Part shown: one piece after another, positions 1 through 64,000 of the stretch
Layout: each line of letters begins with the position of its first letter
How positions within the stretch are numbered: the first letter of the stretch is position 1
Origin: Chitinophagaceae bacterium
GTDB lineage: Bacteria > Bacteroidota > Bacteroidia > Chitinophagales > Chitinophagaceae
Length of the DNA: 64,000 nucleotides
NCBI GenBank assembly: GCA_023957155.1
Contig: JAMLHK010000014.1
Location: 44,351 to 108,350, forward strand
Direction: 5' to 3'
Program-made: the position numbers and the translations under genes
The notes under the pieces: generated by a model
What the model was told of the DNA's origin: nothing
The model's input: only the letters and a program-made list of their open reading frames with translations
Databases searched by the model: none

Positions 1-1
1 T

Positions 2-1315
2 TATTTGAATGCCGGGTTGATCATCACATTTAATGGTAAAAAATATATCAGTAAAAATGGGTTACTTGATCTGCTGGAGCGAAAAACCAATACCGATGAG
101 ATCCGGTATCCCATTATTCATCTCAAGGGAGAGGATATTGAGCTGGCGATAACGCATAATAATGATTATGGCGAGGAGATATTTAGTTTTGTAAACGGGC
201 AGTATACCACGCAGGGTGGAACCCACCAGCAGGCATTTCGTGAGGCTTTTGTAAAAGTGGTCAGGGATTTTTATAAGAAGGATTATGATGTAACGGATAT
301 CCGGCAAAGCATTGTGGCTGCCGTTGCGGTGAGGGTAATTGAGCCGGTATTCGAAAGCCAGACCAAAACCAAGCTGGGCTCGCAATACATGGAGGAAGGC
401 GGCATGAGTATGAAAAACTTTATGCATGAATTTCTCTCCAGGGAGCTGGATAATTTTTTACATAAAAACCCGGCAGTTGCTGAGGCGCTAAAAAAACGGA
501 TAGAACAAAGCGAAAGAGAACGCAAGGAGCTGGCAGGTATAAAAAAACTGGCTAACGAGAGAGCAAAAAAAGCCAACCTGCACAATCGCAAGCTCCGTGA
601 TTGCCGTATTCATTTAAATGATGATCCGCCGAACAATAAAGACAGGCAGGCTTTTCATGAGCGCCAGTTAGAAAGTACCATTTTTATTACGGAAGGGGAT
701 TCGGCCAGCGGTTCTATAACCAAGGCGCGTGATGTGGAAACACAGGCGGTATTCAGCCTGAGGGGTAAACCGTTGAACTGTTTCGGACTTACTAAAAAAG
801 TAGTGTATGAAAATGAAGAGTTTAATTTATTACAGCATGCTTTAAATATAGAAGAGGGCATCGAAGGATTACGGTATAACAATATCGTGGTTGCCACAGA
901 TGCTGACGTGGACGGTATGCACATCAGGTTGCTCCTGCTTACTTTCTTTTTACAGTTTTTCCCCGACTTAGTAAAGAACGGGCATGTTTATATTCTTGAA
1001 ACGCCGCTGTTCCGGGTACGCAATAAGCAGGAAACCATATACTGCTACGATGAAAGCGAAAAACAGGCAGCGATTAAAAAGTTAGGCGCCAAACCGGAGA
1101 TTACCCGGTTTAAGGGATTGGGTGAAATTTCACCGGATGAGTTTGGGCGTTTTATTGGTTCTGATATGCGCAAACAACCCGTAATGGTAATGCCCGAAAC
1201 GCATTTGCAGCATTTGCTAGAGTATTATATGGGCAAAAATACCCAGGAAAGACAGGAATTTATTATTGATAATTTGAGGGTAGAGATTGACATGGCAGAA
1301 GAGACGCGGGTTTAG
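2..1315 (+). CDS. parE: DNA topoisomerase IV subunit B, 3' part (5' truncated by window)
   Basis: C-terminal part of the ATPase/Toprim subunit of topoisomerase IV, which with ParC decatenates daughter chromosomes. The frame is already open at the first full codon (bases 2-4), so the GHKL ATPase domain lies outside the window and the TTG at 5 is not a start. Visible are the transducer motif GGTHQ (about residue 71 of this fragment), the QTKTKLGS lysine loop (about 120), and the Toprim motifs EGDSASGS (about 230), SLRGKPLN (about 251) and [10 protein letters not shown] (about 299), whose acidic residues hold Mg2+. ParE is preferred over GyrB because a ParC-type gene follows on the same strand 1.3 kb downstream. 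Confidence 0.93.
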
Positions 1316-1378
1316 CGGTTACAGGCTGTTCCGGTGTATAACGGAGGAAATTCATATTACAGATATCAACAGTATTGC

Positions 1379-2212
1379 ATGATACATATCGTTTTTAATG
1401 AAGCGGATATTGCGGTTTTAAAAAAAGCCATTGAACTGGATGAAACGCTGGAAGGTGAGGTAGTGCAGATCCGGGATGATTATGCGGTTGGTCCCCTGGC
1501 TAATATTTATATTGGTGAAGGAATAGCGGCACGAAGGTCATGGTGGGCGCAGGTACTGGCAGGCGGAGATTATGATGGCCGGGCAGAAGACGGTTCAGTG
1601 GATGATTATAAAGTTGTGGCAGAGCTGGTGGGTAAATTGCGCCGCAACCCGGAGGAGATAATATGGATATGGGCAGCCCAGAATAAGCATGATGTGAGCG
1701 GTTATTACTGGCTGCTTCATTTTCTTAAAGAATTCCAGGGCAGAATATTCATTCTCTACCTGAATAACCTTCCTTTTTTTAACGAAAAAGGAAGCCTGTT
1801 TTATCCGGTCTGGCTGCATACTATTCCACCCAGAGAGTTTTTAAAGGCAAAAAAACTGGCCCGGCCTATTACCCTTAGTGAATTTGAAGTGGATCCCGAT
1901 GAATGGATAAGACTTTGCAATGAAGAAAAAGGCGTGCGCATTTTAGAGGGAGGGAAGAAATTAGTTCAATACGGGTATGATTTTTATGATGCGGATCTGA
2001 AGCATTTTATTACCAAAGACTGGCAAAAGGCAGGGAAGATCATCAGCCAGTTTTTATCAAAGAATAAGCATACTACCGGCGATGCCTACGTATTGTGGAG
2101 ACTGAAGCTTATGATAAATGACGGTGAATTTGATGTACAGGGAGAAGTGAAAAATATGAAGGATTTTGAAGTCAAGCGTAAAGCCGGTGTTGCAGAACAG
2201 GTAAACGGGTAA
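1379..2212 (+). CDS. DUF1835 domain-containing protein
   Basis: Cytoplasmic protein of 277 residues of unknown function. The N-terminus (MIHIVFNEAD, then DDYAVGPL about 30 residues later) matches the DUF1835 pattern as I remember it, and the second half resembles the DUF3658 extension that often accompanies it. The ATG at 1379 is chosen over an in-frame GTG at 1334 because the conserved MIHIVFNE start follows it directly. It sits between parE and parC and stops one base before the next ATG, so it is probably co-transcribed with them. No catalytic motif is recognised. Confidence 0.75.
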   Translation: MIHIVFNEADIAVLKKAIELDETLEGEVVQIRDDYAVGPLANIYIGEGIAARRSWWAQVLAGGDYDGRAEDGSVDDYKVVAELVGKLRRNPEEIIWIWAAQNKHDVSGYYWLLHFLKEFQGRIFILYLNNLPFFNEKGSLFYPVWLHTIPPREFLKAKKLARPITLSEFEVDPDEWIRLCNEEKGVRILEGGKKLVQYGYDFYDADLKHFITKDWQKAGKIISQFLSKNKHTTGDAYVLWRLKLMINDGEFDVQGEVKNMKDFEVKRKAGVAEQVNG

Positions 2213-2213
2213 G

Positions 2214-2594
2214 ATGAAAATAGTTTTAAAATGGGAAGAGCTGGCTTTATTTGCGCTAAGCATTTACGGCTTATATAATATGCAGGTGCAGTGGTGGGTA
2301 TACCTTTTGCTGTTGTTGGGACCGGATATCGGTATGATGGGATATCTTGCGGGCAACCGGGCCGGCGCCATTTCCTATAATCTCTTTCATCATAAGGGTA
2401 TTGCTGCTGCCTTATTTATTGCAGGCTCTTTATCCGGCAGCCAGGTTTTGCAGGTAGCCGGGATGGTATTGTTCGGTCATTCCTGTATGGACAGAGCATT
2501 GGGCTACGGACTAAAGTATTTTACAGGCTTTAAGTTTACGCATCTTGGTTGTATAGGAAAGCAGGATGATCAGTCGGTTACCGGGACAATATGA
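2214..2594 (+). CDS. DUF4260 family small membrane protein
   Basis: A 126-residue integral membrane protein. Hydrophobic stretches cover roughly residues 9-22, 28-45, 58-75 and 80-90, giving three or four membrane segments. The GPDIGMMGYLAGNRAG and YNLFHHK signatures with a later GHSCMDRALGYGLKY match the DUF4260 family as I recall it; its function is unknown. The start lies one base after the previous stop, implying translational coupling. It lies between parE and parC with no obvious functional link to topology control. Confidence 0.78.
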   Translation: MKIVLKWEELALFALSIYGLYNMQVQWWVYLLLLLGPDIGMMGYLAGNRAGAISYNLFHHKGIAAALFIAGSLSGSQVLQVAGMVLFGHSCMDRALGYGLKYFTGFKFTHLGCIGKQDDQSVTGTI

Positions 2595-2648
2595 TCTAAA
2601 AACAAGGTATTATTCCATAACATAAAGTTGAGGATATCTGAATATATT

Positions 2649-5156
2649 ATGAGTAAAGAGAATCTTTGGAGTAGCGAATCGGGCATTCAGGGACAGTATA
2701 AAAGCTGGTTTCTTGATTATGCTTCTTATGTTATTTTAGAAAGAGCCGTTCCCGCGATAGAAGACGGTTTAAAGCCGGTACAGCGCCGTATTCTTCATGC
2801 CATGAAGGAAATGGATGACGGCCGTTTTAATAAGGTAGCCAATATTATAGGGCAGTCCATGCAATACCATCCGCACGGTGATGCATCTATCGGTGATGCC
2901 TTAGTGAACATGGGGCAAAAAGATCTCCTCATTGAAACACAGGGAAACTGGGGGGATGTGCGTACGGGGGATGAGGCTGCTGCTGCCCGGTACATTGAAG
3001 CCCGGCTGAGCAAATTTGCGCTGGATGTGGCTTTTAATGTCAAAACCACCGAATGGCAGCTAAGCTATGACGGAAGAAAAAATGAACCGGTAACACTGCC
3101 GATGAAATTTCCTTTGTTGCTGGCCCAGGGAGCAGAAGGTATTGCTGTCGGGTTATCAACTAAAATATTACCCCATAATTTTTGCGAGATCATAGAAGCC
3201 GCGATCAAACATTTGCGGGGCAAAAAATTTGAATTATATCCCGATTTTCAAACGGGGGGGATGATTGATGTAACCAATTATAATGAGGGCAGGAGAGGAG
3301 GAAAGGTAAAAGTACGCGCACATATAGAAGAGATAGATAAAAAAACGCTGGTTATACGTGATGTGCCTTACGGGGTTACCACCACGCAATTGATGGATTC
3401 CATTGTTAAGGCAAATGACCAGGGAAAGATCAAAATAAAAAAAGTTACGGATAATACGGCTGCTGATGTTGAAATTCACGTTGACTTGTCTCCGGGCATT
3501 TCCACCGATATTACCATTGATGCCTTATATGCTTTTACAGATTGTGAGGTCAGTATTTCGCCTAATGCCTGTGTGATCGTAGACCAAAAGCCTCGTTTTA
3601 TAACGGTACACGATCTGCTTCGTTCATCGGCCGACCGTACGAAAGAGCTGCTGAAAACCGAGCTGGAAATCAAGCTGGCGGAGTTGCAGGAGAAATGGCA
3701 TTATACTTCCCTTGAAAAAATATTCTTTGAAGAGAAAATCTATAAGGAATTAGAAAAAAAGCATGAAACCTGGGAAAAGGTATTACTGGCTATTGATAAG
3801 GCATTTGTTCCATTTAAGAAACAATTGAAAAAAGAAATATCCGGGCAGGATATTCTAAAGCTAACGGAGAAGCCTGTGCGCCGTATTTATAAGTTGGATA
3901 TTGATGAGCTGAATGAACAGATAAAAAATATTGATAAGGAGATCAGTCAGGTATTATATGACCTGGAGCATCTTACGGACTTTGCCGTTACTTATTATGA
4001 AACCCTCCTAAAAAAATACGGCAGGGGAAGAGAGCGTAAAACCGAGATCCGGTTATTTGAATCTATACAGGCTAAAGAAGTGGCTATTGCTAATGCCAAA
4101 TTATATGTAAACCGGCAGGACGGGTTTATCGGTACAGGCTTAAAGAAGGATGAATTTGTGGAAGACTGCTCAGACTTAGATGATATCATCGCTTTTACCA
4201 AATGGGGTAAAATGAAAGTGGTGAAAGTATCGGATAAGGCGTTTATCGGGAAAGATATTATACATGTAGCGGTTTTTAAGAAGGGGGATGACCGCACTAC
4301 CTATAATATGATATATGTGGATGGTAAGACCGGGGTCAGTTATGCCAAACGGTTTAATGTTACCGGCGTTACCCGCGATAAAGAATATGATTTAACCAAA
4401 GGGGCAGACAAAAGCCGGGTGCATTATTTTTCGGTTAACCCCAATGGCGAGGCTGAAGTGGTTAAAATTGTTTTGAGCCCCAGCTCCTCGGCACGGAATA
4501 AGGAATTGGAGTTTTATTTTGAGGAGATGGAGATTAAAGGACGGGGCAGTATGGGTAACCAGGTAACCAAATATCCTGTGAAGTCGGTAAAATTCAAAGA
4601 GGCCGGGCGTTCTACATTAAGCGGAAGGAAGTTGTGGTTTGATGATGTGTTCGGCCGGCTTAGTATAGAGGAAAAGGGAACGTACCTGGGTATGTTTGAA
4701 AGTGAAGACTGCCTGCTTATCATTTACAATAATGGCAGCTATGAAATTTCCGATACGGAACTGAGTCAGCGATTCGATGGGGAAAAAGTATTGCTGATTG
4801 AAAAGTTTGATCCGGAAAAAATAATAACGGCCGTATATACGGATATGGAGAAGCTCCAGTTCAATATTAAAAGGTTTAAAATTGAAACGACAACGCTCCG
4901 TAATAAGTTTTCCTTTATTAAAGAAGGAGAGGGGAACCGCCTGGAAGCCGTTTCTACCGATGAAACGCCGGTGCTGGTAATGCAAAGCGGGAGGGGTACA
5001 CAGGTAAGAAAGGCTAAAATTAAAGTGAATAAAGTAGTAGAGGTGATGGGATGGAAAGCCGTAGGAGCAAAGCTGGCCGATTTTACCAAAAGCACCCAGC
5101 TGGAATGGGAGAAAACCAAGCCGGATAATAATGCCCAGCCTGAATTATTTCAATAA
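2649..5156 (+). CDS. parC: DNA topoisomerase IV subunit A
   Basis: DNA breakage-reunion subunit of topoisomerase IV, 835 residues from the ATG at 2649 (an upstream TTG at 2628 is less likely). The winged-helix region carries the quinolone-resistance segment with HPHGDASIGDALV, and the active-site tyrosine is Tyr115 in AAAARYIEARL. A long coiled tower and coiled-coil region follow (about 300-480), then a degenerate beta-pinwheel C-terminal domain. The GyrA-box (QRRGGKG-like) is not visible, which fits ParC rather than GyrA. Together with parE it forms a topoisomerase IV locus split by two unrelated small genes. Confidence 0.95.
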   Translation: MSKENLWSSESGIQGQYKSWFLDYASYVILERAVPAIEDGLKPVQRRILHAMKEMDDGRFNKVANIIGQSMQYHPHGDASIGDALVNMGQKDLLIETQGNWGDVRTGDEAAAARYIEARLSKFALDVAFNVKTTEWQLSYDGRKNEPVTLPMKFPLLLAQGAEGIAVGLSTKILPHNFCEIIEAAIKHLRGKKFELYPDFQTGGMIDVTNYNEGRRGGKVKVRAHIEEIDKKTLVIRDVPYGVTTTQLMDSIVKANDQGKIKIKKVTDNTAADVEIHVDLSPGISTDITIDALYAFTDCEVSISPNACVIVDQKPRFITVHDLLRSSADRTKELLKTELEIKLAELQEKWHYTSLEKIFFEEKIYKELEKKHETWEKVLLAIDKAFVPFKKQLKKEISGQDILKLTEKPVRRIYKLDIDELNEQIKNIDKEISQVLYDLEHLTDFAVTYYETLLKKYGRGRERKTEIRLFESIQAKEVAIANAKLYVNRQDGFIGTGLKKDEFVEDCSDLDDIIAFTKWGKMKVVKVSDKAFIGKDIIHVAVFKKGDDRTTYNMIYVDGKTGVSYAKRFNVTGVTRDKEYDLTKGADKSRVHYFSVNPNGEAEVVKIVLSPSSSARNKELEFYFEEMEIKGRGSMGNQVTKYPVKSVKFKEAGRSTLSGRKLWFDDVFGRLSIEEKGTYLGMFESEDCLLIIYNNGSYEISDTELSQRFDGEKVLLIEKFDPEKIITAVYTDMEKLQFNIKRFKIETTTLRNKFSFIKEGEGNRLEAVSTDETPVLVMQSGRGTQVRKAKIKVNKVVEVMGWKAVGAKLADFTKSTQLEWEKTKPDNNAQPELFQ

Positions 5157-5243
5157 GTATATTGTTTTATTCAGTATGCCTGTGCCGTAAGTATCTCCCG
5201 GAGAACGGAATTATCATTGATGCATTTCTATTAATAATTAAAT

Positions 5244-6053
5244 ATGACAAGAATAACCGAACAGCCTTCCCTGTACAGGCACCTCGAAAAAATGACAATA
5301 GCGGAGTTGACCGCAAATATCAACAATGAAGATAAAAAGGTAGCTGTTGCAATAGAAAAAGCCCTGCCGCAGATCAATACGCTGATCGCTGCTATTGTGA
5401 ACAAGCTGCAGGCGGGCGGAAGAATGTTTTATCTTGGTGCAGGCAGCGGCGGACGCCTTTCTGTGCTGGATGCTATTGAGCTGCCTACTACCTATGGTAT
5501 TTCAAAAGGTATAGTAAACGTAGTATTAGCCGGCGGGGTTGAACATCTTATTGAGGCGCCCGAAGAAAAGGAAGACGATACGGAGGCAGGCTGGAATACA
5601 TTGCAATCTTACGCTGTTTCAAATAAAGATATCGTGGTGGGTATTTCCGCCAGCGGAACGACCCCCTTTGTACTGTCAGCATTAAAAGCATGCCGTGCGG
5701 CCGGCATTGCTACCGGTTGTATTGTAAGTAACTCCGAATCTCCGATTGCGGCTGTGGCGGATATGCCGGTGGAAGTGATCACGGGTCCGGAGTTTGTTAC
5801 GGGCAGTACACGGATGAAATGTGGTACGGCGCAAAAGATGCTCTTCGATATGATCAGCACTACTACCATGATACAGTTGGGACGTGTAGAAGACAACAGC
5901 ATGGTCAATGTATTGCTGATCAATGATAAGATTACCGACCGGGCGGTAAAAATATTGATGGATAAAGCCGGCATCGCCGATTACACCAATGCTAAAGCCA
6001 TACTGTTACAACATGGCAGTGTAAAAAAAGCAATGGATGCTTTGGGAAAGTAA
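5244..6053 (+). CDS. murQ: N-acetylmuramic acid 6-phosphate etherase
   Basis: Cleaves the lactyl ether of MurNAc-6-phosphate to give GlcNAc-6-phosphate and D-lactate during peptidoglycan recycling. The 269-residue protein opens with the family hallmark ITEQPS, has the SIS-domain sugar-phosphate loop LGAGSGGRLSVLDAIELP (about 63-80), the acidic EAPEEKEDD segment, a second serine-rich motif GISASGTTPFV, and the signature GPEFVTGSTRMKCGTAQK. Length is slightly below the usual near-300 residues, mostly missing C-terminal tail. It lies 168 bp upstream of susC on the same strand, suggesting that muropeptide or amino-sugar uptake and catabolism may be linked here. Confidence 0.95.
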   Translation: MTRITEQPSLYRHLEKMTIAELTANINNEDKKVAVAIEKALPQINTLIAAIVNKLQAGGRMFYLGAGSGGRLSVLDAIELPTTYGISKGIVNVVLAGGVEHLIEAPEEKEDDTEAGWNTLQSYAVSNKDIVVGISASGTTPFVLSALKACRAAGIATGCIVSNSESPIAAVADMPVEVITGPEFVTGSTRMKCGTAQKMLFDMISTTTMIQLGRVEDNSMVNVLLINDKITDRAVKILMDKAGIADYTNAKAILLQHGSVKKAMDALGK

Positions 6054-6126
6054 ATACGCCATACGGGATCGTTTTTCAGAAAAAGAGCAATAAAGGGTAA
6101 ACGGGTGGAATAGCACAAAAAAATTT

Positions 6127-6136
6127 CAAACGTTTG
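6127..6136. promoter_or_regulatory. LacI-type palindromic operator upstream of susC
   Basis: Perfect 10-bp palindrome CAAACGTTTG centred on CG, lying 85 bp before the susC ATG. LacI-family regulators commonly bind palindromes with an AAACGTTT-like core, so this is a candidate operator for the susCD pair. No LacI-family gene is in the window. A near match (CAATCGTTTG) lies between the ROK kinase and MFS transporter genes. Confidence 0.5.
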
Positions 6137-6220
6137 CATAGCTCCGGGGATGTTATTAGTGGATTTATATTGCTATGTTTACTTACAATATATTTTGTAA
6201 AATCCAAATTAACTCAGCTC

Positions 6221-9202
6221 ATGAAACAACGATTGCTCTGGTTGATGGTATGGTTATTACCATCCTCGCTGCTTTTTTCGGCACAGGCTCAGAAAAGCGT
6301 TACCGGAACCGTTAAAACGGAGACCGGTGATCCTGTTGCGGGTGCTACTGTTACGGCCGAAAATTCCTCTAACAAATCAAAAACTACGGTAACCTCGGAT
6401 GCCGATGGGGTATTTGTCTTTTCGGGACTTGCCAAAGGCAGCTATGCTTTTACGGTTAGTTCTGTTGGATATGACGTGGAAAAACTTACCGGTACGGTGA
6501 GTGATGCCGGGTTAGAGCTGGCTGTTGTACTGAAAATTGCTGCGCAAAACCTCGAAGACATCGTGGTGGTAGGTTATGGTACCCAGCGCAAGAAAGACGT
6601 AACAGGTGCAGTAAAATCGGTTAAAGCCGAGTCTTTTAACCGGGGTATTGTAAATAATCCCCAGCAACTGTTACAGGGTAAGGTTGCCGGTATGAATGTT
6701 ACTTCATCCAGTGGCGAGCCGGGAGCACCCGTAAATATCGTAATACGCGGGGCAGCCAGTATCAGGAACAGCAGTGCACCATTGTTTGTGGTGGATGGCG
6801 TTCCCTTGGATAATGCCGGTACCGGCACCGGTGATGCGCTCAACTTCCTGAATCCACAGGATATTGAATCCATGGATGTGCTTAAAGATGCTTCCGCTAC
6901 TGCCATTTACGGGTCGCGTGGAGCGAATGGCGTAATTATTGTAACAACAAAAAGAGGGAAAGCGGGTACATCAACGTTAAACTTTACTACCAGCGCCGGG
7001 ATCTCCAATGTTGCCCGTAAGCTGCCGGTATTTTCAACCAGTGAATTTAAAAAGCAGGTAGTAGCTGCAGGCGGTACCCTGGAGGATTTTAGTGCGTCTA
7101 CCGACTGGCAGGATGAAATTTTCAGAACAGGCAATACGTTTGAAAACAATTTAACCCTGAGTGGCGGATCCGGTAAGCTGGTATATTATGCGTCGCTGAA
7201 TGCCCAAAACCAAAACGGTATTTTGAAGGGGAGCAATATGAAGCGGTATACGGGGCGTTTCAATGCCACGCAGAAATTCTGGGATGACCGTTTATCTGTT
7301 GATGTTAATCTTACCGCTTCCAATACCAATAACCGGCGCCCGCCAATAGATGGTATGATAGGAACGGCGATATCGAATAACCCCACCCTGCCGGCACGTG
7401 ATGCAGATGGCAGCCCGGCAAAATTTGAAAATGCCAGTAATCCCCTGTTAGACCTGGAGCTATATAAAGACATTGCATCGGTAAACCGGGTACTTGGAAA
7501 TATTTCACCCACATTGCGCATCATCAGGGGGCTTACTTATAAGCTGAATTTTGGTATTGATAATGCAACTACCACCCGTGATATTGTTGATTTTGCTAAC
7601 GCGGTTCCCCAACGTGACGGCAGGTTTGAAACACAGGATATCCTGCTTAGAAACCGGCTGATAGAAAATTATCTTACCTATACAACGAATATTGATAAGC
7701 ATAGCTTTTCTGCAATGGCAGGTCATTCTTACCAGAATATCCTCTATCAATACCGGAGCTTCAGTATAAATAAACTACCGCTCAATGATCTCGATCCTAC
7801 GTATAACCCGGGCATCGGGCAGGAGCTGACCATGGCTAACAATCGTCCTACCGGTAATGCCAATATCAGTGAGCTGCAGTCTTACTTTGCCCGTATTAAT
7901 TACGGATTTGACAATAAGTACCTGTTGACGGTAAACTTTAGGATGGATGGGTCTACTAAATTTGGAGAAAACAACAGGTACGGTTACTTCCCATCGTTCT
8001 CTTTGGGATGGAATATCATGGAAGAAGAGTTCATGGATAATTCGGTATTCAGCGCGTTGAAATTAAGAGGAGGCTGGGGTATGACCGGTAACCAGGAAAT
8101 TGCACCTAAGTCAACTCAACCGCTCTTTTCCACGGAAGTAACTTCCAGTACCAGCTATCCTTTGTACCCCACCGGATCTTATCCCGGCGGTACCCGGTTT
8201 GTACGCCTTGCCAACCCGGATCTGCAATGGGAAGCTACCCAGCAGACCAATATCGGTTTGGAGTTTGGCGTGTTGAATGGCGAATTAAGCGGTTCAATAG
8301 ACTGGTTTAGCAAAACAACAAACAATATTCTTTTATACATTCCACCCCAGGATCCTGTGCAGCCTGAGGGACAGCTTTATGCAAATATCCCCGGCATGGA
8401 GATCAGGAATACCGGTATTGAAATTGACCTGGAATATCGCAAAAGAATTACCACTAACCTGAGTTTTGGTATTGGTGGTAATGCGAGCTTCATGAAAAAT
8501 AATGTAACCGGGTCTCCTTACCAGGTGATCTTCTCGGGTTCGGCTACAGGCTCCGGGTTAACAAGCGCTACGTTGAACGGCTATATCAATGGACACCCGA
8601 TCGGTTCTTTTTACCTGCTGGAGTTTATTGGAATTGACACTGACGGACGGAGTAAATACGCGGATACGGATAAGGATGGTATCATTACACCGAAAGACCG
8701 GGTAGTTGCCGGTTCGGCTGTGCCTAAGTACCTGTATAATTTCTTTGGTAACTTTTCTTATAAAGGGCTTGATTTTGCAGTGAATTTTAATGGTTTGGGA
8801 GGAAATAAGATCTATGATAATACGGCTACTGCAAATTTTTATAAAGCCAAGATTGCCAAGAACAGCAATACAACAAAAGAAGCGATTGCATATCCTGAAG
8901 AGTCTATCAATAATCCTGCAAGCGTGAGTACCCGCTATTTAAAAGACGGCGGCTACCTGAGGCTTAATAACATGTCGCTGGCTTATAATTTTAATACGGA
9001 TCGCCTGGGAGTGCAAAAATGGATTACCGGTCTGCGTTTGTCCGTAACGGCACAAAACCTGTTTGTAATTACCAAGTATGATGGTTTTGATCCGGAAATC
9101 AATAAAGACAGATCTATAGATAGAGCCATTTCTTATGGGATTGATTACCTCAATTATCCTAAAGCACGCTCGATCATTTTTGGTTTAAACCTGTCATTCT
9201 AA
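6221..9202 (+). CDS. SusC/RagA family TonB-linked outer membrane transporter
   Basis: Outer membrane TonB-dependent transporter of 993 residues that imports a glycan, peptide or other large nutrient with its SusD partner. From the ATG at 6221 there is a signal peptide ending near FSAQAQ, a carboxypeptidase-D-like domain (about 25-110, GTVKTETGDPVAGATV), then the SusC plug start VVVGYGTQRKKDVTGAV, LQGKVAGMNV and VIRGAASIRNSSAPLFVVDG. The plug ends with ATAIYGSRGANGVIIVTTK and a long beta-barrel follows, ending in an aromatic residue (GLNLSF) as outer membrane barrels do. The in-frame TTG at 6134 adds an unlikely leader. Substrate is not evident; no glycoside hydrolase or regulator is adjacent. 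Confidence 0.93.
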   Translation: MKQRLLWLMVWLLPSSLLFSAQAQKSVTGTVKTETGDPVAGATVTAENSSNKSKTTVTSDADGVFVFSGLAKGSYAFTVSSVGYDVEKLTGTVSDAGLELAVVLKIAAQNLEDIVVVGYGTQRKKDVTGAVKSVKAESFNRGIVNNPQQLLQGKVAGMNVTSSSGEPGAPVNIVIRGAASIRNSSAPLFVVDGVPLDNAGTGTGDALNFLNPQDIESMDVLKDASATAIYGSRGANGVIIVTTKRGKAGTSTLNFTTSAGISNVARKLPVFSTSEFKKQVVAAGGTLEDFSASTDWQDEIFRTGNTFENNLTLSGGSGKLVYYASLNAQNQNGILKGSNMKRYTGRFNATQKFWDDRLSVDVNLTASNTNNRRPPIDGMIGTAISNNPTLPARDADGSPAKFENASNPLLDLELYKDIASVNRVLGNISPTLRIIRGLTYKLNFGIDNATTTRDIVDFANAVPQRDGRFETQDILLRNRLIENYLTYTTNIDKHSFSAMAGHSYQNILYQYRSFSINKLPLNDLDPTYNPGIGQELTMANNRPTGNANISELQSYFARINYGFDNKYLLTVNFRMDGSTKFGENNRYGYFPSFSLGWNIMEEEFMDNSVFSALKLRGGWGMTGNQEIAPKSTQPLFSTEVTSSTSYPLYPTGSYPGGTRFVRLANPDLQWEATQQTNIGLEFGVLNGELSGSIDWFSKTTNNILLYIPPQDPVQPEGQLYANIPGMEIRNTGIEIDLEYRKRITTNLSFGIGGNASFMKNNVTGSPYQVIFSGSATGSGLTSATLNGYINGHPIGSFYLLEFIGIDTDGRSKYADTDKDGIITPKDRVVAGSAVPKYLYNFFGNFSYKGLDFAVNFNGLGGNKIYDNTATANFYKAKIAKNSNTTKEAIAYPEESINNPASVSTRYLKDGGYLRLNNMSLAYNFNTDRLGVQKWITGLRLSVTAQNLFVITKYDGFDPEINKDRSIDRAISYGIDYLNYPKARSIIFGLNLSF

Positions 9203-9214
9203 AATTTAATTGTT

Positions 9215-10894
9215 ATGACCAAGAAAATATTATATATACTTTCGATTTTTACAGCAGCATTTGTATTAGAAGGCTGCAGCAAGTTGAATGAACAGGTACT
9301 GGATGAAACCTCCAGTGTCGGCGCTACCGATAAGGATATTGCCGAAGGTATTATTGCGCCGGTATATGGCATTTTACCCGGACTGTTTCAACATACGCAA
9401 TACTTTGCTTTACAGCAAATTTCTACTGATGAGGCCATTCTTCCTTACCGGGGAGGAACCGATTGGGGAGATAACGGTATTTATATATCCCTGCACAGGC
9501 ACGAAACTACCAGCTCGGATCCCAATGTAAAGAACGTTTGGAATAATATTACCCAGGGAATGTCGCGTGCCATAACCGCCATCAATACCCTGCCCAACAG
9601 CAAAGATCCTAATGCTCCCCTTTTCCTTGCCGAGGCAAGGGGAATGAGGGCTTATTATAACCTGTTGAGCCTTGATTTGTTTGGCATAGCGTTTCAAAAA
9701 GAAGATCCCAAGGTTAACTCCGTTATTTTACGCGGTAATGATGCGGTGGAGTATATCAAATCTGAATTGCTGGCTGTTGAGCCTTTGCTGAGAGATGATA
9801 CGGGCCCCGGCCGGATCACTAAAGCGGCAGTATGGGGTTTATTGGCCCGGCTGCATTTACAGGCTGCTGTTTATCGGGATATCTATGCTTCTTCATTCAG
9901 TTTTACCACGGAGGACATGGACAAAGTGATTGATTACTGTGACAGGATTATCAGTTCCTCAAAATTTGCTTTATCACCCGAATATTTTGCATTATTTGAT
10001 GATGCCAATCATACCAATAAAGAATTGATTTTTGCAGTAGACCAGAGGGCTGACCTCAACGGGCATAACCGTATGGCCTATTTCTCTCTTTCGGGCGACC
10101 AGTTTCCGCTGGCTGCCTATCCCGGCGCCAATGGTACGGATGGACCCGGAATTACTTCCGATTTTTATCAGTCATGGGCGCAGGCTTATGCACCCAATGA
10201 CCCTGCAGACATGGATGGGCGGTTTTTTAAGAAGAATATTGATATTGCAACGACCTGTATAAAGGGTAATGATTTTAATATTGACCGGGGTATTCTCAGA
10301 GGGCAGCAATATGGGCTGATTAGAACAGGAGGCGTTTTCGAGAAATGTCCTAACGGGGATTTTAAGGTGGGACCATTATATAACAATACCCGTAACCGCC
10401 CCGATCTGCCGGTTTATTTTACGGAAGAGATTGACTTTTCGGACTACAGCAATTACAACAATGGCTACCGCGTAGAAAAATATGAATTTAGCCGTGGGTC
10501 TGTAAGCGGAAGAAATTTCGGAGAGCATGATATTGTGATCCTGCGTCTGGCAGATATTTATCTGATGCGTGCTGAAGCTAAATTGCGTAAGGGGGCGGGT
10601 AATGAAGCGGCTGCCCTGGCAGATGTAAATACGGTTCGTGCTTCAAGAACCGCCAGGGTCGTTCCGCCGGCGTTATCTGCCATCAGCCTGGATATCCTCT
10701 TCAGGGAAAGAGGCTTTGAACTATATTGGGAAAACGTTCGCCGTACCGATATGATCCGTTTTGGGAAATATGAAGGTACCTGGACAGAAAAAAGTAATTC
10801 AGATCCCAAGAAAAGGATATTCCCGATCCCGCAGAATGCGATTGATGGCGCTTCAAACCTTCCCGGTTATCTGGAGCAGAATGACGGCTATTAG
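9215..10894 (+). CDS. RagB/SusD family surface lipoprotein
   Basis: Cell-surface lipoprotein of 559 residues that caps the SusC channel and binds substrate. The signal peptide ends in a lipobox (FVLEGC, Cys at about 21), followed by the SusD-like helical TPR framework: RGMRAYYNLLSLDLFG in the N-terminal half and RLADIYLMRAEAKLRKG near 440. The C-terminal RERGFELYWENVRRTDMIRFGKY segment is split here by family convention into the final SusD helix region. It starts 12 bp after the susC stop, so the pair is one transcript. A hairpin follows the stop codon. Confidence 0.93.
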   Translation: MTKKILYILSIFTAAFVLEGCSKLNEQVLDETSSVGATDKDIAEGIIAPVYGILPGLFQHTQYFALQQISTDEAILPYRGGTDWGDNGIYISLHRHETTSSDPNVKNVWNNITQGMSRAITAINTLPNSKDPNAPLFLAEARGMRAYYNLLSLDLFGIAFQKEDPKVNSVILRGNDAVEYIKSELLAVEPLLRDDTGPGRITKAAVWGLLARLHLQAAVYRDIYASSFSFTTEDMDKVIDYCDRIISSSKFALSPEYFALFDDANHTNKELIFAVDQRADLNGHNRMAYFSLSGDQFPLAAYPGANGTDGPGITSDFYQSWAQAYAPNDPADMDGRFFKKNIDIATTCIKGNDFNIDRGILRGQQYGLIRTGGVFEKCPNGDFKVGPLYNNTRNRPDLPVYFTEEIDFSDYSNYNNGYRVEKYEFSRGSVSGRNFGEHDIVILRLADIYLMRAEAKLRKGAGNEAAALADVNTVRASRTARVVPPALSAISLDILFRERGFELYWENVRRTDMIRFGKYEGTWTEKSNSDPKKRIFPIPQNAIDGASNLPGYLEQNDGY

Positions 10895-10917
10895 ATAGGA
10901 GGATATAACTGATTTTT

Positions 10918-10947
10918 TTACAGGCGGGTGGCAACATCCGCCTGTAA
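10918..10947. terminator. Hairpin after susCD
   Basis: Inverted repeat TTACAGGCGG / CCGCCTGTAA with a short loop, 24 bp after the susD stop. The thymine run precedes rather than follows the stem on the plus strand, so it may be a processing or stability hairpin rather than a classic intrinsic terminator. Confidence 0.45.
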
Positions 10948-11013
10948 TGTTAGGTTCATGGCCTGCCTGTGCCGTTTTTTTTGCAACTTGCAGTATAATT
11001 TGATTGAGTTGTT

Positions 11014-11349
11014 ATGCATTGGAATATACTTACCACGGAAGCCCAGGTTAAAGAACTGCTCGAAAAATCTTATATAAAACATCAGCTGGTTTTTAAACAT
11101 TCTACACGCTGCAGCACCAGTTCGATGATCAAAAACAGGCTGGAACGGTCGGAAGCTTCACCGGATATTGATTTCCATTTTTTGGATTTGATTGCCTACC
11201 GGCCGCTTTCCAATAAAATAGCAAATGAGTTGAACGTGAGCCATGAATCGCCCCAGGTCTTGCTTATACGGGATGGCAAGTGCATATATGATGAAAGTCA
11301 CTATGCCATTTTTATGGAAGAGATTGAAAAGCAGTGTCAGCACACCTGA
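11014..11349 (+). CDS. ytxJ: Bacillithiol-system thioredoxin-like protein YtxJ
   Basis: Small cytoplasmic thioredoxin-fold protein of 111 residues. The motif FKHSTRCSTSSM (about 27-38) has the single redox cysteine characteristic of YtxJ/DUF2847, a family proposed to act as a monothiol bacilliredoxin with bacillithiol. The thioredoxin cis-Pro loop is seen in ESPQVLLIRDGKCIYDESH. A second Cys near the C-terminus is outside the active-site motif. It stands alone between susD and ahcY (convergent with ahcY). Confidence 0.85.
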   Translation: MHWNILTTEAQVKELLEKSYIKHQLVFKHSTRCSTSSMIKNRLERSEASPDIDFHFLDLIAYRPLSNKIANELNVSHESPQVLLIRDGKCIYDESHYAIFMEEIEKQCQHT

Positions 11350-11374
11350 TATTCCTGTTCTTTGTATTAGTAAG

Positions 11375-11407
11375 ATGCCCCATGCTGTGATGTACAACAT
11401 GGGGCAT
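11375..11407. terminator. Bidirectional hairpin between ytxJ and ahcY
   Basis: Perfect 10-bp stem ATGCCCCATG / CATGGGGCAT with a 13-nt loop between two convergent genes. No strong T-run follows on either strand, so efficiency is uncertain. Confidence 0.55.
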
Positions 11408-11431
11408 AATCCATTGAATTGAAAAAAGAGT

Positions 11432-12757
11432 TTAGTACCGGTAATGATCCGGCTTAAATGGTCCGTTTTTAGGTAGTCCGAGGTATGTTGCCTGGGTATC
11501 GGTAAGCTCGTCTAATTCAACACCAATCTTTTTCAGGTGTAAACGGGCAACTTTCTCGTCAAGATGCTTGGGCAGCACGTATACTTTGTTCTCGTAATTT
11601 TTGTGATTATTCCACAGCTCAATCTGTGCAAGCGTTTGGTTGGTAAAAGAGTTGCTCATGACAAAGCTGGGATGACCGGTAGCACATCCGAGGTTCACTA
11701 AGCGTCCTTCGGCTAATAAGATAATGTCTTTTCCATCTATCGTATACAGGTCTACCTGCGGCTTGATGGTGTCTTTGGTATGCCCGTAATGCGTATTCAG
11801 CCAGGCAACATCAATTTCAATATCGAAGTGACCAATATTACATACAATGGCTTTATCTTTCATCTGCTTAAAGTGCTCCCCGGTAATCAGGTCACGGCAA
11901 CCGCTGGCCGTAACAATAATATCCGCTTCTTTAACGGCATCAATCATTTTTTTCACTTCATATCCGTCCATGGCAGCCTGCAATGCGCAGATCGGATCAA
12001 TTTCTGTAACGATCACCCGGCAACCTGCTCCGGATAAAGAAGCAGCGGATCCTTTACCCACATCGCCATAACCACCCACAACGGCTACTTTACCGGCGAG
12101 CATCACATCTGTTGCGCGGCGTATAGCATCAACCAGGCTTTCCTTACATCCGTATTTATTATCAAACTTCGACTTGGTAACTGAATCATTTACATTAATG
12201 GCCGGAACAGGCAGGGTGCCTTTTTGCATCCTTTCATACAGGCGATGTACACCGGTAGTTGTTTCTTCGCTCAATCCCCTGACATGCCGGATCAGCTCCG
12301 GATATTTGTCGAATACGATATTCGTGAGGTCGCCGCCGTCATCCAGGATCATATTCAGCGGGCGATCGGCGCTGCCGAAAAACAGGGTCTGTTCAATGCA
12401 CCATTCTGCTTCTTCATTGGTCTGGCCTTTCCAGGCATACACTCCAATACCTGCTGCCGCTATGGCAGCCGCGGCATGATCCTGTGTTGAAAATATATTA
12501 CAGGAGCTCCATTTCACTTCTGCACCCAGTTCAATTAGAGTTTCTATCAAAACGGCAGTTTGGATCGTCATGTGAAGACATCCGGCTATCCGGGCACCCT
12601 TTAAAGGCTGCTGTGCTCTATACTCTTCGCGGATGGCCATAAGCCCGGGCATTTCAGCTTCGGCTAATTTAATTTCTTTACGGCCCCAGGCGGCGAGGCT
12701 GATATCTTTAACCTTATTGGACAGTGAAAAATCAATAGATGGAGAAACAGCAGACAT
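11432..12757 (-). CDS. ahcY: Adenosylhomocysteinase
   Basis: Hydrolyses S-adenosylhomocysteine to adenosine and homocysteine, removing the inhibitory product of methyl transfer. The 441-residue protein carries the substrate-domain motifs [16 protein letters not shown] and [14 protein letters not shown], the lysine/aspartate region [17 protein letters not shown], and the NAD-binding GxGxxG in [13 protein letters not shown] (about 228-240). The C-terminus ends in the conserved KPDHYRY, whose Lys and Tyr complete the neighbouring NAD site. Length and motifs are those of the usual enzyme. A TAnnTTTG promoter lies 62 bp upstream. No SAH riboswitch-like structure was recognised in the leader. Confidence 0.97.
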
Positions 12758-12818
12758 GTTGAATGGAATTAATTATTAGATGTGTAAATAAGTTTGGTCC
12801 CTGAATTGTCTAAAGCTG

Positions 12819-12826
12819 CAAAACTA
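12819..12826 (-). promoter_or_regulatory. Bacteroidota -7 promoter element for ahcY
   Basis: TAGTTTTG on the minus strand matches TAnnTTTG exactly, 62 bp upstream of the ahcY ATG. A clear TTTG -33 element at the ideal 19-bp spacing is not seen. Confidence 0.5.
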
Positions 12827-12915
12827 CATATATTAGCTCCGAAATCAGAAAAAATATGTACTTTCTGATTTTCCTTACACAACACAATGCGGGTATTTTT
12901 GTTATATAAGCAGTA

Positions 12916-12923
12916 TAAATTTG
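12916..12923 (+). promoter_or_regulatory. -7 promoter element just upstream of the 12928 gene
   Basis: TAAATTTG matches TAnnTTTG and ends four bases before the ATG at 12928. With the usual distance from this element to the start of transcription, the mRNA would begin at or beside the start codon. Confidence 0.5.
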
Positions 12924-12927
12924 TGGC

Positions 12928-13443
12928 ATGAACAACGACAACGCTATAATTTTTGCCATCGTAATTATTCTGGGAGTTTTAGGCGTATATTTTTTATTCT
13001 ATTTCCGTGAAATGAAGGGAGCTAAAAAGCCCGAAATAAAACCGGCACATCCTGCGGGACTGCAGCTACAGGCTTACGAACGGCTCACTATACTGGCCGA
13101 GCGGATATCGCTGAAAAGCCTGATATCCAGGCTTTCGCCGGCACAAATGGAAGCCTCTGCTTATCATCTGCTGCTGGTGGAGAGCATCCGCCAGGAATAT
13201 GAATATAACCTGTCGCAGCAGTTATATGTTTCCGCGCAGGCCTGGCAGGCCGTTACCAATCTCAAAGAACAGAATATTTTTATTTTACATCAGCTGGCAG
13301 CTACTTTACCCGAAAAGGCAACGGGTATGGATCTGAGTAAACGCATCCTGGAGCTGCTGGATGCAGACCCTAAAACATCCCTGCACGGTATTGTGCTGGA
13401 CGCGTTGCGCTATGAAGCGCGGAAGGTAATGACCGGGGCATAG
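12928..13443 (+). CDS. Conserved membrane-anchored protein of unknown function
   Basis: A 171-residue protein with one N-terminal membrane segment (about residues 7-26, IFAIVIILGVLGVYFLFYF) and a cytoplasmic helical domain. Blocks such as QAYERLTILAERISLKSLI and EYEYNLSQQLYVSAQAW look conserved-family-like; I recall similar proteins throughout Bacteroidota without a function. No enzyme motif is visible. It is divergent from ahcY and upstream of the ExbB/ExbD pair but separated from it by 145 bp with its own promoter-like element. Confidence 0.7.
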   Translation: MNNDNAIIFAIVIILGVLGVYFLFYFREMKGAKKPEIKPAHPAGLQLQAYERLTILAERISLKSLISRLSPAQMEASAYHLLLVESIRQEYEYNLSQQLYVSAQAWQAVTNLKEQNIFILHQLAATLPEKATGMDLSKRILELLDADPKTSLHGIVLDALRYEARKVMTGA

Positions 13444-13536
13444 TACGGGTGCTTTCTATATAAATTGTTAATAGAAAGTAGGGGCTTTTTCTAAAGAAAA
13501 TAATCACACTATTTTCACGTTCGGCAAACTGACCGA

Positions 13537-13564
13537 TATATTTGTTTATTTGTCATTACATTTG
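13537..13564 (+). promoter_or_regulatory. Two overlapping -7 elements upstream of exbB
   Basis: TATATTTG at 13537-13544 and TACATTTG at 13557-13564 both match TAnnTTTG, 25-45 bp before the exbB ATG. Either could drive the exbB-exbD pair; which is used cannot be told from sequence. Confidence 0.4.
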
Positions 13565-13588
13565 TCGAATGTTCAATAATAATATAAT

Positions 13589-14290
13589 ATGAGATTGTTC
13601 TTCCTGCAGCTTAATCCTGATTCTGTTAATAGAGCTTTAGCCAGTCAGCATGGTATTCCCGAACCCGGTACTAAAATGAACTTATGGGATTTGTTATTAT
13701 CCGGTGGCTGGATTATGCTGCCGTTGGCCTTATTATTTGTGGTCGCCGTATTTTTCTTTTTTGAGCGGCTGATCGCCATTCGTAATGCCGGCAAAGTAGA
13801 TTATAATTTCATGAGTATTATCCGGGATCATATCGTATCCGGTAATGTAACGGCTGCAAGATCTCTTGCCAGGAACACCTTTAATCCTGTAGCCCGGATG
13901 ATTGATAAAGGACTTCAGCGTATAGGGAAACCCATTGATGCTATTGAAAAAAGTATGGAAAATGTGGGTAAGCTGGAAATTTATAAAATGGAACGTAACC
14001 TCTCTGTACTTTCATTAATAGCGGGAATAGCTCCCATGTTCGGTTTTTTGGGAACTATTGTGGGGATGGTACAATTATTTTATGGTATTTCAGCTACGGG
14101 TGAGTATACGCTTAATACGATTGCAGGAGGTATTTATACCAAGATGATCACATCGGCAAGCGGGTTGATTATCGGGTTGCTGGCTTATGTGGGATATAAT
14201 TATCTGAATGCCCAGATTGACAAAAATGTGAACCAGATGGAATCTGCCAGCGCCGAATTTATAGATGTGCTGCAGGAACCGACAAGATAA
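13589..14290 (+). CDS. exbB: MotA/TolQ/ExbB proton channel family protein
   Basis: Inner-membrane proton-channel subunit that, with ExbD, energises a TonB- or Tol-type envelope machine. The 233-residue protein has a periplasmic N-terminal tail, a first membrane segment (GGWIMLPLALLFVVAVFFFFE, about 40-60), a cytoplasmic helical loop, and the family signature with two further segments: LSLIAGIAPMFGFLGTIVGMV and MITSASGLIIGLLAYVGYNY. An ATG at 13676 would trim the N-terminal 29 residues. It is paired with an exbD homologue 89 bp downstream. Whether it serves TonB-dependent transport (a SusC gene is nearby) or Tol-Pal is not decided by sequence. Confidence 0.88.
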   Translation: MRLFFLQLNPDSVNRALASQHGIPEPGTKMNLWDLLLSGGWIMLPLALLFVVAVFFFFERLIAIRNAGKVDYNFMSIIRDHIVSGNVTAARSLARNTFNPVARMIDKGLQRIGKPIDAIEKSMENVGKLEIYKMERNLSVLSLIAGIAPMFGFLGTIVGMVQLFYGISATGEYTLNTIAGGIYTKMITSASGLIIGLLAYVGYNYLNAQIDKNVNQMESASAEFIDVLQEPTR

Positions 14291-14379
14291 CGTGGAAAAT
14301 GAGGTGCCCGGCTCCTGGTAAAGGAAGGTCAGTCCGCCGGGTAGTCTAAAGACATTCTTCGATAACGAATAAGACCGTA

Positions 14380-14775
14380 ATGAATCTGAGAAAAAAATTA
14401 AGGGATAGTGCCAAAGTGCATACGGATGCGCTCAATGATATATTGTTTATCTTATTGCTGTTTTTTCTTATAGTGTCTACCCTGGCTAATCCGAACGTGA
14501 TTAAAGTATCGGCTCCCAAAGGAAAAAGCGATACTAAGTCAAAGCAGACGGTAGTGATATCCATAGATAAAAACAATGAAGCTTATATCGGGCAGAAAAA
14601 GATTTCAATAGATAACCTGGAAAGTGAGCTTCAGTTGGTATTATCCAAATCATCTGAAAAACCTTCTGTGGTCGTAAATGCGGATACGGCAGGACATTGG
14701 GGCGATGTATACAAGGTTTTGCAGACTGCAAAAAAGTTGGGTGCTACAGCCGTGGCTTCCGTCAGCGCTAATTAA
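14380..14775 (+). CDS. exbD: ExbD/TolR biopolymer transport protein
   Basis: Partner of the ExbB homologue, 131 residues: short cytoplasmic N-terminus, one membrane helix (about 18-37) carrying the proton-path aspartate in the motif TDALNDILFILLLFFLIVST, then a periplasmic domain ending in YKVLQTAKKLGATAVASVSAN. Its last 8 bases overlap the 3' end of the convergent prmC gene. Length is typical of the family. Confidence 0.88.
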   Translation: MNLRKKLRDSAKVHTDALNDILFILLLFFLIVSTLANPNVIKVSAPKGKSDTKSKQTVVISIDKNNEAYIGQKKISIDNLESELQLVLSKSSEKPSVVVNADTAGHWGDVYKVLQTAKKLGATAVASVSAN

Positions 14776-15703
14776 TTTTCCCCGCCTTTATCATCCGGTC
14801 TTTCCCCTGCATATCTTTTTGAATGGTAGTATGTATAAATCCGTGGTGAATAAACACTTCTTTTACCGCTTCACCCATTGCTTCATGAATTTCCGTGTAG
14901 ATGTATCCATCCGGTTGTAGATGATGCATTGCGAAGGCCGCAATAGCCGAATAGAATACAAGGGGATCGCTGTCTTCTACAAATAAGGCAGTGTGAGGCT
15001 CAAAGCCGAGTACATTTTTGTGCATCTCTGCTTTGTCTTTTAAAGGAATATAGGGCGGATTGCTTACTATAATATCTAACAAAGGTAGAGTGTTGTGTTC
15101 CCCGGTGTGCAGGAAGTTCATCTGTAAAAACTGCACCGGGCATTCCAGGATAAGTGCATTCTTTTGAGCAACAGCGAGGGCTTTGTCACTGATATCTATG
15201 GCATATACCTCACTTTCGGGAATATTTTTTTTCAGGGCTATTGCAATGCAGCCGCTTCCCGTACCTATGTCTAATATAGCGGGTCCGCCTCCTGCACCCT
15301 GTACCCTGTACCCTGTACCCTGTGCCCTGTAACCTGTACCCTGTGCCCTGTAACCTGTAACCTGTAACTTGTAGTCTGCATCCTTTATGACCCATTCTGC
15401 CAGTTCTTCCGTTTCCGGCCGCGGGATCAGCACATTTTCGTCAACGTAAAACGGCATACCATAAAACCAGGCTTCACCCAATACGTATTGAACAGGGCGA
15501 TGTTGTAGCAATTGTGTAGCATAGCCGGTAAGTAAAGTATCTTGCTCTTCAGATAAGGGCTGATCTTTAATCAGCAGGCGGTCGGATCTTCCCAGCCCGG
15601 TGATTTTTTCCATTACCATAGCGGCAATATTTCCCGATTCGCGCTGATCATAAATATCCTGTAATCTGCCAGTGATAAAGCAGCGGGCTTCGTAAATGGT
15701 CAT
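14768..15703 (-). CDS. prmC: Peptide chain release factor N(5)-glutamine methyltransferase with translated heptamer repeat
   Basis: Methylates the GGQ glutamine of release factors RF1/RF2. From the ATG at 15703 (311 residues) an N-terminal helical domain (about 1-85, with RPVQYVLGEAWFYG) is followed by LIPRPETEELAEWVI, the SAM-binding motif ILDIGTGSGCIAIALK (about 143) and the catalytic motif SNPPYIPL (about 215). Between the two domains, residues about 112-138 are encoded by a perfect 7-bp tandem array and read as repeats of the heptapeptide LQVTGYR/AQGTGYR. The protein is about 25 residues longer than usual, which this linker accounts for. Convergent with exbD (8-bp overlap). A copy-number change not divisible by three heptamers would frameshift the catalytic domain. 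Confidence 0.93.
   Translation of the reverse strand: MTIYEARCFITGRLQDIYDQRESGNIAAMVMEKITGLGRSDRLLIKDQPLSEEQDTLLTGYATQLLQHRPVQYVLGEAWFYGMPFYVDENVLIPRPETEELAEWVIKDADYKLQVTGYRAQGTGYRAQGTGYRVQGAGGGPAILDIGTGSGCIAIALKKNIPESEVYAIDISDKALAVAQKNALILECPVQFLQMNFLHTGEHNTLPLLDIIVSNPPYIPLKDKAEMHKNVLGFEPHTALFVEDSDPLVFYSAIAAFAMHHLQPDGYIYTEIHEAMGEAVKEVFIHHGFIHTTIQKDMQGKDRMIKAGKIN
15291..15388. repeat. Heptamer array CCTGTAA/CCTGTAC inside prmC
   Basis: Eleven consecutive heptamers in exact phase from 15291 to 15367 (CCTGCAC, CCTGTAC x3, CCTGTGC, CCTGTAA, CCTGTAC, CCTGTGC, CCTGTAA x3), fading through CTTGTAG, TCTGCAT and CCTTTAT. On the coding (minus) strand the unit is TTACAGG or GTACAGG, which has no stop in any frame. 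Confidence 0.93.
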
Positions 15704-15812
15704 GGGCAAAGATAGTACGGATAAATTGCAGTAGATCTGTGTTGTTCGTTATAGCCTCTTTTTACTCAGGCACAAACCCTAAACCCGGCCAGGTTTCCGA
15801 AAAATAAAGGTA

Positions 15813-16409
15813 TTATTTCTCTTTTTTCAATTCCATATTCCTCACTACATATTTTCCCACCATATCAAATTCAATATTCACCGTATCTCCTTTATTCACC
15901 CGGTGCATATTGGTATGGGCATAGGTATAGGGGATAATGGCCACGGAAAAACTGTTTAACGTTACATCAAAAGCAGTGAGGCTGATGCCGTTTACACAGA
16001 TGGAACCTTTTTCTATGATCAGGGGAGCAAATTTTTCGGGAAAAAGAAAGCTGTACTTCCAGCTTCCGTCCAGCGATTCCTTTGCTGAACAGGTGGCTGT
16101 GGTATCTGCATGTCCCTGTACAATATGACCGTCTAAACGGCTGTTTAGCGTTACACATTGTTCCAGGTTGATTAAATCACCGGCTTTCCATTGTCCGGCG
16201 TTGGTTTTCTGTAATGTTTCCAGTATAGCCGTTACCTGGTAGGTTGTATCGTTAACCGCTTCAACCGTAAGACAGACGCCGTTATGGGCGATGCTTTGGT
16301 CTGTTTTAAATCCTGCACTCAGGGGAGAGCTAATCCGGAATTGCCTGTTTGTACCGTCAGGCTGTACCGAAACAACGTGACCAACCGATTCAATAATACC
16401 TGTGAACAT
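15813..16409 (-). CDS. ribE: Riboflavin synthase, alpha chain
   Basis: Dismutates two 6,7-dimethyl-8-ribityllumazines into riboflavin and the pyrimidine precursor. The 198-residue protein begins with the hallmark MFTGIIESVGHV and consists of two tandem lumazine-binding barrels; the second starts around residue 98 with GHIVQGHADTTA, repeating the first-domain pattern SIAHNGVCLTVE as SICVNGISLTAF. Length is typical. It is divergent from rpsU with about 107 bp between start codons. No FMN riboswitch-like leader is recognised. Confidence 0.95.
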   Translation of the reverse strand: MFTGIIESVGHVVSVQPDGTNRQFRISSPLSAGFKTDQSIAHNGVCLTVEAVNDTTYQVTAILETLQKTNAGQWKAGDLINLEQCVTLNSRLDGHIVQGHADTTATCSAKESLDGSWKYSFLFPEKFAPLIIEKGSICVNGISLTAFDVTLNSFSVAIIPYTYAHTNMHRVNKGDTVNIEFDMVGKYVVRNMELKKEK

Positions 16410-16449
16410 ACCTGCAAATTAGTACACCCTGCTGAAATTTTAAATTTGC

Positions 16450-16480
16450 TTTGGATTTTTGATTTCTTGTATTATCTTTG
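16450..16480 (+). promoter_or_regulatory. Consensus sigma-ABfr promoter of rpsU
   Basis: TTTG at 16450-16453 and TATCTTTG at 16473-16480, separated by exactly 19 bp, match the Bacteroidota TTTG-N19-TAnnTTTG consensus. This is the best promoter in the window and lies 36 bp before the rpsU ATG, in keeping with high expression of a ribosomal protein. Confidence 0.85.
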
Positions 16481-16497
16481 CGCTCCTAAAAAGCGAC

Positions 16498-16506
16498 AAA
16501 GGAGGT
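16498..16506 (+). promoter_or_regulatory. Strong Shine-Dalgarno before rpsU
   Basis: AAAGGAGGT ends 10 bp before the ATG at 16517, a full anti-SD complement. Genes around it show nothing comparable. In Bacteroidota, bS21 together with bS18 and bS6 masks the 16S rRNA tail, and an SD on rpsU is known from Flavobacterium to allow autogenous control by ribosomes lacking bS21. Confidence 0.85.
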
Positions 16507-16516
16507 AAATTACAAT

Positions 16517-16717
16517 ATGCTGATTATTGATTCCAAAGATTGCGAAAATATAGACAAGGCACTCAAAAAGTACAAGAAGAAATTTGAAAAAGCAAAGATC
16601 CTTCTGCAATTGAGGGGCCGCCAGTCTTTCACCAAGCCTTCCATCAGGCGCAGGGGAGAAGTGCTGAAAGCGATATATAAGCAGAATATCGCTGTTGGAA
16701 AGATTGAGCCCAAATAA
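16517..16717 (+). CDS. rpsU: 30S ribosomal protein bS21
   Basis: Small basic ribosomal protein of 66 residues on the 30S platform near the 3' end of 16S rRNA. The N-terminus MLIIDSKDCENIDKALKKYK and the basic helix ending RGRQSFTKPSIRRRGEVLKA match Bacteroidota bS21. The gene has a consensus promoter and an unusual strong SD, both listed separately, consistent with feedback control through anti-SD masking. It heads the conserved order rpsU-xerC-hpf-tRNAs-tuf. Confidence 0.95.
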   Translation: MLIIDSKDCENIDKALKKYKKKFEKAKILLQLRGRQSFTKPSIRRRGEVLKAIYKQNIAVGKIEPK

Positions 16718-16769
16718 ACCGGTCTTTTTTAAATAATATTGGTCAGGTAGCCGTAGAGTATATAACTTT

Positions 16770-17696
16770 ATGGCTACTTTTTTTATGCCTGATGCGCTCC
16801 ATATCTCCCCGGTACAGTCATTTATAAACTATCTCAGTTTTGAAAAAAGGTATTCCCCCCACACGGTAATCGCATACAGCAAGGATCTGGAACAGTTTTT
16901 TGAATTTCTTAAGAAAAAAGAATATCCTGTCAGTCCCTTAGCTGACATTACAACAGATTATATACGTTCCTGGCTGGCTGGACTCATGAAAGAGGAGAAG
17001 TGTACCGGTAAAACGGTAAACCGGAAGATCTCAACACTTAAGGCATTTTTTAAATATCATTTGAGAACCGGTTCGCTTCAGACTTCGCCCATGACCACCA
17101 TTATCTCACCTAAAATAACAAAGCGGTTACCGGTTTTTATCGAGCCGCGGCATACCGAAACGTTATTTAATCACGTAGCGTTTAAAGATAGCCTGGAAGG
17201 CAGAACCGAAAGGCTGATCCTGGAGCTGTTATACACTACGGGGATGCGGCTGAGTGAGCTGATCCATATCAGGGAAAACCAGGTGGATATACCGCAACGG
17301 CGGCTTAAAGTGCTGGGGAAGGGGAACAAGGAAAGAGTACTGCCTCTTAGCGGGGATATAGCCACCCGTATTGAAGCCTATATAAAAGAAAAGCATGCGC
17401 TGCCCGGATCGTTCGATAAAGAGTACCTGCTGGTTAACGGTAAGGGAAAGAAGCTGTATCCGAAATATGTATACCTTGTTGTGAAAAAATACCTTACACA
17501 GGTTACCACGGTCAGTAAAAAAAGTCCGCATGTCCTGAGGCACACTTTTGCCACACATCTTACCAATCGTGGAGCAGACCTGAATGCCGTTAAGGAGCTG
17601 CTTGGTCACTCCAGTCTTGCCGCCACCCAGATCTACACCCATAATACGATCGAAAAGCTGAAAGAAGTATACCGGAAGGCCCACCCCAAAGCCTGA
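16770..17696 (+). CDS. xerC: XerC-like tyrosine recombinase
   Basis: Site-specific recombinase of 308 residues, probably resolving chromosome dimers at dif. An N-terminal SAM-like core-binding domain (about 14-105) precedes the catalytic domain with the full set of residues: Arg160 in TGMRLSE, Lys184/187 in GKGNKER, His254 and Arg257 in HVLRH, His280 in LGHSS and the nucleophile Tyr289 in IYTH. No mobile-element genes flank it and it sits in the conserved rpsU-hpf neighbourhood, so it is housekeeping rather than an integrase. Start at 16770 is the first ATG, 52 bp after rpsU. Confidence 0.9.
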   Translation: MATFFMPDALHISPVQSFINYLSFEKRYSPHTVIAYSKDLEQFFEFLKKKEYPVSPLADITTDYIRSWLAGLMKEEKCTGKTVNRKISTLKAFFKYHLRTGSLQTSPMTTIISPKITKRLPVFIEPRHTETLFNHVAFKDSLEGRTERLILELLYTTGMRLSELIHIRENQVDIPQRRLKVLGKGNKERVLPLSGDIATRIEAYIKEKHALPGSFDKEYLLVNGKGKKLYPKYVYLVVKKYLTQVTTVSKKSPHVLRHTFATHLTNRGADLNAVKELLGHSSLAATQIYTHNTIEKLKEVYRKAHPKA

Positions 17697-17809
17697 TTAA
17701 TAGCTCCTTTTTTTAAAAAAAGAAGGTGTTATTTACAATAAAAAATTATTTGAAATCTTATATATAATGGCTTAACTTGAGGTTGTTGCAGCTTTGCAGT
17801 TACAGCATA

Positions 17810-17820
17810 AGTTCTTTATT
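17810..17820 (+). promoter_or_regulatory. boxA-like sequence in hpf leader
   Basis: AGTTCTTTATT resembles the boxA antitermination core (GYTCTTTRA) and lies about 42 bp before the hpf ATG. Similar sequences recur in the tRNA-tuf leader downstream. Confidence 0.4.
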
Positions 17821-17861
17821 TAATTATTCTTAATTGTTCACAGAAATTAAACCGGATTATC

Positions 17862-18167
17862 ATGAATGTAAACATTCAAACTGTGCATTTTGACGCCGCA
17901 TCAAGTTTGCTTGAGCATGTTAACAAAAAGATCAAAAAACTGAACAATTTCCACGACAGGATTGTCGCTATTGATGTGTACCTGAAACTGGATAATGTGT
18001 CGCACCAGATCAAAGACAAGATTGCAGAGATTAAAGTGAAGGTGCCGCGTTACGCTTTTTTCTCCAAAGAATCCTCCAAATCTTTCGAAGAATCGTTTGA
18101 TGCTGCTTTAGATTCTATCATAGAGCAGATTAAACGAAAAAAAGATAAACAAGTACAAGCTGCGTAA
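17862..18167 (+). CDS. hpf: Ribosome hibernation-promoting factor, short form
   Basis: Binds the 30S decoding region in stationary phase and helps ribosomes hibernate. The 101-residue protein has the beta-alpha-beta core (MNVNIQTVHFDAASSLLEHV, DVYLKLDNVS, KIAEIKVKVPRYAFFSKES) and a basic C-terminal helix ending IKRKKDKQ. It lacks the long-form C-terminal dimerisation domain. A strong intrinsic terminator follows, separating it from the tRNA-tuf transcript. Confidence 0.9.
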   Translation: MNVNIQTVHFDAASSLLEHVNKKIKKLNNFHDRIVAIDVYLKLDNVSHQIKDKIAEIKVKVPRYAFFSKESSKSFEESFDAALDSIIEQIKRKKDKQVQAA

Positions 18168-18168
18168 A

Positions 18169-18192
18169 GAAGGCCCCGGAAGGGGCTTTTTT
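18169..18192 (+). terminator. Intrinsic terminator after hpf
   Basis: GGCCCC-GGAA-GGGGCT stem-loop followed by TTTTTT, immediately downstream of the hpf stop. Confidence 0.88.
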
Positions 18193-18278
18193 ATTTCCTT
18201 TCTTTGGCTTTCCCGTTGCTTATTCTCCCTATTATATGTTCCGGTTCTCTCCTTCTTAAAAAATTGTTACCATAAATT

Positions 18279-18307
18279 TTTGCATTTGAAGATTTCCATT
18301 ACCTTTG
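18279..18307 (+). promoter_or_regulatory. Promoter of the tRNA-tuf-secE-nusG region
   Basis: TTTG at 18279-18282 and TACCTTTG at 18300-18307 with a 17-bp spacer, 71 bp upstream of the first tRNA. No other strong terminator-promoter pair is evident before tuf, so a long read-through transcript is likely. Confidence 0.65.
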
Positions 18308-18345
18308 CCTTCCCAAAAAAAGGGGTAGTACGCCTGTTGGGTGTA

Positions 18346-18368
18346 AAGTTCTTTATAGGATTGAATTT
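18346..18368 (+). promoter_or_regulatory. boxA-like antitermination site in tRNA leader
   Basis: AAGTTCTTTATAGGATTGA lies between the promoter and tRNA-Thr. It shares most positions with a second copy at 18687 and resembles boxA (GYTCTTTRA) of rRNA leaders, the RNA site bound by NusB-S10. Confidence 0.55.
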
Positions 18369-18377
18369 CAGCAAAAT

Positions 18378-18451
18378 GCCAGTGTAGCTCAGTTGGCCAG
18401 AGCAGCTGATTTGTAATCAGCGGGTCGGGGGTTCGAATCCCTCTACTGGCT
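18378..18451 (+). tRNA. tRNA-Thr (UGU)
   Basis: Complete 74-nt cloverleaf: acceptor GCCAGTG with TACTGGC, D-arm GCTCAGTTGGCCAGAGC, anticodon loop TTTGTAA with TGT at 18412-18414, T-loop GGGTTCGAATCCC. CCA is not encoded. Confidence 0.95.
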
Positions 18452-18543
18452 CAGTGCTTTACTGTGTTATATCGTGTGAGTTGGCAAGACGGTAGTTGCC
18501 GCCATCTTTCATATATTTTACATAGCAGGCTTTTAGACAATTT

Positions 18544-18626
18544 GGGCAAGTAGCCAAGTGGCCAACGGCAACAGACTGTAAATCTGTCCTCTTCGGAGTT
18601 CGGTGGTTCGAATCCATCCTTGCCCA
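18544..18626 (+). tRNA. tRNA-Tyr (GUA)
   Basis: 83-nt class II tRNA: acceptor GGGCAAG with CTTGCCC, anticodon loop CTGTAAA with GTA at 18578-18580, long variable arm CCTCTTCGGAG, T-loop GGTTCGAATCC. CCA not encoded. Confidence 0.95.
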
Positions 18627-18633
18627 CGGAATA

Positions 18634-18668
18634 ATTTGAAAATGTATCAATTTGAAGATTTGAAAATG
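18634..18668. repeat. Heptamer array ATTTGAA, forward orientation
   Basis: Degenerate heptamers (ATTTGAA, AATGTAT, CAATTTG, AAGATTT, GAAAATG) right after tRNA-Tyr. It faces an inverted array at 18724-18758; a boxA-like site lies between the two. Confidence 0.6.
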
Positions 18669-18686
18669 ATACGTTTTCTATAGACG

Positions 18687-18709
18687 AAGTTCTTTACAGG
18701 TTTGATATT
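18687..18709 (+). promoter_or_regulatory. Second boxA-like site, before tRNA-Gly
   Basis: AAGTTCTTTACAGGTTTGAT matches the site at 18346 at 19 of 23 positions and sits between inverted heptamer arrays, 55 bp before tRNA-Gly. Confidence 0.55.
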
Positions 18710-18723
18710 GATGATGGGGTGCA

Positions 18724-18758
18724 ATTTTCAAATTAACTCATTTTCAAATTTTCAAATT
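18724..18758. repeat. Heptamer array ATTTTCA, inverted relative to 18634
   Basis: Heptamers ATTTTCA, AATTAAC, TCATTTT, CAAATTT, TCAAATT in phase, ending 5 bp before tRNA-Gly. They are the reverse-complement type of the array at 18634. Confidence 0.6.
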
Positions 18759-18763
18759 AGTAA

Positions 18764-18836
18764 GCGGGAGTAGCTCATTTGGTAGAGCGATAGCCTTCCA
18801 AGCTATAGGTGGCCGGTTCGAGCCCGGTCTCCCGCT
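18764..18836 (+). tRNA. tRNA-Gly (UCC)
   Basis: 73-nt cloverleaf: acceptor GCGGGAG with CTCCCGC, anticodon loop CTTCCAA with TCC, T-loop GGTTCGAGCC. CCA not encoded. Confidence 0.95.
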
Positions 18837-18849
18837 CTTAGGTTTGGCG

Positions 18850-18887
18850 TTTGTAGTTTTTGAAGTTGGGCCAACTGGAAACTACAA
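18850..18887. repeat. Long hairpin between tRNA-Gly and the tRNA-like copies
   Basis: Nested inverted repeat: outer TTGTAGTTT / AAACTACAA, inner AGTTGG / CCAACT with a single-base loop. The arms are themselves made of heptamer-like units (GTTTGTA, GGAAACT). It could fold as a processing or pause hairpin; no T-run follows. Confidence 0.7.
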
Positions 18888-18911
18888 GCTGTAAACGCTT
18901 AAGCTGAGGTC

Positions 18912-18973
18912 ATCGTTGCAGTTCAGTGGCAGCGCATCCCGCTGTTAGGCGGGAAGGTTGAGAGTTCTTTTAA
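18912..18973 (+). pseudogene. tRNA-Thr-like 5' fragment, copy 1, with boxA-like tail
   Basis: Diverged copy of the 5' 56 nt of the tRNA-Thr (GGU) gene at 19123: acceptor 5' strand, D-arm and anticodon arm are recognisable, but the T-loop breaks at GAGTTC and runs into TTTTAATG, making AGTTCTTTTAA. The anticodon arm is TCCCG/CGGGA-like with an enlarged loop CTGTTAGG. No matching 3' acceptor strand follows. Confidence 0.75.
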
Positions 18974-19016
18974 TGCGAAGTGAGAAGTGAAAGTGGCTCT
19001 CACATTGGCTATACAT

Positions 19017-19079
19017 GCCGTTGTAGCTCAGTGGTAGAGCATCCCGCTGTTAAGCGGGAAGATCGTGAGTTCTTTTTAA
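19017..19079 (+). pseudogene. tRNA-Thr-like 5' fragment, copy 2, with boxA-like tail
   Basis: Identical to the tRNA-Thr (GGU) gene 106 bp downstream through the acceptor 5' strand and D-arm, then a different anticodon arm (TCCCG, 8-nt loop CTGTTAAG, CGGGA), and near-identical again up to GTGAGTTC, where it switches to TTTTTAATG. The 50-bp spacer after it, containing a GTGAGA/TCTCAC hairpin, is repeated after copy 1 (105-bp period). The 3' half of a tRNA is absent. Confidence 0.8.
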
Positions 19080-19122
19080 TGCGAAGTGAGAAGTGAAAGT
19101 GGCTCTCACATTGGCTATACAT

Positions 19123-19194
<72 letters not shown>

Positions 19195-19330
19195 CAAAAA
19201 TGTTAACAATGAATACTCCCTGACCGGGGTATATAAAAATAGTGTAAAGCAAACCAGTTTGCACCCTGTAATAATAATGTTTGCGGGATGCAGCTACAAT
19301 TTTAAACCGCAACTTTAAAACAGATAACAG

Positions 19331-20517
<1,187 letters not shown>

Positions 20518-20518
<1 letters not shown>

Positions 20519-20637
20519 GCTTTTAGCCGATAGCTTTTAGCTGTTAGCCAAAAGTGGCTCTCTTGTAAAAGATATTAGTTATCTTTGAACAAATAAACTA
20601 AAAGCTGTTAGCTCACTGCTAATAGCTTTTAGCTTTC
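20518..20637. repeat. Heptamer arrays AGCTTTT downstream of tuf
   Basis: First block from 20518: AGCTTTT, AGCCGAT, AGCTTTT, AGCTGTT, AGCCAAA, AGTGGCT; its first A is the last base of the tuf TAA. Second block 20596-20637: AACTAAA, AGCTGTT, AGCTCAC, TGCTAAT, AGCTTTT, AGCTTTC, ending just before the broken tRNA-Trp copy. Confidence 0.85.
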
Positions 20638-20639
20638 TT

Positions 20640-20721
20640 ACGGGCATGGTTCAATGGTAGAATACCCCGGTAGTCATCGGGGCAAAACCTTTCATCAGGG
20701 TTCGAAAGTTCTTTTATTAGG
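20640..20721 (+). pseudogene. tRNA-Trp-like 5' fragment with boxA-like tail
   Basis: Copy of the 5' part of the tRNA-Trp gene 98 bp downstream. Acceptor 5' strand and D-arm match, but a hairpin CCCCG-(GTAGTCAT)-CGGGG replaces the Trp anticodon 5' stem, after which CAAAACCTTTCATCAGGG and TTCGA match the parent again. It breaks at the T-loop into AAGTTCTTTTATTAGG, a boxA-like sequence, and has no 3' acceptor strand. The same break point and tail as the Thr-like copies. Confidence 0.78.
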
Positions 20722-20737
20722 GTTATATTGTTTATAT

Positions 20738-20808
20738 ACGGGCATAGTTCAATGGTAGAATAGAGGTCTCCAAAACCTTTGATCAGGGTTCGAATCCTTG
20801 TGCCCGTG
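20738..20808 (+). tRNA. tRNA-Trp (CCA)
   Basis: 71-nt cloverleaf: acceptor ACGGGCA with TGCCCGT, anticodon loop CTCCAAA with CCA at 20770-20772, T-loop GGTTCGAATCC. It lies 15 bp before the secE ATG, the conserved Bacteroidota arrangement. Confidence 0.95.
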
Positions 20809-20823
20809 CTTGAAAAATTAATT

Positions 20824-21018
20824 ATGAATAAAATAAGTGCTTACTTTAAGGATTCATATCATGAGTTAATGGAAAAGGTAACCTGGCCCACCTGGTTACA
20901 ATTACAGCAGTCTACCGCCATTGTTTTGGTAGCTACTGTAATTATCACCGCCTTAGTGTGGCTTATGGATTTTTTCAGTAATTCGGTATTAAAATTTGTT
21001 TACTCCTTATTTAAATAA
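20824..21018 (+). CDS. secE: Preprotein translocase subunit SecE
   Basis: Single-span SecE of 64 residues (MNKISAYFKDSYHELMEKVTWPTW...). The amphipathic stretch with EKVTWPTW and one membrane helix (about 28-50) are the minimal bacterial SecE. The ATG at 20824 is chosen because upstream codons of the same frame overlap tRNA-Trp. It precedes nusG by 6 bp. Confidence 0.93.
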   Translation: MNKISAYFKDSYHELMEKVTWPTWLQLQQSTAIVLVATVIITALVWLMDFFSNSVLKFVYSLFK

Positions 21019-21024
21019 TAAATA

Positions 21025-21588
21025 ATGGAAGAAGTTATTAACGAACAGGAATCCAAATGGTACGTCTTGCGCGTAGTGAGTGGTAAGGAAAGAAAGGTAA
21101 AAGAATACCTTGATAAGGAAATTGCACGCAGCGGCTGGGGAAAAGTAGTGAAGCAGATTTTTCTTCCTGTAGAAAAAGTATATAAGGTACAGAACGGGAA
21201 AAAGGTAATGCGGGAAAGGAATTTTTACCCGGGTTACGTGATGATTGAGGTAGAACCGGGTAAGCTCAATGATGAGATTATCTCTACCATAAAAAATACC
21301 AACAACGTTATTCATTTCCTGGGAAAGGAAAATCCTATAGCCCTGCGTAAAGCGGAAGTTAATAAAATGCTCGGCAAGGTAGATGAAATGAGTGGCGGCG
21401 GGGTAACCATGAGTGAACCTTTTATTGTTGGTGAAACGATCAAAATTATTGACGGACCTTTCAATGACTTTAATGGCGTTATTGAAGAAGTGAATGATGA
21501 AAAGAAAAAATTAAAAGTGAATGTGAAGATTTTTGGACGGGCAACACCTGTGGAATTGAATTATATGCAGGTGGAAAAGCTGGCCTAA
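21025..21588 (+). CDS. nusG: Transcription termination/antitermination factor NusG
   Basis: 187-residue RNA polymerase-binding factor. The NGN domain starts at KWYVLRVVSGKERKVKEYL (about 10) and includes FYPGYVMIEVEPG; the KOW domain near the C-terminus reads GETIKIIDGPFNDFNG followed by ATPVELNY. Relevant to the boxA-like sites in the same transcript, since NusG takes part in boxA antitermination. Two terminators follow and rplK is absent downstream. Confidence 0.95.
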   Translation: MEEVINEQESKWYVLRVVSGKERKVKEYLDKEIARSGWGKVVKQIFLPVEKVYKVQNGKKVMRERNFYPGYVMIEVEPGKLNDEIISTIKNTNNVIHFLGKENPIALRKAEVNKMLGKVDEMSGGGVTMSEPFIVGETIKIIDGPFNDFNGVIEEVNDEKKKLKVNVKIFGRATPVELNYMQVEKLA

Positions 21589-21615
21589 CGATTATTGAAT
21601 ATTTTTAATATATAT

Positions 21616-21646
21616 AGCCTGCCTTAACCGGCAGGCTTTTGTTTTT
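21616..21646 (+). terminator. Intrinsic terminator after nusG
   Basis: AGCCTGCC-TTAACC-GGCAGGCT stem followed by a T-rich run. It ends the transcript where rplK usually continues. Confidence 0.88.
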
Positions 21647-21672
21647 CCGGAAGCTCTTTCCGGGGCTTTTTA
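21647..21672 (+). terminator. Second hairpin after nusG
   Basis: CCGGAA-GCTCT-TTCCGG stem followed by GGCTTTTTAATT, directly after the first terminator. Confidence 0.55.
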
Positions 21673-21742
21673 ATTATACACCGGAATATTTATTTTTCCA
21701 CAATTGGAGTTCAACGGTCTTACATCTCCCCATAAAAAACTG

Positions 21743-21750
21743 TAACTTTG
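21743..21750 (+). promoter_or_regulatory. -7 element upstream of pyrG
   Basis: TAACTTTG matches TAnnTTTG, 112 bp before the pyrG ATG. No good TTTG -33 element at 19 bp. Confidence 0.4.
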
Positions 21751-21859
21751 CATGACCGCTGAATATATTTTCTTCCATTTTGCCGGTCACTAAAGACGGA
21801 TTTTTGATTTAGGACAATCGTATTCAAAAACAGGCTTACATTATTTAAACTGATTTTAA

Positions 21860-23509
<1,650 letters not shown>

Positions 23510-23574
23510 CCGGTCTGATTAAGCCCCTTATCGAAACAATTTGATTTACCTCCTTAAAGTTTATTCAAAGGTGT

Positions 23575-23582
23575 TACCTTTG
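23575..23582 (+). promoter_or_regulatory. -7 element upstream of yidC
   Basis: TACCTTTG matches TAnnTTTG, 22 bp before the yidC ATG, predicting a leader of under 20 nt. Confidence 0.5.
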
Positions 23583-23604
23583 CCCACTCTAATTTTAAGG
23601 TAAT

Positions 23605-25458
23605 ATGCTGTTTGATAAAAATGCAATTTTAGGCTTTGTTTTGCTGGCTTTGATGTTTCTCGGCTTTTTCTACTTTACCCGCCAGGGACAACTGGAGGTT
23701 GAAAAACAGCAAAAGCATATCCGGGATTCTTTGGCCATGCTGCAGCCCCAGGTTGACAGCACCTTAGTTCGTGTAGATTCTGTTCAACGGGCAACCCAGA
23801 CTACTATTGCAGCTGCAGGACAGTTTGTAGCGGCGGTAAACAGTACGGAAAAAGAAACCACGCTGGAAAATGAATGGCTTAAAATAGTCTTTACCAATAA
23901 AGGGGCGCAACCTAAATTGGTTCAGCTCAAACGGTATAAATCTATAGACAGCCAGGCGGTTAAGCTGGTTCAGGGAGATTTTGATAAGCTTACGTATGCG
24001 GTAAATACGGAAGCTAACCGTTCTATACAAACCAGCGATTTATATTTTGACGGGGGAGAAGTAACCGGTAACGAAGATGGCAGCCAGACTATTATATACC
24101 AGTTGAAAGACTCTATGGGGCAGGGGATCATTCACCGGTTTACCTTACCCAAGGATCAATACATGATTGACTGGGTTATTGAAATACAAGGGGTGAACAG
24201 CCTGCTCACCCAAAACAGCATTAACCTGATATGGCAAAATGAAGTCCGGCAGCATGAAAAAGATATTACCACAGAGAAGAGAGAAACCCAGGTAGGATTC
24301 TGGACAAAAAATGAGTACGACTATTTTACCCTGGGACGCTCATCGGAAAAACAGTTTGAAGACCCGGTGTATTGGCTTAGCGTGAAGCAGAAGTTTTTTA
24401 ATACCACGCTTATTGCAAAAAATAATTTTAACTCCGGGAAAATTCATTGTTCTGAAAGTCATGATTCTACCGGGATAATAACCGCATCCACCGCCAATTT
24501 AAAGCTCCAGTTGCCGGCGGGGAACAGTACGGCTGTTGTGCCGTTGCAGATATATTATGGTCCTAATGATTACAAAATTCTCAAGAGCTATAATATCGGG
24601 CTCCAGGATGTGATCAATCTCGGGCAGGGGGTTTATGCTTTTGTTAAGTATATCAATAAGTGGCTGGTGATGCCGGTTTTTGACTTTTTCAAAAGTTTCC
24701 TGGGAAGCTATGGGCTGGTCATTGCATTACTTACCATCTTTATCCGCCTGCTTACCTCTCCATTAGTATATACCAGCTACCTTAGCGGGGCTAAGATGAG
24801 AGCCCTGCGTCCTGAGCTGGAGGTTTTAAAAGCCAGGTTAAAAGACGATCAGCAGGCTTATGCAATGGAGCAGATGAAGGTATACCGGAGTGCGGGGGTT
24901 AACCCGCTTGGAGGGTGTATACCGGCCTTACTGCAGATCCCCATATTCTTTTCATTGTATAGTTTTTTTAATGCTACCATTGAGCTGAGAGGACAAAACT
25001 TTCTATGGGCCGATGATCTTTCATCGTATGATTCTATTATCTCGTTTGGCTTCAATATTCCGTTCTATGGAAGCCATGTCAGCCTGTTTACCATTTTAGC
25101 AACGGTAACCAGTCTTTTAATATCCATATACAGCATGTCGCAGACACCTAATATGGATAATCCTATGATGAAGTATATGCCGTATTTTTTCCCGATCATG
25201 TTGCTGGGAATTTTTAACAGTCTGCCGTCTGCCCTTACCTGGTATTATACGGTATCCAATGTAATTACGCTTGTGCTTCAGTATGTTATCCAGAATTTTA
25301 TCATAAATCATGATAAGATCGTTGCCCAGTTGGAGCTGAACAAGAAGAAGCCTAAAGTAAAGAGCAAGTGGCAGGAGCGGCTTGAGCAGATGCAGGAAAC
25401 GCAAAAAAGAGTACAACAGGAAAAGAATAAGACATCGGGAGGCGGCAGGAAAAGTTAG
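23605..25458 (+). CDS. yidC: Membrane protein insertase YidC
   Basis: Inner-membrane insertase of 617 residues. An N-terminal helix (about 6-22) is followed by a large periplasmic beta domain (about 60-330), then the conserved YidC/Oxa1 core with hydrophobic segments at LGSYGLVIALLTIFIRLL, IPALLQIPIFFSLYSFFN and later ones ending in TWYYTVSNVITLVLQY. The hydrophilic groove arginine is in FIRLLTSPLVY. The tail is strongly basic (KKKPKVKSKWQERLEQ), useful for ribosome contact. Typical Bacteroidota length. Confidence 0.95.
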   Translation: MLFDKNAILGFVLLALMFLGFFYFTRQGQLEVEKQQKHIRDSLAMLQPQVDSTLVRVDSVQRATQTTIAAAGQFVAAVNSTEKETTLENEWLKIVFTNKGAQPKLVQLKRYKSIDSQAVKLVQGDFDKLTYAVNTEANRSIQTSDLYFDGGEVTGNEDGSQTIIYQLKDSMGQGIIHRFTLPKDQYMIDWVIEIQGVNSLLTQNSINLIWQNEVRQHEKDITTEKRETQVGFWTKNEYDYFTLGRSSEKQFEDPVYWLSVKQKFFNTTLIAKNNFNSGKIHCSESHDSTGIITASTANLKLQLPAGNSTAVVPLQIYYGPNDYKILKSYNIGLQDVINLGQGVYAFVKYINKWLVMPVFDFFKSFLGSYGLVIALLTIFIRLLTSPLVYTSYLSGAKMRALRPELEVLKARLKDDQQAYAMEQMKVYRSAGVNPLGGCIPALLQIPIFFSLYSFFNATIELRGQNFLWADDLSSYDSIISFGFNIPFYGSHVSLFTILATVTSLLISIYSMSQTPNMDNPMMKYMPYFFPIMLLGIFNSLPSALTWYYTVSNVITLVLQYVIQNFIINHDKIVAQLELNKKKPKVKSKWQERLEQMQETQKRVQQEKNKTSGGGRKS

Positions 25459-25594
25459 CAGCGCTGTTCGGTAAAGTAGAATGGTATGTATTGTGCAATC
25501 CCTGGTTTTTTACCATATCTGCTTTTTAGCGGGACAATACAACCTTGCCCCGTATTTTCCTATCTTTACTTAAGAACCTTTAATTAATTGGAAT

Positions 25595-26254
25595 ATGCTC
25601 AGATACCTGCTTTGGATAGCAACGATCCTGATGATAAATAATGAGGTACAGTCCCAGAAAATACTTTCCGAAGGTACTATTGTATATGATATAACGGTTC
25701 AAACGGGCAGTAAGGAACCCCAGTTGGCCGATATGTTTGATGGCGTTACCACAACTCTTTTTTTAAAGGGAAGCCAAAGCCGTATTGAAATGATCAGTCC
25801 TTTAGGTTCTACCATTACCCTGCATGACGCTAAAAATAATACCGGCGTAGTACTTAAGGAATACGGTAACCAGAAATTACTGATTCAGATGGCAAAAGAA
25901 GACTGGACAGACCTGAATAAGAAATATGCAGGCATAACTTTTACGTATCAAAACGAAACCAAAAATATCGCAGGCTACACCTGTGAAAAAGCCATAGCTA
26001 AATTAAAAGACGGGAGCAGCTTTACTGTTTTTTATACCAGGGAGCTGGTTACGGAAAATAAAGATTACGACTATCAGTTCAAAAGTTTACCTGGTCTTGC
26101 CCTTGAGTATGAATCTTCTGTCGGTAACCTGAAGGTGAAGTATACGGCCTCCAAAATTACGTTTGATCCTGTTCCGGTTCAAAAATTCAGCATACCTGTT
26201 AGCGGATACCGCGAACTGACTTACCAGGAAAGTAAAGGATTAAAAGGAAACTGA
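25595..26254 (+). CDS. Secreted GLPGLI-like / DUF4412-like protein
   Basis: A 219-residue exported protein of unknown function. A signal peptide ends near NEVQSQ. The internal segment ETKNIAGYTCEKAIAKLKDG followed by YTRELV and LPGLALEYES resembles the GLPGLI family layout, in which a conserved Cys follows a Gly-Tyr pair and a Leu-Pro-Gly motif follows about 40 residues later. Only one cysteine is in the mature part. Monocistronic, convergent with the DUF4293 gene. Confidence 0.65.
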   Translation: MLRYLLWIATILMINNEVQSQKILSEGTIVYDITVQTGSKEPQLADMFDGVTTTLFLKGSQSRIEMISPLGSTITLHDAKNNTGVVLKEYGNQKLLIQMAKEDWTDLNKKYAGITFTYQNETKNIAGYTCEKAIAKLKDGSSFTVFYTRELVTENKDYDYQFKSLPGLALEYESSVGNLKVKYTASKITFDPVPVQKFSIPVSGYRELTYQESKGLKGN

Positions 26255-26300
26255 TGGTGTTTTATATCAAAACGTGTTGATCAAACACTCTGCTTCTTTT

Positions 26301-26717
26301 TTAGCGTAGCCGGTCAATGCTTTTTACTAATTTCTGATCCCGGTATATTCCCCGCATAGCCAGAATAAAAGACACGGGGATAAAAAAATAGAAAACAGAC
26401 CACAGCGTAAAGCTTCCTTCGGTAAAAGATTTGATCTGCGTATAATACAGCAGCCCCGAAATGATAAACAGTACCAGCCCCGAGATGCAGAGTTTTTGCT
26501 GTGTAGACCTGTTTTTATACATAAACACCGTGATCAGCGCAACCAATCCTGCCGCAACGGCAAGTATGATCAGGAACAGGCTGCTGGTAGCACTAAGCAT
26601 ATTGTATTCGCTTATCCCGTTTACCAGCTTATTCCCGTTGTATAAGGAAAAACGAAGGGTAAAGAAAGAAAAAGCTGCCGCCAGGAGCAACCAGAGTGTT
26701 TGTATACGTTGTAACAT
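26301..26717 (-). CDS. DUF4293 family membrane protein
   Basis: 138-residue protein with four predicted membrane helices (about 5-22, 40-62, 76-93, 104-122). The start MLQRIQTLWLLLAA is the family hallmark as I recall it. DUF4293 proteins are widespread in Bacteroidota and of unknown function. It follows glyA on the same strand, 39 bp after the glyA start region in the opposite transcription sense is not implied; it lies downstream of glyA. Confidence 0.8.
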   Translation of the reverse strand: MLQRIQTLWLLLAAAFSFFTLRFSLYNGNKLVNGISEYNMLSATSSLFLIILAVAAGLVALITVFMYKNRSTQQKLCISGLVLFIISGLLYYTQIKSFTEGSFTLWSVFYFFIPVSFILAMRGIYRDQKLVKSIDRLR

Positions 26718-26756
26718 ACGGGATCAGTATTATTTTAATGAATAACCAACATTTGT

Positions 26757-28037
26757 CTATCCTAATTCGGGATACAGCGGAAACTGCTGCATGAATCGGT
26801 TCACCTGCTGTTGCACATCTTTGATCTTCTTTTCATTTTCTGTATCTCCGAGTACCGTGTCTATCATTTCCACAATGGGTTCCATGTGTTCTTCTTTTAG
26901 TCCGCGCGTGGTTACGGCAGGTACGCCTACCCGTATCCCGGAAGTTACAAACGGACTTTTATCATCAAAAGGTACGGCGTTTTTATTGAGGGTGATATGG
27001 GCTTTATCCAGCGTTTCCTGCGCCTTCTTCCCGGTTAAGTTCTTGTTCCTCAGATCAATCAGCATTAAATGGTTATCCGTACCATTACTGATCAGGTTGT
27101 ATCCCCGCTTTACAAATGCCTTCGACATGGACTGGGCGTTACTGATGATTTGCCTGGCATAGTGGGTATATTCATCGGTAAGAATTTCTCCAAATGCAAC
27201 GGCTTTGGCAGCAATGATATGCTCTAAAGGTCCGCCCTGGGTGCCGGGGAAAACGGCGAGGTCTAATAAAGCGCTCATCGGGCGTATATTGCCTTTAGGA
27301 TCTTTTATGCCAAAAGGGTTATCAAAGTCGTGGCGCATCATAATAATACCTCCCCTCGGGCCCCGTAAAGTTTTATGTGTTGTAGAGCTAACAATATGAC
27401 AATGCTCAAAGGGGTCATTTAATAATTGCTTGGCAATCAGGCCTGCAGGATGGGCAATATCAGCCAGTACTAAAGCGCCGATCTTGTCGGCTACTTCGCG
27501 GATGCGTTTATAGTCCCAGTCACGGCTGTAGGCCGAAGCGCCGCAAATGATCATTTTAGGCTTTTCGGTCAGCGCGGTGGCTTCCAACTGGTCATAATCA
27601 ATCGTTCCGGTGTCTTTTTTTACGCCGTAAAACAATGCCTGGTAGTTTTTACCGCTAAAGTTAGCAGGACTGCCGTGGGTAAGATGTCCGCCCATGCTCA
27701 GGTTGAGCCCTAATATTTTATCATCGGGCTTCAGGCAGGCTAAAAATACAGCGGTATTTGCCTGGGCGCCGCTGTGGGGCTGCACATTCGCCCATGTAGC
27801 ATTAAAGATCTGTTTCAGGCGGTTAATGGCTATGGTCTCTATTTCATCAATAACTTCGCAGCCGCCGTAAAAACGTTTGCCGGGATAGCCCTCGGCATAC
27901 TTATTGGTGGCTACCGTGCCCATAGCCTGCATAACCTGCAGGGAAGTAAAATTTTCGGATGCGATTAATTCTATGCCGTTACGCTGGCGTTCCAGCTCTT
28001 TATGAATGAGATCGAATATCAGGGTATCTTTTTGCAT
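26757..28037 (-). CDS. glyA: Serine hydroxymethyltransferase
   Basis: PLP enzyme converting serine and tetrahydrofolate to glycine and methylene-THF, which feeds ThyA (also in this window). From the ATG at 28037 the protein is 426 residues; an upstream TTG at 28058 is unlikely. Conserved motifs: [39 protein letters not shown], and the PLP-lysine signature [15 protein letters not shown] TAnnTTTG element ends 4 bp before the ATG, so the transcript may be leaderless. Confidence 0.96.
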
Positions 28038-28041
28038 GGCG

Positions 28042-28049
28042 CAAAAATA
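28042..28049 (-). promoter_or_regulatory. -7 element abutting the glyA start
   Basis: TATTTTTG on the minus strand matches TAnnTTTG and ends four bases before the glyA ATG, the same spacing seen at 12916-12928. Confidence 0.45.
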
Positions 28050-28108
28050 GCGCAACAATCCCGAATTTCACTATTTTCACCTTTTCAAAGTATTAATGTG
28101 TTGTTTTC

Positions 28109-29101
28109 ATGAAAGCGATTATTCCTGTGGCGGGCGCAGGCACCCGGCTCCGTCCGCATACCAATACCCAGCCCAAAGCCCTGATCCCGCTTGCCGGGAA
28201 AACCATTCTTCGTATTATCGTAGACCAGTTAGCCGATGCCGGTATCAGGGAGTTCGTTTTTATTATTGGATATCTCGGGGATAAAATACAGGATTATGTA
28301 AAGCAAAATTATCCTCACCTGGAATGTCATTTTATATTACAAAATGAAAGGCACGGGCTGGGACATGCCATTTATCTTGCCAAGAGAATAGTAGGAGAAG
28401 ATGAAGTTTTTATTGTGTTGGGTGATACGATCTGTGAATATGATATTCAGGATATTTTACGAAGCGATAGTTCTATGCTGGGGGTAAAAAAGGTGGATGA
28501 CCCCCGGGGCTTTGGAGTAGCAGAAATTGATGAAGATGCAATAATTACCCGGGTAATTGAAAAACCACAGATCCCGAAATCCAATATGGCGCTGGTGGGC
28601 ATCTATAAAATAAAAGATACGGGACATCTTTTCTCCTGCCTCGAAAGCAATATCCGGGAAGGGATCCCGGGAAGTAATGAGTATAGTCTTACGGATGCTT
28701 TACAATGTATGATTAAGCAGGGTGTGGTATTTCGGTCATTTAAAGTACAGAACTGGTTCGATTGCGGAAAGATAGATACCCTGCTTGAGAGCAATGCCAC
28801 GTTAATGAAAAAAATAGGAGGGAGCATTTCTCCCGAGCATACTTTTGAGAATGTCATTATTGTACCGCCCGTAAGCATTGGCAAAGGATGTAAGATTAGT
28901 AATACCATTATAGGACCTAACGTGGCCATCGGCGAGCAGGCAAAAATTGCCTATTCGGTTGTAAAAGATTCAATCATTGGTGATTTTGCAAACTTAAGTA
29001 ATGTGGTTTTGCATAATTCCTTAGTAGGGAGCGATACGGAAATTAAGGGTGAGATCCGTACCCTGAATATTGGAGATAATACGCAGATTGACCTGGGATG
29101 A
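28109..29101 (+). CDS. Sugar-phosphate nucleotidyltransferase with left-handed beta-helix
   Basis: Nucleotidyltransferase of 330 residues. The N-terminal Rossmann-like domain has the NTP-binding loop MKAIIPVAGAGTRLRPHT and the PKALIPLAGK lysine motif, then VLGDTI for the metal-binding aspartate. The C-terminal third has hexapeptide-type repeats (ISNTIIGPNVAIGEQAKIAY, SIIGDFANLSN), a left-handed beta-helix as in GlmU or ADP/dTDP-glucose pyrophosphorylase-like proteins. Substrate is not certain: glucose-1-phosphate thymidylyl- or uridylyl-transferase are both possible. Divergent from glyA. Confidence 0.85.
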   Translation: MKAIIPVAGAGTRLRPHTNTQPKALIPLAGKTILRIIVDQLADAGIREFVFIIGYLGDKIQDYVKQNYPHLECHFILQNERHGLGHAIYLAKRIVGEDEVFIVLGDTICEYDIQDILRSDSSMLGVKKVDDPRGFGVAEIDEDAIITRVIEKPQIPKSNMALVGIYKIKDTGHLFSCLESNIREGIPGSNEYSLTDALQCMIKQGVVFRSFKVQNWFDCGKIDTLLESNATLMKKIGGSISPEHTFENVIIVPPVSIGKGCKISNTIIGPNVAIGEQAKIAYSVVKDSIIGDFANLSNVVLHNSLVGSDTEIKGEIRTLNIGDNTQIDLG

Positions 29102-29122
29102 AGACGGGAGTGCTGAAAAGCT

Positions 29123-29278
29123 AAATGACAAATCACAAATAAAATCTGAAAGGGCGATCAGTAATCTCAAATTTCAAATGCGGAAGGGGCTGTAAGCGAT
29201 CAGCGGTGAGCAGCAATCAGAAATCAACAAATCAGAAATCAGTATTTATATCCTTTTCTCCTTTTCATATTTCCACAT
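29123..29278. repeat. Heptamer arrays upstream of the nitronate monooxygenase gene
   Basis: Several heptamer types in succession fill the gap between two genes: AAATGAC, AAATCAC, AAATAAA; then from 29163 AATCTCA, AATTTCA, AATGCGG, AAGGGGC; then GATCAGC, GGTGAGC, AGCAATC, AGAAATC; and a pyrimidine-rich block TTTTCTC, CTTTTCA, TATTTCC just before the next ATG. Confidence 0.8.
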
Positions 29279-29294
29279 TAAACGATCATCAACC

Positions 29295-30248
29295 ATGTCT
29301 TCCTTCTCCAACCGCATCACGCGCCTTTTTAATATTAGCTATCCCATTATACAGGCCGGTATGGTGTGGGCAAGCGGGTGGAGACTGGCATCGGCGGTAA
29401 GTAATGCGGGAGGGCTGGGTTTAATAGGCAGCGGCAGCATGTATCCGGATACCTTACGGGAGCATATCCGGAAATGCAAAGCGGCAACTTCCCGAACATT
29501 TGGTGTAAATATCCCGTTGCTTTACCCGGAGATAGAAAAGCATATACAGGTAATTATTGAAGAGCAGGTACCGGTAGTATTTACCTCTGCGGGTAACCCG
29601 GCAACCTGGACCGGTAAATTAAAAGAGAAAGGCATTTTGGTAGTTCATGTGGTAAGCAGCAGCAAATTTGCCTTAAAGGCAGCGGCAGCAGGTTGTGATG
29701 CCGTAGTTGCCGAAGGATTTGAAGCCGGGGGACATAACGGAAAGGAAGAAACCACCAGTATGGTATTGATCCCGGCGGTTTGTGATGCGGTAACCATTCC
29801 TGTTATTGCGGCTGGCGGTATTGCCACCGGCCGGCAAATGCTGGCCGCGATGGTATTGGGAGCAGAAGGCGTACAGGTGGGTAGCCGTTTTGTAGCCAGC
29901 GAAGAGGCATCCTCGCATCCTGATTTTAAAAATGCAGTTATACGGGCATCGGAGGGAGATACCATGCTGCTAATGAAGAAGCTGGTTCCCGTAAGGCTGC
30001 TGAAAAATAATTTTTTCGAACAGGTTCAACAGGCGGAAGATGGTGGCGCAGACAGGGAAGCCTTACGGGAATTGCTGGGAAACAGAAGAGCCAAAAGAGG
30101 GATGTTCGAAGGTGAATTACAGGAGGGTGAACTGGAGATCGGGCAGGTGAGTGCGTTGATCAGGGAGATACTTCCTGCTGCCGGAATTGTAAACAATATG
30201 ATCCGCGAGTTTGAGCAGGCTGTTGCTGATCCGCTGAAAAGAAGGTAG
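29295..30248 (+). CDS. Nitronate monooxygenase / FabK-like flavoprotein
   Basis: TIM-barrel FMN enzyme of 317 residues of the NMO/2-nitropropane dioxygenase family, which also includes enoyl-ACP reductase II. Motifs: PIIQAGMVWASGWRLASAVS near the N-terminus, GFEAGGHNG with the conserved His (about 150-158), VIAAGGIATGRQM and GAEGVQVGSRF for phosphate binding of FMN. Whether it oxidises nitronates or reduces enoyl-ACP cannot be decided from motifs. Its 5' leader is a heptamer-repeat region. Confidence 0.85.
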   Translation: MSSFSNRITRLFNISYPIIQAGMVWASGWRLASAVSNAGGLGLIGSGSMYPDTLREHIRKCKAATSRTFGVNIPLLYPEIEKHIQVIIEEQVPVVFTSAGNPATWTGKLKEKGILVVHVVSSSKFALKAAAAGCDAVVAEGFEAGGHNGKEETTSMVLIPAVCDAVTIPVIAAGGIATGRQMLAAMVLGAEGVQVGSRFVASEEASSHPDFKNAVIRASEGDTMLLMKKLVPVRLLKNNFFEQVQQAEDGGADREALRELLGNRRAKRGMFEGELQEGELEIGQVSALIREILPAAGIVNNMIREFEQAVADPLKRR

Positions 30249-30302
30249 TCCGGGCTGTTCAATAAAGACCGTGCCGGGTAAGCCGCAGCAATGCAGATGA
30301 TC

Positions 30303-31268
30303 TCATCCTTTCATATCCCACACCAATGCGCTGGCTCCCAGGATGGCTGCATCCGCTTCTTTCAGTTCACTAAAAATGAGCTTTACTTTATTTTGAAAGA
30401 TGGGGAGCAGGTTCTTTTCCATGTGTTCTTTGGTAGGCTTGAGGATCAGGTCGCCTGCTTTGGTCATGCCGCCAAACAGGATAATAGCTTCCGGCGAAGA
30501 AAACATCACAAAATTGGCAAGCGCTAATCCCAGTATCATTCCGGTATACTCATATACTTCCTTAGCGATGGCATCACCCTGCATTGCGCAATCGTACACC
30601 ACTCTCGAATCAATTTCATCGGCAGCATAACCCCGGAGCAGGCTATCCTGTTCCGGTCTTTGCTCAAGAAATTCTCTTGCCGTAAAAGCCACGCCAGTTG
30701 CTGAAGCATAGCTTTCCAGGGAACCATGCATACCGGTTCCGGGGTGTAACCTTCCGTTGGGGATGATGGTGATATGCCCCAGTTCTCCGGCAAAACCGTC
30801 ATGACCATAGATCAGGTGCCCGTTGGCAACAATACCGCTTCCTACTCCTGTACCCAGGGTAATCATGATAAAGTCCTTCATGCCTTTGGCTGCGCCATAC
30901 ATCATTTCGCCTACGGCTGCGGCATTGGCATCATTGGTTAAAGCCGCCGGAACGCCAAATTTTTCGGTCACCATGCTGGCAAGCGGGATAATGCCTTTCC
31001 AGATCAGGTTAGGTGCATATTCTATGGTTCCGCTGTAAAAATTGCCATTGGGGGCGCCAATGCCAATACCTTTAATACTGTCTATTCCCCCTACCTGCTC
31101 AATAGCCGGCAGAAGGGCTTCATATAACTCCCCGATATAATCTTCCACCCGGGGATGTTTTCTGCTGGATATAGCACCCCGGTATAACGTATCGCCCCGG
31201 TGATCTACAATGCCAAAAACGGTATTTGTTCCTCCTATATCAATGCCGACTGCGTATTGCTGTTTCAT
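30303..31268 (-). CDS. ROK family sugar kinase lacking the zinc cysteines
   Basis: ASKHA-fold sugar kinase of 321 residues, probably phosphorylating glucose or a related hexose. The phosphate-1 motif GIDIGGTNTVFGIVD, the catalytic region ALTNDANAAAVGE with Asp, TLGTGVGSGIV and AGELGHI are intact. The usual CxCGxxGCxE zinc site is replaced by HPGTGMHGSLESYAS, with no cysteine. There is no N-terminal helix-turn-helix, so it is a kinase rather than a ROK repressor. Divergent from the sugar MFS gene with a LacI-like palindrome in between. Confidence 0.88.
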   Translation of the reverse strand: MKQQYAVGIDIGGTNTVFGIVDHRGDTLYRGAISSRKHPRVEDYIGELYEALLPAIEQVGGIDSIKGIGIGAPNGNFYSGTIEYAPNLIWKGIIPLASMVTEKFGVPAALTNDANAAAVGEMMYGAAKGMKDFIMITLGTGVGSGIVANGHLIYGHDGFAGELGHITIIPNGRLHPGTGMHGSLESYASATGVAFTAREFLEQRPEQDSLLRGYAADEIDSRVVYDCAMQGDAIAKEVYEYTGMILGLALANFVMFSSPEAIILFGGMTKAGDLILKPTKEHMEKNLLPIFQNKVKLIFSELKEADAAILGASALVWDMKG

Positions 31269-31330
31269 GAAAAATTAAAGGTTAGATATTCAGAAGTAAA
31301 TATAAGTACTGGTAGTGAAATTAAAGCATA

Positions 31331-31342
31331 ACAATCGTTTGT
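31331..31342. promoter_or_regulatory. LacI-like imperfect palindrome between ROK kinase and MFS genes
   Basis: ACAATCGTTTGT is a 10-of-12 palindrome centred on CG and differs from the operator-like CAAACGTTTG at 6127 by one base over its core. Its position between divergent sugar-kinase and sugar-transporter genes is typical for a shared operator. Confidence 0.4.
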
Positions 31343-31378
31343 GGTAAAAAAAATCGGAAATGAGATGGCAATTCCCGA

Positions 31379-31386
31379 TATGTTTG
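31379..31386 (+). promoter_or_regulatory. -7 element of the sugar transporter gene
   Basis: TATGTTTG matches TAnnTTTG, 29 bp before the ATG at 31416 and 36 bp after the LacI-like palindrome. Confidence 0.5.
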
Positions 31387-31415
31387 TTAAGTTCGGGAAA
31401 TTTTAATTATCAAAT

Positions 31416-32714
31416 ATGGCTACAGCAGAAATCACTCAACCCGTTGCGCGTAAAAATTTTCTTTCCCCTATCGTGATCATCGGGGCATTGTTTTTCATCT
31501 TCGGATTTGTTACATGGGCGAACAGCACGCTGATCCCTTACCTGGGTATAGCTTGTGAGCTGACCACTTCCGAAGCTGTTCTCGTAACATTTGCTTTTTA
31601 TATATCTTATGCCGTAATGGCTTTTCCATCTTCGTGGGTATTGAAAAAAACCGGGTTTAAAAACGGTATGATGGTCGGGCTGCTCATTATGGCGCTGGGT
31701 GCGTTAATGTTCATCCCTGCGGCGAACAGCCGTAATTTCTCTGTTTTCTTATTTGCTTTGTTTGTGATCGGAACCGGGCTGGCTTTGTTGCAAACGGCTT
31801 CCAATCCCTATATTACCATACTCGGACCTATAGAAAGTGCAGCAAAGCGGATCAGCATCATGGGTATTTGTAATAAAACGGCCGGGGCCCTGGCGCCATT
31901 GATTTTGGGTGCTATTGTACTCAAGGATTCTTCGGCCCTGGAGGCAAAGCTGCTGACAATGGATGCTGCACAAAAAGCAGCGGAGCTGGATATGCTGGCT
32001 TCACGTGTTGTAATGCCTTACGTAATCATTGCCATTGTGCTGGTATTGCTGGGGGTGTTTATTTATATTTCTCATCTTCCGGAAGTAAAAGCGGAAGGAG
32101 AGGAAGGTGATACCACGCCGTCTGATTCCTTTGTACAGCGTAAAAGCATCTTTAATTATCCTTATCTCTGGCTGGGCTTTATCTCTATCTTTTTATATGT
32201 GGGAGTGGAAGTTATGGCCGGTGATATCATCCAGATATACGGCAGCTCTATCGGTATCAGCTTAGACGTTGCCAAACACTTTACCACGTATACGATGATT
32301 GGTATGCTGGTCGGATATATTATCGGCATCGTTACCATACCCAAATATATTTCACAAAATACGGCATTGAAGTTGTCTGCAGGGTTGGGCTTGCTGTTTA
32401 CGTTGGGCGCTATTTTTACTTCCGGTTATTCTTCGATATTCTTCATTGCTTTATTGGGTTTAGCCAATGCACTTATTTGGCCGGCAATATGGCCGTTGGC
32501 TATAGATGGACTGGGTAAGTTTACCAAAACCGGTTCGGCTTTGTTAATTGTGGGTATTGCCGGCGGCGCTATACTTCCAAGAGTATGGGCTTCCTTAGGT
32601 GAAAGTATAGGGCTTCAGCAGGCCTTCTGGATCATGGTTCCCTGTTACCTGTTTATTTATTATTTTGCTATATCCGGGCATAAAATGGGTAAGACGGTTA
32701 AGCCGGGTCATTAG
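31416..32714 (+). CDS. Sugar MFS transporter (FucP/GluP type)
   Basis: Inner-membrane sugar:H+ symporter of 432 residues with about 12 membrane helices. FucP-type features: FFIFGFVTWANSTLIPYL in the first helix, the helix-4/5 block GLALLQTASNPYITILGP followed by KRISIMGICNKTAGALAP, and ANALIWPAIWPLAIDGLG near the C-terminal half, as in fucose/glucose-galactose transporters. It is divergent from the ROK kinase, suggesting import then phosphorylation of one hexose. A hairpin follows the stop. Confidence 0.9.
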   Translation: MATAEITQPVARKNFLSPIVIIGALFFIFGFVTWANSTLIPYLGIACELTTSEAVLVTFAFYISYAVMAFPSSWVLKKTGFKNGMMVGLLIMALGALMFIPAANSRNFSVFLFALFVIGTGLALLQTASNPYITILGPIESAAKRISIMGICNKTAGALAPLILGAIVLKDSSALEAKLLTMDAAQKAAELDMLASRVVMPYVIIAIVLVLLGVFIYISHLPEVKAEGEEGDTTPSDSFVQRKSIFNYPYLWLGFISIFLYVGVEVMAGDIIQIYGSSIGISLDVAKHFTTYTMIGMLVGYIIGIVTIPKYISQNTALKLSAGLGLLFTLGAIFTSGYSSIFFIALLGLANALIWPAIWPLAIDGLGKFTKTGSALLIVGIAGGAILPRVWASLGESIGLQQAFWIMVPCYLFIYYFAISGHKMGKTVKPGH

Positions 32715-32736
32715 TTTTAATCCATCTTCATCATAT

Positions 32737-32766
32737 AGTGCTCATGCTGTAAGAGGCATGAGCACT
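32737..32766. terminator. Hairpin after the sugar transporter gene
   Basis: Perfect 11-bp stem AGTGCTCATGC / GCATGAGCACT with an 8-nt loop, 22 bp after the stop. Only a weak T-rich sequence follows. Confidence 0.55.
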
Positions 32767-32860
32767 GTTGTATCTGAATAATATTTTTTATTTCACGCTT
32801 GTATTAATCAAAAACCTTCCTATATTCAATTAAGGAACCCAATTATCGAATTTAAGCAGC

Positions 32861-34327
32861 ATGGAAATAATACACGTAAGTGCCGAATGTTATCCGGTGG
32901 CAAAGGCTGGCGGACTGGGCGATGTAGTAGGAGCCCTGCCTAAATACCAGAATGAGCTTGGGCATATTGCCAAAGTGGTGATGCCTATGTACAGAACAAA
33001 GTTCCTGATGGACAATGCCTGGGAAGTTGTGCATAAGGGCAGAACGAATATCGGCGATTACTGGTTTGATTATACCATCATAAAAGAGCAGACCAATAAG
33101 CTGGGTTTTGATTTGTACTTAGTGGATATCAATGGATTGTTAGACAGGGAAAAGGTATATGGATATGATGATGATATTGACCGGTTTACGGGTTTTCAGG
33201 TAGCTGTGGTAGACTGGATATCGGTTTGGGTACATCATCCCGATATCATTCATGTGCATGACCATCATACCGGGCTGATCCCTTTTATCATTAAGCATTG
33301 TTATAAATACCAGCACCTGGGGGATATTCCTACGGTGCTTACCATACACAATGCGCAGTACCAGGGTGCTATGGGGTGGGATAAAAGTTATTTGCTTCCG
33401 CCGTGGGATAGCTGGAAATGGGGCATGCTGGACTGGCAGAATAATATCAATCCCCTGGCTTCGGGCATTAAATGTGCATGGAAGGTTACTACGGTAAGTA
33501 TGAGTTATTTAGAGGAACTGCGCCAGTCTGCCAATGGGCTGGAAGCGCTCTTTGAATATGAAAGAGGGAAATGTACCGGCATCTTAAATGGTATTGATAC
33601 GGAAGTATGGAACCCCCAAAATGATACTTATCTCCAGGAGCATTATTCGGTGGATACCGTTACCGAAGGTAAAGAGAAGAGTAAGCGAAGGCTTTGTGAA
33701 ACCTTTAACCTGGATTTTGATAAACCATTAATTGTCTTCATCGGAAGGTTGGTGGGAGAGAAGGGTGCGGATCTGTTACCTGCTGTGATCAGCGATAGTT
33801 TTTATTATATCGGGCGGAAAATGAATTTCCTGATATTGGGCAGCGGATTTCCGGAGGTGGAAGCGCAATTAAGCTCCTTGCAGAAGCTGGCCCAGCAGGA
33901 CTATAATGTTTATATCGGGTACAACGAATCCTTAAGTCATCTGATGTATGCGGGCGCGGATTTTTTACTGATGCCATCGAGAGTGGAACCCTGTGGATTA
34001 AACCAGATGTATGCCATGCGTTACGGAACGATACCTATGGTCCGGAAAACAGGCGGGCTTAAAGATACGGTCATAGATTATGGAGAAAAAGAGGGGTATG
34101 GTATTGTATATAACTGGGCTTCTGCCGGAGATATTACCCAGGGTATCTGGCGGGCAGTTGAATTATTTAAAGACCCCGAAAAAGTGTTTGAGGTCAGGGA
34201 GAAAATGATGCAGCTGGATTTTAGCTGGCAGCATAGTGTGAAGCAATACCTTCACCTGTATGAAAGCCTCCTGCCGGAGAAAAAAGAAATCCCCGGAGCC
34301 GGGGTAAAGCGGGCAAAAAGTAGTTAA
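32861..34327 (+). CDS. glgA: Glycogen synthase (ADP-glucose type)
   Basis: GT5 glucosyltransferase of 488 residues that elongates alpha-1,4-glucan from ADP-glucose. The N-terminal KAGGLGDVVGALPK motif (about 16-29, sugar-nucleotide loop), VHDHHTGLIP, the FIGRLVGEKGADLL segment of the second Rossmann domain and the SRVEPCGLNQMYAMRYGTIP donor-binding motif are all present. It precedes glgC by 36 bp, giving a glycogen-synthesis operon. glgB and glgP are not in the window. Confidence 0.94.
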   Translation: MEIIHVSAECYPVAKAGGLGDVVGALPKYQNELGHIAKVVMPMYRTKFLMDNAWEVVHKGRTNIGDYWFDYTIIKEQTNKLGFDLYLVDINGLLDREKVYGYDDDIDRFTGFQVAVVDWISVWVHHPDIIHVHDHHTGLIPFIIKHCYKYQHLGDIPTVLTIHNAQYQGAMGWDKSYLLPPWDSWKWGMLDWQNNINPLASGIKCAWKVTTVSMSYLEELRQSANGLEALFEYERGKCTGILNGIDTEVWNPQNDTYLQEHYSVDTVTEGKEKSKRRLCETFNLDFDKPLIVFIGRLVGEKGADLLPAVISDSFYYIGRKMNFLILGSGFPEVEAQLSSLQKLAQQDYNVYIGYNESLSHLMYAGADFLLMPSRVEPCGLNQMYAMRYGTIPMVRKTGGLKDTVIDYGEKEGYGIVYNWASAGDITQGIWRAVELFKDPEKVFEVREKMMQLDFSWQHSVKQYLHLYESLLPEKKEIPGAGVKRAKSS

Positions 34328-34363
34328 TAATTTATCTCTTTAATATTTTTAATTGTTTCGAAT

Positions 34364-35638
34364 ATGAAAAAGAGTGTGATTGCCATTATATTAGGCGGTG
34401 GCGCCGGTACGCGTCTTTCTCCGCTCACGGCTACCCGTAGTAAACCGGCAGTTCCTATTGCCGGTAAATATCGCTTAGTGGATATTCCTATTTCCAATTG
34501 TCTGAACTCTGATATCGGCAGGATGTATGTACTTACCCAGTTCAATTCTGCTTCGCTGAACAAGCATATCAAAAACACGTATCACTTTAGTATTTTCAGC
34601 AAGGCATTTGTGGATATCCTGGCTGCGGAACAAACTCCCGATAATCACGGCTGGTTCCAGGGAACAGCAGATGCAGTACGCCAGTCTTTGCGCCATTTGC
34701 AGCAGCAGGATTTTGAGCAGGTGCTCATCTTATCCGGCGATCAGCTGTACCAGATGGATTTTAGTGAGATGTTAGAAAACCATATTAGTAAAGGTGCGGA
34801 TATTTCTATTGCCACCATACCGGTAGGAGAAAGGGAGGCGCCGGAATTTGGTATTCTTAAGTCCGATGAGGAGCAGTATATTACTTCATTCATTGAGAAG
34901 CCGAAGAAAGACCTGTTACCGGAATGGATAAGCGATACCGGTGCGGAGATGCAGAAAGCCGGAAGAATATACCTGGCCTCTATGGGGATATACATATTTA
35001 ACCGGAAGCTGTTATTTGATTTGCTGCTGGATGTACACAAGGATGCTACGGATTTTGGTAAAGAAATCATACCCGATTCCATCAGTACACATAAAGTAGT
35101 GAGCTACCAGTATGACGGTTACTGGACGGATATCGGTAACATTTATTCTTTCTTTGAAGCCAACCTGGCTTTGACGGAAGATATACCGCTCTTCAATCTT
35201 TTTGATAATCAGAAAGCAATATATACCCGCCCCCGTATGCTGCCCCCGGCTAAGATCAGTGGTACAACACTGGAAAAGACACTGATCGCGGAAGGGTGTA
35301 TTATCAATGCTTCGCGTATAGAGCATAGCGTTACGGGTATACGTACCCGTATTGGCCATGGATCCACGATTGTGAACGCGTATATTATGGGTAGCGATTA
35401 TTATGAAACCTTAGATGAGATGAACAATGCGGCACAACGCGGACTGCCTAAGATGGGTATTGGTGAAAGATGTTATATCCGTAATGCCATTATAGACAAA
35501 AACTGCCGGATTGGTAATGATGTGCGCATCAATGGCGGAAGCCATATACCGGATGCCGATCATTCTTTATATACGGTTAAAGATGGTATTGTAGTGGTGA
35601 AAAAAGGAGCGGTACTGCCGGATGGATTTGTGATTTAA
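34364..35638 (+). CDS. glgC: Glucose-1-phosphate adenylyltransferase
   Basis: Makes ADP-glucose from glucose-1-phosphate and ATP, the committed glycogen step. The 424-residue protein has the nucleotide loop ILGGGAGTRLSPLTATRSKPA, the regulatory/active segment GTADAVRQ, SGDQLYQMD with the metal aspartate, and IEKPKKD. A left-handed beta-helix C-terminus follows (RIGHGSTIVNAYIMGSDYYE, IRNAIIDKNCRIGNDVRI). Coupled to glgA upstream. Confidence 0.94.
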   Translation: MKKSVIAIILGGGAGTRLSPLTATRSKPAVPIAGKYRLVDIPISNCLNSDIGRMYVLTQFNSASLNKHIKNTYHFSIFSKAFVDILAAEQTPDNHGWFQGTADAVRQSLRHLQQQDFEQVLILSGDQLYQMDFSEMLENHISKGADISIATIPVGEREAPEFGILKSDEEQYITSFIEKPKKDLLPEWISDTGAEMQKAGRIYLASMGIYIFNRKLLFDLLLDVHKDATDFGKEIIPDSISTHKVVSYQYDGYWTDIGNIYSFFEANLALTEDIPLFNLFDNQKAIYTRPRMLPPAKISGTTLEKTLIAEGCIINASRIEHSVTGIRTRIGHGSTIVNAYIMGSDYYETLDEMNNAAQRGLPKMGIGERCYIRNAIIDKNCRIGNDVRINGGSHIPDADHSLYTVKDGIVVVKKGAVLPDGFVI

Positions 35639-35676
35639 TGGGTGTATACGAAAACGGGATCTTCCGGAAATAAAAT

Positions 35677-36474
35677 ATGACCGCTATAAAAAGCAACCTG
35701 AAATTTAAAGACATTGGCGCCTATCACGCTTCATTCCCCGCCGGTGTGCAGAAGATGCTCGGACAACTGCGACAGGCGATAAAGCAGGCAGCGCCACAGG
35801 CAACGGAAACCATCAGCTATAATATGCCGGCTTTCCGGCAGAATAAAATGCTGGTATATTATGCGGTTAACAAAGCGCATATCGGGTTTTACCCTACACC
35901 CGGTCCTATTGTTCATTTTAAAGACGCACTCGCTGAATATAACATTTCGAAAGGAGCGATCCGGTTCCCCATAAACAAACCACTGCCATTGCCGTTGATA
36001 AAGAAAATAGTGCGTTTTAGGGTGTTGGAAGACAAGGAGCGAGAGCGATACGGGACAGCAAGAGGTGATGCAAAATCAAAAGTAATGGCAGGTGTCGCCG
36101 CCTATAATAATAGCCTTTCCCTGAGCGACAAAGCCATTTGTGAGGTATTGACAAAAGAGATCAGCAAGCGTCTCCATAAAGCCGAAAATAAAGTCTGGCA
36201 CAGGCATCCCGTCTGGTTTTTAGACGGTAACCCCATCGTAGGATACAGTAAGGAAAAACGGGGGATACGGCTGATGTTTTGGAGCGGTGCAGGTTTTGAT
36301 GAAGAGAGATTGACCGTAAAAGGAGAAAAATTTAAAGACGCCTCTGTTTTCTATAATGAGGTGTCGGAGATCAATACAACAGATTTGAAACGCTGGTTAA
36401 AAAAGTCCGTGGCAATTCAGTGGGACTATAAAAATATAGTAAAAAGAAAGGGACGGCTGGAAAGGTTAAAATAG
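35677..36474 (+). CDS. Tandem DUF1801 (YdhG-like) protein
   Basis: 265-residue cytoplasmic protein with two DUF1801-like halves. The first (about 12-115) has ETISYNMPAFRQNKMLVYYA, HIGFYPTPGP and KGAIRFPINKPLP, typical of YdhG/Fra-like proteins. The second (about 145-250) repeats the fold loosely: VWHRHPVWFLDGNPIVGYS then GIRLMFWSGAGFDE. DUF1801 members include an iron-chaperone-like protein in Bacillus, but the role here is unknown. It follows glgC by 38 bp; a hairpin follows. Confidence 0.75.
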   Translation: MTAIKSNLKFKDIGAYHASFPAGVQKMLGQLRQAIKQAAPQATETISYNMPAFRQNKMLVYYAVNKAHIGFYPTPGPIVHFKDALAEYNISKGAIRFPINKPLPLPLIKKIVRFRVLEDKERERYGTARGDAKSKVMAGVAAYNNSLSLSDKAICEVLTKEISKRLHKAENKVWHRHPVWFLDGNPIVGYSKEKRGIRLMFWSGAGFDEERLTVKGEKFKDASVFYNEVSEINTTDLKRWLKKSVAIQWDYKNIVKRKGRLERLK

Positions 36475-36478
36475 CGGT

Positions 36479-36520
36479 AACCCGGTGGATAATTACGGAA
36501 GATCAATACCGGGTTTCTTA
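36479..36520 (+). terminator. Terminator-like hairpin after the DUF1801 gene
   Basis: AACCCGGT / ACCGGGTT stem with a 21-nt loop followed by a short T-rich stretch. Confidence 0.5.
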
Positions 36521-36617
36521 TAGCCGGACAGGCTATATTTGCCTCCTTTATGTCATCTATGCTGTATTCACCCGGGTGGCATAGGGGGAATATCCCGCTG
36601 ATTTGAATTTTATTGAA

Positions 36618-38096
36618 ATGAAAAATTATTTACTGATTCTCGGCTTTTGCCTGACCGGGTATCTCCCCTTTGCACAGGTTGAAAAAGATTCCGAGCTATA
36701 CCGGACAATCATTGCTAAAGACAGCTTACTTTTTGATGTGGGCTTTAATACTTGTGCTATCGGCCAGTTTGAAGAATTAATAAGTGAGCATTTTGAATTT
36801 TACCACGATAAAGACGGTATTTCCGATAAAGCGAAATTTCTTCGCGATCTGAAAAACGGATTGTGCAGCAATCCCGGAAGCTACCAGGCGAGGCGGGAAT
36901 TATTGAAGCAGGGCACTAAAATATTTGCACTCCATGATAAGGGGAAAATTTACGGAGCTATCCAGGAAGGAACGCATCAGTTTTTTGAAACGCAGGCCGG
37001 ACAGGCTGAACGTTTTGGCAGTTCGGCAAGATTTACACACGTCTGGCTTATAGAAAATGGCGAATGGAAACTGGTTAAGTCTTACAGCTATGAACATGTG
37101 GATAAGATGGCAACCGCCTCTCCGTTGTTTGATAATGACCGGGAAATTAATGAATGGCTGAAAGAAAATAAAATACCCACACTTGGAATAGGCGTTATTG
37201 AAGAGGGGAAACTCAGCCAGGTTAAGATTTTCGGAAAATCAGCAAACGGGACTTCCGCTTCCTATAATACCATTTTTAATGTGGCTTCACTGACCAAGCC
37301 CGTAACGGCTGTGGTTGCGCTGAAACTGGCGGAGCAGGGAAAATTCGGTTTGGATGAACCGCTCTATGCCTACTGGACAGATCCGGATATTGCCAAAGAC
37401 CCGAGAAATAAAAAACTCACTGCACGACTGATCCTGAGTCACCAGACCGGGTTCGCAAACTGGCGCTGGCTGAATAAGGATGAAAAGCTCCGCTTTGATT
37501 TTGATCCCGGGAAAGGGTATCAATACTCGGGAGAAGGATATGAATATTTGCGGAAAGCATTGGAAAATAAGTGTAAGAAATCATTGCAGCAGCTTGCGGA
37601 AGAGTTGATTTTCCGTCCGCTAAAAATGAATGATACCCGGTACACCTGGGATAAAAATATAGAGATCTCAAGGTATGCAACGGGCTATGATGAAAACGGG
37701 AATGCTTACAAAATCCAAAAAAATGCCACGCCCAATGCGGCAGATGATTTACTGACAACCATTGAAGATTACGGGCGTTTTCTTGTAAGTCTGCTGAAAG
37801 GAGATCTGCTTTCTGAAAAGCTTTTTAAGGAGATGACAACCCCGCAGGTAGCCAGCGTAAAAGGCAAGCATTTTGGTTTGGGTTTTGAAATCTATGATTT
37901 AGAAAATGGAGAATATGCATTGGCACATGGAGGAGCAGATGTAGGGGTCAGGGCTATTGTATTCATTCTTCCTAAAACAAAACAGGGGCTGTTGATTTTC
38001 ACTAACTCCGATACGGGTGGAAATGTATATGAAATCCTGATCAAACATTACCTCGGCAAACACGGGCAAAGGATTATAGATACGGAAATGAAATAA
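36618..38096 (+). CDS. Exported DUF4440-like plus beta-lactamase-family serine hydrolase
   Basis: 492 residues from the ATG at 36618 (an upstream TTG at 36603 is less likely). A signal peptide ends near LPFAQ. The N-terminal part (about 30-160) resembles a DUF4440/SnoaL-like nuclear transport factor fold (HFEFYHDKDGISDK, FTHVWLIENGEWKLVKSYSYEH). The C-terminal domain is a class-C-beta-lactamase-like serine hydrolase with the catalytic SxxK in VASLTKP (Ser224), YSG in place of YxN, and HGG near the C-terminus. Probably a periplasmic peptidase or esterase; the physiological substrate is unknown. Confidence 0.85.
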   Translation: MKNYLLILGFCLTGYLPFAQVEKDSELYRTIIAKDSLLFDVGFNTCAIGQFEELISEHFEFYHDKDGISDKAKFLRDLKNGLCSNPGSYQARRELLKQGTKIFALHDKGKIYGAIQEGTHQFFETQAGQAERFGSSARFTHVWLIENGEWKLVKSYSYEHVDKMATASPLFDNDREINEWLKENKIPTLGIGVIEEGKLSQVKIFGKSANGTSASYNTIFNVASLTKPVTAVVALKLAEQGKFGLDEPLYAYWTDPDIAKDPRNKKLTARLILSHQTGFANWRWLNKDEKLRFDFDPGKGYQYSGEGYEYLRKALENKCKKSLQQLAEELIFRPLKMNDTRYTWDKNIEISRYATGYDENGNAYKIQKNATPNAADDLLTTIEDYGRFLVSLLKGDLLSEKLFKEMTTPQVASVKGKHFGLGFEIYDLENGEYALAHGGADVGVRAIVFILPKTKQGLLIFTNSDTGGNVYEILIKHYLGKHGQRIIDTEMK

Positions 38097-38108
38097 AAGG
38101 TAATGGTT

Positions 38109-39587
38109 TTAATAGGCCTGTGCAAACAATACTCTTTTTTTGCTTGGCTTTCCGGTTAAAATACATTTCCCTTCTTCTTCTTCCGCATCTAACGGAATAC
38201 AACGTATAGTAGCTTTGGTTTGTTCCTTGATCTTTTCTTCTGTTTCTGCCGTGCCGTCCCAGTGAGCGGCAATAAAACCACCCTTTTCTTCCAGCAGCCG
38301 TACAAAGCCATCCCATGTATCGGCTCGTGTAATATGCTCATCGCGGTATGCTTTCGCTTTATCAAATAGATCTGCCTGTATCTGTTGCAGCAGGTTAATG
38401 ATACGTACGGATAAATCATCCATACTTACGCTCATTTTTTCTTTGGTATCCCGGCGGGCAATTTCTACGGTGTTGTTTTCAATATCCCTTGCACCGATGG
38501 CGATACGAACAGGAACTCCTTTCTTCTCATATTCGGCAAATTTCCATCCCGGGCGGTTATTGTCATTGTCATCGTATTTAACCCGTATTCCGGATAGCTT
38601 CAATTCATGAACGAGGCTATTTACTTTTTCATCAATGATCACTTTCTGTTCATCTCCCTTATAGATCGGTACCATAACTACCTGTAACGGTGCGATCTTG
38701 GGCGGAATGATCAACCCATCGTCATCGCTGTGTGCCATTACTAAGGCACCGATCAGGCGGGTAGAAACTCCCCAGGAGCTGGCCCATACATATTCCTGTT
38801 TGTTTTCTTTGTTCAGGAACTGCACATCAAAAGCTTTTGCAAAATTTTGACCTAAGAAATGAGAAGTACCAGCCTGCAGGGCTTTTCCATCCTGCATCAA
38901 GGCCTCAATGCAATACGTGTCAACGGCGCCGGCAAATCGTTCGTTAGGTGTTTTTACTCCTTTGATCACCGGCAGCGCCATCCAGTTTTCTACAAAATCG
39001 GCATACACATCCAGCATACGGGTGGTTTCTTCCACGGCTTCCTGCGCCGTAGCATGGGCGGTATGTCCTTCCTGCCATAAGAACTCCGTAGTGCGCAAAA
39101 AAAGCCGGGTACGCATTTCCCAGCGTACCACGTTTGCCCATTGGTTTATTAAAATGGGCAGATCGCGATAAGACTGGATCCAGGTTTTGTACGTACTCCA
39201 TATAATGGCCTCGCTGGTTGGACGTACTACAAGTTCTTCTTCAAGCCTGGCATCAGGATCCACCATCAGTTTGCCCGTATTATCGGGATCTGTCTTTAGC
39301 CGGTAATGCGTTACGATAGCACATTCTTTGGCAAAGCCTTCCGCATTTTTTTCTTCCGCTTCAAACAGGCTTTTGGGAACAAACAACGGAAAATATGCAT
39401 TTACATGCCCCGTATCTTTAAACATCTTATCCAACTGGTCGCGCATATTTTCCCATAAGGTAAATCCATAAGGTTTAATGACCATGCAACCCCGTACGGC
39501 AGAATAGTCTGCTAATCCACCTTTGATAATCAGGTCATTATACCACTGTGCGTAATCCTGCAACCGGGAAGTAATTTCTTTGCTCAT
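38109..39587 (-). CDS. proS: Prolyl-tRNA synthetase (archaeal/eukaryote-like ProS type 3)
   Basis: Charges tRNA-Pro. From the ATG at 39587 the enzyme is 492 residues, close to the short type lacking the INS editing domain. Class II motifs are seen: [37 protein letters not shown] (motif 2), then the anticodon-binding domain starting at [17 protein letters not shown], and a C-terminal zinc/extension region ending RVLFAQAY. A TAnnTTTG element lies 110 bp upstream on the minus strand. Confidence 0.95.
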
Positions 39588-39696
39588 AGTTTTAAATATG
39601 TCCTTGTACAATACCTGTTGAAATCCAGTTATTCATATAGGATATCTTTTAATATATATCCAACTATTTAGAATAGATTAACAGTACAAATTCTGG

Positions 39697-39704
39697 CAAA
39701 TGTA
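39697..39704 (-). promoter_or_regulatory. -7 element upstream of proS
   Basis: TACATTTG on the minus strand matches TAnnTTTG. The -33 position has only a weak T-rich sequence. Confidence 0.45.
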
Positions 39705-39740
39705 GTAACTTCACATTGTAATTTTAAAACCCTCTCTAAT

Positions 39741-40661
39741 ATGAATAAGAGAATTTTACTTCTGGCTGCAGTGGTTGTTGGTTTCAGTAGCTGCTCCACC
39801 CTGTATAAATCAGGGCAAACACCTGATGATGTGTATTATTCTCCGGCGCCGCAACAGCGCGTAGCCTATGCGGATAAAGGAGACGATGATCATTATGATA
39901 ACCGTGGTGGCGGAGATGAATATGTTGATGTTCAAACCGAGCAGGATCGTACAGCGTATAGAGGTGAAGACAACTATCTTCGTATGAAGGTGAGGAACCC
40001 GGGATTGTGGTCTTCCATAGATGATTATGGATATTACGGTTATATGGGCGGGATGTATTCTCCGTTTTCGCCGTATTACGGTAGCCGGTTAGGATTAGGA
40101 TTTGGGTATAGCCCGTATTCATTTTATTCCCCGTATTCCTATTTCAGCATGAGCTATGGATGGGGAGGAGGCTTATATAATGGATTTTATAATCCTTATT
40201 CTTTCTATAATCCCTACTCTTTTTATAGTCCTTTTTATGATCCGTATTATGGGTATGGTTACGGGCATTATTACCCGGGTATGATATCTCCCAAGGGTGT
40301 TAATGTGCGACCTGCAGGTTCGTATGCACCTAGGAGAGCTAACCTGGGCAGCTATGGTAACCGCAGCAGTAATCCCGGACTGAATAATGATAATAACCGG
40401 AACGCACCGGTGAGGGTATTCAGGAACAATGATAATAATTATGTAAATCCCGGCAGCTCTTCTTCGGGTAATACCAGCCCCCGTCGTTCGGTAGACAGGA
40501 GCAGTAACAGCCGCCCTGCCAGGACTTTTGAAAATAATAATAATAACAGCAGATCTTCAGAATCGCGGTTCACTCCCAGTTCAAATTCCGGCAGCAGAAG
40601 CAGTGGTAGTAGCGGAGGCAGCAGCACGCCTTCACGTGCACCGGGACGGGGAGGCAGATAA
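39741..40661 (+). CDS. Tyr/Ser/Gly-rich low-complexity lipoprotein
   Basis: 306-residue lipoprotein: signal with lipobox VGFSSC (Cys about 18). After an acidic, Asp-rich stretch, residues about 93-180 are a Tyr-Ser-Pro-Phe-Gly low-complexity region with repeats such as SPYSFYSPYS and NPYSFYNPYS; the C-terminal third is Asn/Ser/Arg-rich (NNNNSRSS, SRSSGSSGGSS). No enzyme domain is visible. Similar Tyr-rich proteins recur in Bacteroidota and are sometimes mis-annotated as vitellogenin. Aromatic-rich repeats suggest an adhesive or self-associating surface protein, which is inference. Terminator follows. Confidence 0.75.
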   Translation: MNKRILLLAAVVVGFSSCSTLYKSGQTPDDVYYSPAPQQRVAYADKGDDDHYDNRGGGDEYVDVQTEQDRTAYRGEDNYLRMKVRNPGLWSSIDDYGYYGYMGGMYSPFSPYYGSRLGLGFGYSPYSFYSPYSYFSMSYGWGGGLYNGFYNPYSFYNPYSFYSPFYDPYYGYGYGHYYPGMISPKGVNVRPAGSYAPRRANLGSYGNRSSNPGLNNDNNRNAPVRVFRNNDNNYVNPGSSSSGNTSPRRSVDRSSNSRPARTFENNNNNSRSSESRFTPSSNSGSRSSGSSGGSSTPSRAPGRGGR

Positions 40662-40703
40662 TGGTGAGTAATTGCCGGTTATCTAAAATATTACAGTGTA
40701 AAT

Positions 40704-40729
40704 AAAAAGAGCGGAATGCCGCTCTTTTT
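40704..40729. terminator. Bidirectional intrinsic terminator
   Basis: AAAAAGAGCGG-AATG-CCGCTCTTTTT, an 11-bp stem with A- and T-runs, usable from either strand, between the lipoprotein and porin genes. Confidence 0.9.
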
Positions 40730-40775
40730 AGTATAACAAGGTTGCAGATCCTTTGATTTTAAATCATAGAAAAAT

Positions 40776-42368
40776 ATGAGGAAAGCATTATTTACAGCAG
40801 GATGTATTGTTTCAATGAATTTTTTATTTGCCCAGGAACCTTTGGATGCGGTGCGCTATTCCTGGTTATCTCCACAGGGAACGGCAAGAGCACAGGCTTT
40901 AGGTGGTGCGGTTAGTGCATTGGGTGGGGATATTACCGCTTTATATACCAATCCTGCCGGGATCGGGATATATAAAACCAGTGAGCTGGTATTAACGCCG
41001 GGGATTACTTTTAATAATGTCAAATCAACATACAGGGGGACGGCCGGAACAGATGATAAAACCAGCTTTAATTATGGACCGCTCGGCGTGGTATGGGGTA
41101 TTCCTTCCTATAAAGCCAACAGCAAATGGAAAGGCATGAGTGTAGGACTGGCGATCAGTAAAACTGCCAATTTTAACGGCAATACCTATGTCAGTGGCGA
41201 GAATAATGAAAGTTCCTACTCTGAAAAATATATAGATCAGATATATGGAGATGGAATGGAGGGGCGTGATGATGTAGAAAATGTATTAAAAGACCTCCGC
41301 TATAGTTATGGCCCTACTATTGCATTTCTAACTTATCTTATTGACACTATAACATATGCGAATGACGAATTTGGATATTTTAGTAGTGCTTCAGATATTT
41401 TAAGAACTGGAGGTCCCTTAAAGCAACAACAAATTATCTCTACCAAGGGTGGTATAACAGATTTTAATATAGGAATGGGAGGAAATTATAATGATGTCTT
41501 TTATATCGGTGGTTCAATCAACATCAGTACATTAAAATATATCCGTGAAAGCAGTTTTAAGGAAACAGATTCACAAAATAATCCGGGCAATTATTTTAAT
41601 TATTTTGTGGCTGATGATTATTTAAAAACAGACGGAACAGGGGTAAGCATTAATCTCGGTATAATACTAAAGCCAGTAGAGGCGTTGCGGGTAGGATTAA
41701 ATTTTCGCAGCCCTACATGGTATTCCTTTAAAGATACCTATTATGCTTCGCTTACTACCGATACCGAAACCTATGCAGGTGTTCAGTCACGGAGTTCATT
41801 GGATTCAGATTTGAATGACGGCTACGCCGGTGAATATACATACCGGTACAAAACACCCCTGCGTATAGGTGCGGGATTAGCCTATATTTTTGGTACCCAG
41901 GCGGATGTAAGCGCGCAGAAAGGTTTTGTTACAGCCGATGTGGAATATGTAAGCTATAAGAATAATGCTTTTAATACACAGGATAATACTAACCAGGGAG
42001 ATAAGGATTACTTTAATGATCTGAATCGTACCATGGATCAGGTATTTAAGTCTGCCATAAATTTTCGCCTGGGTGGGGAGCTGAAATTTGAAACGCTGAT
42101 GGTCAGAGCCGGGTTCGGGTATTATGGCAATCCCTATACTAATGATTATTTCGGTAACCGGGCGGGAGATATCACCAATGCCAGTCGTATGAATATCAGC
42201 GGCGGACTGGGCTGGCGCAATAAGGGTATGTTTGTTGATCTCGCTTATATTCACCAGATCGTTAAAGATGCCTATTATCCCTATCGTTTGGATGAGGGTG
42301 TGTTTAATGCTTCGAAACTTAATTATACCATCGGTAATATATTACTTACCATTGGGTTTAAGTTTTAG
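40776..42368 (+). CDS. OmpP1/FadL-family outer membrane protein
   Basis: Outer membrane beta-barrel of 530 residues. A signal peptide (about 1-19, ends LFAQ) precedes the FadL-like N-terminus RAQALGGAVSALGGDITALYTNPAGIG, the plug/hatch motif of the family. The rest alternates beta strands and ends with NILLTIGFKF, a barrel-type C-terminus. Likely a channel for hydrophobic compounds; annotated in relatives as hemin receptor without proof. Bases about 41325-41640 look AT-richer than the flanks. Confidence 0.85.
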   Translation: MRKALFTAGCIVSMNFLFAQEPLDAVRYSWLSPQGTARAQALGGAVSALGGDITALYTNPAGIGIYKTSELVLTPGITFNNVKSTYRGTAGTDDKTSFNYGPLGVVWGIPSYKANSKWKGMSVGLAISKTANFNGNTYVSGENNESSYSEKYIDQIYGDGMEGRDDVENVLKDLRYSYGPTIAFLTYLIDTITYANDEFGYFSSASDILRTGGPLKQQQIISTKGGITDFNIGMGGNYNDVFYIGGSINISTLKYIRESSFKETDSQNNPGNYFNYFVADDYLKTDGTGVSINLGIILKPVEALRVGLNFRSPTWYSFKDTYYASLTTDTETYAGVQSRSSLDSDLNDGYAGEYTYRYKTPLRIGAGLAYIFGTQADVSAQKGFVTADVEYVSYKNNAFNTQDNTNQGDKDYFNDLNRTMDQVFKSAINFRLGGELKFETLMVRAGFGYYGNPYTNDYFGNRAGDITNASRMNISGGLGWRNKGMFVDLAYIHQIVKDAYYPYRLDEGVFNASKLNYTIGNILLTIGFKF

Positions 42369-42415
42369 GGGGTGAGGGCTGCTGATCTTATCGGGATTGG
42401 CAACCCCTGAGGAGG

Positions 42416-43009
42416 CTATTTCTTTATAAATTTTCCAACTGCCCGGCCTGCTGTAGCATAGGATTCACCAATTCTTAATCCGGTATCGAAATCCATCCCG
42501 AAGGCGGCCCTGCCGGGAGCTTTGGTTACAGCAAGTTTTGCCAGTACACGGTTCTTGTCGGCAGTTTCTACAATCAGCGCTTCTCCGTCTATGTATGCAC
42601 TTTTATTGGCGAAATAAATACCTACATTGAAGCCCGGTTCAGTAAAAACTGTATGGAAAATGATAGTATACCTGGAATCTTTTTCTACATTCAGCTTGCT
42701 GTAATCTTTAAATAAAGTAATGAATCTTGGTTCGAATCTGTTTTCTCTGTCATAAACCCAGTTGTCGGCCCATTTATCTCCTCTTCCTGCTTCTTTATTA
42801 TTGTATTCCTCCCTTTTGGTAGCTACATACTCTTCTTCTTTATCAAATTTTCCCACACCCATATTTTCATAGCTGAACTCTATATTAACTGATTTTTCTT
42901 TTTTAAGGTCAGCAGGAATTTTACCTTCAATAAGTTTAATTTTTTGTGCAAAGCTGCCTGCCGGGATGCTGAGTGCAATAATAACTGCCAGTGCTTTTAA
43001 ATATTTCAT
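42416..43009 (-). CDS. Exported protein of unknown function
   Basis: 197 residues from the ATG at 43009 (MKYLKALAVIIALS..., signal peptide cut near GSFAQ). The start is preferred over an upstream codon at 43081 because the signal sequence follows it at once. The mature protein contains a charged segment (KREEYNNKEAGRGDKWADN) and a Gly-rich C-terminal block (GRAAFGMDFDTGLRIGESYATAG split by convention here). No domain is recognised. It lies at the 3' end of the minus-strand lipid cluster and may or may not belong to it. Confidence 0.65.
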   Translation of the reverse strand: MKYLKALAVIIALSIPAGSFAQKIKLIEGKIPADLKKEKSVNIEFSYENMGVGKFDKEEEYVATKREEYNNKEAGRGDKWADNWVYDRENRFEPRFITLFKDYSKLNVEKDSRYTIIFHTVFTEPGFNVGIYFANKSAYIDGEALIVETADKNRVLAKLAVTKAPGRAAFGMDFDTGLRIGESYATAGRAVGKFIKK

Positions 43010-43112
43010 TGTGGATGGTTGTTTAAGTAAATGGAGGAAATGAATTGAATGTATGAATATCTGTAAAAGTTTGGGTTTCACTCAAACGCTATGGGGAATA
43101 TTTTATTATTGG

Positions 43113-44150
43113 TCAGCTTCCGAATGATTTGCCGATCAGGATAAAGCTATGCTGTAAACCTTTGTAATTGTTATATATCATTATATTCTTTGCTGCAGCC
43201 CCGGTGTAGCCTGATTGAAACAGGTGTGCAGGAAGGCTGCTGCCGCAGGCCAGCCAGGTGGCAATAGCTGAAGAGGTAGGGAACTCTCCCGACAAATGCT
43301 TATAGCGTACTACAGCAGTAGTGTTGTTGAAAATCCTTGTCACTTCAGTATAGTATGGTAAAAGCCTGATATCCCCGTTTTCTCCTGATATAAGAAGGTC
43401 TATATCCCCGGTATGGAGTGCGTTTTTGTGCAGCATCTCCCTTAACATCTCCTTCAGTACTGCATGGTCGGTAGTATGTATGGTTTGAATATCCCGTATT
43501 TGAGCTATGGCGTTTTTACGGTTACTGCTCACTAAAAACATGGCTGCTCCTTCGCCGGCGATGCTGCCCGGGCTACCGGTATCGTATAGACTGAGACCCG
43601 GGTGTAGTTCGCTTTTATACCATCCGTCAAGATAATCAATATTGTAGTTGTAAGCAGATATTTCGTCCACCGTCCCAACGAGGTAGCTGGCTTCCGGGTT
43701 GGTCTTCAGCATCATGAAAGCATCCAGCAGGGCATTTTCAAATGAAAGTCCTCTGTGCACATGCGTGATATTATAGCCTTTATTGGTAGCCATCAGTCCT
43801 ATTTGTGCAGCTATGGCGTTGGGAGTGCTCTGAACAAAATTGCCCGGGGTAAGCATTCCTTCTTCATAGTCAATGATCTGGTTAAGAAATTTGATGCAGT
43901 CTTCCATGCCGCCGTTTGCTGTTCCTATAATAATGCCGTTAATGTTCCGATAGTTTTCAATGATCGGTAATCCTGCTCCCGCACCCATACGAACCGCTTT
44001 ACCCATGCGGCGGAGTATGCCCGGCGGTATACCTTTATACACAGGTTCTTTTGCCACCAGCTTGTTACCAACAGGGGGATGGATTATATCAAGATTTATA
44101 TTTTCAAAAGTCTCTTGTGCGGAGATGCAGGTGTGCTGATGAATATACAT
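43113..44150 (-). CDS. Ketosynthase-like protein without active-site cysteine (KS-beta/chain-length-factor-like)
   Basis: 345 residues from the ATG at 44150 (MYIHQHTCISAQETF). The thiolase fold is recognisable from GIIIGTANGGMEDC, FVQSTPNAIAAQIGLMATNKG, GTVDEISAYN and GEGAAMFLVS. Where ketosynthases have the nucleophile in TACSS, this protein reads THVHRGLSFENALLDAF, so no cysteine is present. It is therefore probably a non-elongating partner of the neighbouring FabF-type synthase. It is the last recognisable gene of the minus-strand aryl-polyene/dialkylresorcinol-like cluster. Confidence 0.75.
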   Translation of the reverse strand: MYIHQHTCISAQETFENINLDIIHPPVGNKLVAKEPVYKGIPPGILRRMGKAVRMGAGAGLPIIENYRNINGIIIGTANGGMEDCIKFLNQIIDYEEGMLTPGNFVQSTPNAIAAQIGLMATNKGYNITHVHRGLSFENALLDAFMMLKTNPEASYLVGTVDEISAYNYNIDYLDGWYKSELHPGLSLYDTGSPGSIAGEGAAMFLVSSNRKNAIAQIRDIQTIHTTDHAVLKEMLREMLHKNALHTGDIDLLISGENGDIRLLPYYTEVTRIFNNTTAVVRYKHLSGEFPTSSAIATWLACGSSLPAHLFQSGYTGAAAKNIMIYNNYKGLQHSFILIGKSFGS

Positions 44151-44202
44151 GACTGCAAATTTCAGGAACCCGATCCCAAAAACCAATTAAAATACCGGTT
44201 TC

Positions 44203-44352
44203 GCGCAAAGCGCGCAACGGAGCAAAGACGCAACGTAAGAGGGTTAGAGGTGAAAGGTGTAGGGTGGAAGGTGGGTTTAGGTTTCAGGGTACAAGGGCCT
44301 CGATCATTGTTCCCTACATTTTCAAATTTTCACACTTTCACACTTTCAAATT
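44203..44352. repeat. Heptamer arrays between the two ketosynthase genes
   Basis: Fourteen heptamers in unbroken phase from 44203 to 44300: GCGCAAA, GCGCGCA, ACGGAGC, AAAGACG, CAACGTA, AGAGGGT, TAGAGGT, GAAAGGT, GTAGGGT, GGAAGGT, GGGTTTA, GGTTTCA, GGGTACA, AGGGCCT. A second block (ATTTTCA, AATTTTC, ACACTTT, CACACTT, TCAAATT) at 44318-44352 provides the TGA stop codon of the FabF-like gene. Confidence 0.9.
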
Positions 44353-45536
44353 AATCTTGAAAAGATCAGCGAACTGCAGTTGCCTCCGAAACCAAATGAG
44401 TTGGACATTACGTGCTGTAATGAAGCCGGCCGGTATTCCTGTACGGGAGTCAGCAGCGTGGTTTCAATAGGGGTTTTAAATTGCAGCGAAGGGTATATTT
44501 CCTGGTGATAGAGATTCAGGATGCTGAATACGGCCTCAATAGCGCCTGCAGCCCCGAGCGTGTGACCGGTATTTGCCTTGGAAGATACAAAGGGTGGGGG
44601 AGCGCCAAACAATCGTATCATGGCGGTACTTTCGGAAAGATCGTTGTTTTCGGTTCCGGTGCCATGCGCATTGATGAAGCTGATCTGCAAAGGGGAAAGA
44701 TCCGCTGTTTCCAGTGCCCGTTGCATAGACAACTGTGGTCCGTCACCATTATCTGAAAGTGAGGAAGGGTGGTAAGCGTCATTGCTGTTGCCATAGCCGG
44801 ACAATATCGCATATACTGTTTTATCTTTCACCTCTTCTTCCCGTTCCAGCACCAGGAAGGCAGCGCCTTCGCCCAGGTTCAGACCTTTCCTGTCCTGGTC
44901 AAAAGGTGTACAGATTTCGGGAGAAAGGATATGGAGGGCATTAAACCCGTTGATCGTAAACTTTGCTAAGCTGTCTGCGCCGCCCACTATGGCTCTTTTG
45001 GCAAGTCCCTGTTGCAGGAGCCTCGCTCCGTACATGATAGCATTGGCAGAGGAGGAGCAGGCGGTATTAATGGTGTTAATAATACCCTTCATGCCGTATC
45101 GCTGCTGGAGATAGAGATTTACCGAGGCGCAGTCGTATGAAGACAAATACGGGGAGCCCTCTTCTTTTGTATTGGCATCGTGGTATAATTCGTCTGTAAG
45201 GCACATGCCGCCCACCGTGCTGGCACCGATAAGCGCCGTATCCGGCGAAGCGATATCGGATAGTTGGAGTTTTGCATTCCCGCAGGCTTCCTGAAAGGCA
45301 TGCAGGGCTAACAGGGAAGTGCGGGTAACACCCGGTTCGGTTGCCTGTAATTTTTCTTTAAGTGAGGGTATGGTGTGTTTTATTTCCCCGCAGGGCCGCA
45401 GGCCACTATACCGGGTATCGCAAAACTGAAGGGAGGAGATACCGCTTACTCCCTGTATGAGCATTTCCCGGTTTTGGTTTACATTATCCCCTATAGCACT
45501 TATAATTCCTAATCCTGTGATAACGACCCTGCTCAA
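44346..45536 (-). CDS. Beta-ketoacyl-ACP synthase (FabF-type)
   Basis: Elongating ketosynthase of 396 residues. The catalytic triad is intact: Cys160 in NTACSSSANA, His in NAHGTGTENND and His in KANTGHTLGAAGA. It differs from primary FabF by its partners: an ACP 10 bp upstream, a Cys-less ketosynthase-like gene downstream and an ABC exporter. This set is typical of aryl polyene/flexirubin clusters. The C-terminus abuts a heptamer array that contributes the stop codon. Confidence 0.88.
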   Translation of the reverse strand: MSRVVITGLGIISAIGDNVNQNREMLIQGVSGISSLQFCDTRYSGLRPCGEIKHTIPSLKEKLQATEPGVTRTSLLALHAFQEACGNAKLQLSDIASPDTALIGASTVGGMCLTDELYHDANTKEEGSPYLSSYDCASVNLYLQQRYGMKGIINTINTACSSSANAIMYGARLLQQGLAKRAIVGGADSLAKFTINGFNALHILSPEICTPFDQDRKGLNLGEGAAFLVLEREEEVKDKTVYAILSGYGNSNDAYHPSSLSDNGDGPQLSMQRALETADLSPLQISFINAHGTGTENNDLSESTAMIRLFGAPPPFVSSKANTGHTLGAAGAIEAVFSILNLYHQEIYPSLQFKTPIETTLLTPVQEYRPASLQHVMSNSFGFGGNCSSLIFSRLI

Positions 45537-45546
45537 CAGTAAAAAT

Positions 45547-45810
45547 TTATTTTGTTTTGTGTGCTATAATATAATCTGCCATGGTATTGATGTCTACCAG
45601 CACTTTTCTGCCTTCTTTGGGATCCTGTATAGTAACACCGTATTCGCGGGAAAGCAAAACGATCAGCTCAATGGAATCTATGGAGTCAAGACCAAGTCCT
45701 TCGCCAAATAAGGGCTCATCGTCTTTGATATCACCGGGTTGTATGGAGGTAAGGTTTAAAAACTGTACGATTTGTTGTTTTAGCTGTTGCTTCAGTTGTT
45801 CTTTTTCCAT
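45547..45810 (-). CDS. Acyl carrier protein
   Basis: 87-residue carrier protein. The phosphopantetheine serine is Ser43 in GLGLDSIDSIELIVLL (DSI variant of DSL). N-terminal helix MEKEQLKQQLKQQIVQFLN is charged. It sits between the ketosynthase and ABC permease genes with 10-11 bp gaps, so it serves this cluster rather than general fatty acid synthesis. Confidence 0.92.
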   Translation of the reverse strand: MEKEQLKQQLKQQIVQFLNLTSIQPGDIKDDEPLFGEGLGLDSIDSIELIVLLSREYGVTIQDPKEGRKVLVDINTMADYIIAHKTK

Positions 45811-45821
45811 TAGTTAAATTT

Positions 45822-47102
45822 TCAGATCAGGCGTTTATGTCTTAGCCCGTAAAACGCAATTATCTGCAATAATAATGTAATAGCCAGTAAAGGTATAATA
45901 TTCATAACAATATCCTGGAGTTTACCTCCTTCTAAAAACAGCCCGTAATACGCCTCAAGGCACCAGTGTAGCGGGGATAGCCGCATAATAAGCTGGAAGG
46001 ATGGGGGCATTACAAAGGAAGGTACCAATAGTCCGCCAATAGCTGCGAGCAATACAACGGATACGGCTCCAAAACCGTTTGCCTGCTCCTGTGTATTGGA
46101 AAAAACACCAATGCAAATGGCGAAGCTGGCGGCACACCAGCCGCAAATGAACGTTACCAGTGATAAGGCGGCAATGTCAGATGGCAGGTTCAGTGCAGGT
46201 AATCCCATTTGCGGGAACAGCCAGATGCCTATAGAAAAAATAACGGTTGCCTGCAGGATCGTTACGGCCACATAAGTGATTTGTTTTGAAATAATGGCTA
46301 ATCCAAAATGCGTAGGTAAAGTACGCAGCCTGATAATGCTGCCATTTAATTTTTCCCTTACCACACTGCTGCCCAGTGAAATAACAATGAAAAACATAGC
46401 AAAGATCGTCCAGGCAGGAATATTATGTTGTGTGGCATTGGGAATTTGCCGGGTGTTGTTTTTAAAAACCGGCACTTCTGCCACGGGCGTCTGATTGGTA
46501 ACGATCTGGTTTTCTAAAGCAAGGGGAATATCTTCTTCGTTTACCGCATGGTACACATCTTTTACAATATATTTGGTTTGAATAAACTGTAAGCTGCTGC
46601 GCAGCATGCCGTCAATGCTTTTACGGAAAGATTGCTGCAATACGGGATGATAATACACCTGTACAGGAGTGGCTTCATGCGGGGTTTGCTCTATGGAGTC
46701 TTGCGGTAATTCGATATTCTTTAAGGCTTCCGATGTAATATGTTTTGCCTTCTTTAAAACGTCTTCCGAATAGTTGTCCGGGATAACAATAGCTACTAAC
46801 GCATCTTTAGTATTAATACGATCTTTAAGCGTTTCTTCATTGGGTGTACCTGTTGCCTTTTTTATATCAAACATACCCACTTCGGAAAGCGCTGCTTCCA
46901 GTTCTTTTGCCGGTTCGTGCGTATCCCGGTTCAATAGCAGAACAGGTATTTTGTTTTCATTTACCAGTTCAAAAGTGCTGTTTTGTACTGAGGCAATTAC
47001 AATAGCCAGTATAACGGGCATTACAAACATGAGCGTAAGTCCCATTTTATCCCGGGTTAAAATTCTACAATCTTTTACTATGGTTGACCAGAGTTTGAAC
47101 AA
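45822..47102 (-). CDS. ABC-2 type exporter permease
   Basis: Permease of 426 residues. One N-terminal helix (GLTLMFVMPVILAIVIASV, about 21-39), a large extracytoplasmic domain (about 40-225), then five or six helices in the C-terminal half, the ABC-2 layout. The only available start for the full N-terminus is TTG at 47102; the next Met is residue 20. The TTG is at the edge of a heptamer array, which may have replaced the original start region. Partner ATPase is encoded upstream. Likely exports a polyene/lipid product, by context only. Confidence 0.85.
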   Translation of the reverse strand: MFKLWSTIVKDCRILTRDKMGLTLMFVMPVILAIVIASVQNSTFELVNENKIPVLLLNRDTHEPAKELEAALSEVGMFDIKKATGTPNEETLKDRINTKDALVAIVIPDNYSEDVLKKAKHITSEALKNIELPQDSIEQTPHEATPVQVYYHPVLQQSFRKSIDGMLRSSLQFIQTKYIVKDVYHAVNEEDIPLALENQIVTNQTPVAEVPVFKNNTRQIPNATQHNIPAWTIFAMFFIVISLGSSVVREKLNGSIIRLRTLPTHFGLAIISKQITYVAVTILQATVIFSIGIWLFPQMGLPALNLPSDIAALSLVTFICGWCAASFAICIGVFSNTQEQANGFGAVSVVLLAAIGGLLVPSFVMPPSFQLIMRLSPLHWCLEAYYGLFLEGGKLQDIVMNIIPLLAITLLLQIIAFYGLRHKRLI

Positions 47103-47105
47103 GGA

Positions 47106-47147
47106 GATTTGAAATTTGAGATTAGAGATTTGAAATTTTAGATTTCA
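47106..47147. repeat. Heptamer array GATTTGA
   Basis: Six heptamers in exact phase: GATTTGA, AATTTGA, GATTAGA, GATTTGA, AATTTTA, GATTTCA. It starts 4 bp beyond the TTG start of the permease gene. Confidence 0.9.
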
Positions 47148-47273
47148 GGCCTTACTGTCCTGCAGGAGAGGGTCTGAGAGCATAAGGTTTATAAATTTTG
47201 CGAATCAATTTTATGTTTCATCATTGATAATTAATGTATTTCTTTTTTATTGATATGGATTTTATAATCACCA

Positions 47274-47322
47274 AATTTCAAATATCCAGCCTCAAATCCC
47301 TAATCCCTGTATTCCCTTCCCG
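47274..47322. repeat. Heptamer array AATCCCT over the 3' end of the ABC ATPase gene
   Basis: AATTTCA, AATATCC, AGCCTCA, AATCCCT, AATCCCT, GTATTCC, CTTCCCG in phase. On the minus strand it encodes the last residues (REYRD) and the TAG stop of the ATPase. Confidence 0.82.
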
Positions 47323-48043
47323 TAAGAGCCAGGAACAATCCTTCCAGTCCTTCCTGCTGGTGTTCTTTTAATAACCCGCTTAATGTATTATTGGCAATGA
47401 TCTTTCCTTCATCTATCAGGGCGATCTTATTACAAAGATCCTCCGCTTCTTTCAGCTGATGCGAGGTATAGACCAGCGTAGTACCTTTTTCGTTCAGTGC
47501 TTTCAGGTAGTGAATAATGGCATGCCGTGTTTGTACGTCCACACCCACCGTAGGCTCGTCAAGAAACAGTATCCGGGGTTCGTGCATAACCGCGATAGCC
47601 AGGTTTACCCGGCGTTTCATACCGCCTGAAAATTTATTTACCGGTTTATTGCGTACCTCCTGTAGCGACATAATGTTTAACAGATCATCTGTCCTTTGCT
47701 GTATTTGTTTTTTGCCCAGTCCGGCCCAGGCTCCAAAGAACTCCATATTTTCTACCGGGCTCAGCTCGTGATAAAAAGAAAAATCCTGCGGTACAAAGCC
47801 GAATAAGGTATTACTGAGCTTCTTATTTTTTCGTACTTCATGTCCCAGCAATTGAACAGAGCCATCGGTGTAGGGGAGCAGCCCCGTCATCAGGTTCATC
47901 AGGGTGGTTTTACCGGCGCCATTAGGACCGAAGATCCCGAACCGGTTGCCCTGCTCTACCTGCAGATTAACCCTGCTGATGACTTTTTGGGTATTGCCCT
48001 TGTAGCCAAAGCTCAGGTTTTCTATATGGATAGCGGAAGACAT
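47300..48043 (-). CDS. ABC transporter ATP-binding protein
   Basis: ATPase of 247 residues. The ATG at 48043 (MSSAIHIENLSFGYKG) is the start; the frame continues 50 codons upstream only because the heptamer array has no stop in this orientation. Walker A is GPNGAGKTTLMN, the signature is KFSGGMKRRVNLAIA, Walker B ILFLDEPTVGVD, and the H-loop TSHQLKEAEDL. It pairs with the ABC-2 permease downstream (198 bp gap filled by repeats). Confidence 0.93.
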   Translation of the reverse strand: MSSAIHIENLSFGYKGNTQKVISRVNLQVEQGNRFGIFGPNGAGKTTLMNLMTGLLPYTDGSVQLLGHEVRKNKKLSNTLFGFVPQDFSFYHELSPVENMEFFGAWAGLGKKQIQQRTDDLLNIMSLQEVRNKPVNKFSGGMKRRVNLAIAVMHEPRILFLDEPTVGVDVQTRHAIIHYLKALNEKGTTLVYTSHQLKEAEDLCNKIALIDEGKIIANNTLSGLLKEHQQEGLEGLFLALTGREYRD

Positions 48044-48046
48044 GGT

Positions 48047-48214
48047 TAGGTATGAGGTATAGGGTGTGGGGTGTAAGGTGTGAGGTATAAGATGTGAGGT
48101 GTAAGGTGTGAGGTGTAAGGTATAAGGTATAAGGTAGAGGGTGTAAGATATGGGGTGAAGCCTGTTGTGTACCCTGCAACCTGCGACCTGCAACTTGTAC
48201 CCTGTACCCTGTCC
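48047..48214. repeat. Longest heptamer array: 24 units, AAGGTGT then CCTGCAA
   Basis: 168 bp in unbroken 7-bp phase. Sixteen units of the NAGGTNT type (TAGGTAT, GAGGTAT, AGGGTGT, GGGGTGT, AAGGTGT and so on) pass through two transitional units into six of the CCTGNAN type (CCTGCAA, CCTGCGA, CCTGCAA, CTTGTAC, CCTGTAC, CCTGTCC). It begins 3 bp from the ABC ATPase start codon and fills almost the entire intergenic gap. Confidence 0.95.
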
Positions 48215-48239
48215 CTTCCTGTATTATTCCTTATCTCCA

Positions 48240-49259
48240 TTAACGTAATCTTTTTACTATGGTACCCAGTTCGCGGAATGCTTCTTTTTCGAGTGCGGCT
48301 ATTGCCAAAAGCTGATCGCCCATTACATTATAATCCTGCTGTTCCGTAAGCCGGCCTTTATATATGCCGGAGGCCTGTATGGCGGCATCTCTCCACAGGT
48401 CGCCGGCCCGGGTAAACTTTTGGGATACATCCATCAGCTCATCAACGGGGTGATATGCATAAGCCTGCTGTAAAAAAGCGGCATAAATAAAGCGGAACCC
48501 GCCACCACCGGTACCAATTTCTTCCTGCATCCGTACCAATTGTGCCAGGTAGCTCCGTGATTTGTCTAATCCCAGCGTATCACGCCATTTTTTTATCTTT
48601 TTTGCAGTATACCGTATGCCACTGATACCGGCAATATTACCGGGCACATATAGCATGTGGCGTACGTTTCTTTTAATGCCGGTAACGATCGCACGTTTTA
48701 TTTGCTCATCCGTTACTTCCCGTGCTTCTTTCGGGTAATACAATTGTCCGTGCGGGGCAAGCGGTCCCCGGGCAAACCTCACCCGCTCCAGTTCATAGCT
48801 GGTCATGGTAGCGAAGGTTTCCATAATGGGATCGCTGATCAGGTAGTTGTCGCCCTCTTTTCCTACCACAATTAAATTATGTGCGTTAAAATGAAAACGG
48901 TATTCTTTGGGGAAGTAAGGAAGATAGAATACGCCTACCTGGCAGGCAGCGGGATGGCCGGACAGCAGCCTGTTATCTAATGCCTGCCGGGCTTTTTCTT
49001 TAGATAAAAATTTTTGCCGCAGGATAGAGATGTTCAGCGACCGGCAGGTCCGTTTAAAGATCAGTCCTGGCATGGTGCGAAAGGAAATGGCAGGCCCGTC
49101 ATTCACTTTCATGAAGGGGATATAGATAAAGAATAAACCCGAGCCGATACCAAAAGCCAGCGGTTCTGTTATCTGATGTACCCCGTAATGCTGCAGCAGG
49201 CTTGCTGTTACCCCGTTTTCGCAATGCGCTGCCTGCAGGTGCTTATACTCCGCTTTCAT
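48240..49259 (-). CDS. BtrH N-terminal-like (C39-peptidase-like) protein
   Basis: 339-residue cytoplasmic protein. The N-terminal HCENGVTASLLQHYGVHQ with Cys near residue 13 and later FNAHNLIVVGKEGDNYLISDP resemble the BtrH N-terminal domain, a cysteine-peptidase-like acyltransferase fold (Cys-His-Asp). The C-terminal half is helical and matches DUF4872-like sequence as I recall. In butirosin synthesis BtrH moves an acyl group from ACP, so an ACP-to-acceptor transfer in this cluster is a reasonable inference. Its start overlaps the previous gene by 17 bp. Confidence 0.75.
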   Translation of the reverse strand: MKAEYKHLQAAHCENGVTASLLQHYGVHQITEPLAFGIGSGLFFIYIPFMKVNDGPAISFRTMPGLIFKRTCRSLNISILRQKFLSKEKARQALDNRLLSGHPAACQVGVFYLPYFPKEYRFHFNAHNLIVVGKEGDNYLISDPIMETFATMTSYELERVRFARGPLAPHGQLYYPKEAREVTDEQIKRAIVTGIKRNVRHMLYVPGNIAGISGIRYTAKKIKKWRDTLGLDKSRSYLAQLVRMQEEIGTGGGGFRFIYAAFLQQAYAYHPVDELMDVSQKFTRAGDLWRDAAIQASGIYKGRLTEQQDYNVMGDQLLAIAALEKEAFRELGTIVKRLR

Positions 49260-49656
49260 GCCAGTGCCTGTTTTTTAAATCCTCAACGGTTACATCAAAT
49301 GCGGTAGCGTATCGCTGTAATTTTTGATCAGATAATTTTTCAAAAATACGGGGCTTTAAATGACGTTTTACCTGCCACTTCCAAAACCCGGTATAGGCTG
49401 ACAGGATATCTATATTCATCAATTTTAATTCCATAAAATATAACAGCGGGCTTGCTTCATTATTCAATACTTTTTGCCTGGCATCGGCCACTTTTTTTTC
49501 AATGTCATTCCAGGCAACGTCTAATGCTTTTATCTTTACTTCCCATCCGGTACTCAGTTCCGTTACATATTTTCCGTCCTTATCAACGGCATACGAAACC
49601 TCTTTCGTGAAATTTTGCAAAGCGCCGGGATCCTGTGGGATGTCTTCTTGTTTCAT
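49243..49656 (-). CDS. Cluster-associated protein of unknown function
   Basis: 137 residues from the ATG at 49656. Mostly helical and soluble; central block VKIKALDVAWNDIEKKVADA and a C-terminal segment SDQKLQRYATAFDVTVEDL. No signal peptide or membrane segment and no domain I recognise. It overlaps the BtrH-like start by 17 bp, so the two are translationally coupled. A heptamer array begins 14 bp upstream of its start. Confidence 0.7.
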   Translation of the reverse strand: MKQEDIPQDPGALQNFTKEVSYAVDKDGKYVTELSTGWEVKIKALDVAWNDIEKKVADARQKVLNNEASPLLYFMELKLMNIDILSAYTGFWKWQVKRHLKPRIFEKLSDQKLQRYATAFDVTVEDLKNRHWHESGV

Positions 49657-49669
49657 TGAATAATTGTTT

Positions 49670-49843
49670 GAGGTGGTCAAGTTCCAGGTCACAAGTCTCA
49701 GGTTTCAGGGGTTCTTCGGAACAGCTCTTTTCTTTCACTCGCTACCTTGTAACATGCGACCTGCACCCTGTAATCTGCACCCTGTTCGCGGTCTGACGCT
49801 CCTTCGTCGCGTACCGACCGCTCCATTTTCACATTTCCACATT
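49670..49843. repeat. Composite heptamer arrays between darB and the 49243 gene
   Basis: First block 49670-49711: GAGGTGG, TCAAGTT, CCAGGTC, ACAAGTC, TCAGGTT, TCAGGGG. A UUCG-type hairpin GTTC-TTCG-GAAC follows at 49711-49722. Second block 49746-49843, fourteen units in phase: CTTGTAA, CATGCGA, CCTGCAC, CCTGTAA, TCTGCAC, CCTGTTC, GCGGTCT, GACGCTC, CTTCGTC, GCGTACC, GACCGCT, CCATTTT, CACATTT, CCACATT. Confidence 0.9.
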
Positions 49844-49846
49844 ACA

Positions 49847-51004
49847 TCAGCATACCGTCAGTAAGCCATACATATAGGAAAACCGGGAGCTTTCTGGAAC
49901 CAGCAAAAGAATTTTATTTCCCTTTTGAAGTTTGCCGCTATGGAATAATTCATCAATCATCATATATACCGATGCAGCGCCTACATTACCTACTGTGCTT
50001 AAGTTAACGAACCATTTTTCATAGGGGATGCCAATGCCGTTGTATTCCAGCCGTTCATATATTTTGCTCTTGAAGAAATTGCTGGACATGTGCGGTAAAA
50101 AATAATCTATATCGGCAGGCGTCAGCCCTTTTTGTTCAAACAAAGCTTTCAGTTTAATACCGCCTAAGGGGACAATGTACTCGCTCAGCAGCTTTACATC
50201 CTGCTTGATGCTCATGACCGACTGTTCATTTATTTCATCCGGCGTATATTCCAGGAATCCTTTCAGGGTTCCGTCTTCCATCTTTTCACTACCCATGTAC
50301 ATACAGGCTTCCATTTCCTGCGCATAGGAAACACCTTCCAGCCATTCAATGCGGAGTGTTAAGCCGGTATCGTTTTTTTTGTTGGATAACAGGAATGCGG
50401 ATGCGCCATCCGATAACATCCATCTTAAAAATTCTTTTTCAAACCCGATATAAGGGTTTTCTTCCAGCTCGATCAGCTTCTGCACTTCGTCTTCAAACTG
50501 GTTGGAACGTAATGGCGCCGACATTCTTTCCGACCCGGTAGCTACGGCAGTGGAAATTTCCCCTGTTTTGATAGCCATATAGGCATACTTGAGCGCATGC
50601 ATACCGGCACAGCAAACGCCCGAAGGGGAAACCACTTCTATAGCGCCGCTTTCCGGCAGCCACCCATGTACCATTACCCCGTGTGAGGGCATGATCTGGT
50701 CGGGTGATGAAGTACCGCAGGACAGGAGCTGAACGGATTTTATTTCCTCCGGGTGATCTTTGAACAGCTCTTTTACCGACAAAGCTGTCATTTGCGCATT
50801 GGTATGCGTAATTTTTCCGCCTTTTTCCAAAGCATAATACCGGTTAACAATGCCGTTGTTGCGTAGTACGATCCGTTTTGATTTGGATGGCTTGTTATTG
50901 ATATAGCCCAGGTATTCCTCCATCTCTTCATTAGAAACGGGATCATTGGGGAAAAAGCTGGCTGTTCTTGTTATATAAACTTCGTTCAATTCCATTTGCT
51001 TCAT
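49847..51004 (-). CDS. darB: Ketoacyl synthase III-type dialkylresorcinol enzyme DarB
   Basis: 385 residues from the ATG at 51004 (a second ATG at 50995 is possible). Thiolase-fold KAS III with catalytic Cys in SGVCCAGMHALKYA, His in FLPHMSSNFF and Asn in LSTVGNVGAAS. The N-terminus VYITRTASFFPNDPVSNEEMEEY and GYINNKPSKSKRIVLRNNGI are typical of DarB, which joins two beta-oxoacyl chains to a cyclic dialkylresorcinol precursor with DarA. Gene order darA-darB supports this over a housekeeping FabH. Confidence 0.85.
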   Translation of the reverse strand: MKQMELNEVYITRTASFFPNDPVSNEEMEEYLGYINNKPSKSKRIVLRNNGIVNRYYALEKGGKITHTNAQMTALSVKELFKDHPEEIKSVQLLSCGTSSPDQIMPSHGVMVHGWLPESGAIEVVSPSGVCCAGMHALKYAYMAIKTGEISTAVATGSERMSAPLRSNQFEDEVQKLIELEENPYIGFEKEFLRWMLSDGASAFLLSNKKNDTGLTLRIEWLEGVSYAQEMEACMYMGSEKMEDGTLKGFLEYTPDEINEQSVMSIKQDVKLLSEYIVPLGGIKLKALFEQKGLTPADIDYFLPHMSSNFFKSKIYERLEYNGIGIPYEKWFVNLSTVGNVGAASVYMMIDELFHSGKLQKGNKILLLVPESSRFSYMYGLLTVC

Positions 51005-51066
51005 GTATAGAAGGTTCAAAAATAGAATATTATCAGATACAATGAAACAGGCAGTCCGTTGCCTGT

Positions 51067-51978
51067 TCACTGCTTCAGTGACACACCGGCATAATATTCT
51101 TTTTGTTGTTTTATACGCCTGCCCAAAAAGGGTTTAAAAAATAAGGCGTCTACTAATAAAATAACAGGGGCCGCTACACAAAGGGCAATTAAAAGATAAT
51201 ATTTGAATGCAACAAGTAAGGTGCGTCTTTTTTTGCTGCCGTTGATCAATTTAGACCATATTAAAAATATACGTCCTGCTTTTCGCTCAATGAACATCAG
51301 GTTGTATTTTATATTCACGGCACCCTGGCGGAGCAGGTTTTCCTGCAGGCTATTCCATTCGTTTTTCTGCAGGTGATCCTTTACGGTTTCCCCAAACAAA
51401 GCGCTGCCGGCAATGTCTTCGTCCGATACGCCGGGTTTGGGAAAGATACCCCATTTCCGGTCTTTCCTGCCGGTAAGCATCCAGTATAAAATGGTTACAA
51501 GACTGGCATAGTTATTATGACGATCTACCAGTGCAATATTACCTATGAGGTTTGCATTGGCATTTTTCAGCATCTTTTTTACTTTTTCCTGTGCATTGAT
51601 CCACATGTTCCTGCACCCGCTGATGGTGATCACCGGTGTGTTTTTACTGATTTCTTTAAAAGACGGGTGCTGTAATAATGAGCTGGCAGGAATACTCGGT
51701 GATAAAAACCAGGGCTGGTATCCGATAATGATCAGATCGTAATGTGATTCTTTAAAGGTAAAGGCCTGTAACTCCACCGGAGTACTGTTCACACTTTCGG
51801 GCATCGCATCAAAAAATGCAGGCGATGTCCATGGAAAAGGAAAGGAGTGTATGGGATAAATACGCAGTTTTTCCACTGAAATATCCGGCGAAGATTCTAA
51901 CGGAAGGGTAAAATGGCTGATGATACTTTCCATTTGACCGGTTTGGGTGAAATAAACGGCTAAAACTTTTTTGCTCAT
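51067..51978 (-). CDS. darA: Dialkylresorcinol-condensing protein DarA
   Basis: 303 residues. The N-terminus has a flavodoxin-like fold (KVLAVYFTQTGQMESIISHF, a loop for phosphate binding) and HYDLIIIGYQPWFLSPSIPA; near the C-terminus a hydrophobic stretch (about 262-285) probably anchors it in the membrane. DarA acts with DarB to build the dialkylresorcinol head group; in flexirubins this is esterified with an aryl polyene. Identification rests on recalled family features plus adjacency to darB. Confidence 0.8.
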   Translation of the reverse strand: MSKKVLAVYFTQTGQMESIISHFTLPLESSPDISVEKLRIYPIHSFPFPWTSPAFFDAMPESVNSTPVELQAFTFKESHYDLIIIGYQPWFLSPSIPASSLLQHPSFKEISKNTPVITISGCRNMWINAQEKVKKMLKNANANLIGNIALVDRHNNYASLVTILYWMLTGRKDRKWGIFPKPGVSDEDIAGSALFGETVKDHLQKNEWNSLQENLLRQGAVNIKYNLMFIERKAGRIFLIWSKLINGSKKRRTLLVAFKYYLLIALCVAAPVILLVDALFFKPFLGRRIKQQKEYYAGVSLKQ

Positions 51979-51990
51979 ACTTACCAGGGG

Positions 51991-52503
51991 TTAGAAATCT
52001 TGGGGTGACAGAACTTTTGATAACCTGCTGTAATCAACAATAGCGGTTTGCAGGCTTGCCGGAACGGAATTGAAATGTTCGACGAGGTATTGATGATCTT
52101 CTTCCAGTTGCTTGTCATATCCCAACATTTTGGGAGATTTTTCCTGTATCATCAGCCGGAGAAACCTGAATTCCACATTTTCCGTATGTCGTGCGATCAT
52201 GCTATCTAATTTTTCTCTCCCCGCTTTAAATTCTTTCAGCTTATGAGGGGCGCCTTTCAGCAGTCCTGCTTTTTTCATCATCAATGCACCTTCAAAAGCG
52301 TCTTTTTCATCAGACGGGCTTTGGCTTAGGATATCTAACTGCTTTTGAATGGCATTGATATTATCACTGGAAAAAGCAGCATAATAAGCCTTACGGTTAA
52401 AATGAGCCTTACTGCTTTGGGCGGACAATAGTTCTACTGTTAACAATAATCCTATTATTGTAAATAACAGCGGTACCGATGTGGTTTTCTTTGCGATAAA
52501 CAT
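51991..52503 (-). CDS. Exported helical protein of unknown function
   Basis: 170 residues with a signal peptide cut near LLSAQSS. The mature part is helical, with EGALMMKKAGLL and FRFLRLMIQEKSPKMLGYDK, and resembles small exported proteins found beside flexirubin genes. No domain recognised. It is the first gene of the minus-strand cluster, with a TAnnTTTG element 8 bp upstream. Confidence 0.7.
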   Translation of the reverse strand: MFIAKKTTSVPLLFTIIGLLLTVELLSAQSSKAHFNRKAYYAAFSSDNINAIQKQLDILSQSPSDEKDAFEGALMMKKAGLLKGAPHKLKEFKAGREKLDSMIARHTENVEFRFLRLMIQEKSPKMLGYDKQLEEDHQYLVEHFNSVPASLQTAIVDYSRLSKVLSPQDF

Positions 52504-52510
52504 ACAGCGT

Positions 52511-52518
52511 CAAATATA
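52511..52518 (-). promoter_or_regulatory. -7 element heading the dialkylresorcinol cluster
   Basis: TATATTTG on the minus strand matches TAnnTTTG and ends 7 bp before the ATG at 52503. Genes run from here to about 43113 on the same strand, so it could head the operon. Confidence 0.45.
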
Positions 52519-52660
52519 GCAAGAATAATATTTTCAGGTTGTATGCAATTTTAACGAAAGCTTTGAGCAGGTGGGTATATAAGTCAGAACAGCTATGTTA
52601 ACAACTGTTTAAAAAGATTAACATATAGCTTTGTATTTCTAAACATCAGCCTTTAGAACC

Positions 52661-52668
52661 TATCTTTG
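52661..52668 (+). promoter_or_regulatory. -7 element of the 52691 gene
   Basis: TATCTTTG matches TAnnTTTG, 22 bp before the ATG. Confidence 0.5.
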
Positions 52669-52690
52669 CACTATCAAATTAAAAATTGTT

Positions 52691-53218
52691 ATGATAAAAA
52701 GACTATTAAGCATTACCCTGATTTTAACAGGTATCAGTTTTGTTGCTACAGCACAGGGAGATTATAAAAGTTCGATAGGAATACGCCTGGCGCCGGAATC
52801 TTATTATGATCTTTTTGCATTTTCCTATAAAACCTTTATTACTGATGCGGGTGCTCTTGAACTGAATGCCGGCGGGGGAACAAAAGGGTATTATTTTGAA
52901 GATAACAGGTATCGTCCGTTCGCTCTTTCCATATCGGCCGGCTACCAGCATCATTTTGATATACCCGTAACCGGACTGAAGTGGTTTATTGGAGGAGGCT
53001 TGACCGGCTATAATGCTTTTTCAGGGAAAAGCCGCTATAAAGGCTTCGGTTTTGGATTTTATCCTACCGGGGGTATAGATTATAAATTTCCTTCTATTCC
53101 GTTAAATCTGACGGCAGATTATCGTCCCACTATATTCTTTACCCGTCCGGATTATTACGATTCTTTCCATGCTTCTAATTTTGGTATAGCGGCTCGCTAT
53201 GTTATTGGCGGCAGGTAG
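52691..53218 (+). CDS. Small outer-membrane beta-barrel-like protein
   Basis: 175 residues. A signal peptide ends near FVATAQG. The remainder alternates short amphipathic strands with aromatic girdle residues (SIGIRLAPESYYDLFAFSYK, LKWFIGGGLTGYNAF, GFGFGFYPTGGIDYKF) and ends FGIAARYVIGGR. This is the pattern of a small 8-strand barrel, but it matches no family I can name. Divergent from the dialkylresorcinol cluster. Confidence 0.7.
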   Translation: MIKRLLSITLILTGISFVATAQGDYKSSIGIRLAPESYYDLFAFSYKTFITDAGALELNAGGGTKGYYFEDNRYRPFALSISAGYQHHFDIPVTGLKWFIGGGLTGYNAFSGKSRYKGFGFGFYPTGGIDYKFPSIPLNLTADYRPTIFFTRPDYYDSFHASNFGIAARYVIGGR

Positions 53219-53384
53219 AATGGGAGGTGTAATTTGAGATTTGATTCGGGTTGGTATTTTATGTATGCTTTAGATACAACAACCGGATCAATGAAACCAT
53301 GTGGCTGTTGAAAGAATAAGTTCACCCGGAACAAATTATATAATAAGTTTGAACTGATTATTGTAAAATGATAAAACAGCAATC

Positions 53385-55475
53385 ATGGTACGATCTTCCA
53401 GTTACAGACTTTTTTTTATGCTTTACCTGGCGCTTCTTATTTCAGTTTGCGCATCGGCAGGGGAGATACCCTGGCGGGTAACTGAAATAATACCCGGCGG
53501 CAGGATAGACGCGATAGCTTATGCGGGTAATAATGTTGTGATCTGCGGCACAAGAAATCCCAACCCGGGATGGATATTTTACAGCACGGATAACGGCTTC
53601 ACCTGGCAGAAAGGGCAACATCTTAATGCTACTGAACCGCTTACCGGAATTACCTGTATTGCCAGTGCAAAAGACGGGTTGTGTTTTGCCATTAATGAAA
53701 GCTCGGAATTATTCCGGTCAGACGATTACGGTAAAACATGGATAAGGCTACGTAAAATATCTTCCAACCCGCGCCTGCATAACCAAAAATATAGCCAGGC
53801 TTTGTCTTACGGGCTGTGCATTACTAAGCAGGGCACACTTTTAATCAGCGATACCAATGAAAATGGCGGCTATGTTTTTAGAAGTACGGATAATGGCGAA
53901 ACGTTTGCTGCTATCGGTCCCGTATCTTCCGCAGCGCTTTACCGGTTCGAGCCTGTGCGCAATGGGATCATTGTAAACGGTTGGTCCGGCTGTATATATA
54001 AGTCGGAAGATGACGGGCAAAGCTGGAAATTATGGAGCAGGATGGATACGACCACCGCACTTTATGCTACCGAATACATTCGTCCGGGCACTATTGTACA
54101 GGCCAGTGAAAAGGGTGATGTATATCAATCCCGTGATGACGGGACGAGTGGCAGTTCTGTTCTTCTTGGTAACCCCGGCAATGGTGCGGCCGCAGATGAT
54201 TTTGTATACCTGGGATATCGAACGCTTGTTTATACAACGTATACACGCGACAAAAAAGTTTTTATTTCCTACGATGAGGGGAAAAGCTGGATTGATGACG
54301 GACCGGTACCTACCGGGGCTAAAGGCGACTGGCTGGATCATGTGATCACGATAGAGCAGGAAGATTCCGTGATAGCGATAGGAGGCACCTGTAAAGGATT
54401 TATTGCAAGAGCCGCTTTTGCACGTGCTGATCTTTTTGCCAAAACTTCTGACCCGGGAAAAGATAAGATCCCTGCTGCGCTCAAAAGAGACCTGGAAAAA
54501 GGATTGTTGGGCGCTTTGTATGACGCTAAAGAACTGGATGAACCGGAAGATGTGCTGATTGACGGCAACTTTGCCTACGTGCCCTGCAGGGGAAGCAACA
54601 ACCTGGCTGTAATAGATATTTCCGATCCGCGTAAACCGGTGCTGGCTTCAAGCTTCAGGGATCCGGAGCTTATTGATGCGATGGGAGTGTCGAAGTACGG
54701 TAAATATGTATATGTCGCTTCATTCTCCAACCGTACCTGTATTGTTGTTGATGCCAGTGATCCGAAAAAATTAAAAAAGCTGTATTCTTTTGTAGTGGGA
54801 CCAGGCGGGGCGGGAGCGGGACAGTTAAGAAAAGTAGTTTACCATGACAGATATTTATACTTAACCCGTGATGATGAGAGCAGGCTTTATATTGCAGATG
54901 CACGTAACCCGGCACGACCGAAGGTGATCAGTAGTGTTACAACCGGAAATGACGGTGTGTTTGCCGTGTTAGTAAAAGGAAATTATGCTTATACCGGAGG
55001 TTGCTTCCCCGCTGATGGTCCCGCAGGCAGGTCTATACGGGTTGTCAATATTTCTGATAAAAAAAATCCAAAATTGGTTACAAGCCTCATTGATTCGGCA
55101 CGGTATGGTTGTATCTGCAATTTTCAGGCAAGGGGAGATAAATATCTGGTGAACGTTGGCTGGCTCTCCAATTCTCTTTCTGTATTGGATATTTCCAATC
55201 CTGCTTCCCCGGTTGAAGTTGGTTACCTGAAATCGGACCTGATCGGGAATCCCAACAGGGTGGCGGTTATGGGAAACAAAGCGTATACCATCAACTCTAC
55301 CTATAATAGTCTTGCCCGGATAGATATTTCATCTCCCGAAAAACCGGTCATAGATTATATCGTCCCTTCCTGGAAATTGAAAAAGGGATATGGTATTGCA
55401 GCGAGAGATGGCCTGGTGTATATGGCAGGCAGGGATTCGCGTTGTTTTGTAATTGTTGATCCTTCCATGTATTAA
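53385..55475 (+). CDS. Secreted double beta-propeller protein: Asp-box repeats plus LVIVD repeats
   Basis: 696 residues with a signal peptide (about 1-25). The N-terminal half carries six Asp-box (BNR) motifs such as STDNGFTWQ, SDDYGKTWI, STDNGETF, SEDDGQSWK and SYDEGKSWI. The C-terminal half carries six LVIVD-type repeats: AVIDISDPRKPV, VVDASDPKKLKK, IADARNPARPK, VVNISDKKNPK, VLDISNPASPV and RIDISSPEKPV. Each set can close a beta-propeller. No catalytic residues of sialidases are evident, so a surface binding protein is more likely than an enzyme. Confidence 0.8.
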   Translation: MVRSSSYRLFFMLYLALLISVCASAGEIPWRVTEIIPGGRIDAIAYAGNNVVICGTRNPNPGWIFYSTDNGFTWQKGQHLNATEPLTGITCIASAKDGLCFAINESSELFRSDDYGKTWIRLRKISSNPRLHNQKYSQALSYGLCITKQGTLLISDTNENGGYVFRSTDNGETFAAIGPVSSAALYRFEPVRNGIIVNGWSGCIYKSEDDGQSWKLWSRMDTTTALYATEYIRPGTIVQASEKGDVYQSRDDGTSGSSVLLGNPGNGAAADDFVYLGYRTLVYTTYTRDKKVFISYDEGKSWIDDGPVPTGAKGDWLDHVITIEQEDSVIAIGGTCKGFIARAAFARADLFAKTSDPGKDKIPAALKRDLEKGLLGALYDAKELDEPEDVLIDGNFAYVPCRGSNNLAVIDISDPRKPVLASSFRDPELIDAMGVSKYGKYVYVASFSNRTCIVVDASDPKKLKKLYSFVVGPGGAGAGQLRKVVYHDRYLYLTRDDESRLYIADARNPARPKVISSVTTGNDGVFAVLVKGNYAYTGGCFPADGPAGRSIRVVNISDKKNPKLVTSLIDSARYGCICNFQARGDKYLVNVGWLSNSLSVLDISNPASPVEVGYLKSDLIGNPNRVAVMGNKAYTINSTYNSLARIDISSPEKPVIDYIVPSWKLKKGYGIAARDGLVYMAGRDSRCFVIVDPSMY

Positions 55476-55537
55476 ATTTGAAACGCGACCCGCTGATCAA
55501 TGCCAGCCAGATACAAACGATCAAAGCGCTGTTATCT

Positions 55538-56152
55538 TCATAATAACAGGGAATCTTTTTCTAAAGCGTATCGGGAGGAATGAGAACGCGCCGGTTTAAC
55601 AGGTTCCGCTTTAGGATCATATACCATTGCCACATAAGGCAGGTGGGTTTGTTCCCTGTCCATGAGATCGTTGTAATTGACCCAGCTTTGACAGCCTGTT
55701 AAAAATAGCTCGTCATTCATCAGTTCCGCAAAGGATACCGCCTTGTATCCCAGTGATTCGTTCACGTGTATTACAGCAGGGCTTGTTGACAGGCTGAACA
55801 GCTTTGCTTCCGGAAAGCCAGCTCTGCAGTGATTGAATAAGGTGATCTTAATCTCTTTTGATATTCCGGTGCCGCGGTAACCGGGAGCAACGATCAATCC
55901 CGAATTGGCCACATATTTTTGATGCTGCCATACTTCGAGGTAGCAAAATCCTGCCCATGCGCCATTGTCCGCGTTGACAGCAATAGCGGCAATACCTTCA
56001 TCCATCTTTTTCATTACGTATTCCGGGGTACGATGAGCGATGCCCGTACCGCGCCTGGCAGATGAATAAGCCATTTCATTTGCAATTTCTGCAGCGTATG
56101 AATGATCTCCGGATGTTGCCATCCGCACAATACATTTTTGTTGATGTTCCAA
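55538..56152 (-). CDS. GNAT-family N-acetyltransferase
   Basis: 204 residues. The GNAT acetyl-CoA site is seen as SGLIVAPGYRGTGISKEIK (about 93-111, V-x-P-x-x-R-G-x-G pattern), preceded by WAGFCYLEVW and followed by the beta-6 region LFSLSTSPAVIHVNESLGY. Substrate unknown. The tail (RSHSSRYALEKDSLLL) resembles that of acetyltransferases near arginine synthesis genes but none is adjacent. Monocistronic. Confidence 0.82.
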   Translation of the reverse strand: MEHQQKCIVRMATSGDHSYAAEIANEMAYSSARRGTGIAHRTPEYVMKKMDEGIAAIAVNADNGAWAGFCYLEVWQHQKYVANSGLIVAPGYRGTGISKEIKITLFNHCRAGFPEAKLFSLSTSPAVIHVNESLGYKAVSFAELMNDELFLTGCQSWVNYNDLMDREQTHLPYVAMVYDPKAEPVKPARSHSSRYALEKDSLLL

Positions 56153-56464
56153 AGCCTGGAGAATAAAAAGTAAAAAAGTGTTTTAATAATGAGGGGGCGT
56201 AAAGATATACGTAACAGGCGTATATCAGCATTGCGGTCGTCGGGGGAAATGCCGGGTGGGGATAACCTTCAAAAGCGTGCCTTCGTTTATAAGAATAGCG
56301 TGCTTTACAATATTATACAAATGGGTTAAAAAATATTCCAATTTCAGTTCCGTGTTAATATGAACAGATCTTTTGTGCAAATAGCATTACAAAGTTACAG
56401 GGATTTACAGAATAAGTGTGCAGTATTTATATATTCTTTTAAGCTGCCGTCCACGGGTTACCGG
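56153..56464. other. Intergenic region, 312 bp
   Basis: Between the start of the GNAT gene and the end of the beta-helix gene (both minus strand). I see no ORF with family features, no TAnnTTTG element in the right place for the GNAT gene, no hairpin of note and no heptamer array. A short plus-strand ORF beginning at 56360 runs into the beta-helix gene antisense and is not a gene. Confidence 0.5.
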
Positions 56465-58816
56465 CTATTTCGTCTTCAGTTCAATGTTCAGCAGTTGCTG
56501 GTTACGGATCACGGTAAGGGGCATATGTCCGGTCCAGTTCAATGCCTGGTAGGTATCTATCAGTTGTTTTACATCCTTTACAGGTTTTCCGCCGGCAGAC
56601 CGGATCACATCTTTGCTTTGCAGCCCCGACCGGGCGAGCAGGCTGTTGTTTTCTATGGATAATATAATAACACCTGTTTCATCAGGCAGCCCGTACGCCG
56701 AACGATCGCCCAAACCATCTACGGACTTTATCATTCCTCCTAAAAAGCTGACAGCAACCGATTTGTCCGCCAGCCCCGCATCGGTGATCAATACCGGTAT
56801 TTGAGGTTGCCGGGCGATATTTTTGAGGGAAGGCTTCTGTACCCCGAACTCGTTCATCGGGAAGTTTTTAAAGCCCAATGTAAGTGCGGGCGAGTTGGAC
56901 GCTACAGTATAGTCTCCATTCGCAGGGTTTACAAACAGAGGATCCCCCGCAATGCTGTTCGGATCTGTTCCTCTTGATTGTGCATCGTGCAAAGCAGTCG
57001 TATCCGGAAATAAATTATTGTTGATCCTGCTTCCCCAGTCGTTTACCTGTATCGGTGCGTATTTTTTCATTACAATATTCCGCTCAAAAATATCACCGCT
57101 GTTCCTGAACCATACGTGCGGATGAAAAGAATTGTTGATCATGATGTTGTTTTCTACAATACGGTAAAATCCCTCGCGCAATTTTATGCCTCCGTTAAGA
57201 CACAAATTGTTGTAAATATGGTAGTTGGAAGAACCATCGTCCAGGTCTATGTCCCAGCCATGATCGCAACGGAAACGGTTGTTGCGTATAATGGTTTGTT
57301 TTTGCGCGTCCAGCAGGATCAGCTCAGGATGTGCTGCCGTAAGACTGTCCATATATTTCCTGCCGGGCGCCCAAAACCGGTCGCGTCCCCAGGAATTAAA
57401 TGAGCCATGATCTCCCGTTTCTCTCACCGTATTAAAAACGTCATTGAACTCGATAATATGGCCGCCGAATGCGCCATCGCCAATGTTAATTCCTGCGCGG
57501 GAGGTTTGATAAATGCTGTTGTGACTAACTGTAATTTCAGACGCTACCTGTATCTGTACACCTGTGGCTTGTTTTTCAATGTCGCCAAGATCATGCAAAA
57601 GATTATCGGATACGATGCAGTTTTGCGGAAAGTTATGGGTGAGCGGTCCGGGCGTTTTATCCAACCGGGGGTAAGGGACGAAATTTTCGTAGCCGAACGA
57701 TGGAGAACGTACCGCCTTTGTATCGCCGATAAAGCAAACCGCGTTCGCCCCGGTATTGTAAATGTGACAGCCGGTGATGGTATCGTATTTATTATAGTTG
57801 CTTACCATAATGGCGTTTCCGCCAATGCCTTCAAATATACAATCGGCTATCTTACAATTTTCAGTTCCGTCCAGTAAAATAGTGCCACCCCGGTAAATAG
57901 TCCAGTCGCTGCGCAGCAACGGCTCTTGGGTATTCATGAAGCTTCTTTCATTATGCGCGAAGCGTATGCCTGTGATCTGTATATGTTTGAGCGGTAAGGC
58001 TTCGGTTCCCTTTAATTCAATGGTATTCTTCAGTTGGGCTACTTCAATGGTTGCTTTGGTTATATCAATCTCCTGTGGGGGATAATAATAAAGAACGTTT
58101 TTGCTTTTGTCCAGCCACCATTCTCCGGGGGAGTCCAGCTCTTCAAAAATGTTTTCAACAAAGCGGTATTTTTCATGCATTTTGTTAGGACGGTTGTTCT
58201 GCCAGCCTCCTTCCATTTGCAGGTTACCTTTACTATCGGTTCCAGTTATGCGATAATGGAAGCCGCCCCACTCATAGGCATGCAGCGCGTGAACATACCC
58301 TCCTGCCGGGTCTTTCCACTTTTTTACTCTTTCAGGCGCAATAGCGTCCGGGGCGGTGCCATGAAATATCCTGGCTGTGGAATCGTAGTTGGGATATCGT
58401 GCCAGGGGTTGCAGCGCATTGTTGACATACATTCTTTCAAAAGATATACCGGCAGGAACATCGGCCCTGTATATCCCGTTCTTCCAGGGTTTCCACCGTA
58501 GTTGCAGCCGTTTGCCGGCGCTGATGGTTACCGCTTCGTTGTTGTATGCGGTTATTTGTAAAGAGGCAGGCTGGAAACGGGAGGCATTGATAGTAATGGT
58601 TTTATCAGTATAATAAATGCCTTTCCGCAACGCGATGGTTACCTCTTTCGACTTTATTTGCGATGCTGCTTCCAGCGCGTGGTGCAGGGTTTTAAAAGGC
58701 TTGTTGACCGAACCGTTATTCCTGTCATTGCCATTGGGAGATACGAAAAAGCTGACCTGTGCAGTGAGTGGAAAGGATAGAAACACCAGTGAGAAACACA
58801 GCAAATATTTTCTCAT
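56465..58816 (-). CDS. Secreted right-handed beta-helix protein with C-terminal PDZ domain
   Basis: 783 residues; signal peptide ends FPLTAQ. After a sandwich-like start (FFVSPNGNDRNNGSVNKPFKTL, as in pectate-lyase-like proteins), residues about 250-620 form a parallel beta-helix with repeated I-x-x-N-x-F patterns (IVSDNLLHDLG, ITVSHNSIYQTSRAGINIGD, IIRNNRFRCDHGWDIDLDDG). The motif DHGSFNSWGRDRFW suggests a carbohydrate-active site. The last 90 residues are PDZ-like (NNSLLARSGLQSKDVIRSAG, GKPVKDVKQLIDTY). Probably a glycan-active enzyme; family not determined. Confidence 0.8.
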   Translation of the reverse strand: MRKYLLCFSLVFLSFPLTAQVSFFVSPNGNDRNNGSVNKPFKTLHHALEAASQIKSKEVTIALRKGIYYTDKTITINASRFQPASLQITAYNNEAVTISAGKRLQLRWKPWKNGIYRADVPAGISFERMYVNNALQPLARYPNYDSTARIFHGTAPDAIAPERVKKWKDPAGGYVHALHAYEWGGFHYRITGTDSKGNLQMEGGWQNNRPNKMHEKYRFVENIFEELDSPGEWWLDKSKNVLYYYPPQEIDITKATIEVAQLKNTIELKGTEALPLKHIQITGIRFAHNERSFMNTQEPLLRSDWTIYRGGTILLDGTENCKIADCIFEGIGGNAIMVSNYNKYDTITGCHIYNTGANAVCFIGDTKAVRSPSFGYENFVPYPRLDKTPGPLTHNFPQNCIVSDNLLHDLGDIEKQATGVQIQVASEITVSHNSIYQTSRAGINIGDGAFGGHIIEFNDVFNTVRETGDHGSFNSWGRDRFWAPGRKYMDSLTAAHPELILLDAQKQTIIRNNRFRCDHGWDIDLDDGSSNYHIYNNLCLNGGIKLREGFYRIVENNIMINNSFHPHVWFRNSGDIFERNIVMKKYAPIQVNDWGSRINNNLFPDTTALHDAQSRGTDPNSIAGDPLFVNPANGDYTVASNSPALTLGFKNFPMNEFGVQKPSLKNIARQPQIPVLITDAGLADKSVAVSFLGGMIKSVDGLGDRSAYGLPDETGVIILSIENNSLLARSGLQSKDVIRSAGGKPVKDVKQLIDTYQALNWTGHMPLTVIRNQQLLNIELKTK

Positions 58817-58978
58817 ATTCCGGGGATATTATAAAGGTGTACAAATGATATCTGTCATGTAGACTGGACCCGGTGATTTACAGTTATATTCAGGCTAACA
58901 GTATATAAAATTCCCGTTCAAAATATAGGGGATGTTTCATTTCGTGGATAATGTAATGCGCATTCATGCGCTTAATTG

Positions 58979-59785
58979 TTACTGACTTTTTTTATTGATG
59001 ATATCAAACAGCAGCTCCGGTTCATCGGTGGTAATATAATCGAATTTGTTGTTGATAAACCACTGCATGTCGTCCCTGTTGTTTACCGTCCAGACGTTGA
59101 GGTTTACTCCGCGTTGTTTTGCTTCCTGGATCCAGCTTTCATTCTTTTTGAAAACAGAATAGTGGTAATCTGCGCCCCATATTTTATCTGCTGATAGTTG
59201 GCCGGGAGATATCTCTCCCCTGAGGTAAGCGATTTTTGCATCAGGCTGTAATTCGAGCACTTTTTTTACTATATCATAATCAAAGCTGATATACATCATC
59301 CAGGGCTCGGCTTTTAACTGCTTCACCAGGGCAATTACTTTTTCTGCAAGGTATTGTCCCCGTTCTTTGCTGATGGTTGAAGGTTTGAGTTCCAGTACCA
59401 ACATGGTTTTTGTTTGTTGCATACCTGCCCTGAGGTATTGGTGCACGGTAGGGATTGTTTCCCCGTTGGATAATTTTGTTGCAGATAGCTCGGCATAGGT
59501 GCTTTTTTCAATAGTAAGACCGGCATAATGCGGGTCGTGGTTGACCACCAGGCTGTCGTCTGCCGTAAGATGGACGTCAAATTCTGACCCGGTGCAGCCT
59601 ATTCTTACTGCTTCTTTTAGCGAGGCAATAGAATTCTGGGGAAGCCCCTGCTTTTTCCAGGCGCCGCGATGGGCTACAACAATATTGGGAGCGAATGACA
59701 GTGAAGCAGCTGCTTTTTTGGTATGCATACACCCGTTTGATGCGAACAGGAAAAATATAACAGGAAGTAAGAATATCTTTTTCAT
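58979..59785 (-). CDS. Glycerophosphodiester phosphodiesterase lipoprotein
   Basis: 268 residues; hydrolyses glycerophosphodiesters to glycerol-3-phosphate and an alcohol. The N-terminus has a signal and lipobox (FASNGC), so it is probably lipid-anchored. GDPD TIM-barrel motifs: VVAHRGAWKKQGLPQNS (catalytic His, Arg), GSEFDVHLTADDSLVVNHDP (metal Glu and Asp, second catalytic His), and LVLELKPS. The C-terminal VNVWTVNNRDDMQWFINN is also typical. Remains of a toxin-like frame run into its upstream region. Confidence 0.9.
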   Translation of the reverse strand: MKKIFLLPVIFFLFASNGCMHTKKAAASLSFAPNIVVAHRGAWKKQGLPQNSIASLKEAVRIGCTGSEFDVHLTADDSLVVNHDPHYAGLTIEKSTYAELSATKLSNGETIPTVHQYLRAGMQQTKTMLVLELKPSTISKERGQYLAEKVIALVKQLKAEPWMMYISFDYDIVKKVLELQPDAKIAYLRGEISPGQLSADKIWGADYHYSVFKKNESWIQEAKQRGVNLNVWTVNNRDDMQWFINNKFDYITTDEPELLFDIINKKSQ

Positions 59786-59792
59786 TTTGTGA

Positions 59793-59855
59793 TTGCTTTA
59801 TTATAATGTCCAGTGCGTCTATACGGTCAAAATGCTTTTTATTCAAAAGTGTCAA
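59793..59855 (-). pseudogene. Possible 3' remnant of a PIN-domain toxin
   Basis: Seven bases after the antitoxin-like stop, the minus strand reads LNKKHFDRIDALDIIIKQ, which resembles the C-terminal end of PIN-domain (VapC-type) toxins (NxKHFxRIxxLxI). The other ~100 residues expected of a PIN toxin are absent. The match is short and from memory. Confidence 0.4.
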
Positions 59856-59861
59856 CCAAAA

Positions 59862-60089
59862 CTATTTTGTCCGCCATTGATTGATAGCTTTTCTGGTTTT
59901 AGCAACTTCGTCAAGTTGTTTTTTAGAAAAAGTAGGGGCGTTCAGGAGAAAACATTCAAGTTCACTAACAGATCTGTCAGTAGCATGTTGTTTATCAACC
60001 TCCTGTTTAAGTTTAGCCCACTGGTTACCGGGCAGTTTCTTAGCCAACTGTACCAACTGATCAAATCCTATGTCTACCTGTAATTGCAT
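59862..60089 (-). CDS. Small antitoxin-like protein
   Basis: 75-residue helical protein starting MQLQVDIGFDQLVQLAKKLP with NQWAKLKQEVDKQ and ending TFSKKQLDEVAKTRKAINQW. It resembles small antitoxin-like proteins that precede PIN-domain toxins in Bacteroidota and Cyanobacteria. No intact toxin follows; a short toxin-like remnant starts 7 bp after the stop. It would be an orphan if so. Confidence 0.6.
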   Translation of the reverse strand: MQLQVDIGFDQLVQLAKKLPGNQWAKLKQEVDKQHATDRSVSELECFLLNAPTFSKKQLDEVAKTRKAINQWRTK

Positions 60090-60187
60090 ATCAGAGTAAA
60101 ATTAGGAAAATTTATTAAAAGGTAAGTAGACTGAAAGGCAATTGATCCGAAAGGGTTTGTATTTCCACTTTTTAAATTTATCCTGCT

Positions 60188-60257
60188 GTGGTCTGACCTT
60201 CCTTGCGTCAGGTGCCGACCCCATCTTACTCACATTTTTACATTTCCCCATTTTCAA
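60188..60257. repeat. Composite heptamer array upstream of thyA
   Basis: Ten units in phase: GTGGTCT, GACCTTC, CTTGCGT, CAGGTGC, CGACCCC, ATCTTAC, TCACATT, TTTACAT, TTCCCCA, TTTTCAA. The succession parallels the units at 49788-49843 (GCGGTCT, GACGCTC, CTTCGTC, GCGTACC, GACCGCT, CCATTTT, CACATTT), so the two loci share a composite order and not just a period. Confidence 0.82.
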
Positions 60258-60270
60258 ATAACTTGCACCC

Positions 60271-61083
60271 ATGCAACAATACCTGCAGTTACTTCAGCAT
60301 ATTATGGATACCGGCGTGCAAAAGCACGACCGTACGGGTACAGGCACCATCAGTTGTTTCGGTTACCAGGCCCGGTTTGATCTGAGGAAAGGATTTCCGC
60401 TGGTGACCACTAAAAAGCTGCACCTTAAAAGTATTATATACGAGCTGCTCTGGTTTTTAAAGGGGGACACCAATATTAAGTATCTTACAGAGCATAATGT
60501 AAGCATCTGGAATGAGTGGGCCGACAGCAACGGCGAATTAGGACCGGTATATGGCAAGCAATGGCGCAGTTGGGAAGGAGCTAACGGGGAAACCATTGAC
60601 CAGATCACGGAAGTGATTGAGCAGATCAGGAAAAATCCGGACAGCCGCCGGCTTATTGTGAGCGCCTGGAATGTAGCTGATCTTCCCAGGATGGCGCTGA
60701 TGCCCTGTCATAATATGTTCCAGTTTTATGTGGCGGAGCCGAAAGACGGGGGAAAACCTGCTCTTTCCTGTCAGTTGTATCAGCGGTCTGCCGATGTATT
60801 TTTGGGCGTTCCCTTTAATATCGCTTCCTATGCGCTGCTTACACTCATGATTGCGCAGGTTTGTGATCTCGATGCGGGAGAATTTATCCATACATTCGGC
60901 GATGTGCATTTGTACAATAACCATATTGAGCAGGCAAAGCTGCAATTATCACGTACTCCTTATCCTTTGCCCAAAATGAAGCTGAACCCGGATATCAGGA
61001 ATATTTTTGACTTTACATACGAAGATTTTATACTCGAAAATTACCAGCACCATCCGGCCATAAAGGCGCCGGTAGCGGTGTAG
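60271..61083 (+). CDS. thyA: Thymidylate synthase
   Basis: Methylates dUMP to dTMP with methylene-THF, producing DHF. The 270-residue protein starts [20 protein letters not shown] and contains the dUMP/folate motifs [38 protein letters not shown], the catalytic Cys in [31 protein letters not shown] and [10 protein letters not shown]. It sits 131 bp before folA, whose product regenerates THF from the DHF made here. The start follows a heptamer array directly. Confidence 0.97.
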
Positions 61084-61084
61084 C

Positions 61085-61168
61085 GTTGGGAAGTTTGTAG
61101 TTTATAGTTGGGAAGTTGCAGGTTTCAGGATGCGGGGCATCTGTTCATGGCTAATGGTTCACAGCTCT
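61085..61168. repeat. Heptamer array AGTTTGT/TTCATGG between thyA and folA
   Basis: Units in phase from 61085: GTTGGGA, AGTTTGT, AGTTTAT, AGTTGGG, AAGTTGC, AGGTTTC, AGGATGC, GGGGCAT, CTGTTCA, TGGCTAA, TGGTTCA, CAGCTCT. It starts 2 bp after the thyA stop. Confidence 0.85.
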
Positions 61169-61214
61169 TTTCGGATGTTGTAGTTTACTTTATTTTTTTA
61201 TTGAATTTACAGTT

Positions 61215-61721
61215 ATGACCATATCACTTATCGTGGCTGCCTCGGAAAATAATGCGATCGGCAACAATAACCGGTTGCTATGGCATTTACCCAATGATAT
61301 GAAGTTCTTTAAGAACACTACCTGGGGGCTACCGGTGATCATGGGAAGCAAAACTTTCCTGTCTTTGTCAGCTGAGCCTTTACCGGGGAGATATAATATT
61401 GTTATTACCCGCCGGCCCGATCATGGAATAACGCATAAGGATGTGTGGGTGGTAAGCTCGGTAGAAGAGGCGCTGGCAAAAGTGGCAGAAACAGATTGCG
61501 GGGAGGCGTTTATAGCGGGAGGCGGACAGATATACCGGCTTTTTCTGCCGCTTGCACATAAAATTTATATGACGCGGGTGCATACTGTATTGGAGGGGGA
61601 TACCTTTTTTCCTGCGATAGATGAAGAACAGTGGGAGCAGGTCTATAACCTGGATTTCCCTGCTGATGACCGTCATGCTTATACCTATTCGTTTCAAACC
61701 TGGGTTAGGAAATCATTATAA
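61215..61721 (+). CDS. folA: Dihydrofolate reductase
   Basis: Reduces dihydrofolate to tetrahydrofolate with NADPH, 168 residues. Motifs: SLIVAASENNAIGNNNRLLWHLPNDMKFFK split across the substrate site (Asp27-type residue in PNDMK), MGSKTFLS and PGRYNIVITRR for cofactor, and IAGGGQIYRLFLPLA. Length is typical of chromosomal DHFR. It follows thyA, a common functional pairing. Confidence 0.95.
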   Translation: MTISLIVAASENNAIGNNNRLLWHLPNDMKFFKNTTWGLPVIMGSKTFLSLSAEPLPGRYNIVITRRPDHGITHKDVWVVSSVEEALAKVAETDCGEAFIAGGGQIYRLFLPLAHKIYMTRVHTVLEGDTFFPAIDEEQWEQVYNLDFPADDRHAYTYSFQTWVRKSL

Positions 61722-61754
61722 TTTTTTTGAACAGCACCTATAGCTTTTGCAGGG

Positions 61755-62552
61755 ATGTATAACAAATTTCAGCTTGCTTTTAAATATCTCCGGTACTATC
61801 TCACCGCATCCAACGGCAGCGGGCATGGTGTGCACTCTCCCTTTGTGTTTGATTTTATTACAAGTGTCTTGAACGACAAGCGTTTTTTTTATGCGTATGA
61901 CCGGATAGAACGGTTGAGGAGACAGGCGCTGGCTGATAACAGGGAGGTTGAAGTACAGGATTACGGTGCAGGTTCTGCAGGTATCAGTAGCCGTAACAGG
62001 AAGGTTAGGGAGATTGCCCGCCGGTCCCTTAAATCACCTAAATATGCCCGGCTGCTTTTCCGCATGGTAAATCATTATCAGCCGGGGAATATTATAGAGC
62101 TGGGTACAGCGTTGGGCGTTACCACGTCCTATCTTGCGTCTGCAAATACATCTGCTGCGGTATATACGCTCGAAGGTGCTCCGGCAATAGCCGGCATCGC
62201 AAAGCGGCATTTTGCACAGCTTGGTCTTTCCAATATCCGTTTAACGGAAGGCAAATTTGACGATACCCTGCTGCCTTTGTTGTCTGGTATTCAAAAAGCA
62301 GATTTTGCTTTTATTGATGGTAATCATCGCCGGGAGCCTACTTTACGCTATTTCAGCTGGCTTTTACCTTATATTCATCCCGGTTCTGTTATGGTGTTTG
62401 ATGATATCCACTGGAGTGCAGAGATGGAAGAAGCCTGGCAGCTTATCCATACTAATCCCCGGGTTACCTGCAGTATTGATCTTTTTTTTGTCGGGATTGT
62501 TTTTTTTACCCCCGACATAAAGGTGAAGCAGCATTTTAAGATCCGGTATTAA
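61755..62552 (+). CDS. Class I SAM-dependent methyltransferase
   Basis: 265 residues. The SAM motif is IIELGTALGVTTSYLA (about 115-130), then YTLEGAP (acidic end of strand 2) and DFAFIDGNHRREPTLRYF, like O-methyltransferases of the catechol-type group. The N-terminal GHGVHSPFVFDFITSVLND is conserved in Bacteroidota homologues as I recall. Substrate unknown. It lies between folA and the transhydrogenase genes. Confidence 0.82.
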   Translation: MYNKFQLAFKYLRYYLTASNGSGHGVHSPFVFDFITSVLNDKRFFYAYDRIERLRRQALADNREVEVQDYGAGSAGISSRNRKVREIARRSLKSPKYARLLFRMVNHYQPGNIIELGTALGVTTSYLASANTSAAVYTLEGAPAIAGIAKRHFAQLGLSNIRLTEGKFDDTLLPLLSGIQKADFAFIDGNHRREPTLRYFSWLLPYIHPGSVMVFDDIHWSAEMEEAWQLIHTNPRVTCSIDLFFVGIVFFTPDIKVKQHFKIRY

Positions 62553-62594
62553 GATAAGCTGTTTTATTTGCCTGATTTTTTTTATATTCATTTC

Positions 62595-63710
62595 ATGATC
62601 GCAGGCATACTCAGAGAACCTGTTGGGGAAAACAGGGTGTCATTACTACCCGGAGAGGCGGAAGTACTGGGGAGGAAAAATGTGGAAGTGTGGGTGGAGG
62701 AAGGAGCCGGGGATGCTGCTTTTGCTGATGCACGGGACTATCGCAATAAAGGAGTATTTTCATATCCAAGAAATGAATTGCTTTCCCGGAGCGATATGTT
62801 GCTTTCCATTCACGGAATTCGGAATGAAGAAATTGTTTCCCTGAAAAGAGGAGCCGTTATACTGGGTGTTTTGCATCCGCTTTACAATGAATCGTTAATG
62901 CAGCAGTACGCAGCAGCCGGCATTACGGTTTTCAGCTTGGATATGCTGCCCCGTACTACCCGTGCCCAAAGCATGGATGTATTGAGTAGCCAGTCTAATA
63001 TTGCGGGATATAAAGCAGTGTTGTCTGCTGCTAATTATTTTGGAAGATATTTTCCCATGCTGATGACGGCAGCCGGTACTATAGCGCCGGCAAAGGTGCT
63101 GATTTTGGGTGCGGGGGTAGCCGGGTTGCAGGCTATAGCCACGGCCAGGCGACTGGGTGCTGTTGTAGAGGTTTTCGACACCCGTCCGTCCGTTAAGGAA
63201 GAAGTGAGGAGTCTGGGTGCTAAATTTATTGAAGTGGAAGGCATTGCCGATGCCGTACAGTCCGGCGGTTACGCGGTTGAACAATCAGCAGAATACCGGT
63301 TAAAGCAACAACAGAAAATTGCAGATCATATTGCCAAAGCGGATATTGTAATTACTACTGCGCAGATCCCCGGAAAAAAGGCGCCGCTGCTCATTACGGA
63401 AGACATGCTGAAAACGATGCGTAAAGGCTCGGTTGTTGTTGATATTGCTGCTGCAACAGGCGGTAATACGCCCTTTACTAAAAACAGGGAAATTGTACAA
63501 TATAACGGAGTGAGTATTATCGGTAATGCCGACCTGCCTTCATCCATGCCCTGTGATGCCAGTAAGCTGTATGGTAAGAATGTACTCAATTTTTTAAACC
63601 TGCTTATTGATAAAGAAGGAAATCTGAATATTGATCTTACCGATGATCTTGTGAAAGGAACATGCGTGGTGTATCGTGGGGAAATGATGAATGAAAGAAT
63701 AAAAAAATAA
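62595..63710 (+). CDS. pntA: NAD(P) transhydrogenase alpha subunit, domain I (PntAA)
   Basis: Peripheral NAD(H)-binding subunit of the proton-translocating transhydrogenase that balances NADH and NADPH. From the ATG at 62595, 371 residues. It begins IAGILREPVGENRVSLLP, similar to alanine dehydrogenase, and has the Rossmann motif LILGAGVAGLQAIATARRLG (about 163) with RPSVKEEVRSLGAKFIEVE. In this split form the membrane part is a separate gene next door. An upstream start at 62568 overlaps too little context to prefer. Confidence 0.93.
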   Translation: MIAGILREPVGENRVSLLPGEAEVLGRKNVEVWVEEGAGDAAFADARDYRNKGVFSYPRNELLSRSDMLLSIHGIRNEEIVSLKRGAVILGVLHPLYNESLMQQYAAAGITVFSLDMLPRTTRAQSMDVLSSQSNIAGYKAVLSAANYFGRYFPMLMTAAGTIAPAKVLILGAGVAGLQAIATARRLGAVVEVFDTRPSVKEEVRSLGAKFIEVEGIADAVQSGGYAVEQSAEYRLKQQQKIADHIAKADIVITTAQIPGKKAPLLITEDMLKTMRKGSVVVDIAAATGGNTPFTKNREIVQYNGVSIIGNADLPSSMPCDASKLYGKNVLNFLNLLIDKEGNLNIDLTDDLVKGTCVVYRGEMMNERIKK

Positions 63711-63711
63711 G

Positions 63712-64000
63712 ATGATGATCATGGAAACAGTACTCTCTTTTATTTCGCAATATCAGCAGATGATCTACATAGTTATCCTGATGGCATTCCTGGGAATTGA
63801 AGTAATAGGAAGAGTGCCTGCCATACTGCATACTCCGCTGATGAGTGGCGCCAATGCTATACATGGTGTGGTAATTATTGGAGCCATTATTGTGATGGGA
63901 CAGGCGGCTAAGGAAAACTATCCGGCATTGATACTGGGTTTTTTGGCTGTTATCCTGGGAACTCTGAATGTTGTGGGCGGCTTTGTTGTAACCGACCGGA
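63712..64000 (+). CDS. pntA2: NAD(P) transhydrogenase alpha subunit, membrane part (PntAB), truncated by window end
   Basis: Begins 2 bp after the PntAA stop (ATG at 63712, with alternatives at 63715 and 63721) and is open to the end of the window, 96 codons. The sequence METVLSFISQYQQMIYIVIL has at least three hydrophobic segments, including FLGIEVIGRVPAILHTPL with GANAIHGVVIIG, and LGTLNVVGGFVVTDR, the usual domain II of the alpha chain. pntB is expected just downstream. Confidence 0.9.
   Translation, partial: MMIMETVLSFISQYQQMIYIVILMAFLGIEVIGRVPAILHTPLMSGANAIHGVVIIGAIIVMGQAAKENYPALILGFLAVILGTLNVVGGFVVTDR

Follow-up and report, generated by a model that had tools for sequence, protein, structure and literature searches.

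Degenerate heptanucleotide arrays at gene edges in a Chitinophagaceae genome look more like loosely defined spreading intergenic repeats than the output of a seven-counting machine

What process yields tandem arrays that keep a seven-base period from locus to locus while their sequence changes? The window studied here, a stretch of 64,000 nucleotides of contig JAMLHK010000014.1 from a member of the Chitinophagaceae, raises this question, since a sequence-only reading had reported from it at least ten loci of strict 7-bp period with different core heptamers, and had seen in them a mechanism that counts seven. Intergenic repeats in bacteria are usually defined by sequence, and consensus searches can easily overlook a class whose common traits are period, place and orientation. 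Heptanucleotide STRR occur in heterocystous cyanobacteria; our literature search returned nothing on the STRR name or on such arrays in Chitinophaga.

The period-7 arrays are genuine, standing well over shuffled controls, and are chiefly intergenic (Table 1). In the window, 144 start positions of 42-bp stretches carry at least 30 lag-7 identities, and lags 4-6 and 8-12 give none. At a score of 12, 12 lag-7 segments were located in 448 kb of the source genome (window included) and none in one local dinucleotide shuffle; with laxer scoring (at least 10, mismatch -1) the window alone yields ten, the shuffle mean being 4.7 per 448 kb. The count of at least ten loci thus stands at the permissive score, and falls to six at score 12 (segments starting at 15291, 29116, 44242, 47104, 48048 and 61092). 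TRF assigns 10.9 copies to 15291-15366 and 13.3 copies to 48055-48147. The cores do differ by locus, CCTGYRM, AGGTRTR, GARATTT and GGTGNRN all being found. A comparison of lag 7 with lags 5-9 and with shuffles bore out an excess of lag 7 over neighbouring unit lengths in the sampled parts of the source genome, where 27 of 33 arrays (lags 7 and 8) are intergenic in 648 kb of 4.61 Mb with a coding fraction of 85-88% (ORF caller).

Table 1. Arrays in the window and the genes that hold or adjoin them
Feature	Position	Strand	Remarks
Heptamer array CCTGYRM (prmC sense strand: GGKTACA type)	15291..15373		Inside prmC CDS; CCTG in 11/11 units at 15291-15364
prmC-like gene, array in inter-domain linker	14768..15709	-	PF17827 at 15-78, PF05175 at 144-221 (PrmC_N and methyltransferase domains)
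8-bp array AATTTTCA in tRNA cluster	18723..18758		TRF, lag score
Mixed degenerate arrays	29116..29242		Between nucleotidyltransferase-like and nitronate-monooxygenase-like genes; score 18
Left array GGTGNRN, about 7 units	44243..44297		Score 16
Right array, 8-bp units TTTTCACA/TTTTCAAA	44318..44350		Shares gap with GGTGNRN array 44243..44297
Left array GARATTT, 6 units	47104..47145		Edge of ABC-2 permease/ATPase gap
Weak opposed partner (CAAATTTCAAATAT...CTCAAATCC)	47272..47308		Other edge of ABC-2 permease/ATPase gap; score 10
ABC transporter ATPase gene, left of gap	47300..48042	-	Start taken as ATG at 48042
Left array AGGTRTR, about 16 units	48048..48158		Adjoins ABC ATPase start codon; TRF, lag score
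Short loop between opposed arrays (earlier read as a core switch)	48159..48172		Lag-7 matches 8/23 in 48150-48172
Right array CCTGYRM, 6 units	48173..48216		Adjoins stop codon of BtrH_N/DUF4872 gene
BtrH_N/DUF4872 gene, right of gap	48240..49259	-	Domain match
Weak left array AGGTYNC	49678..49709		Score 11
Right array, about 6 CCTG-like units	49746..49787		By eye; score <10
Short array, 8-bp units ATTTTCAC	49824..49843		Score 10
Degenerate heptamer array AGTTNNN	61092..61136		Score 12

Other parts of the sequence-only reading did not survive. The 14 units placed at 44203 and again at 49746 fall in 98-bp stretches of only 52% and 43% lag-7 identity, with the recognisable units as given in Table 1. 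The switch of core at 48160, said to keep phase, lies where lag-7 identity is near background, and our segment scorer joined both sides into one segment despite this; AGGTRTR and CCTGYRM are here two arrays of opposite orientation, with AGG/CCT common to both but inverted. Nor is the period strict, since the window holds five lag-8 segments of score at least 10, three of which (29246, 44318 and 49824) share a gap with lag-7 segments. In 480 kb of genome G020, which is from a related genus and the richest sampled, 153 segments have lag 7, 55 lag 8 and 10 lag 9, and a 100-kb sample of G008, from the same genus as the window, has six lag-8 segments but no lag-7 segment. Given periods 8 and 9 in relatives, period 8 in the same gaps, and a slippage preference already proposed for heptanucleotide excess, a mechanism that counts seven loses its footing.

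The arrays are placed at gap edges, on both the start and the stop sides of genes, with the G-richer strand running outward from the gene. This holds for 22 of 26 edge arrays in the source genome, 85 of 113 in the genus and 165 of 200 in G020 (one-sided p = 0.005, 0.002 and 7e-8, respectively, for the excess over array-free background). Array-free gap edges are G-outward anyway in 59-65% of cases, so that part of the rule is background. Stop codons were considered as the source of the orientation and rejected: stop trinucleotides per base on the outward strand amount to 0.112-0.126 vs 0.062-0.063 in G020 and 0.074-0.075 vs 0.050-0.057 in the own genus, an excess which is equal at start and stop edges and weaker in the latter; moreover, no stop trinucleotide occurs in the GGTTRCA core. 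A small set of cores recurs across loci and species of the window's genus. A unit consists of a conserved and a variable part, as with the constant CCTG at 15291, and AGGTRTR units show 19 transitions vs 2 transversions.

To judge from aligned genes, whole heptamers are gained or lost between species. The prmC array comprises 9, 12 and 15 heptamers (63, 84 and 105 bp) in G007, G000 and G003, respectively, that is, exact 21-bp steps; in the window it is one-directional, 84 bp long and in-frame inside a conserved gene. Among 28 readable loci (30 tried), 21 have a linker of only 93-114 bp, too short for the array, and many PrmC relatives align in two pieces, to about residue 112 and then from about 144. 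The junction between the ATPase and BtrH genes, its ends estimated via protein alignments in 11 species, measures 14, 20, 34 and 38 bp in G008, G004, G010 and G009, 157-265 bp in G000, G001, G002, G003, G005 and G007, and 769 bp in G006. AGGT/ACCT arrays were found there in G000, G003 and G007 and other cores in G002 and G005, with no clear array in G001 or G006. Whole arrays are gained, lost or exchanged for another core at one junction. The unit-level change that had been sought between strains is accordingly seen between species, the level compared here, in the prmC steps and the junction lengths.

We favour the view, at a probability of roughly 0.55, that the arrays represent a variant of repetitive intergenic DNA of a known kind, which slippage biased towards certain unit lengths would feed and some further process would spread or homogenise among loci. 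The building block would be a degenerate array in which a unit of 7 bp, or less commonly of 8 or 9 bp, is in most cases repeated from 4 to about 24 times, and two arrays in one gap may form the arms of an inverted repeat flanking a locus-specific loop. Array length would shift through slippage favouring 7-9-bp steps; core families would spread among loci, and arms be kept alike, by way of the inverted arms, in recombination or in templated repair, or alternatively through some mobiliser; and the arrays would persist only in unconstrained DNA such as gap edges or a protein linker. A host function is not required to account for the observations. Neither an enzyme nor a direct observation of array movement was found in this analysis.

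The inverted pairs are best seen in G020, where 217 of 233 arrays are intergenic and arrays occupy 135 of 318 sampled gaps (42%), often as opposed arms around a loop. For 79 gaps with at least two arrays, the inverted match is 21.9 within a gap vs 8.7 between gaps and 5.1 for direct matches, and one consensus unit is common to both arms in 38 (5.4 expected). We tie the window's arrays to these pairs because period, place, orientation and overlapping cores are shared; in 28 gaps of the own genus the pairing falls short of significance, its observed mean being equalled or exceeded in 14 of 200 permutations. Similarity of an arm to its own partner is 0.891 and to same-family arms elsewhere 0.888 (35/53), hence repair from the partner is not singled out over spread of family sequences. 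Sister species of the G020 genus have a different element, by eye, in 8 of 24 orthologous gaps, and both arms differ together. At gap 24090 a single transition in each unit separates the two cores, for which point changes could suffice, and the array-free gaps 38356 and 334871 changed length between the sisters too. The loop or a segment of it is inverted in three gaps (inverted vs forward scores 27:1, 23:2, 24:-8 and 24:-12, boundaries by eye); a scripted whole-loop comparison (n=8) gave one inversion, six forward and one tie, which makes inversion the minority. Overlapping matches to a 21-bp arm pattern number 682, 290 and 245 in three genomes of the G020 genus. A single loop, of 82 bp, was tested in the same way and matched once per genome in three genomes, at half length in G059; in BLAST, 19 of 71 G020 loops longer than 25 bp hit some other loop with an E-value of at most 0.01, in several cases via array-like pieces. 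A classical MITE with conserved interior is unlikely, since loops are mostly locus-specific and the tested loop is single-match per genome.

A bolder extension, possible but doubtful, is that these are self-spreading intergenic inverted-repeat elements in several phyla, with stems of exchangeable period-7/8/9 arrays of which both arms change at once, a loop of invertible local DNA, and a putative activity driving exchange, perhaps unleashed in the absence of SbcCD. Should arms be replaced jointly and loops invert, intergenic DNA would be rewritten far faster than the adjoining genes, and arrays would be able to enter a conserved gene (prmC) in 21-bp steps, offering a natural test of the bacterial preference for seven-base units and of the checks on inverted repeats. 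SbcCD is a hairpin nuclease. Full-length SbcD scored above cut-off only in G006, G008 and G011 among 12 genomes of the genus, in which two array patterns together have 17, 1 and 1 overlapping matches; the nine others have 35, 1, 110, 75, 32, 111, 83, 30 and 58. SbcCD as a brake on the arrays is a lead only, because G001 lacks full-length SbcD and has a single array-pattern match (510 contigs), the samples of G025 and G033 contain no lag-7 arrays though these genomes too lack full-length SbcD, the G011 assembly is fragmented (800 contigs), and just 25 of 194 family genomes have SbcD above cut-off.

Plain heptanucleotide repeats, arising by 7-bp polymerase slippage from local chance seeds and decaying by point mutation with no movement between loci, seem to us rather unlikely. 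Heptanucleotide repeats are already described as over-represented in bacteria, with a preference in slippage given as the cause (Mrazek 2007, as quoted in PMC4679880 and PMC4692102), and those quotations describe the same 7-bp unit and strong excess over other lengths; the dominance of lag 7 and the whole-unit steps in prmC fit this. So does a seed-like TTAGGTATGGG at the array-free ATPase-BtrH edge of G010, which could equally be a remnant. Against chance seeding, the window's genus uses a handful of cores again and again, at different loci and in different species, the 21-bp arm pattern occurs hundreds of times per genome of the G020 genus, and G020 arms share their unit far above expectation and differ together between sisters. 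Compared with the repeats so quoted, ours also have degenerate units, several cores per genome, intermixed 8-bp arrays, and an oriented placement at gene edges.

Selection for a cis function, as repeated binding sites or RNA hairpins at transcription ends or translation starts, could explain the edge position, the orientation rule and the split of units into conserved and variable parts, and a translational role was proposed for TAACTGA repeats by MacGregor (PMC4679880). We regard it as quite unlikely, as an orthologous junction is array-free in some species of one genus and holds a different core in others, and the like is seen between sisters that share 95-100% identity in TypA and GatB. The orientation rule also holds in 43 of 49 convergent G020 gaps, which have no start codon; some G020 loops contain, by eye, an apparent terminator, so that both arms need not share one transcript; and one array lies inside prmC. 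An RNA hairpin in the window gaps was set aside on weak fold z-scores (-2.1, -1.9, -1.2 and +0.9 vs shuffles in four gaps; -3.1 for the one-directional prmC array).

REPIN-like non-autonomous elements mobilised by a REP-associated tyrosine transposase (RAYT, Y1_Tnp) are very unlikely, even though extragenic inverted doublets with short spacers, often near stop codons, are described for REPs and REPINs (PMC3116915, PMC3733652) and 45 of 58 genomes, including 12 of 12 of the genus, yield a Y1_Tnp match. The paired inverted repeats are present in G020, though pairing in the own genus is not significant; in G020 supply of a stop codon by the element was also seen, as those sources describe for REPs. 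The only Y1_Tnp copy of G020 is interrupted by internal stops, however, and its domain match is weak. At the best Y1_Tnp match of each of 30 genomes, a lag-7 segment of score at least 13 lies within about 1.5 kb in six (a simple count) and arrays flank the gene on both sides in one (L307). From the genome census and these 30 neighbourhoods, RAYT as mobiliser was discarded, no association being evident. A conserved many-copy repeat is found in the G020 genus, yet 400 kb of G003 contain no 21-mer occurring three times, unlike a REP family; moreover, the stems here are tandem 7-9-bp arrays of exchangeable sequence and the spacers mostly locus-specific.

A dedicated templated writer (reverse-transcriptase-like or a terminal-extension enzyme) adding units of fixed length is barely plausible: the period is nearly constant while sequence varies, and the CCTGYAM core (outward: GGTTRCA) is found in many phyla, G-outward in 46 of 66 oriented arrays, but 8- and 9-bp units exist and slippage with exchange accounts for the length steps.

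Several described repeats come close to the favoured reading, a slippage-fed variant of repetitive intergenic DNA. The GGGAATC/GGGGAYT repeats of Xanthomonas and Nostoc (Rehm 2015, PMC4692102) are likewise heterogeneous heptamers with conserved positions, varying in length and sequence between close species and with some pairs oppositely oriented; their unit is a quadruplex-forming G-tract, however, and one core family per genome is described there. Rickettsia palindromic elements, as reviewed in PMC10969869, also place in-frame repeat DNA in conserved protein genes, but are about 150 bp long and of defined families, whereas the prmC insert consists of nothing but heptamer units. The BrickBuilt MITE of Porphyromonas gingivalis (PMC4596501) is an intergenic tandem-repeat element in another of the Bacteroidota, differing in its 23-bp unit, fixed leader and tail, and inverted ends. 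TAACTGA direct repeats of Beggiatoaceae, Cyanobacteria and some Bacteroidetes (MacGregor 2015, PMC4679880) form intergenic heptamer arrays with stops in all frames, some in coding sequence; in some Bacteroidetes further heptamers lie in the gaps as well, and the gaps of close relatives are shorter and repeat-free. They are described as a single fixed heptamer, related heptamers being rare in the main genome, whereas here there are many cores. The window's arrays do not belong with them, as their cores differ and they occupy both start and stop edges, not just positions upstream of starts. The 8-bp class of G020 (TAACTGAA) includes TAACTGA.

Period-7 arrays, in which a unit of seven bases is repeated in tandem, are real, widespread and evolutionarily changeable, and the best description of them is a variant of already known repetitive intergenic DNA. 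Within the window, 144 positions start 42-bp stretches that match themselves at 30 or more positions when shifted by seven bases (lag 7), against zero at lags 4-6 and 8-12. A sample of 448 kb from the window's own genome (340 kb of contig 1 plus contig 6 entire) gave 12 segments scoring 12 or more at lag 7, against none after one local dinucleotide shuffle of the same sequence; the lag-7 signal picked out by the sequence-only reading is genuine. At that cut-off lags 8 and 15 gave four segments each, lags 14 and 21, both multiples of seven, gave 9 and 7, and the remaining lags within 3-20 gave 0-2 each. Under laxer scoring the window holds 10 lag-7 and 5 lag-8 segments. An ORF caller placed 27 of the 33 arrays found in 648 kb of this genome between genes.

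Coordinates of the long arrays and of gaps whose element differs among G020 and its two sister species
Feature	Position	Sequence	Basis
Long array	15291-15366	window	
Long array	48048-48216	window	
Gap with differing element	21508	G020	by eye
Gap with differing element	24090	G020	by eye
Gap with differing element	29696	G020	by eye
Gap with differing element	31360	G020	by eye
Gap with differing element	32167	G020	by eye
Gap with differing element	36290	G020	by eye
Gap with differing element	329641	G020	by eye
Gap with differing element	333897	G020	by eye

Other parts of the first reading did not stand. The runs of 14 units proposed at 44203 and 49746 have a lag-7 identity of only 52% and 43% over 98-bp stretches, and units near 49746 fall below score 10 in the laxer segment scoring. 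At 48160, where the core was thought to change without loss of phase, two arrays of opposite orientation meet, AGGTRTR and CCTGYRM, with AGG/CCT common to both; lag-7 matches across 48150-48172 amount to just 8 in 23 positions, and the segment scorer had spanned this low-identity stretch, joining both sides. A mechanism strictly counting seven is unsupported. The AGGTRTR array (48048-48158) departs from its consensus by 19 transitions and 2 transversions, and at 15291-15364 CCTG (positions 1-4) is invariant in 11 of 11 units, variation being confined to positions 5-7. A GC-rich element, CGGTCTGACGC...GACCG, lies at 49786-49830 within an array-bearing gap. It belongs to a dispersed palindromic repeat family of this genome: 340 kb of contig 1 contain related copies at seven places and 200 kb of contig 20 at one, and several of these copies carry a second, inverted half.

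The array at 15291 sits within a prmC-like gene, between the N-terminal and methyltransferase domains. Since the PrmC-like protein of many relatives aligns as two pieces, one to about residue 112 and the other from about 144, the insert is absent from them. Thirty loci were read and the linker was obtained from 28: it measures 93-114 bp in 21, 177 bp in the window and 132-201 bp in the other six (same-genus relatives G003, G007, G010 and G001, and G015 and G024 from outside the genus). The array itself occupies 63 bp in G007, 84 in the window's genome (G000) and 105 in G003, steps of 21 bp each. These lengths, equal to 9, 12 and 15 heptamers, bear out by species comparison the gain or loss of whole heptamers, and the prmC arrays show whole-unit change constrained by reading frame. 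By eye, the linker of G024, of another genus in the family, contains opposed GGTTACA-like and TGTAACC-like units, and G027, of another genus, carries AAAATCG heptamers in a linker of ordinary length.

The gap between the ATPase and BtrH genes could be compared in 11 species, gene ends being estimated via protein alignments. It is short in G008 (14 bp), G004 (20), G010 (34) and G009 (38). In G000 (197 bp), G003 (234) and G007 (265) its left side carries AGGT arrays and its right side ACCT arrays, and G002 (162) and G005 (231) have other cores, of GTTTGTA, ATTTGAG and GCTGATA types. The gap of G001 (157 bp) is without a clear array, and that of G006 (769 bp) is unrelated in sequence. At the left edge of the permease-ATPase junction, GATTTGA-like units occur in G000, G007 and G009, with GCTATCA/GCTATGA units instead in G006 and G004, both of which carry 8-bp units at the right edge. 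These junctions therefore keep the site of the array but not its core, and within this genus one edge need not match the other. Several window arrays fall inside a cluster (42416-52503) of ketoacyl synthases, an acyl-carrier-like ORF, ABC transporter genes and a BtrH_N/DUF4872 protein, resembling the flexirubin/aryl-polyene type.

Orientation was scored against the nearer gap edge for intergenic, skewed arrays; arrays lacking skew, at the ends of stretches or within coding sequence were left out. The G-richer strand points outward from the gene in 22/26 arrays of the own genome, 85/113 of the genus stretches and 165/200 of G020, an array-rich genome of another genus of the family. Array-free gap edges have a mild bias in the same direction (59-65%), above which the excess is significant in all three sets (one-sided p = 0.005, 0.002 and 7e-8, respectively). 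Convergent gaps of G020 have this orientation in 43/49 cases.

The 480 kb of G020 contain 318 gaps longer than 40 bp, of which 135 have arrays and 79 have at least two. The outer arrays of one gap match each other in inverted orientation (21.9) better than they match arrays of other gaps (8.7) or each other directly (5.1). The paired arrays have equal periods in 76/79 gaps, with a median spacer of 61 bp, and 38 of the 79 pairs have a common consensus unit (5.4 expected); similarity between partner arms (0.891) barely exceeds that to same-family arms elsewhere (0.888). Lag-7 arrays peak at 4-5 units (136/177), the score cut-off dropping most shorter ones. Arrays nearest a stop codon begin a median of 3 bp past it, some overlapping and providing it; the corresponding median for start edges is 36 bp. 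In the window's own genus the inverted-pair test (28 gaps) was not significant, 14 of 200 permutations reaching the observed mean, and this is the main weakness in extending the G020 picture to the window.

Two sisters of G020 (TypA 99-100% and GatB 95-98% identical) gave 24 readable orthologous gaps, in eight of which the element differs between species by eye. In gap 24090 both arms switch between closely related cores. By eye, gaps 24090, 33894 and 28334 show inversion of the whole loop or of part of it; there, with boundaries picked by eye, inverted and forward alignment scores were 27:1, 23:2, 24:-8 and 24:-12. In eight scripted whole-loop comparisons the result favoured inversion once, the forward direction six times and neither once. 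Array-free gaps 25789, 34369 and 322501 are stable in length within six bases; gaps 38356 and 334871, also without detected arrays, did not keep their length. G020 and its sisters also hold period-9 inverted elements of GTCATGATT and ACGCAGATG types (loci L331-L334 and the G020 sample), and these and other long hairpins replace heptamer elements at matching gaps.

The dominant core varies by species. The CCTGYRM-core pattern matches the own genome 27 times, overlaps included, and occurs in 10/11 same-genus relatives, but 46 genomes from outside the genus lack it; its reversed control matched no genome scanned. The ATTTGAR core has eight matches in the own genome and up to 103 within the genus, none in G008 or G011, and 1 to 11 in each of five genomes outside. 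A 100-kb sample of G008 gave six lag-8 and zero lag-7 arrays. Outside the genus, lag-7 arrays of score 14 numbered five in the G015 sample and none in the 80-kb samples of G025, G029 and G033. Full-length SbcD (TIGR00619) is patchy in the family, above cut-off in 25/194 genomes; the three genomes of the window's genus that have it show few array matches.

A public-genome scan for (CCTGYAM)3CCTG found at least 115 stretches, and by record title the 80 listed include Bacteroidota, Chloroflexota, Acidobacteriota, Cyanobacteria, candidate phyla and others. The same 80 loci, picked for containing such an array and totalling 587 kb, gave 144 segments at lag 7 and at most 19 at each of lags 3-6 and 8-13. 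Inspection by eye showed opposed G-left/C-right pairs at some of them, such as those of Neolewinella agarilytica, Niastella yeongjuensis and a Yanofskybacteria MAG, and orientation was G-outward in 46/66, a raw count without background correction.

An excess of heptanucleotide repeats was reportedly described by Mrazek in 2007. Between them, earlier papers (PMC4679880, PMC4692102, PMC2700814, PMC3733652, PMC4060949, PMC10969869, PMC3116915, PMC4596501) describe such an excess with length variation, some opposed repeat pairs, repeat-supplied stop codons, and relatives without repeats at the corresponding place. A limited search of open-access literature found no description of exchangeable-core arrays set and oriented by gene edges, nor of paired arm replacement.

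Two further repeats were seen. At 18914-19125, directly preceding an intact tRNA-Thr (19123-19195), shortened tRNA-like copies consist of a tRNA 5' part followed by GCGAAGTGAGAAGTGAAAG... with a 106-bp period; ARAGORN calls none of them. On contig 20 of the own genome (about 167781-173620, locus L269), a CRISPR-like array has 63 copies of one repeat, mostly at a spacing of about 77 bp.
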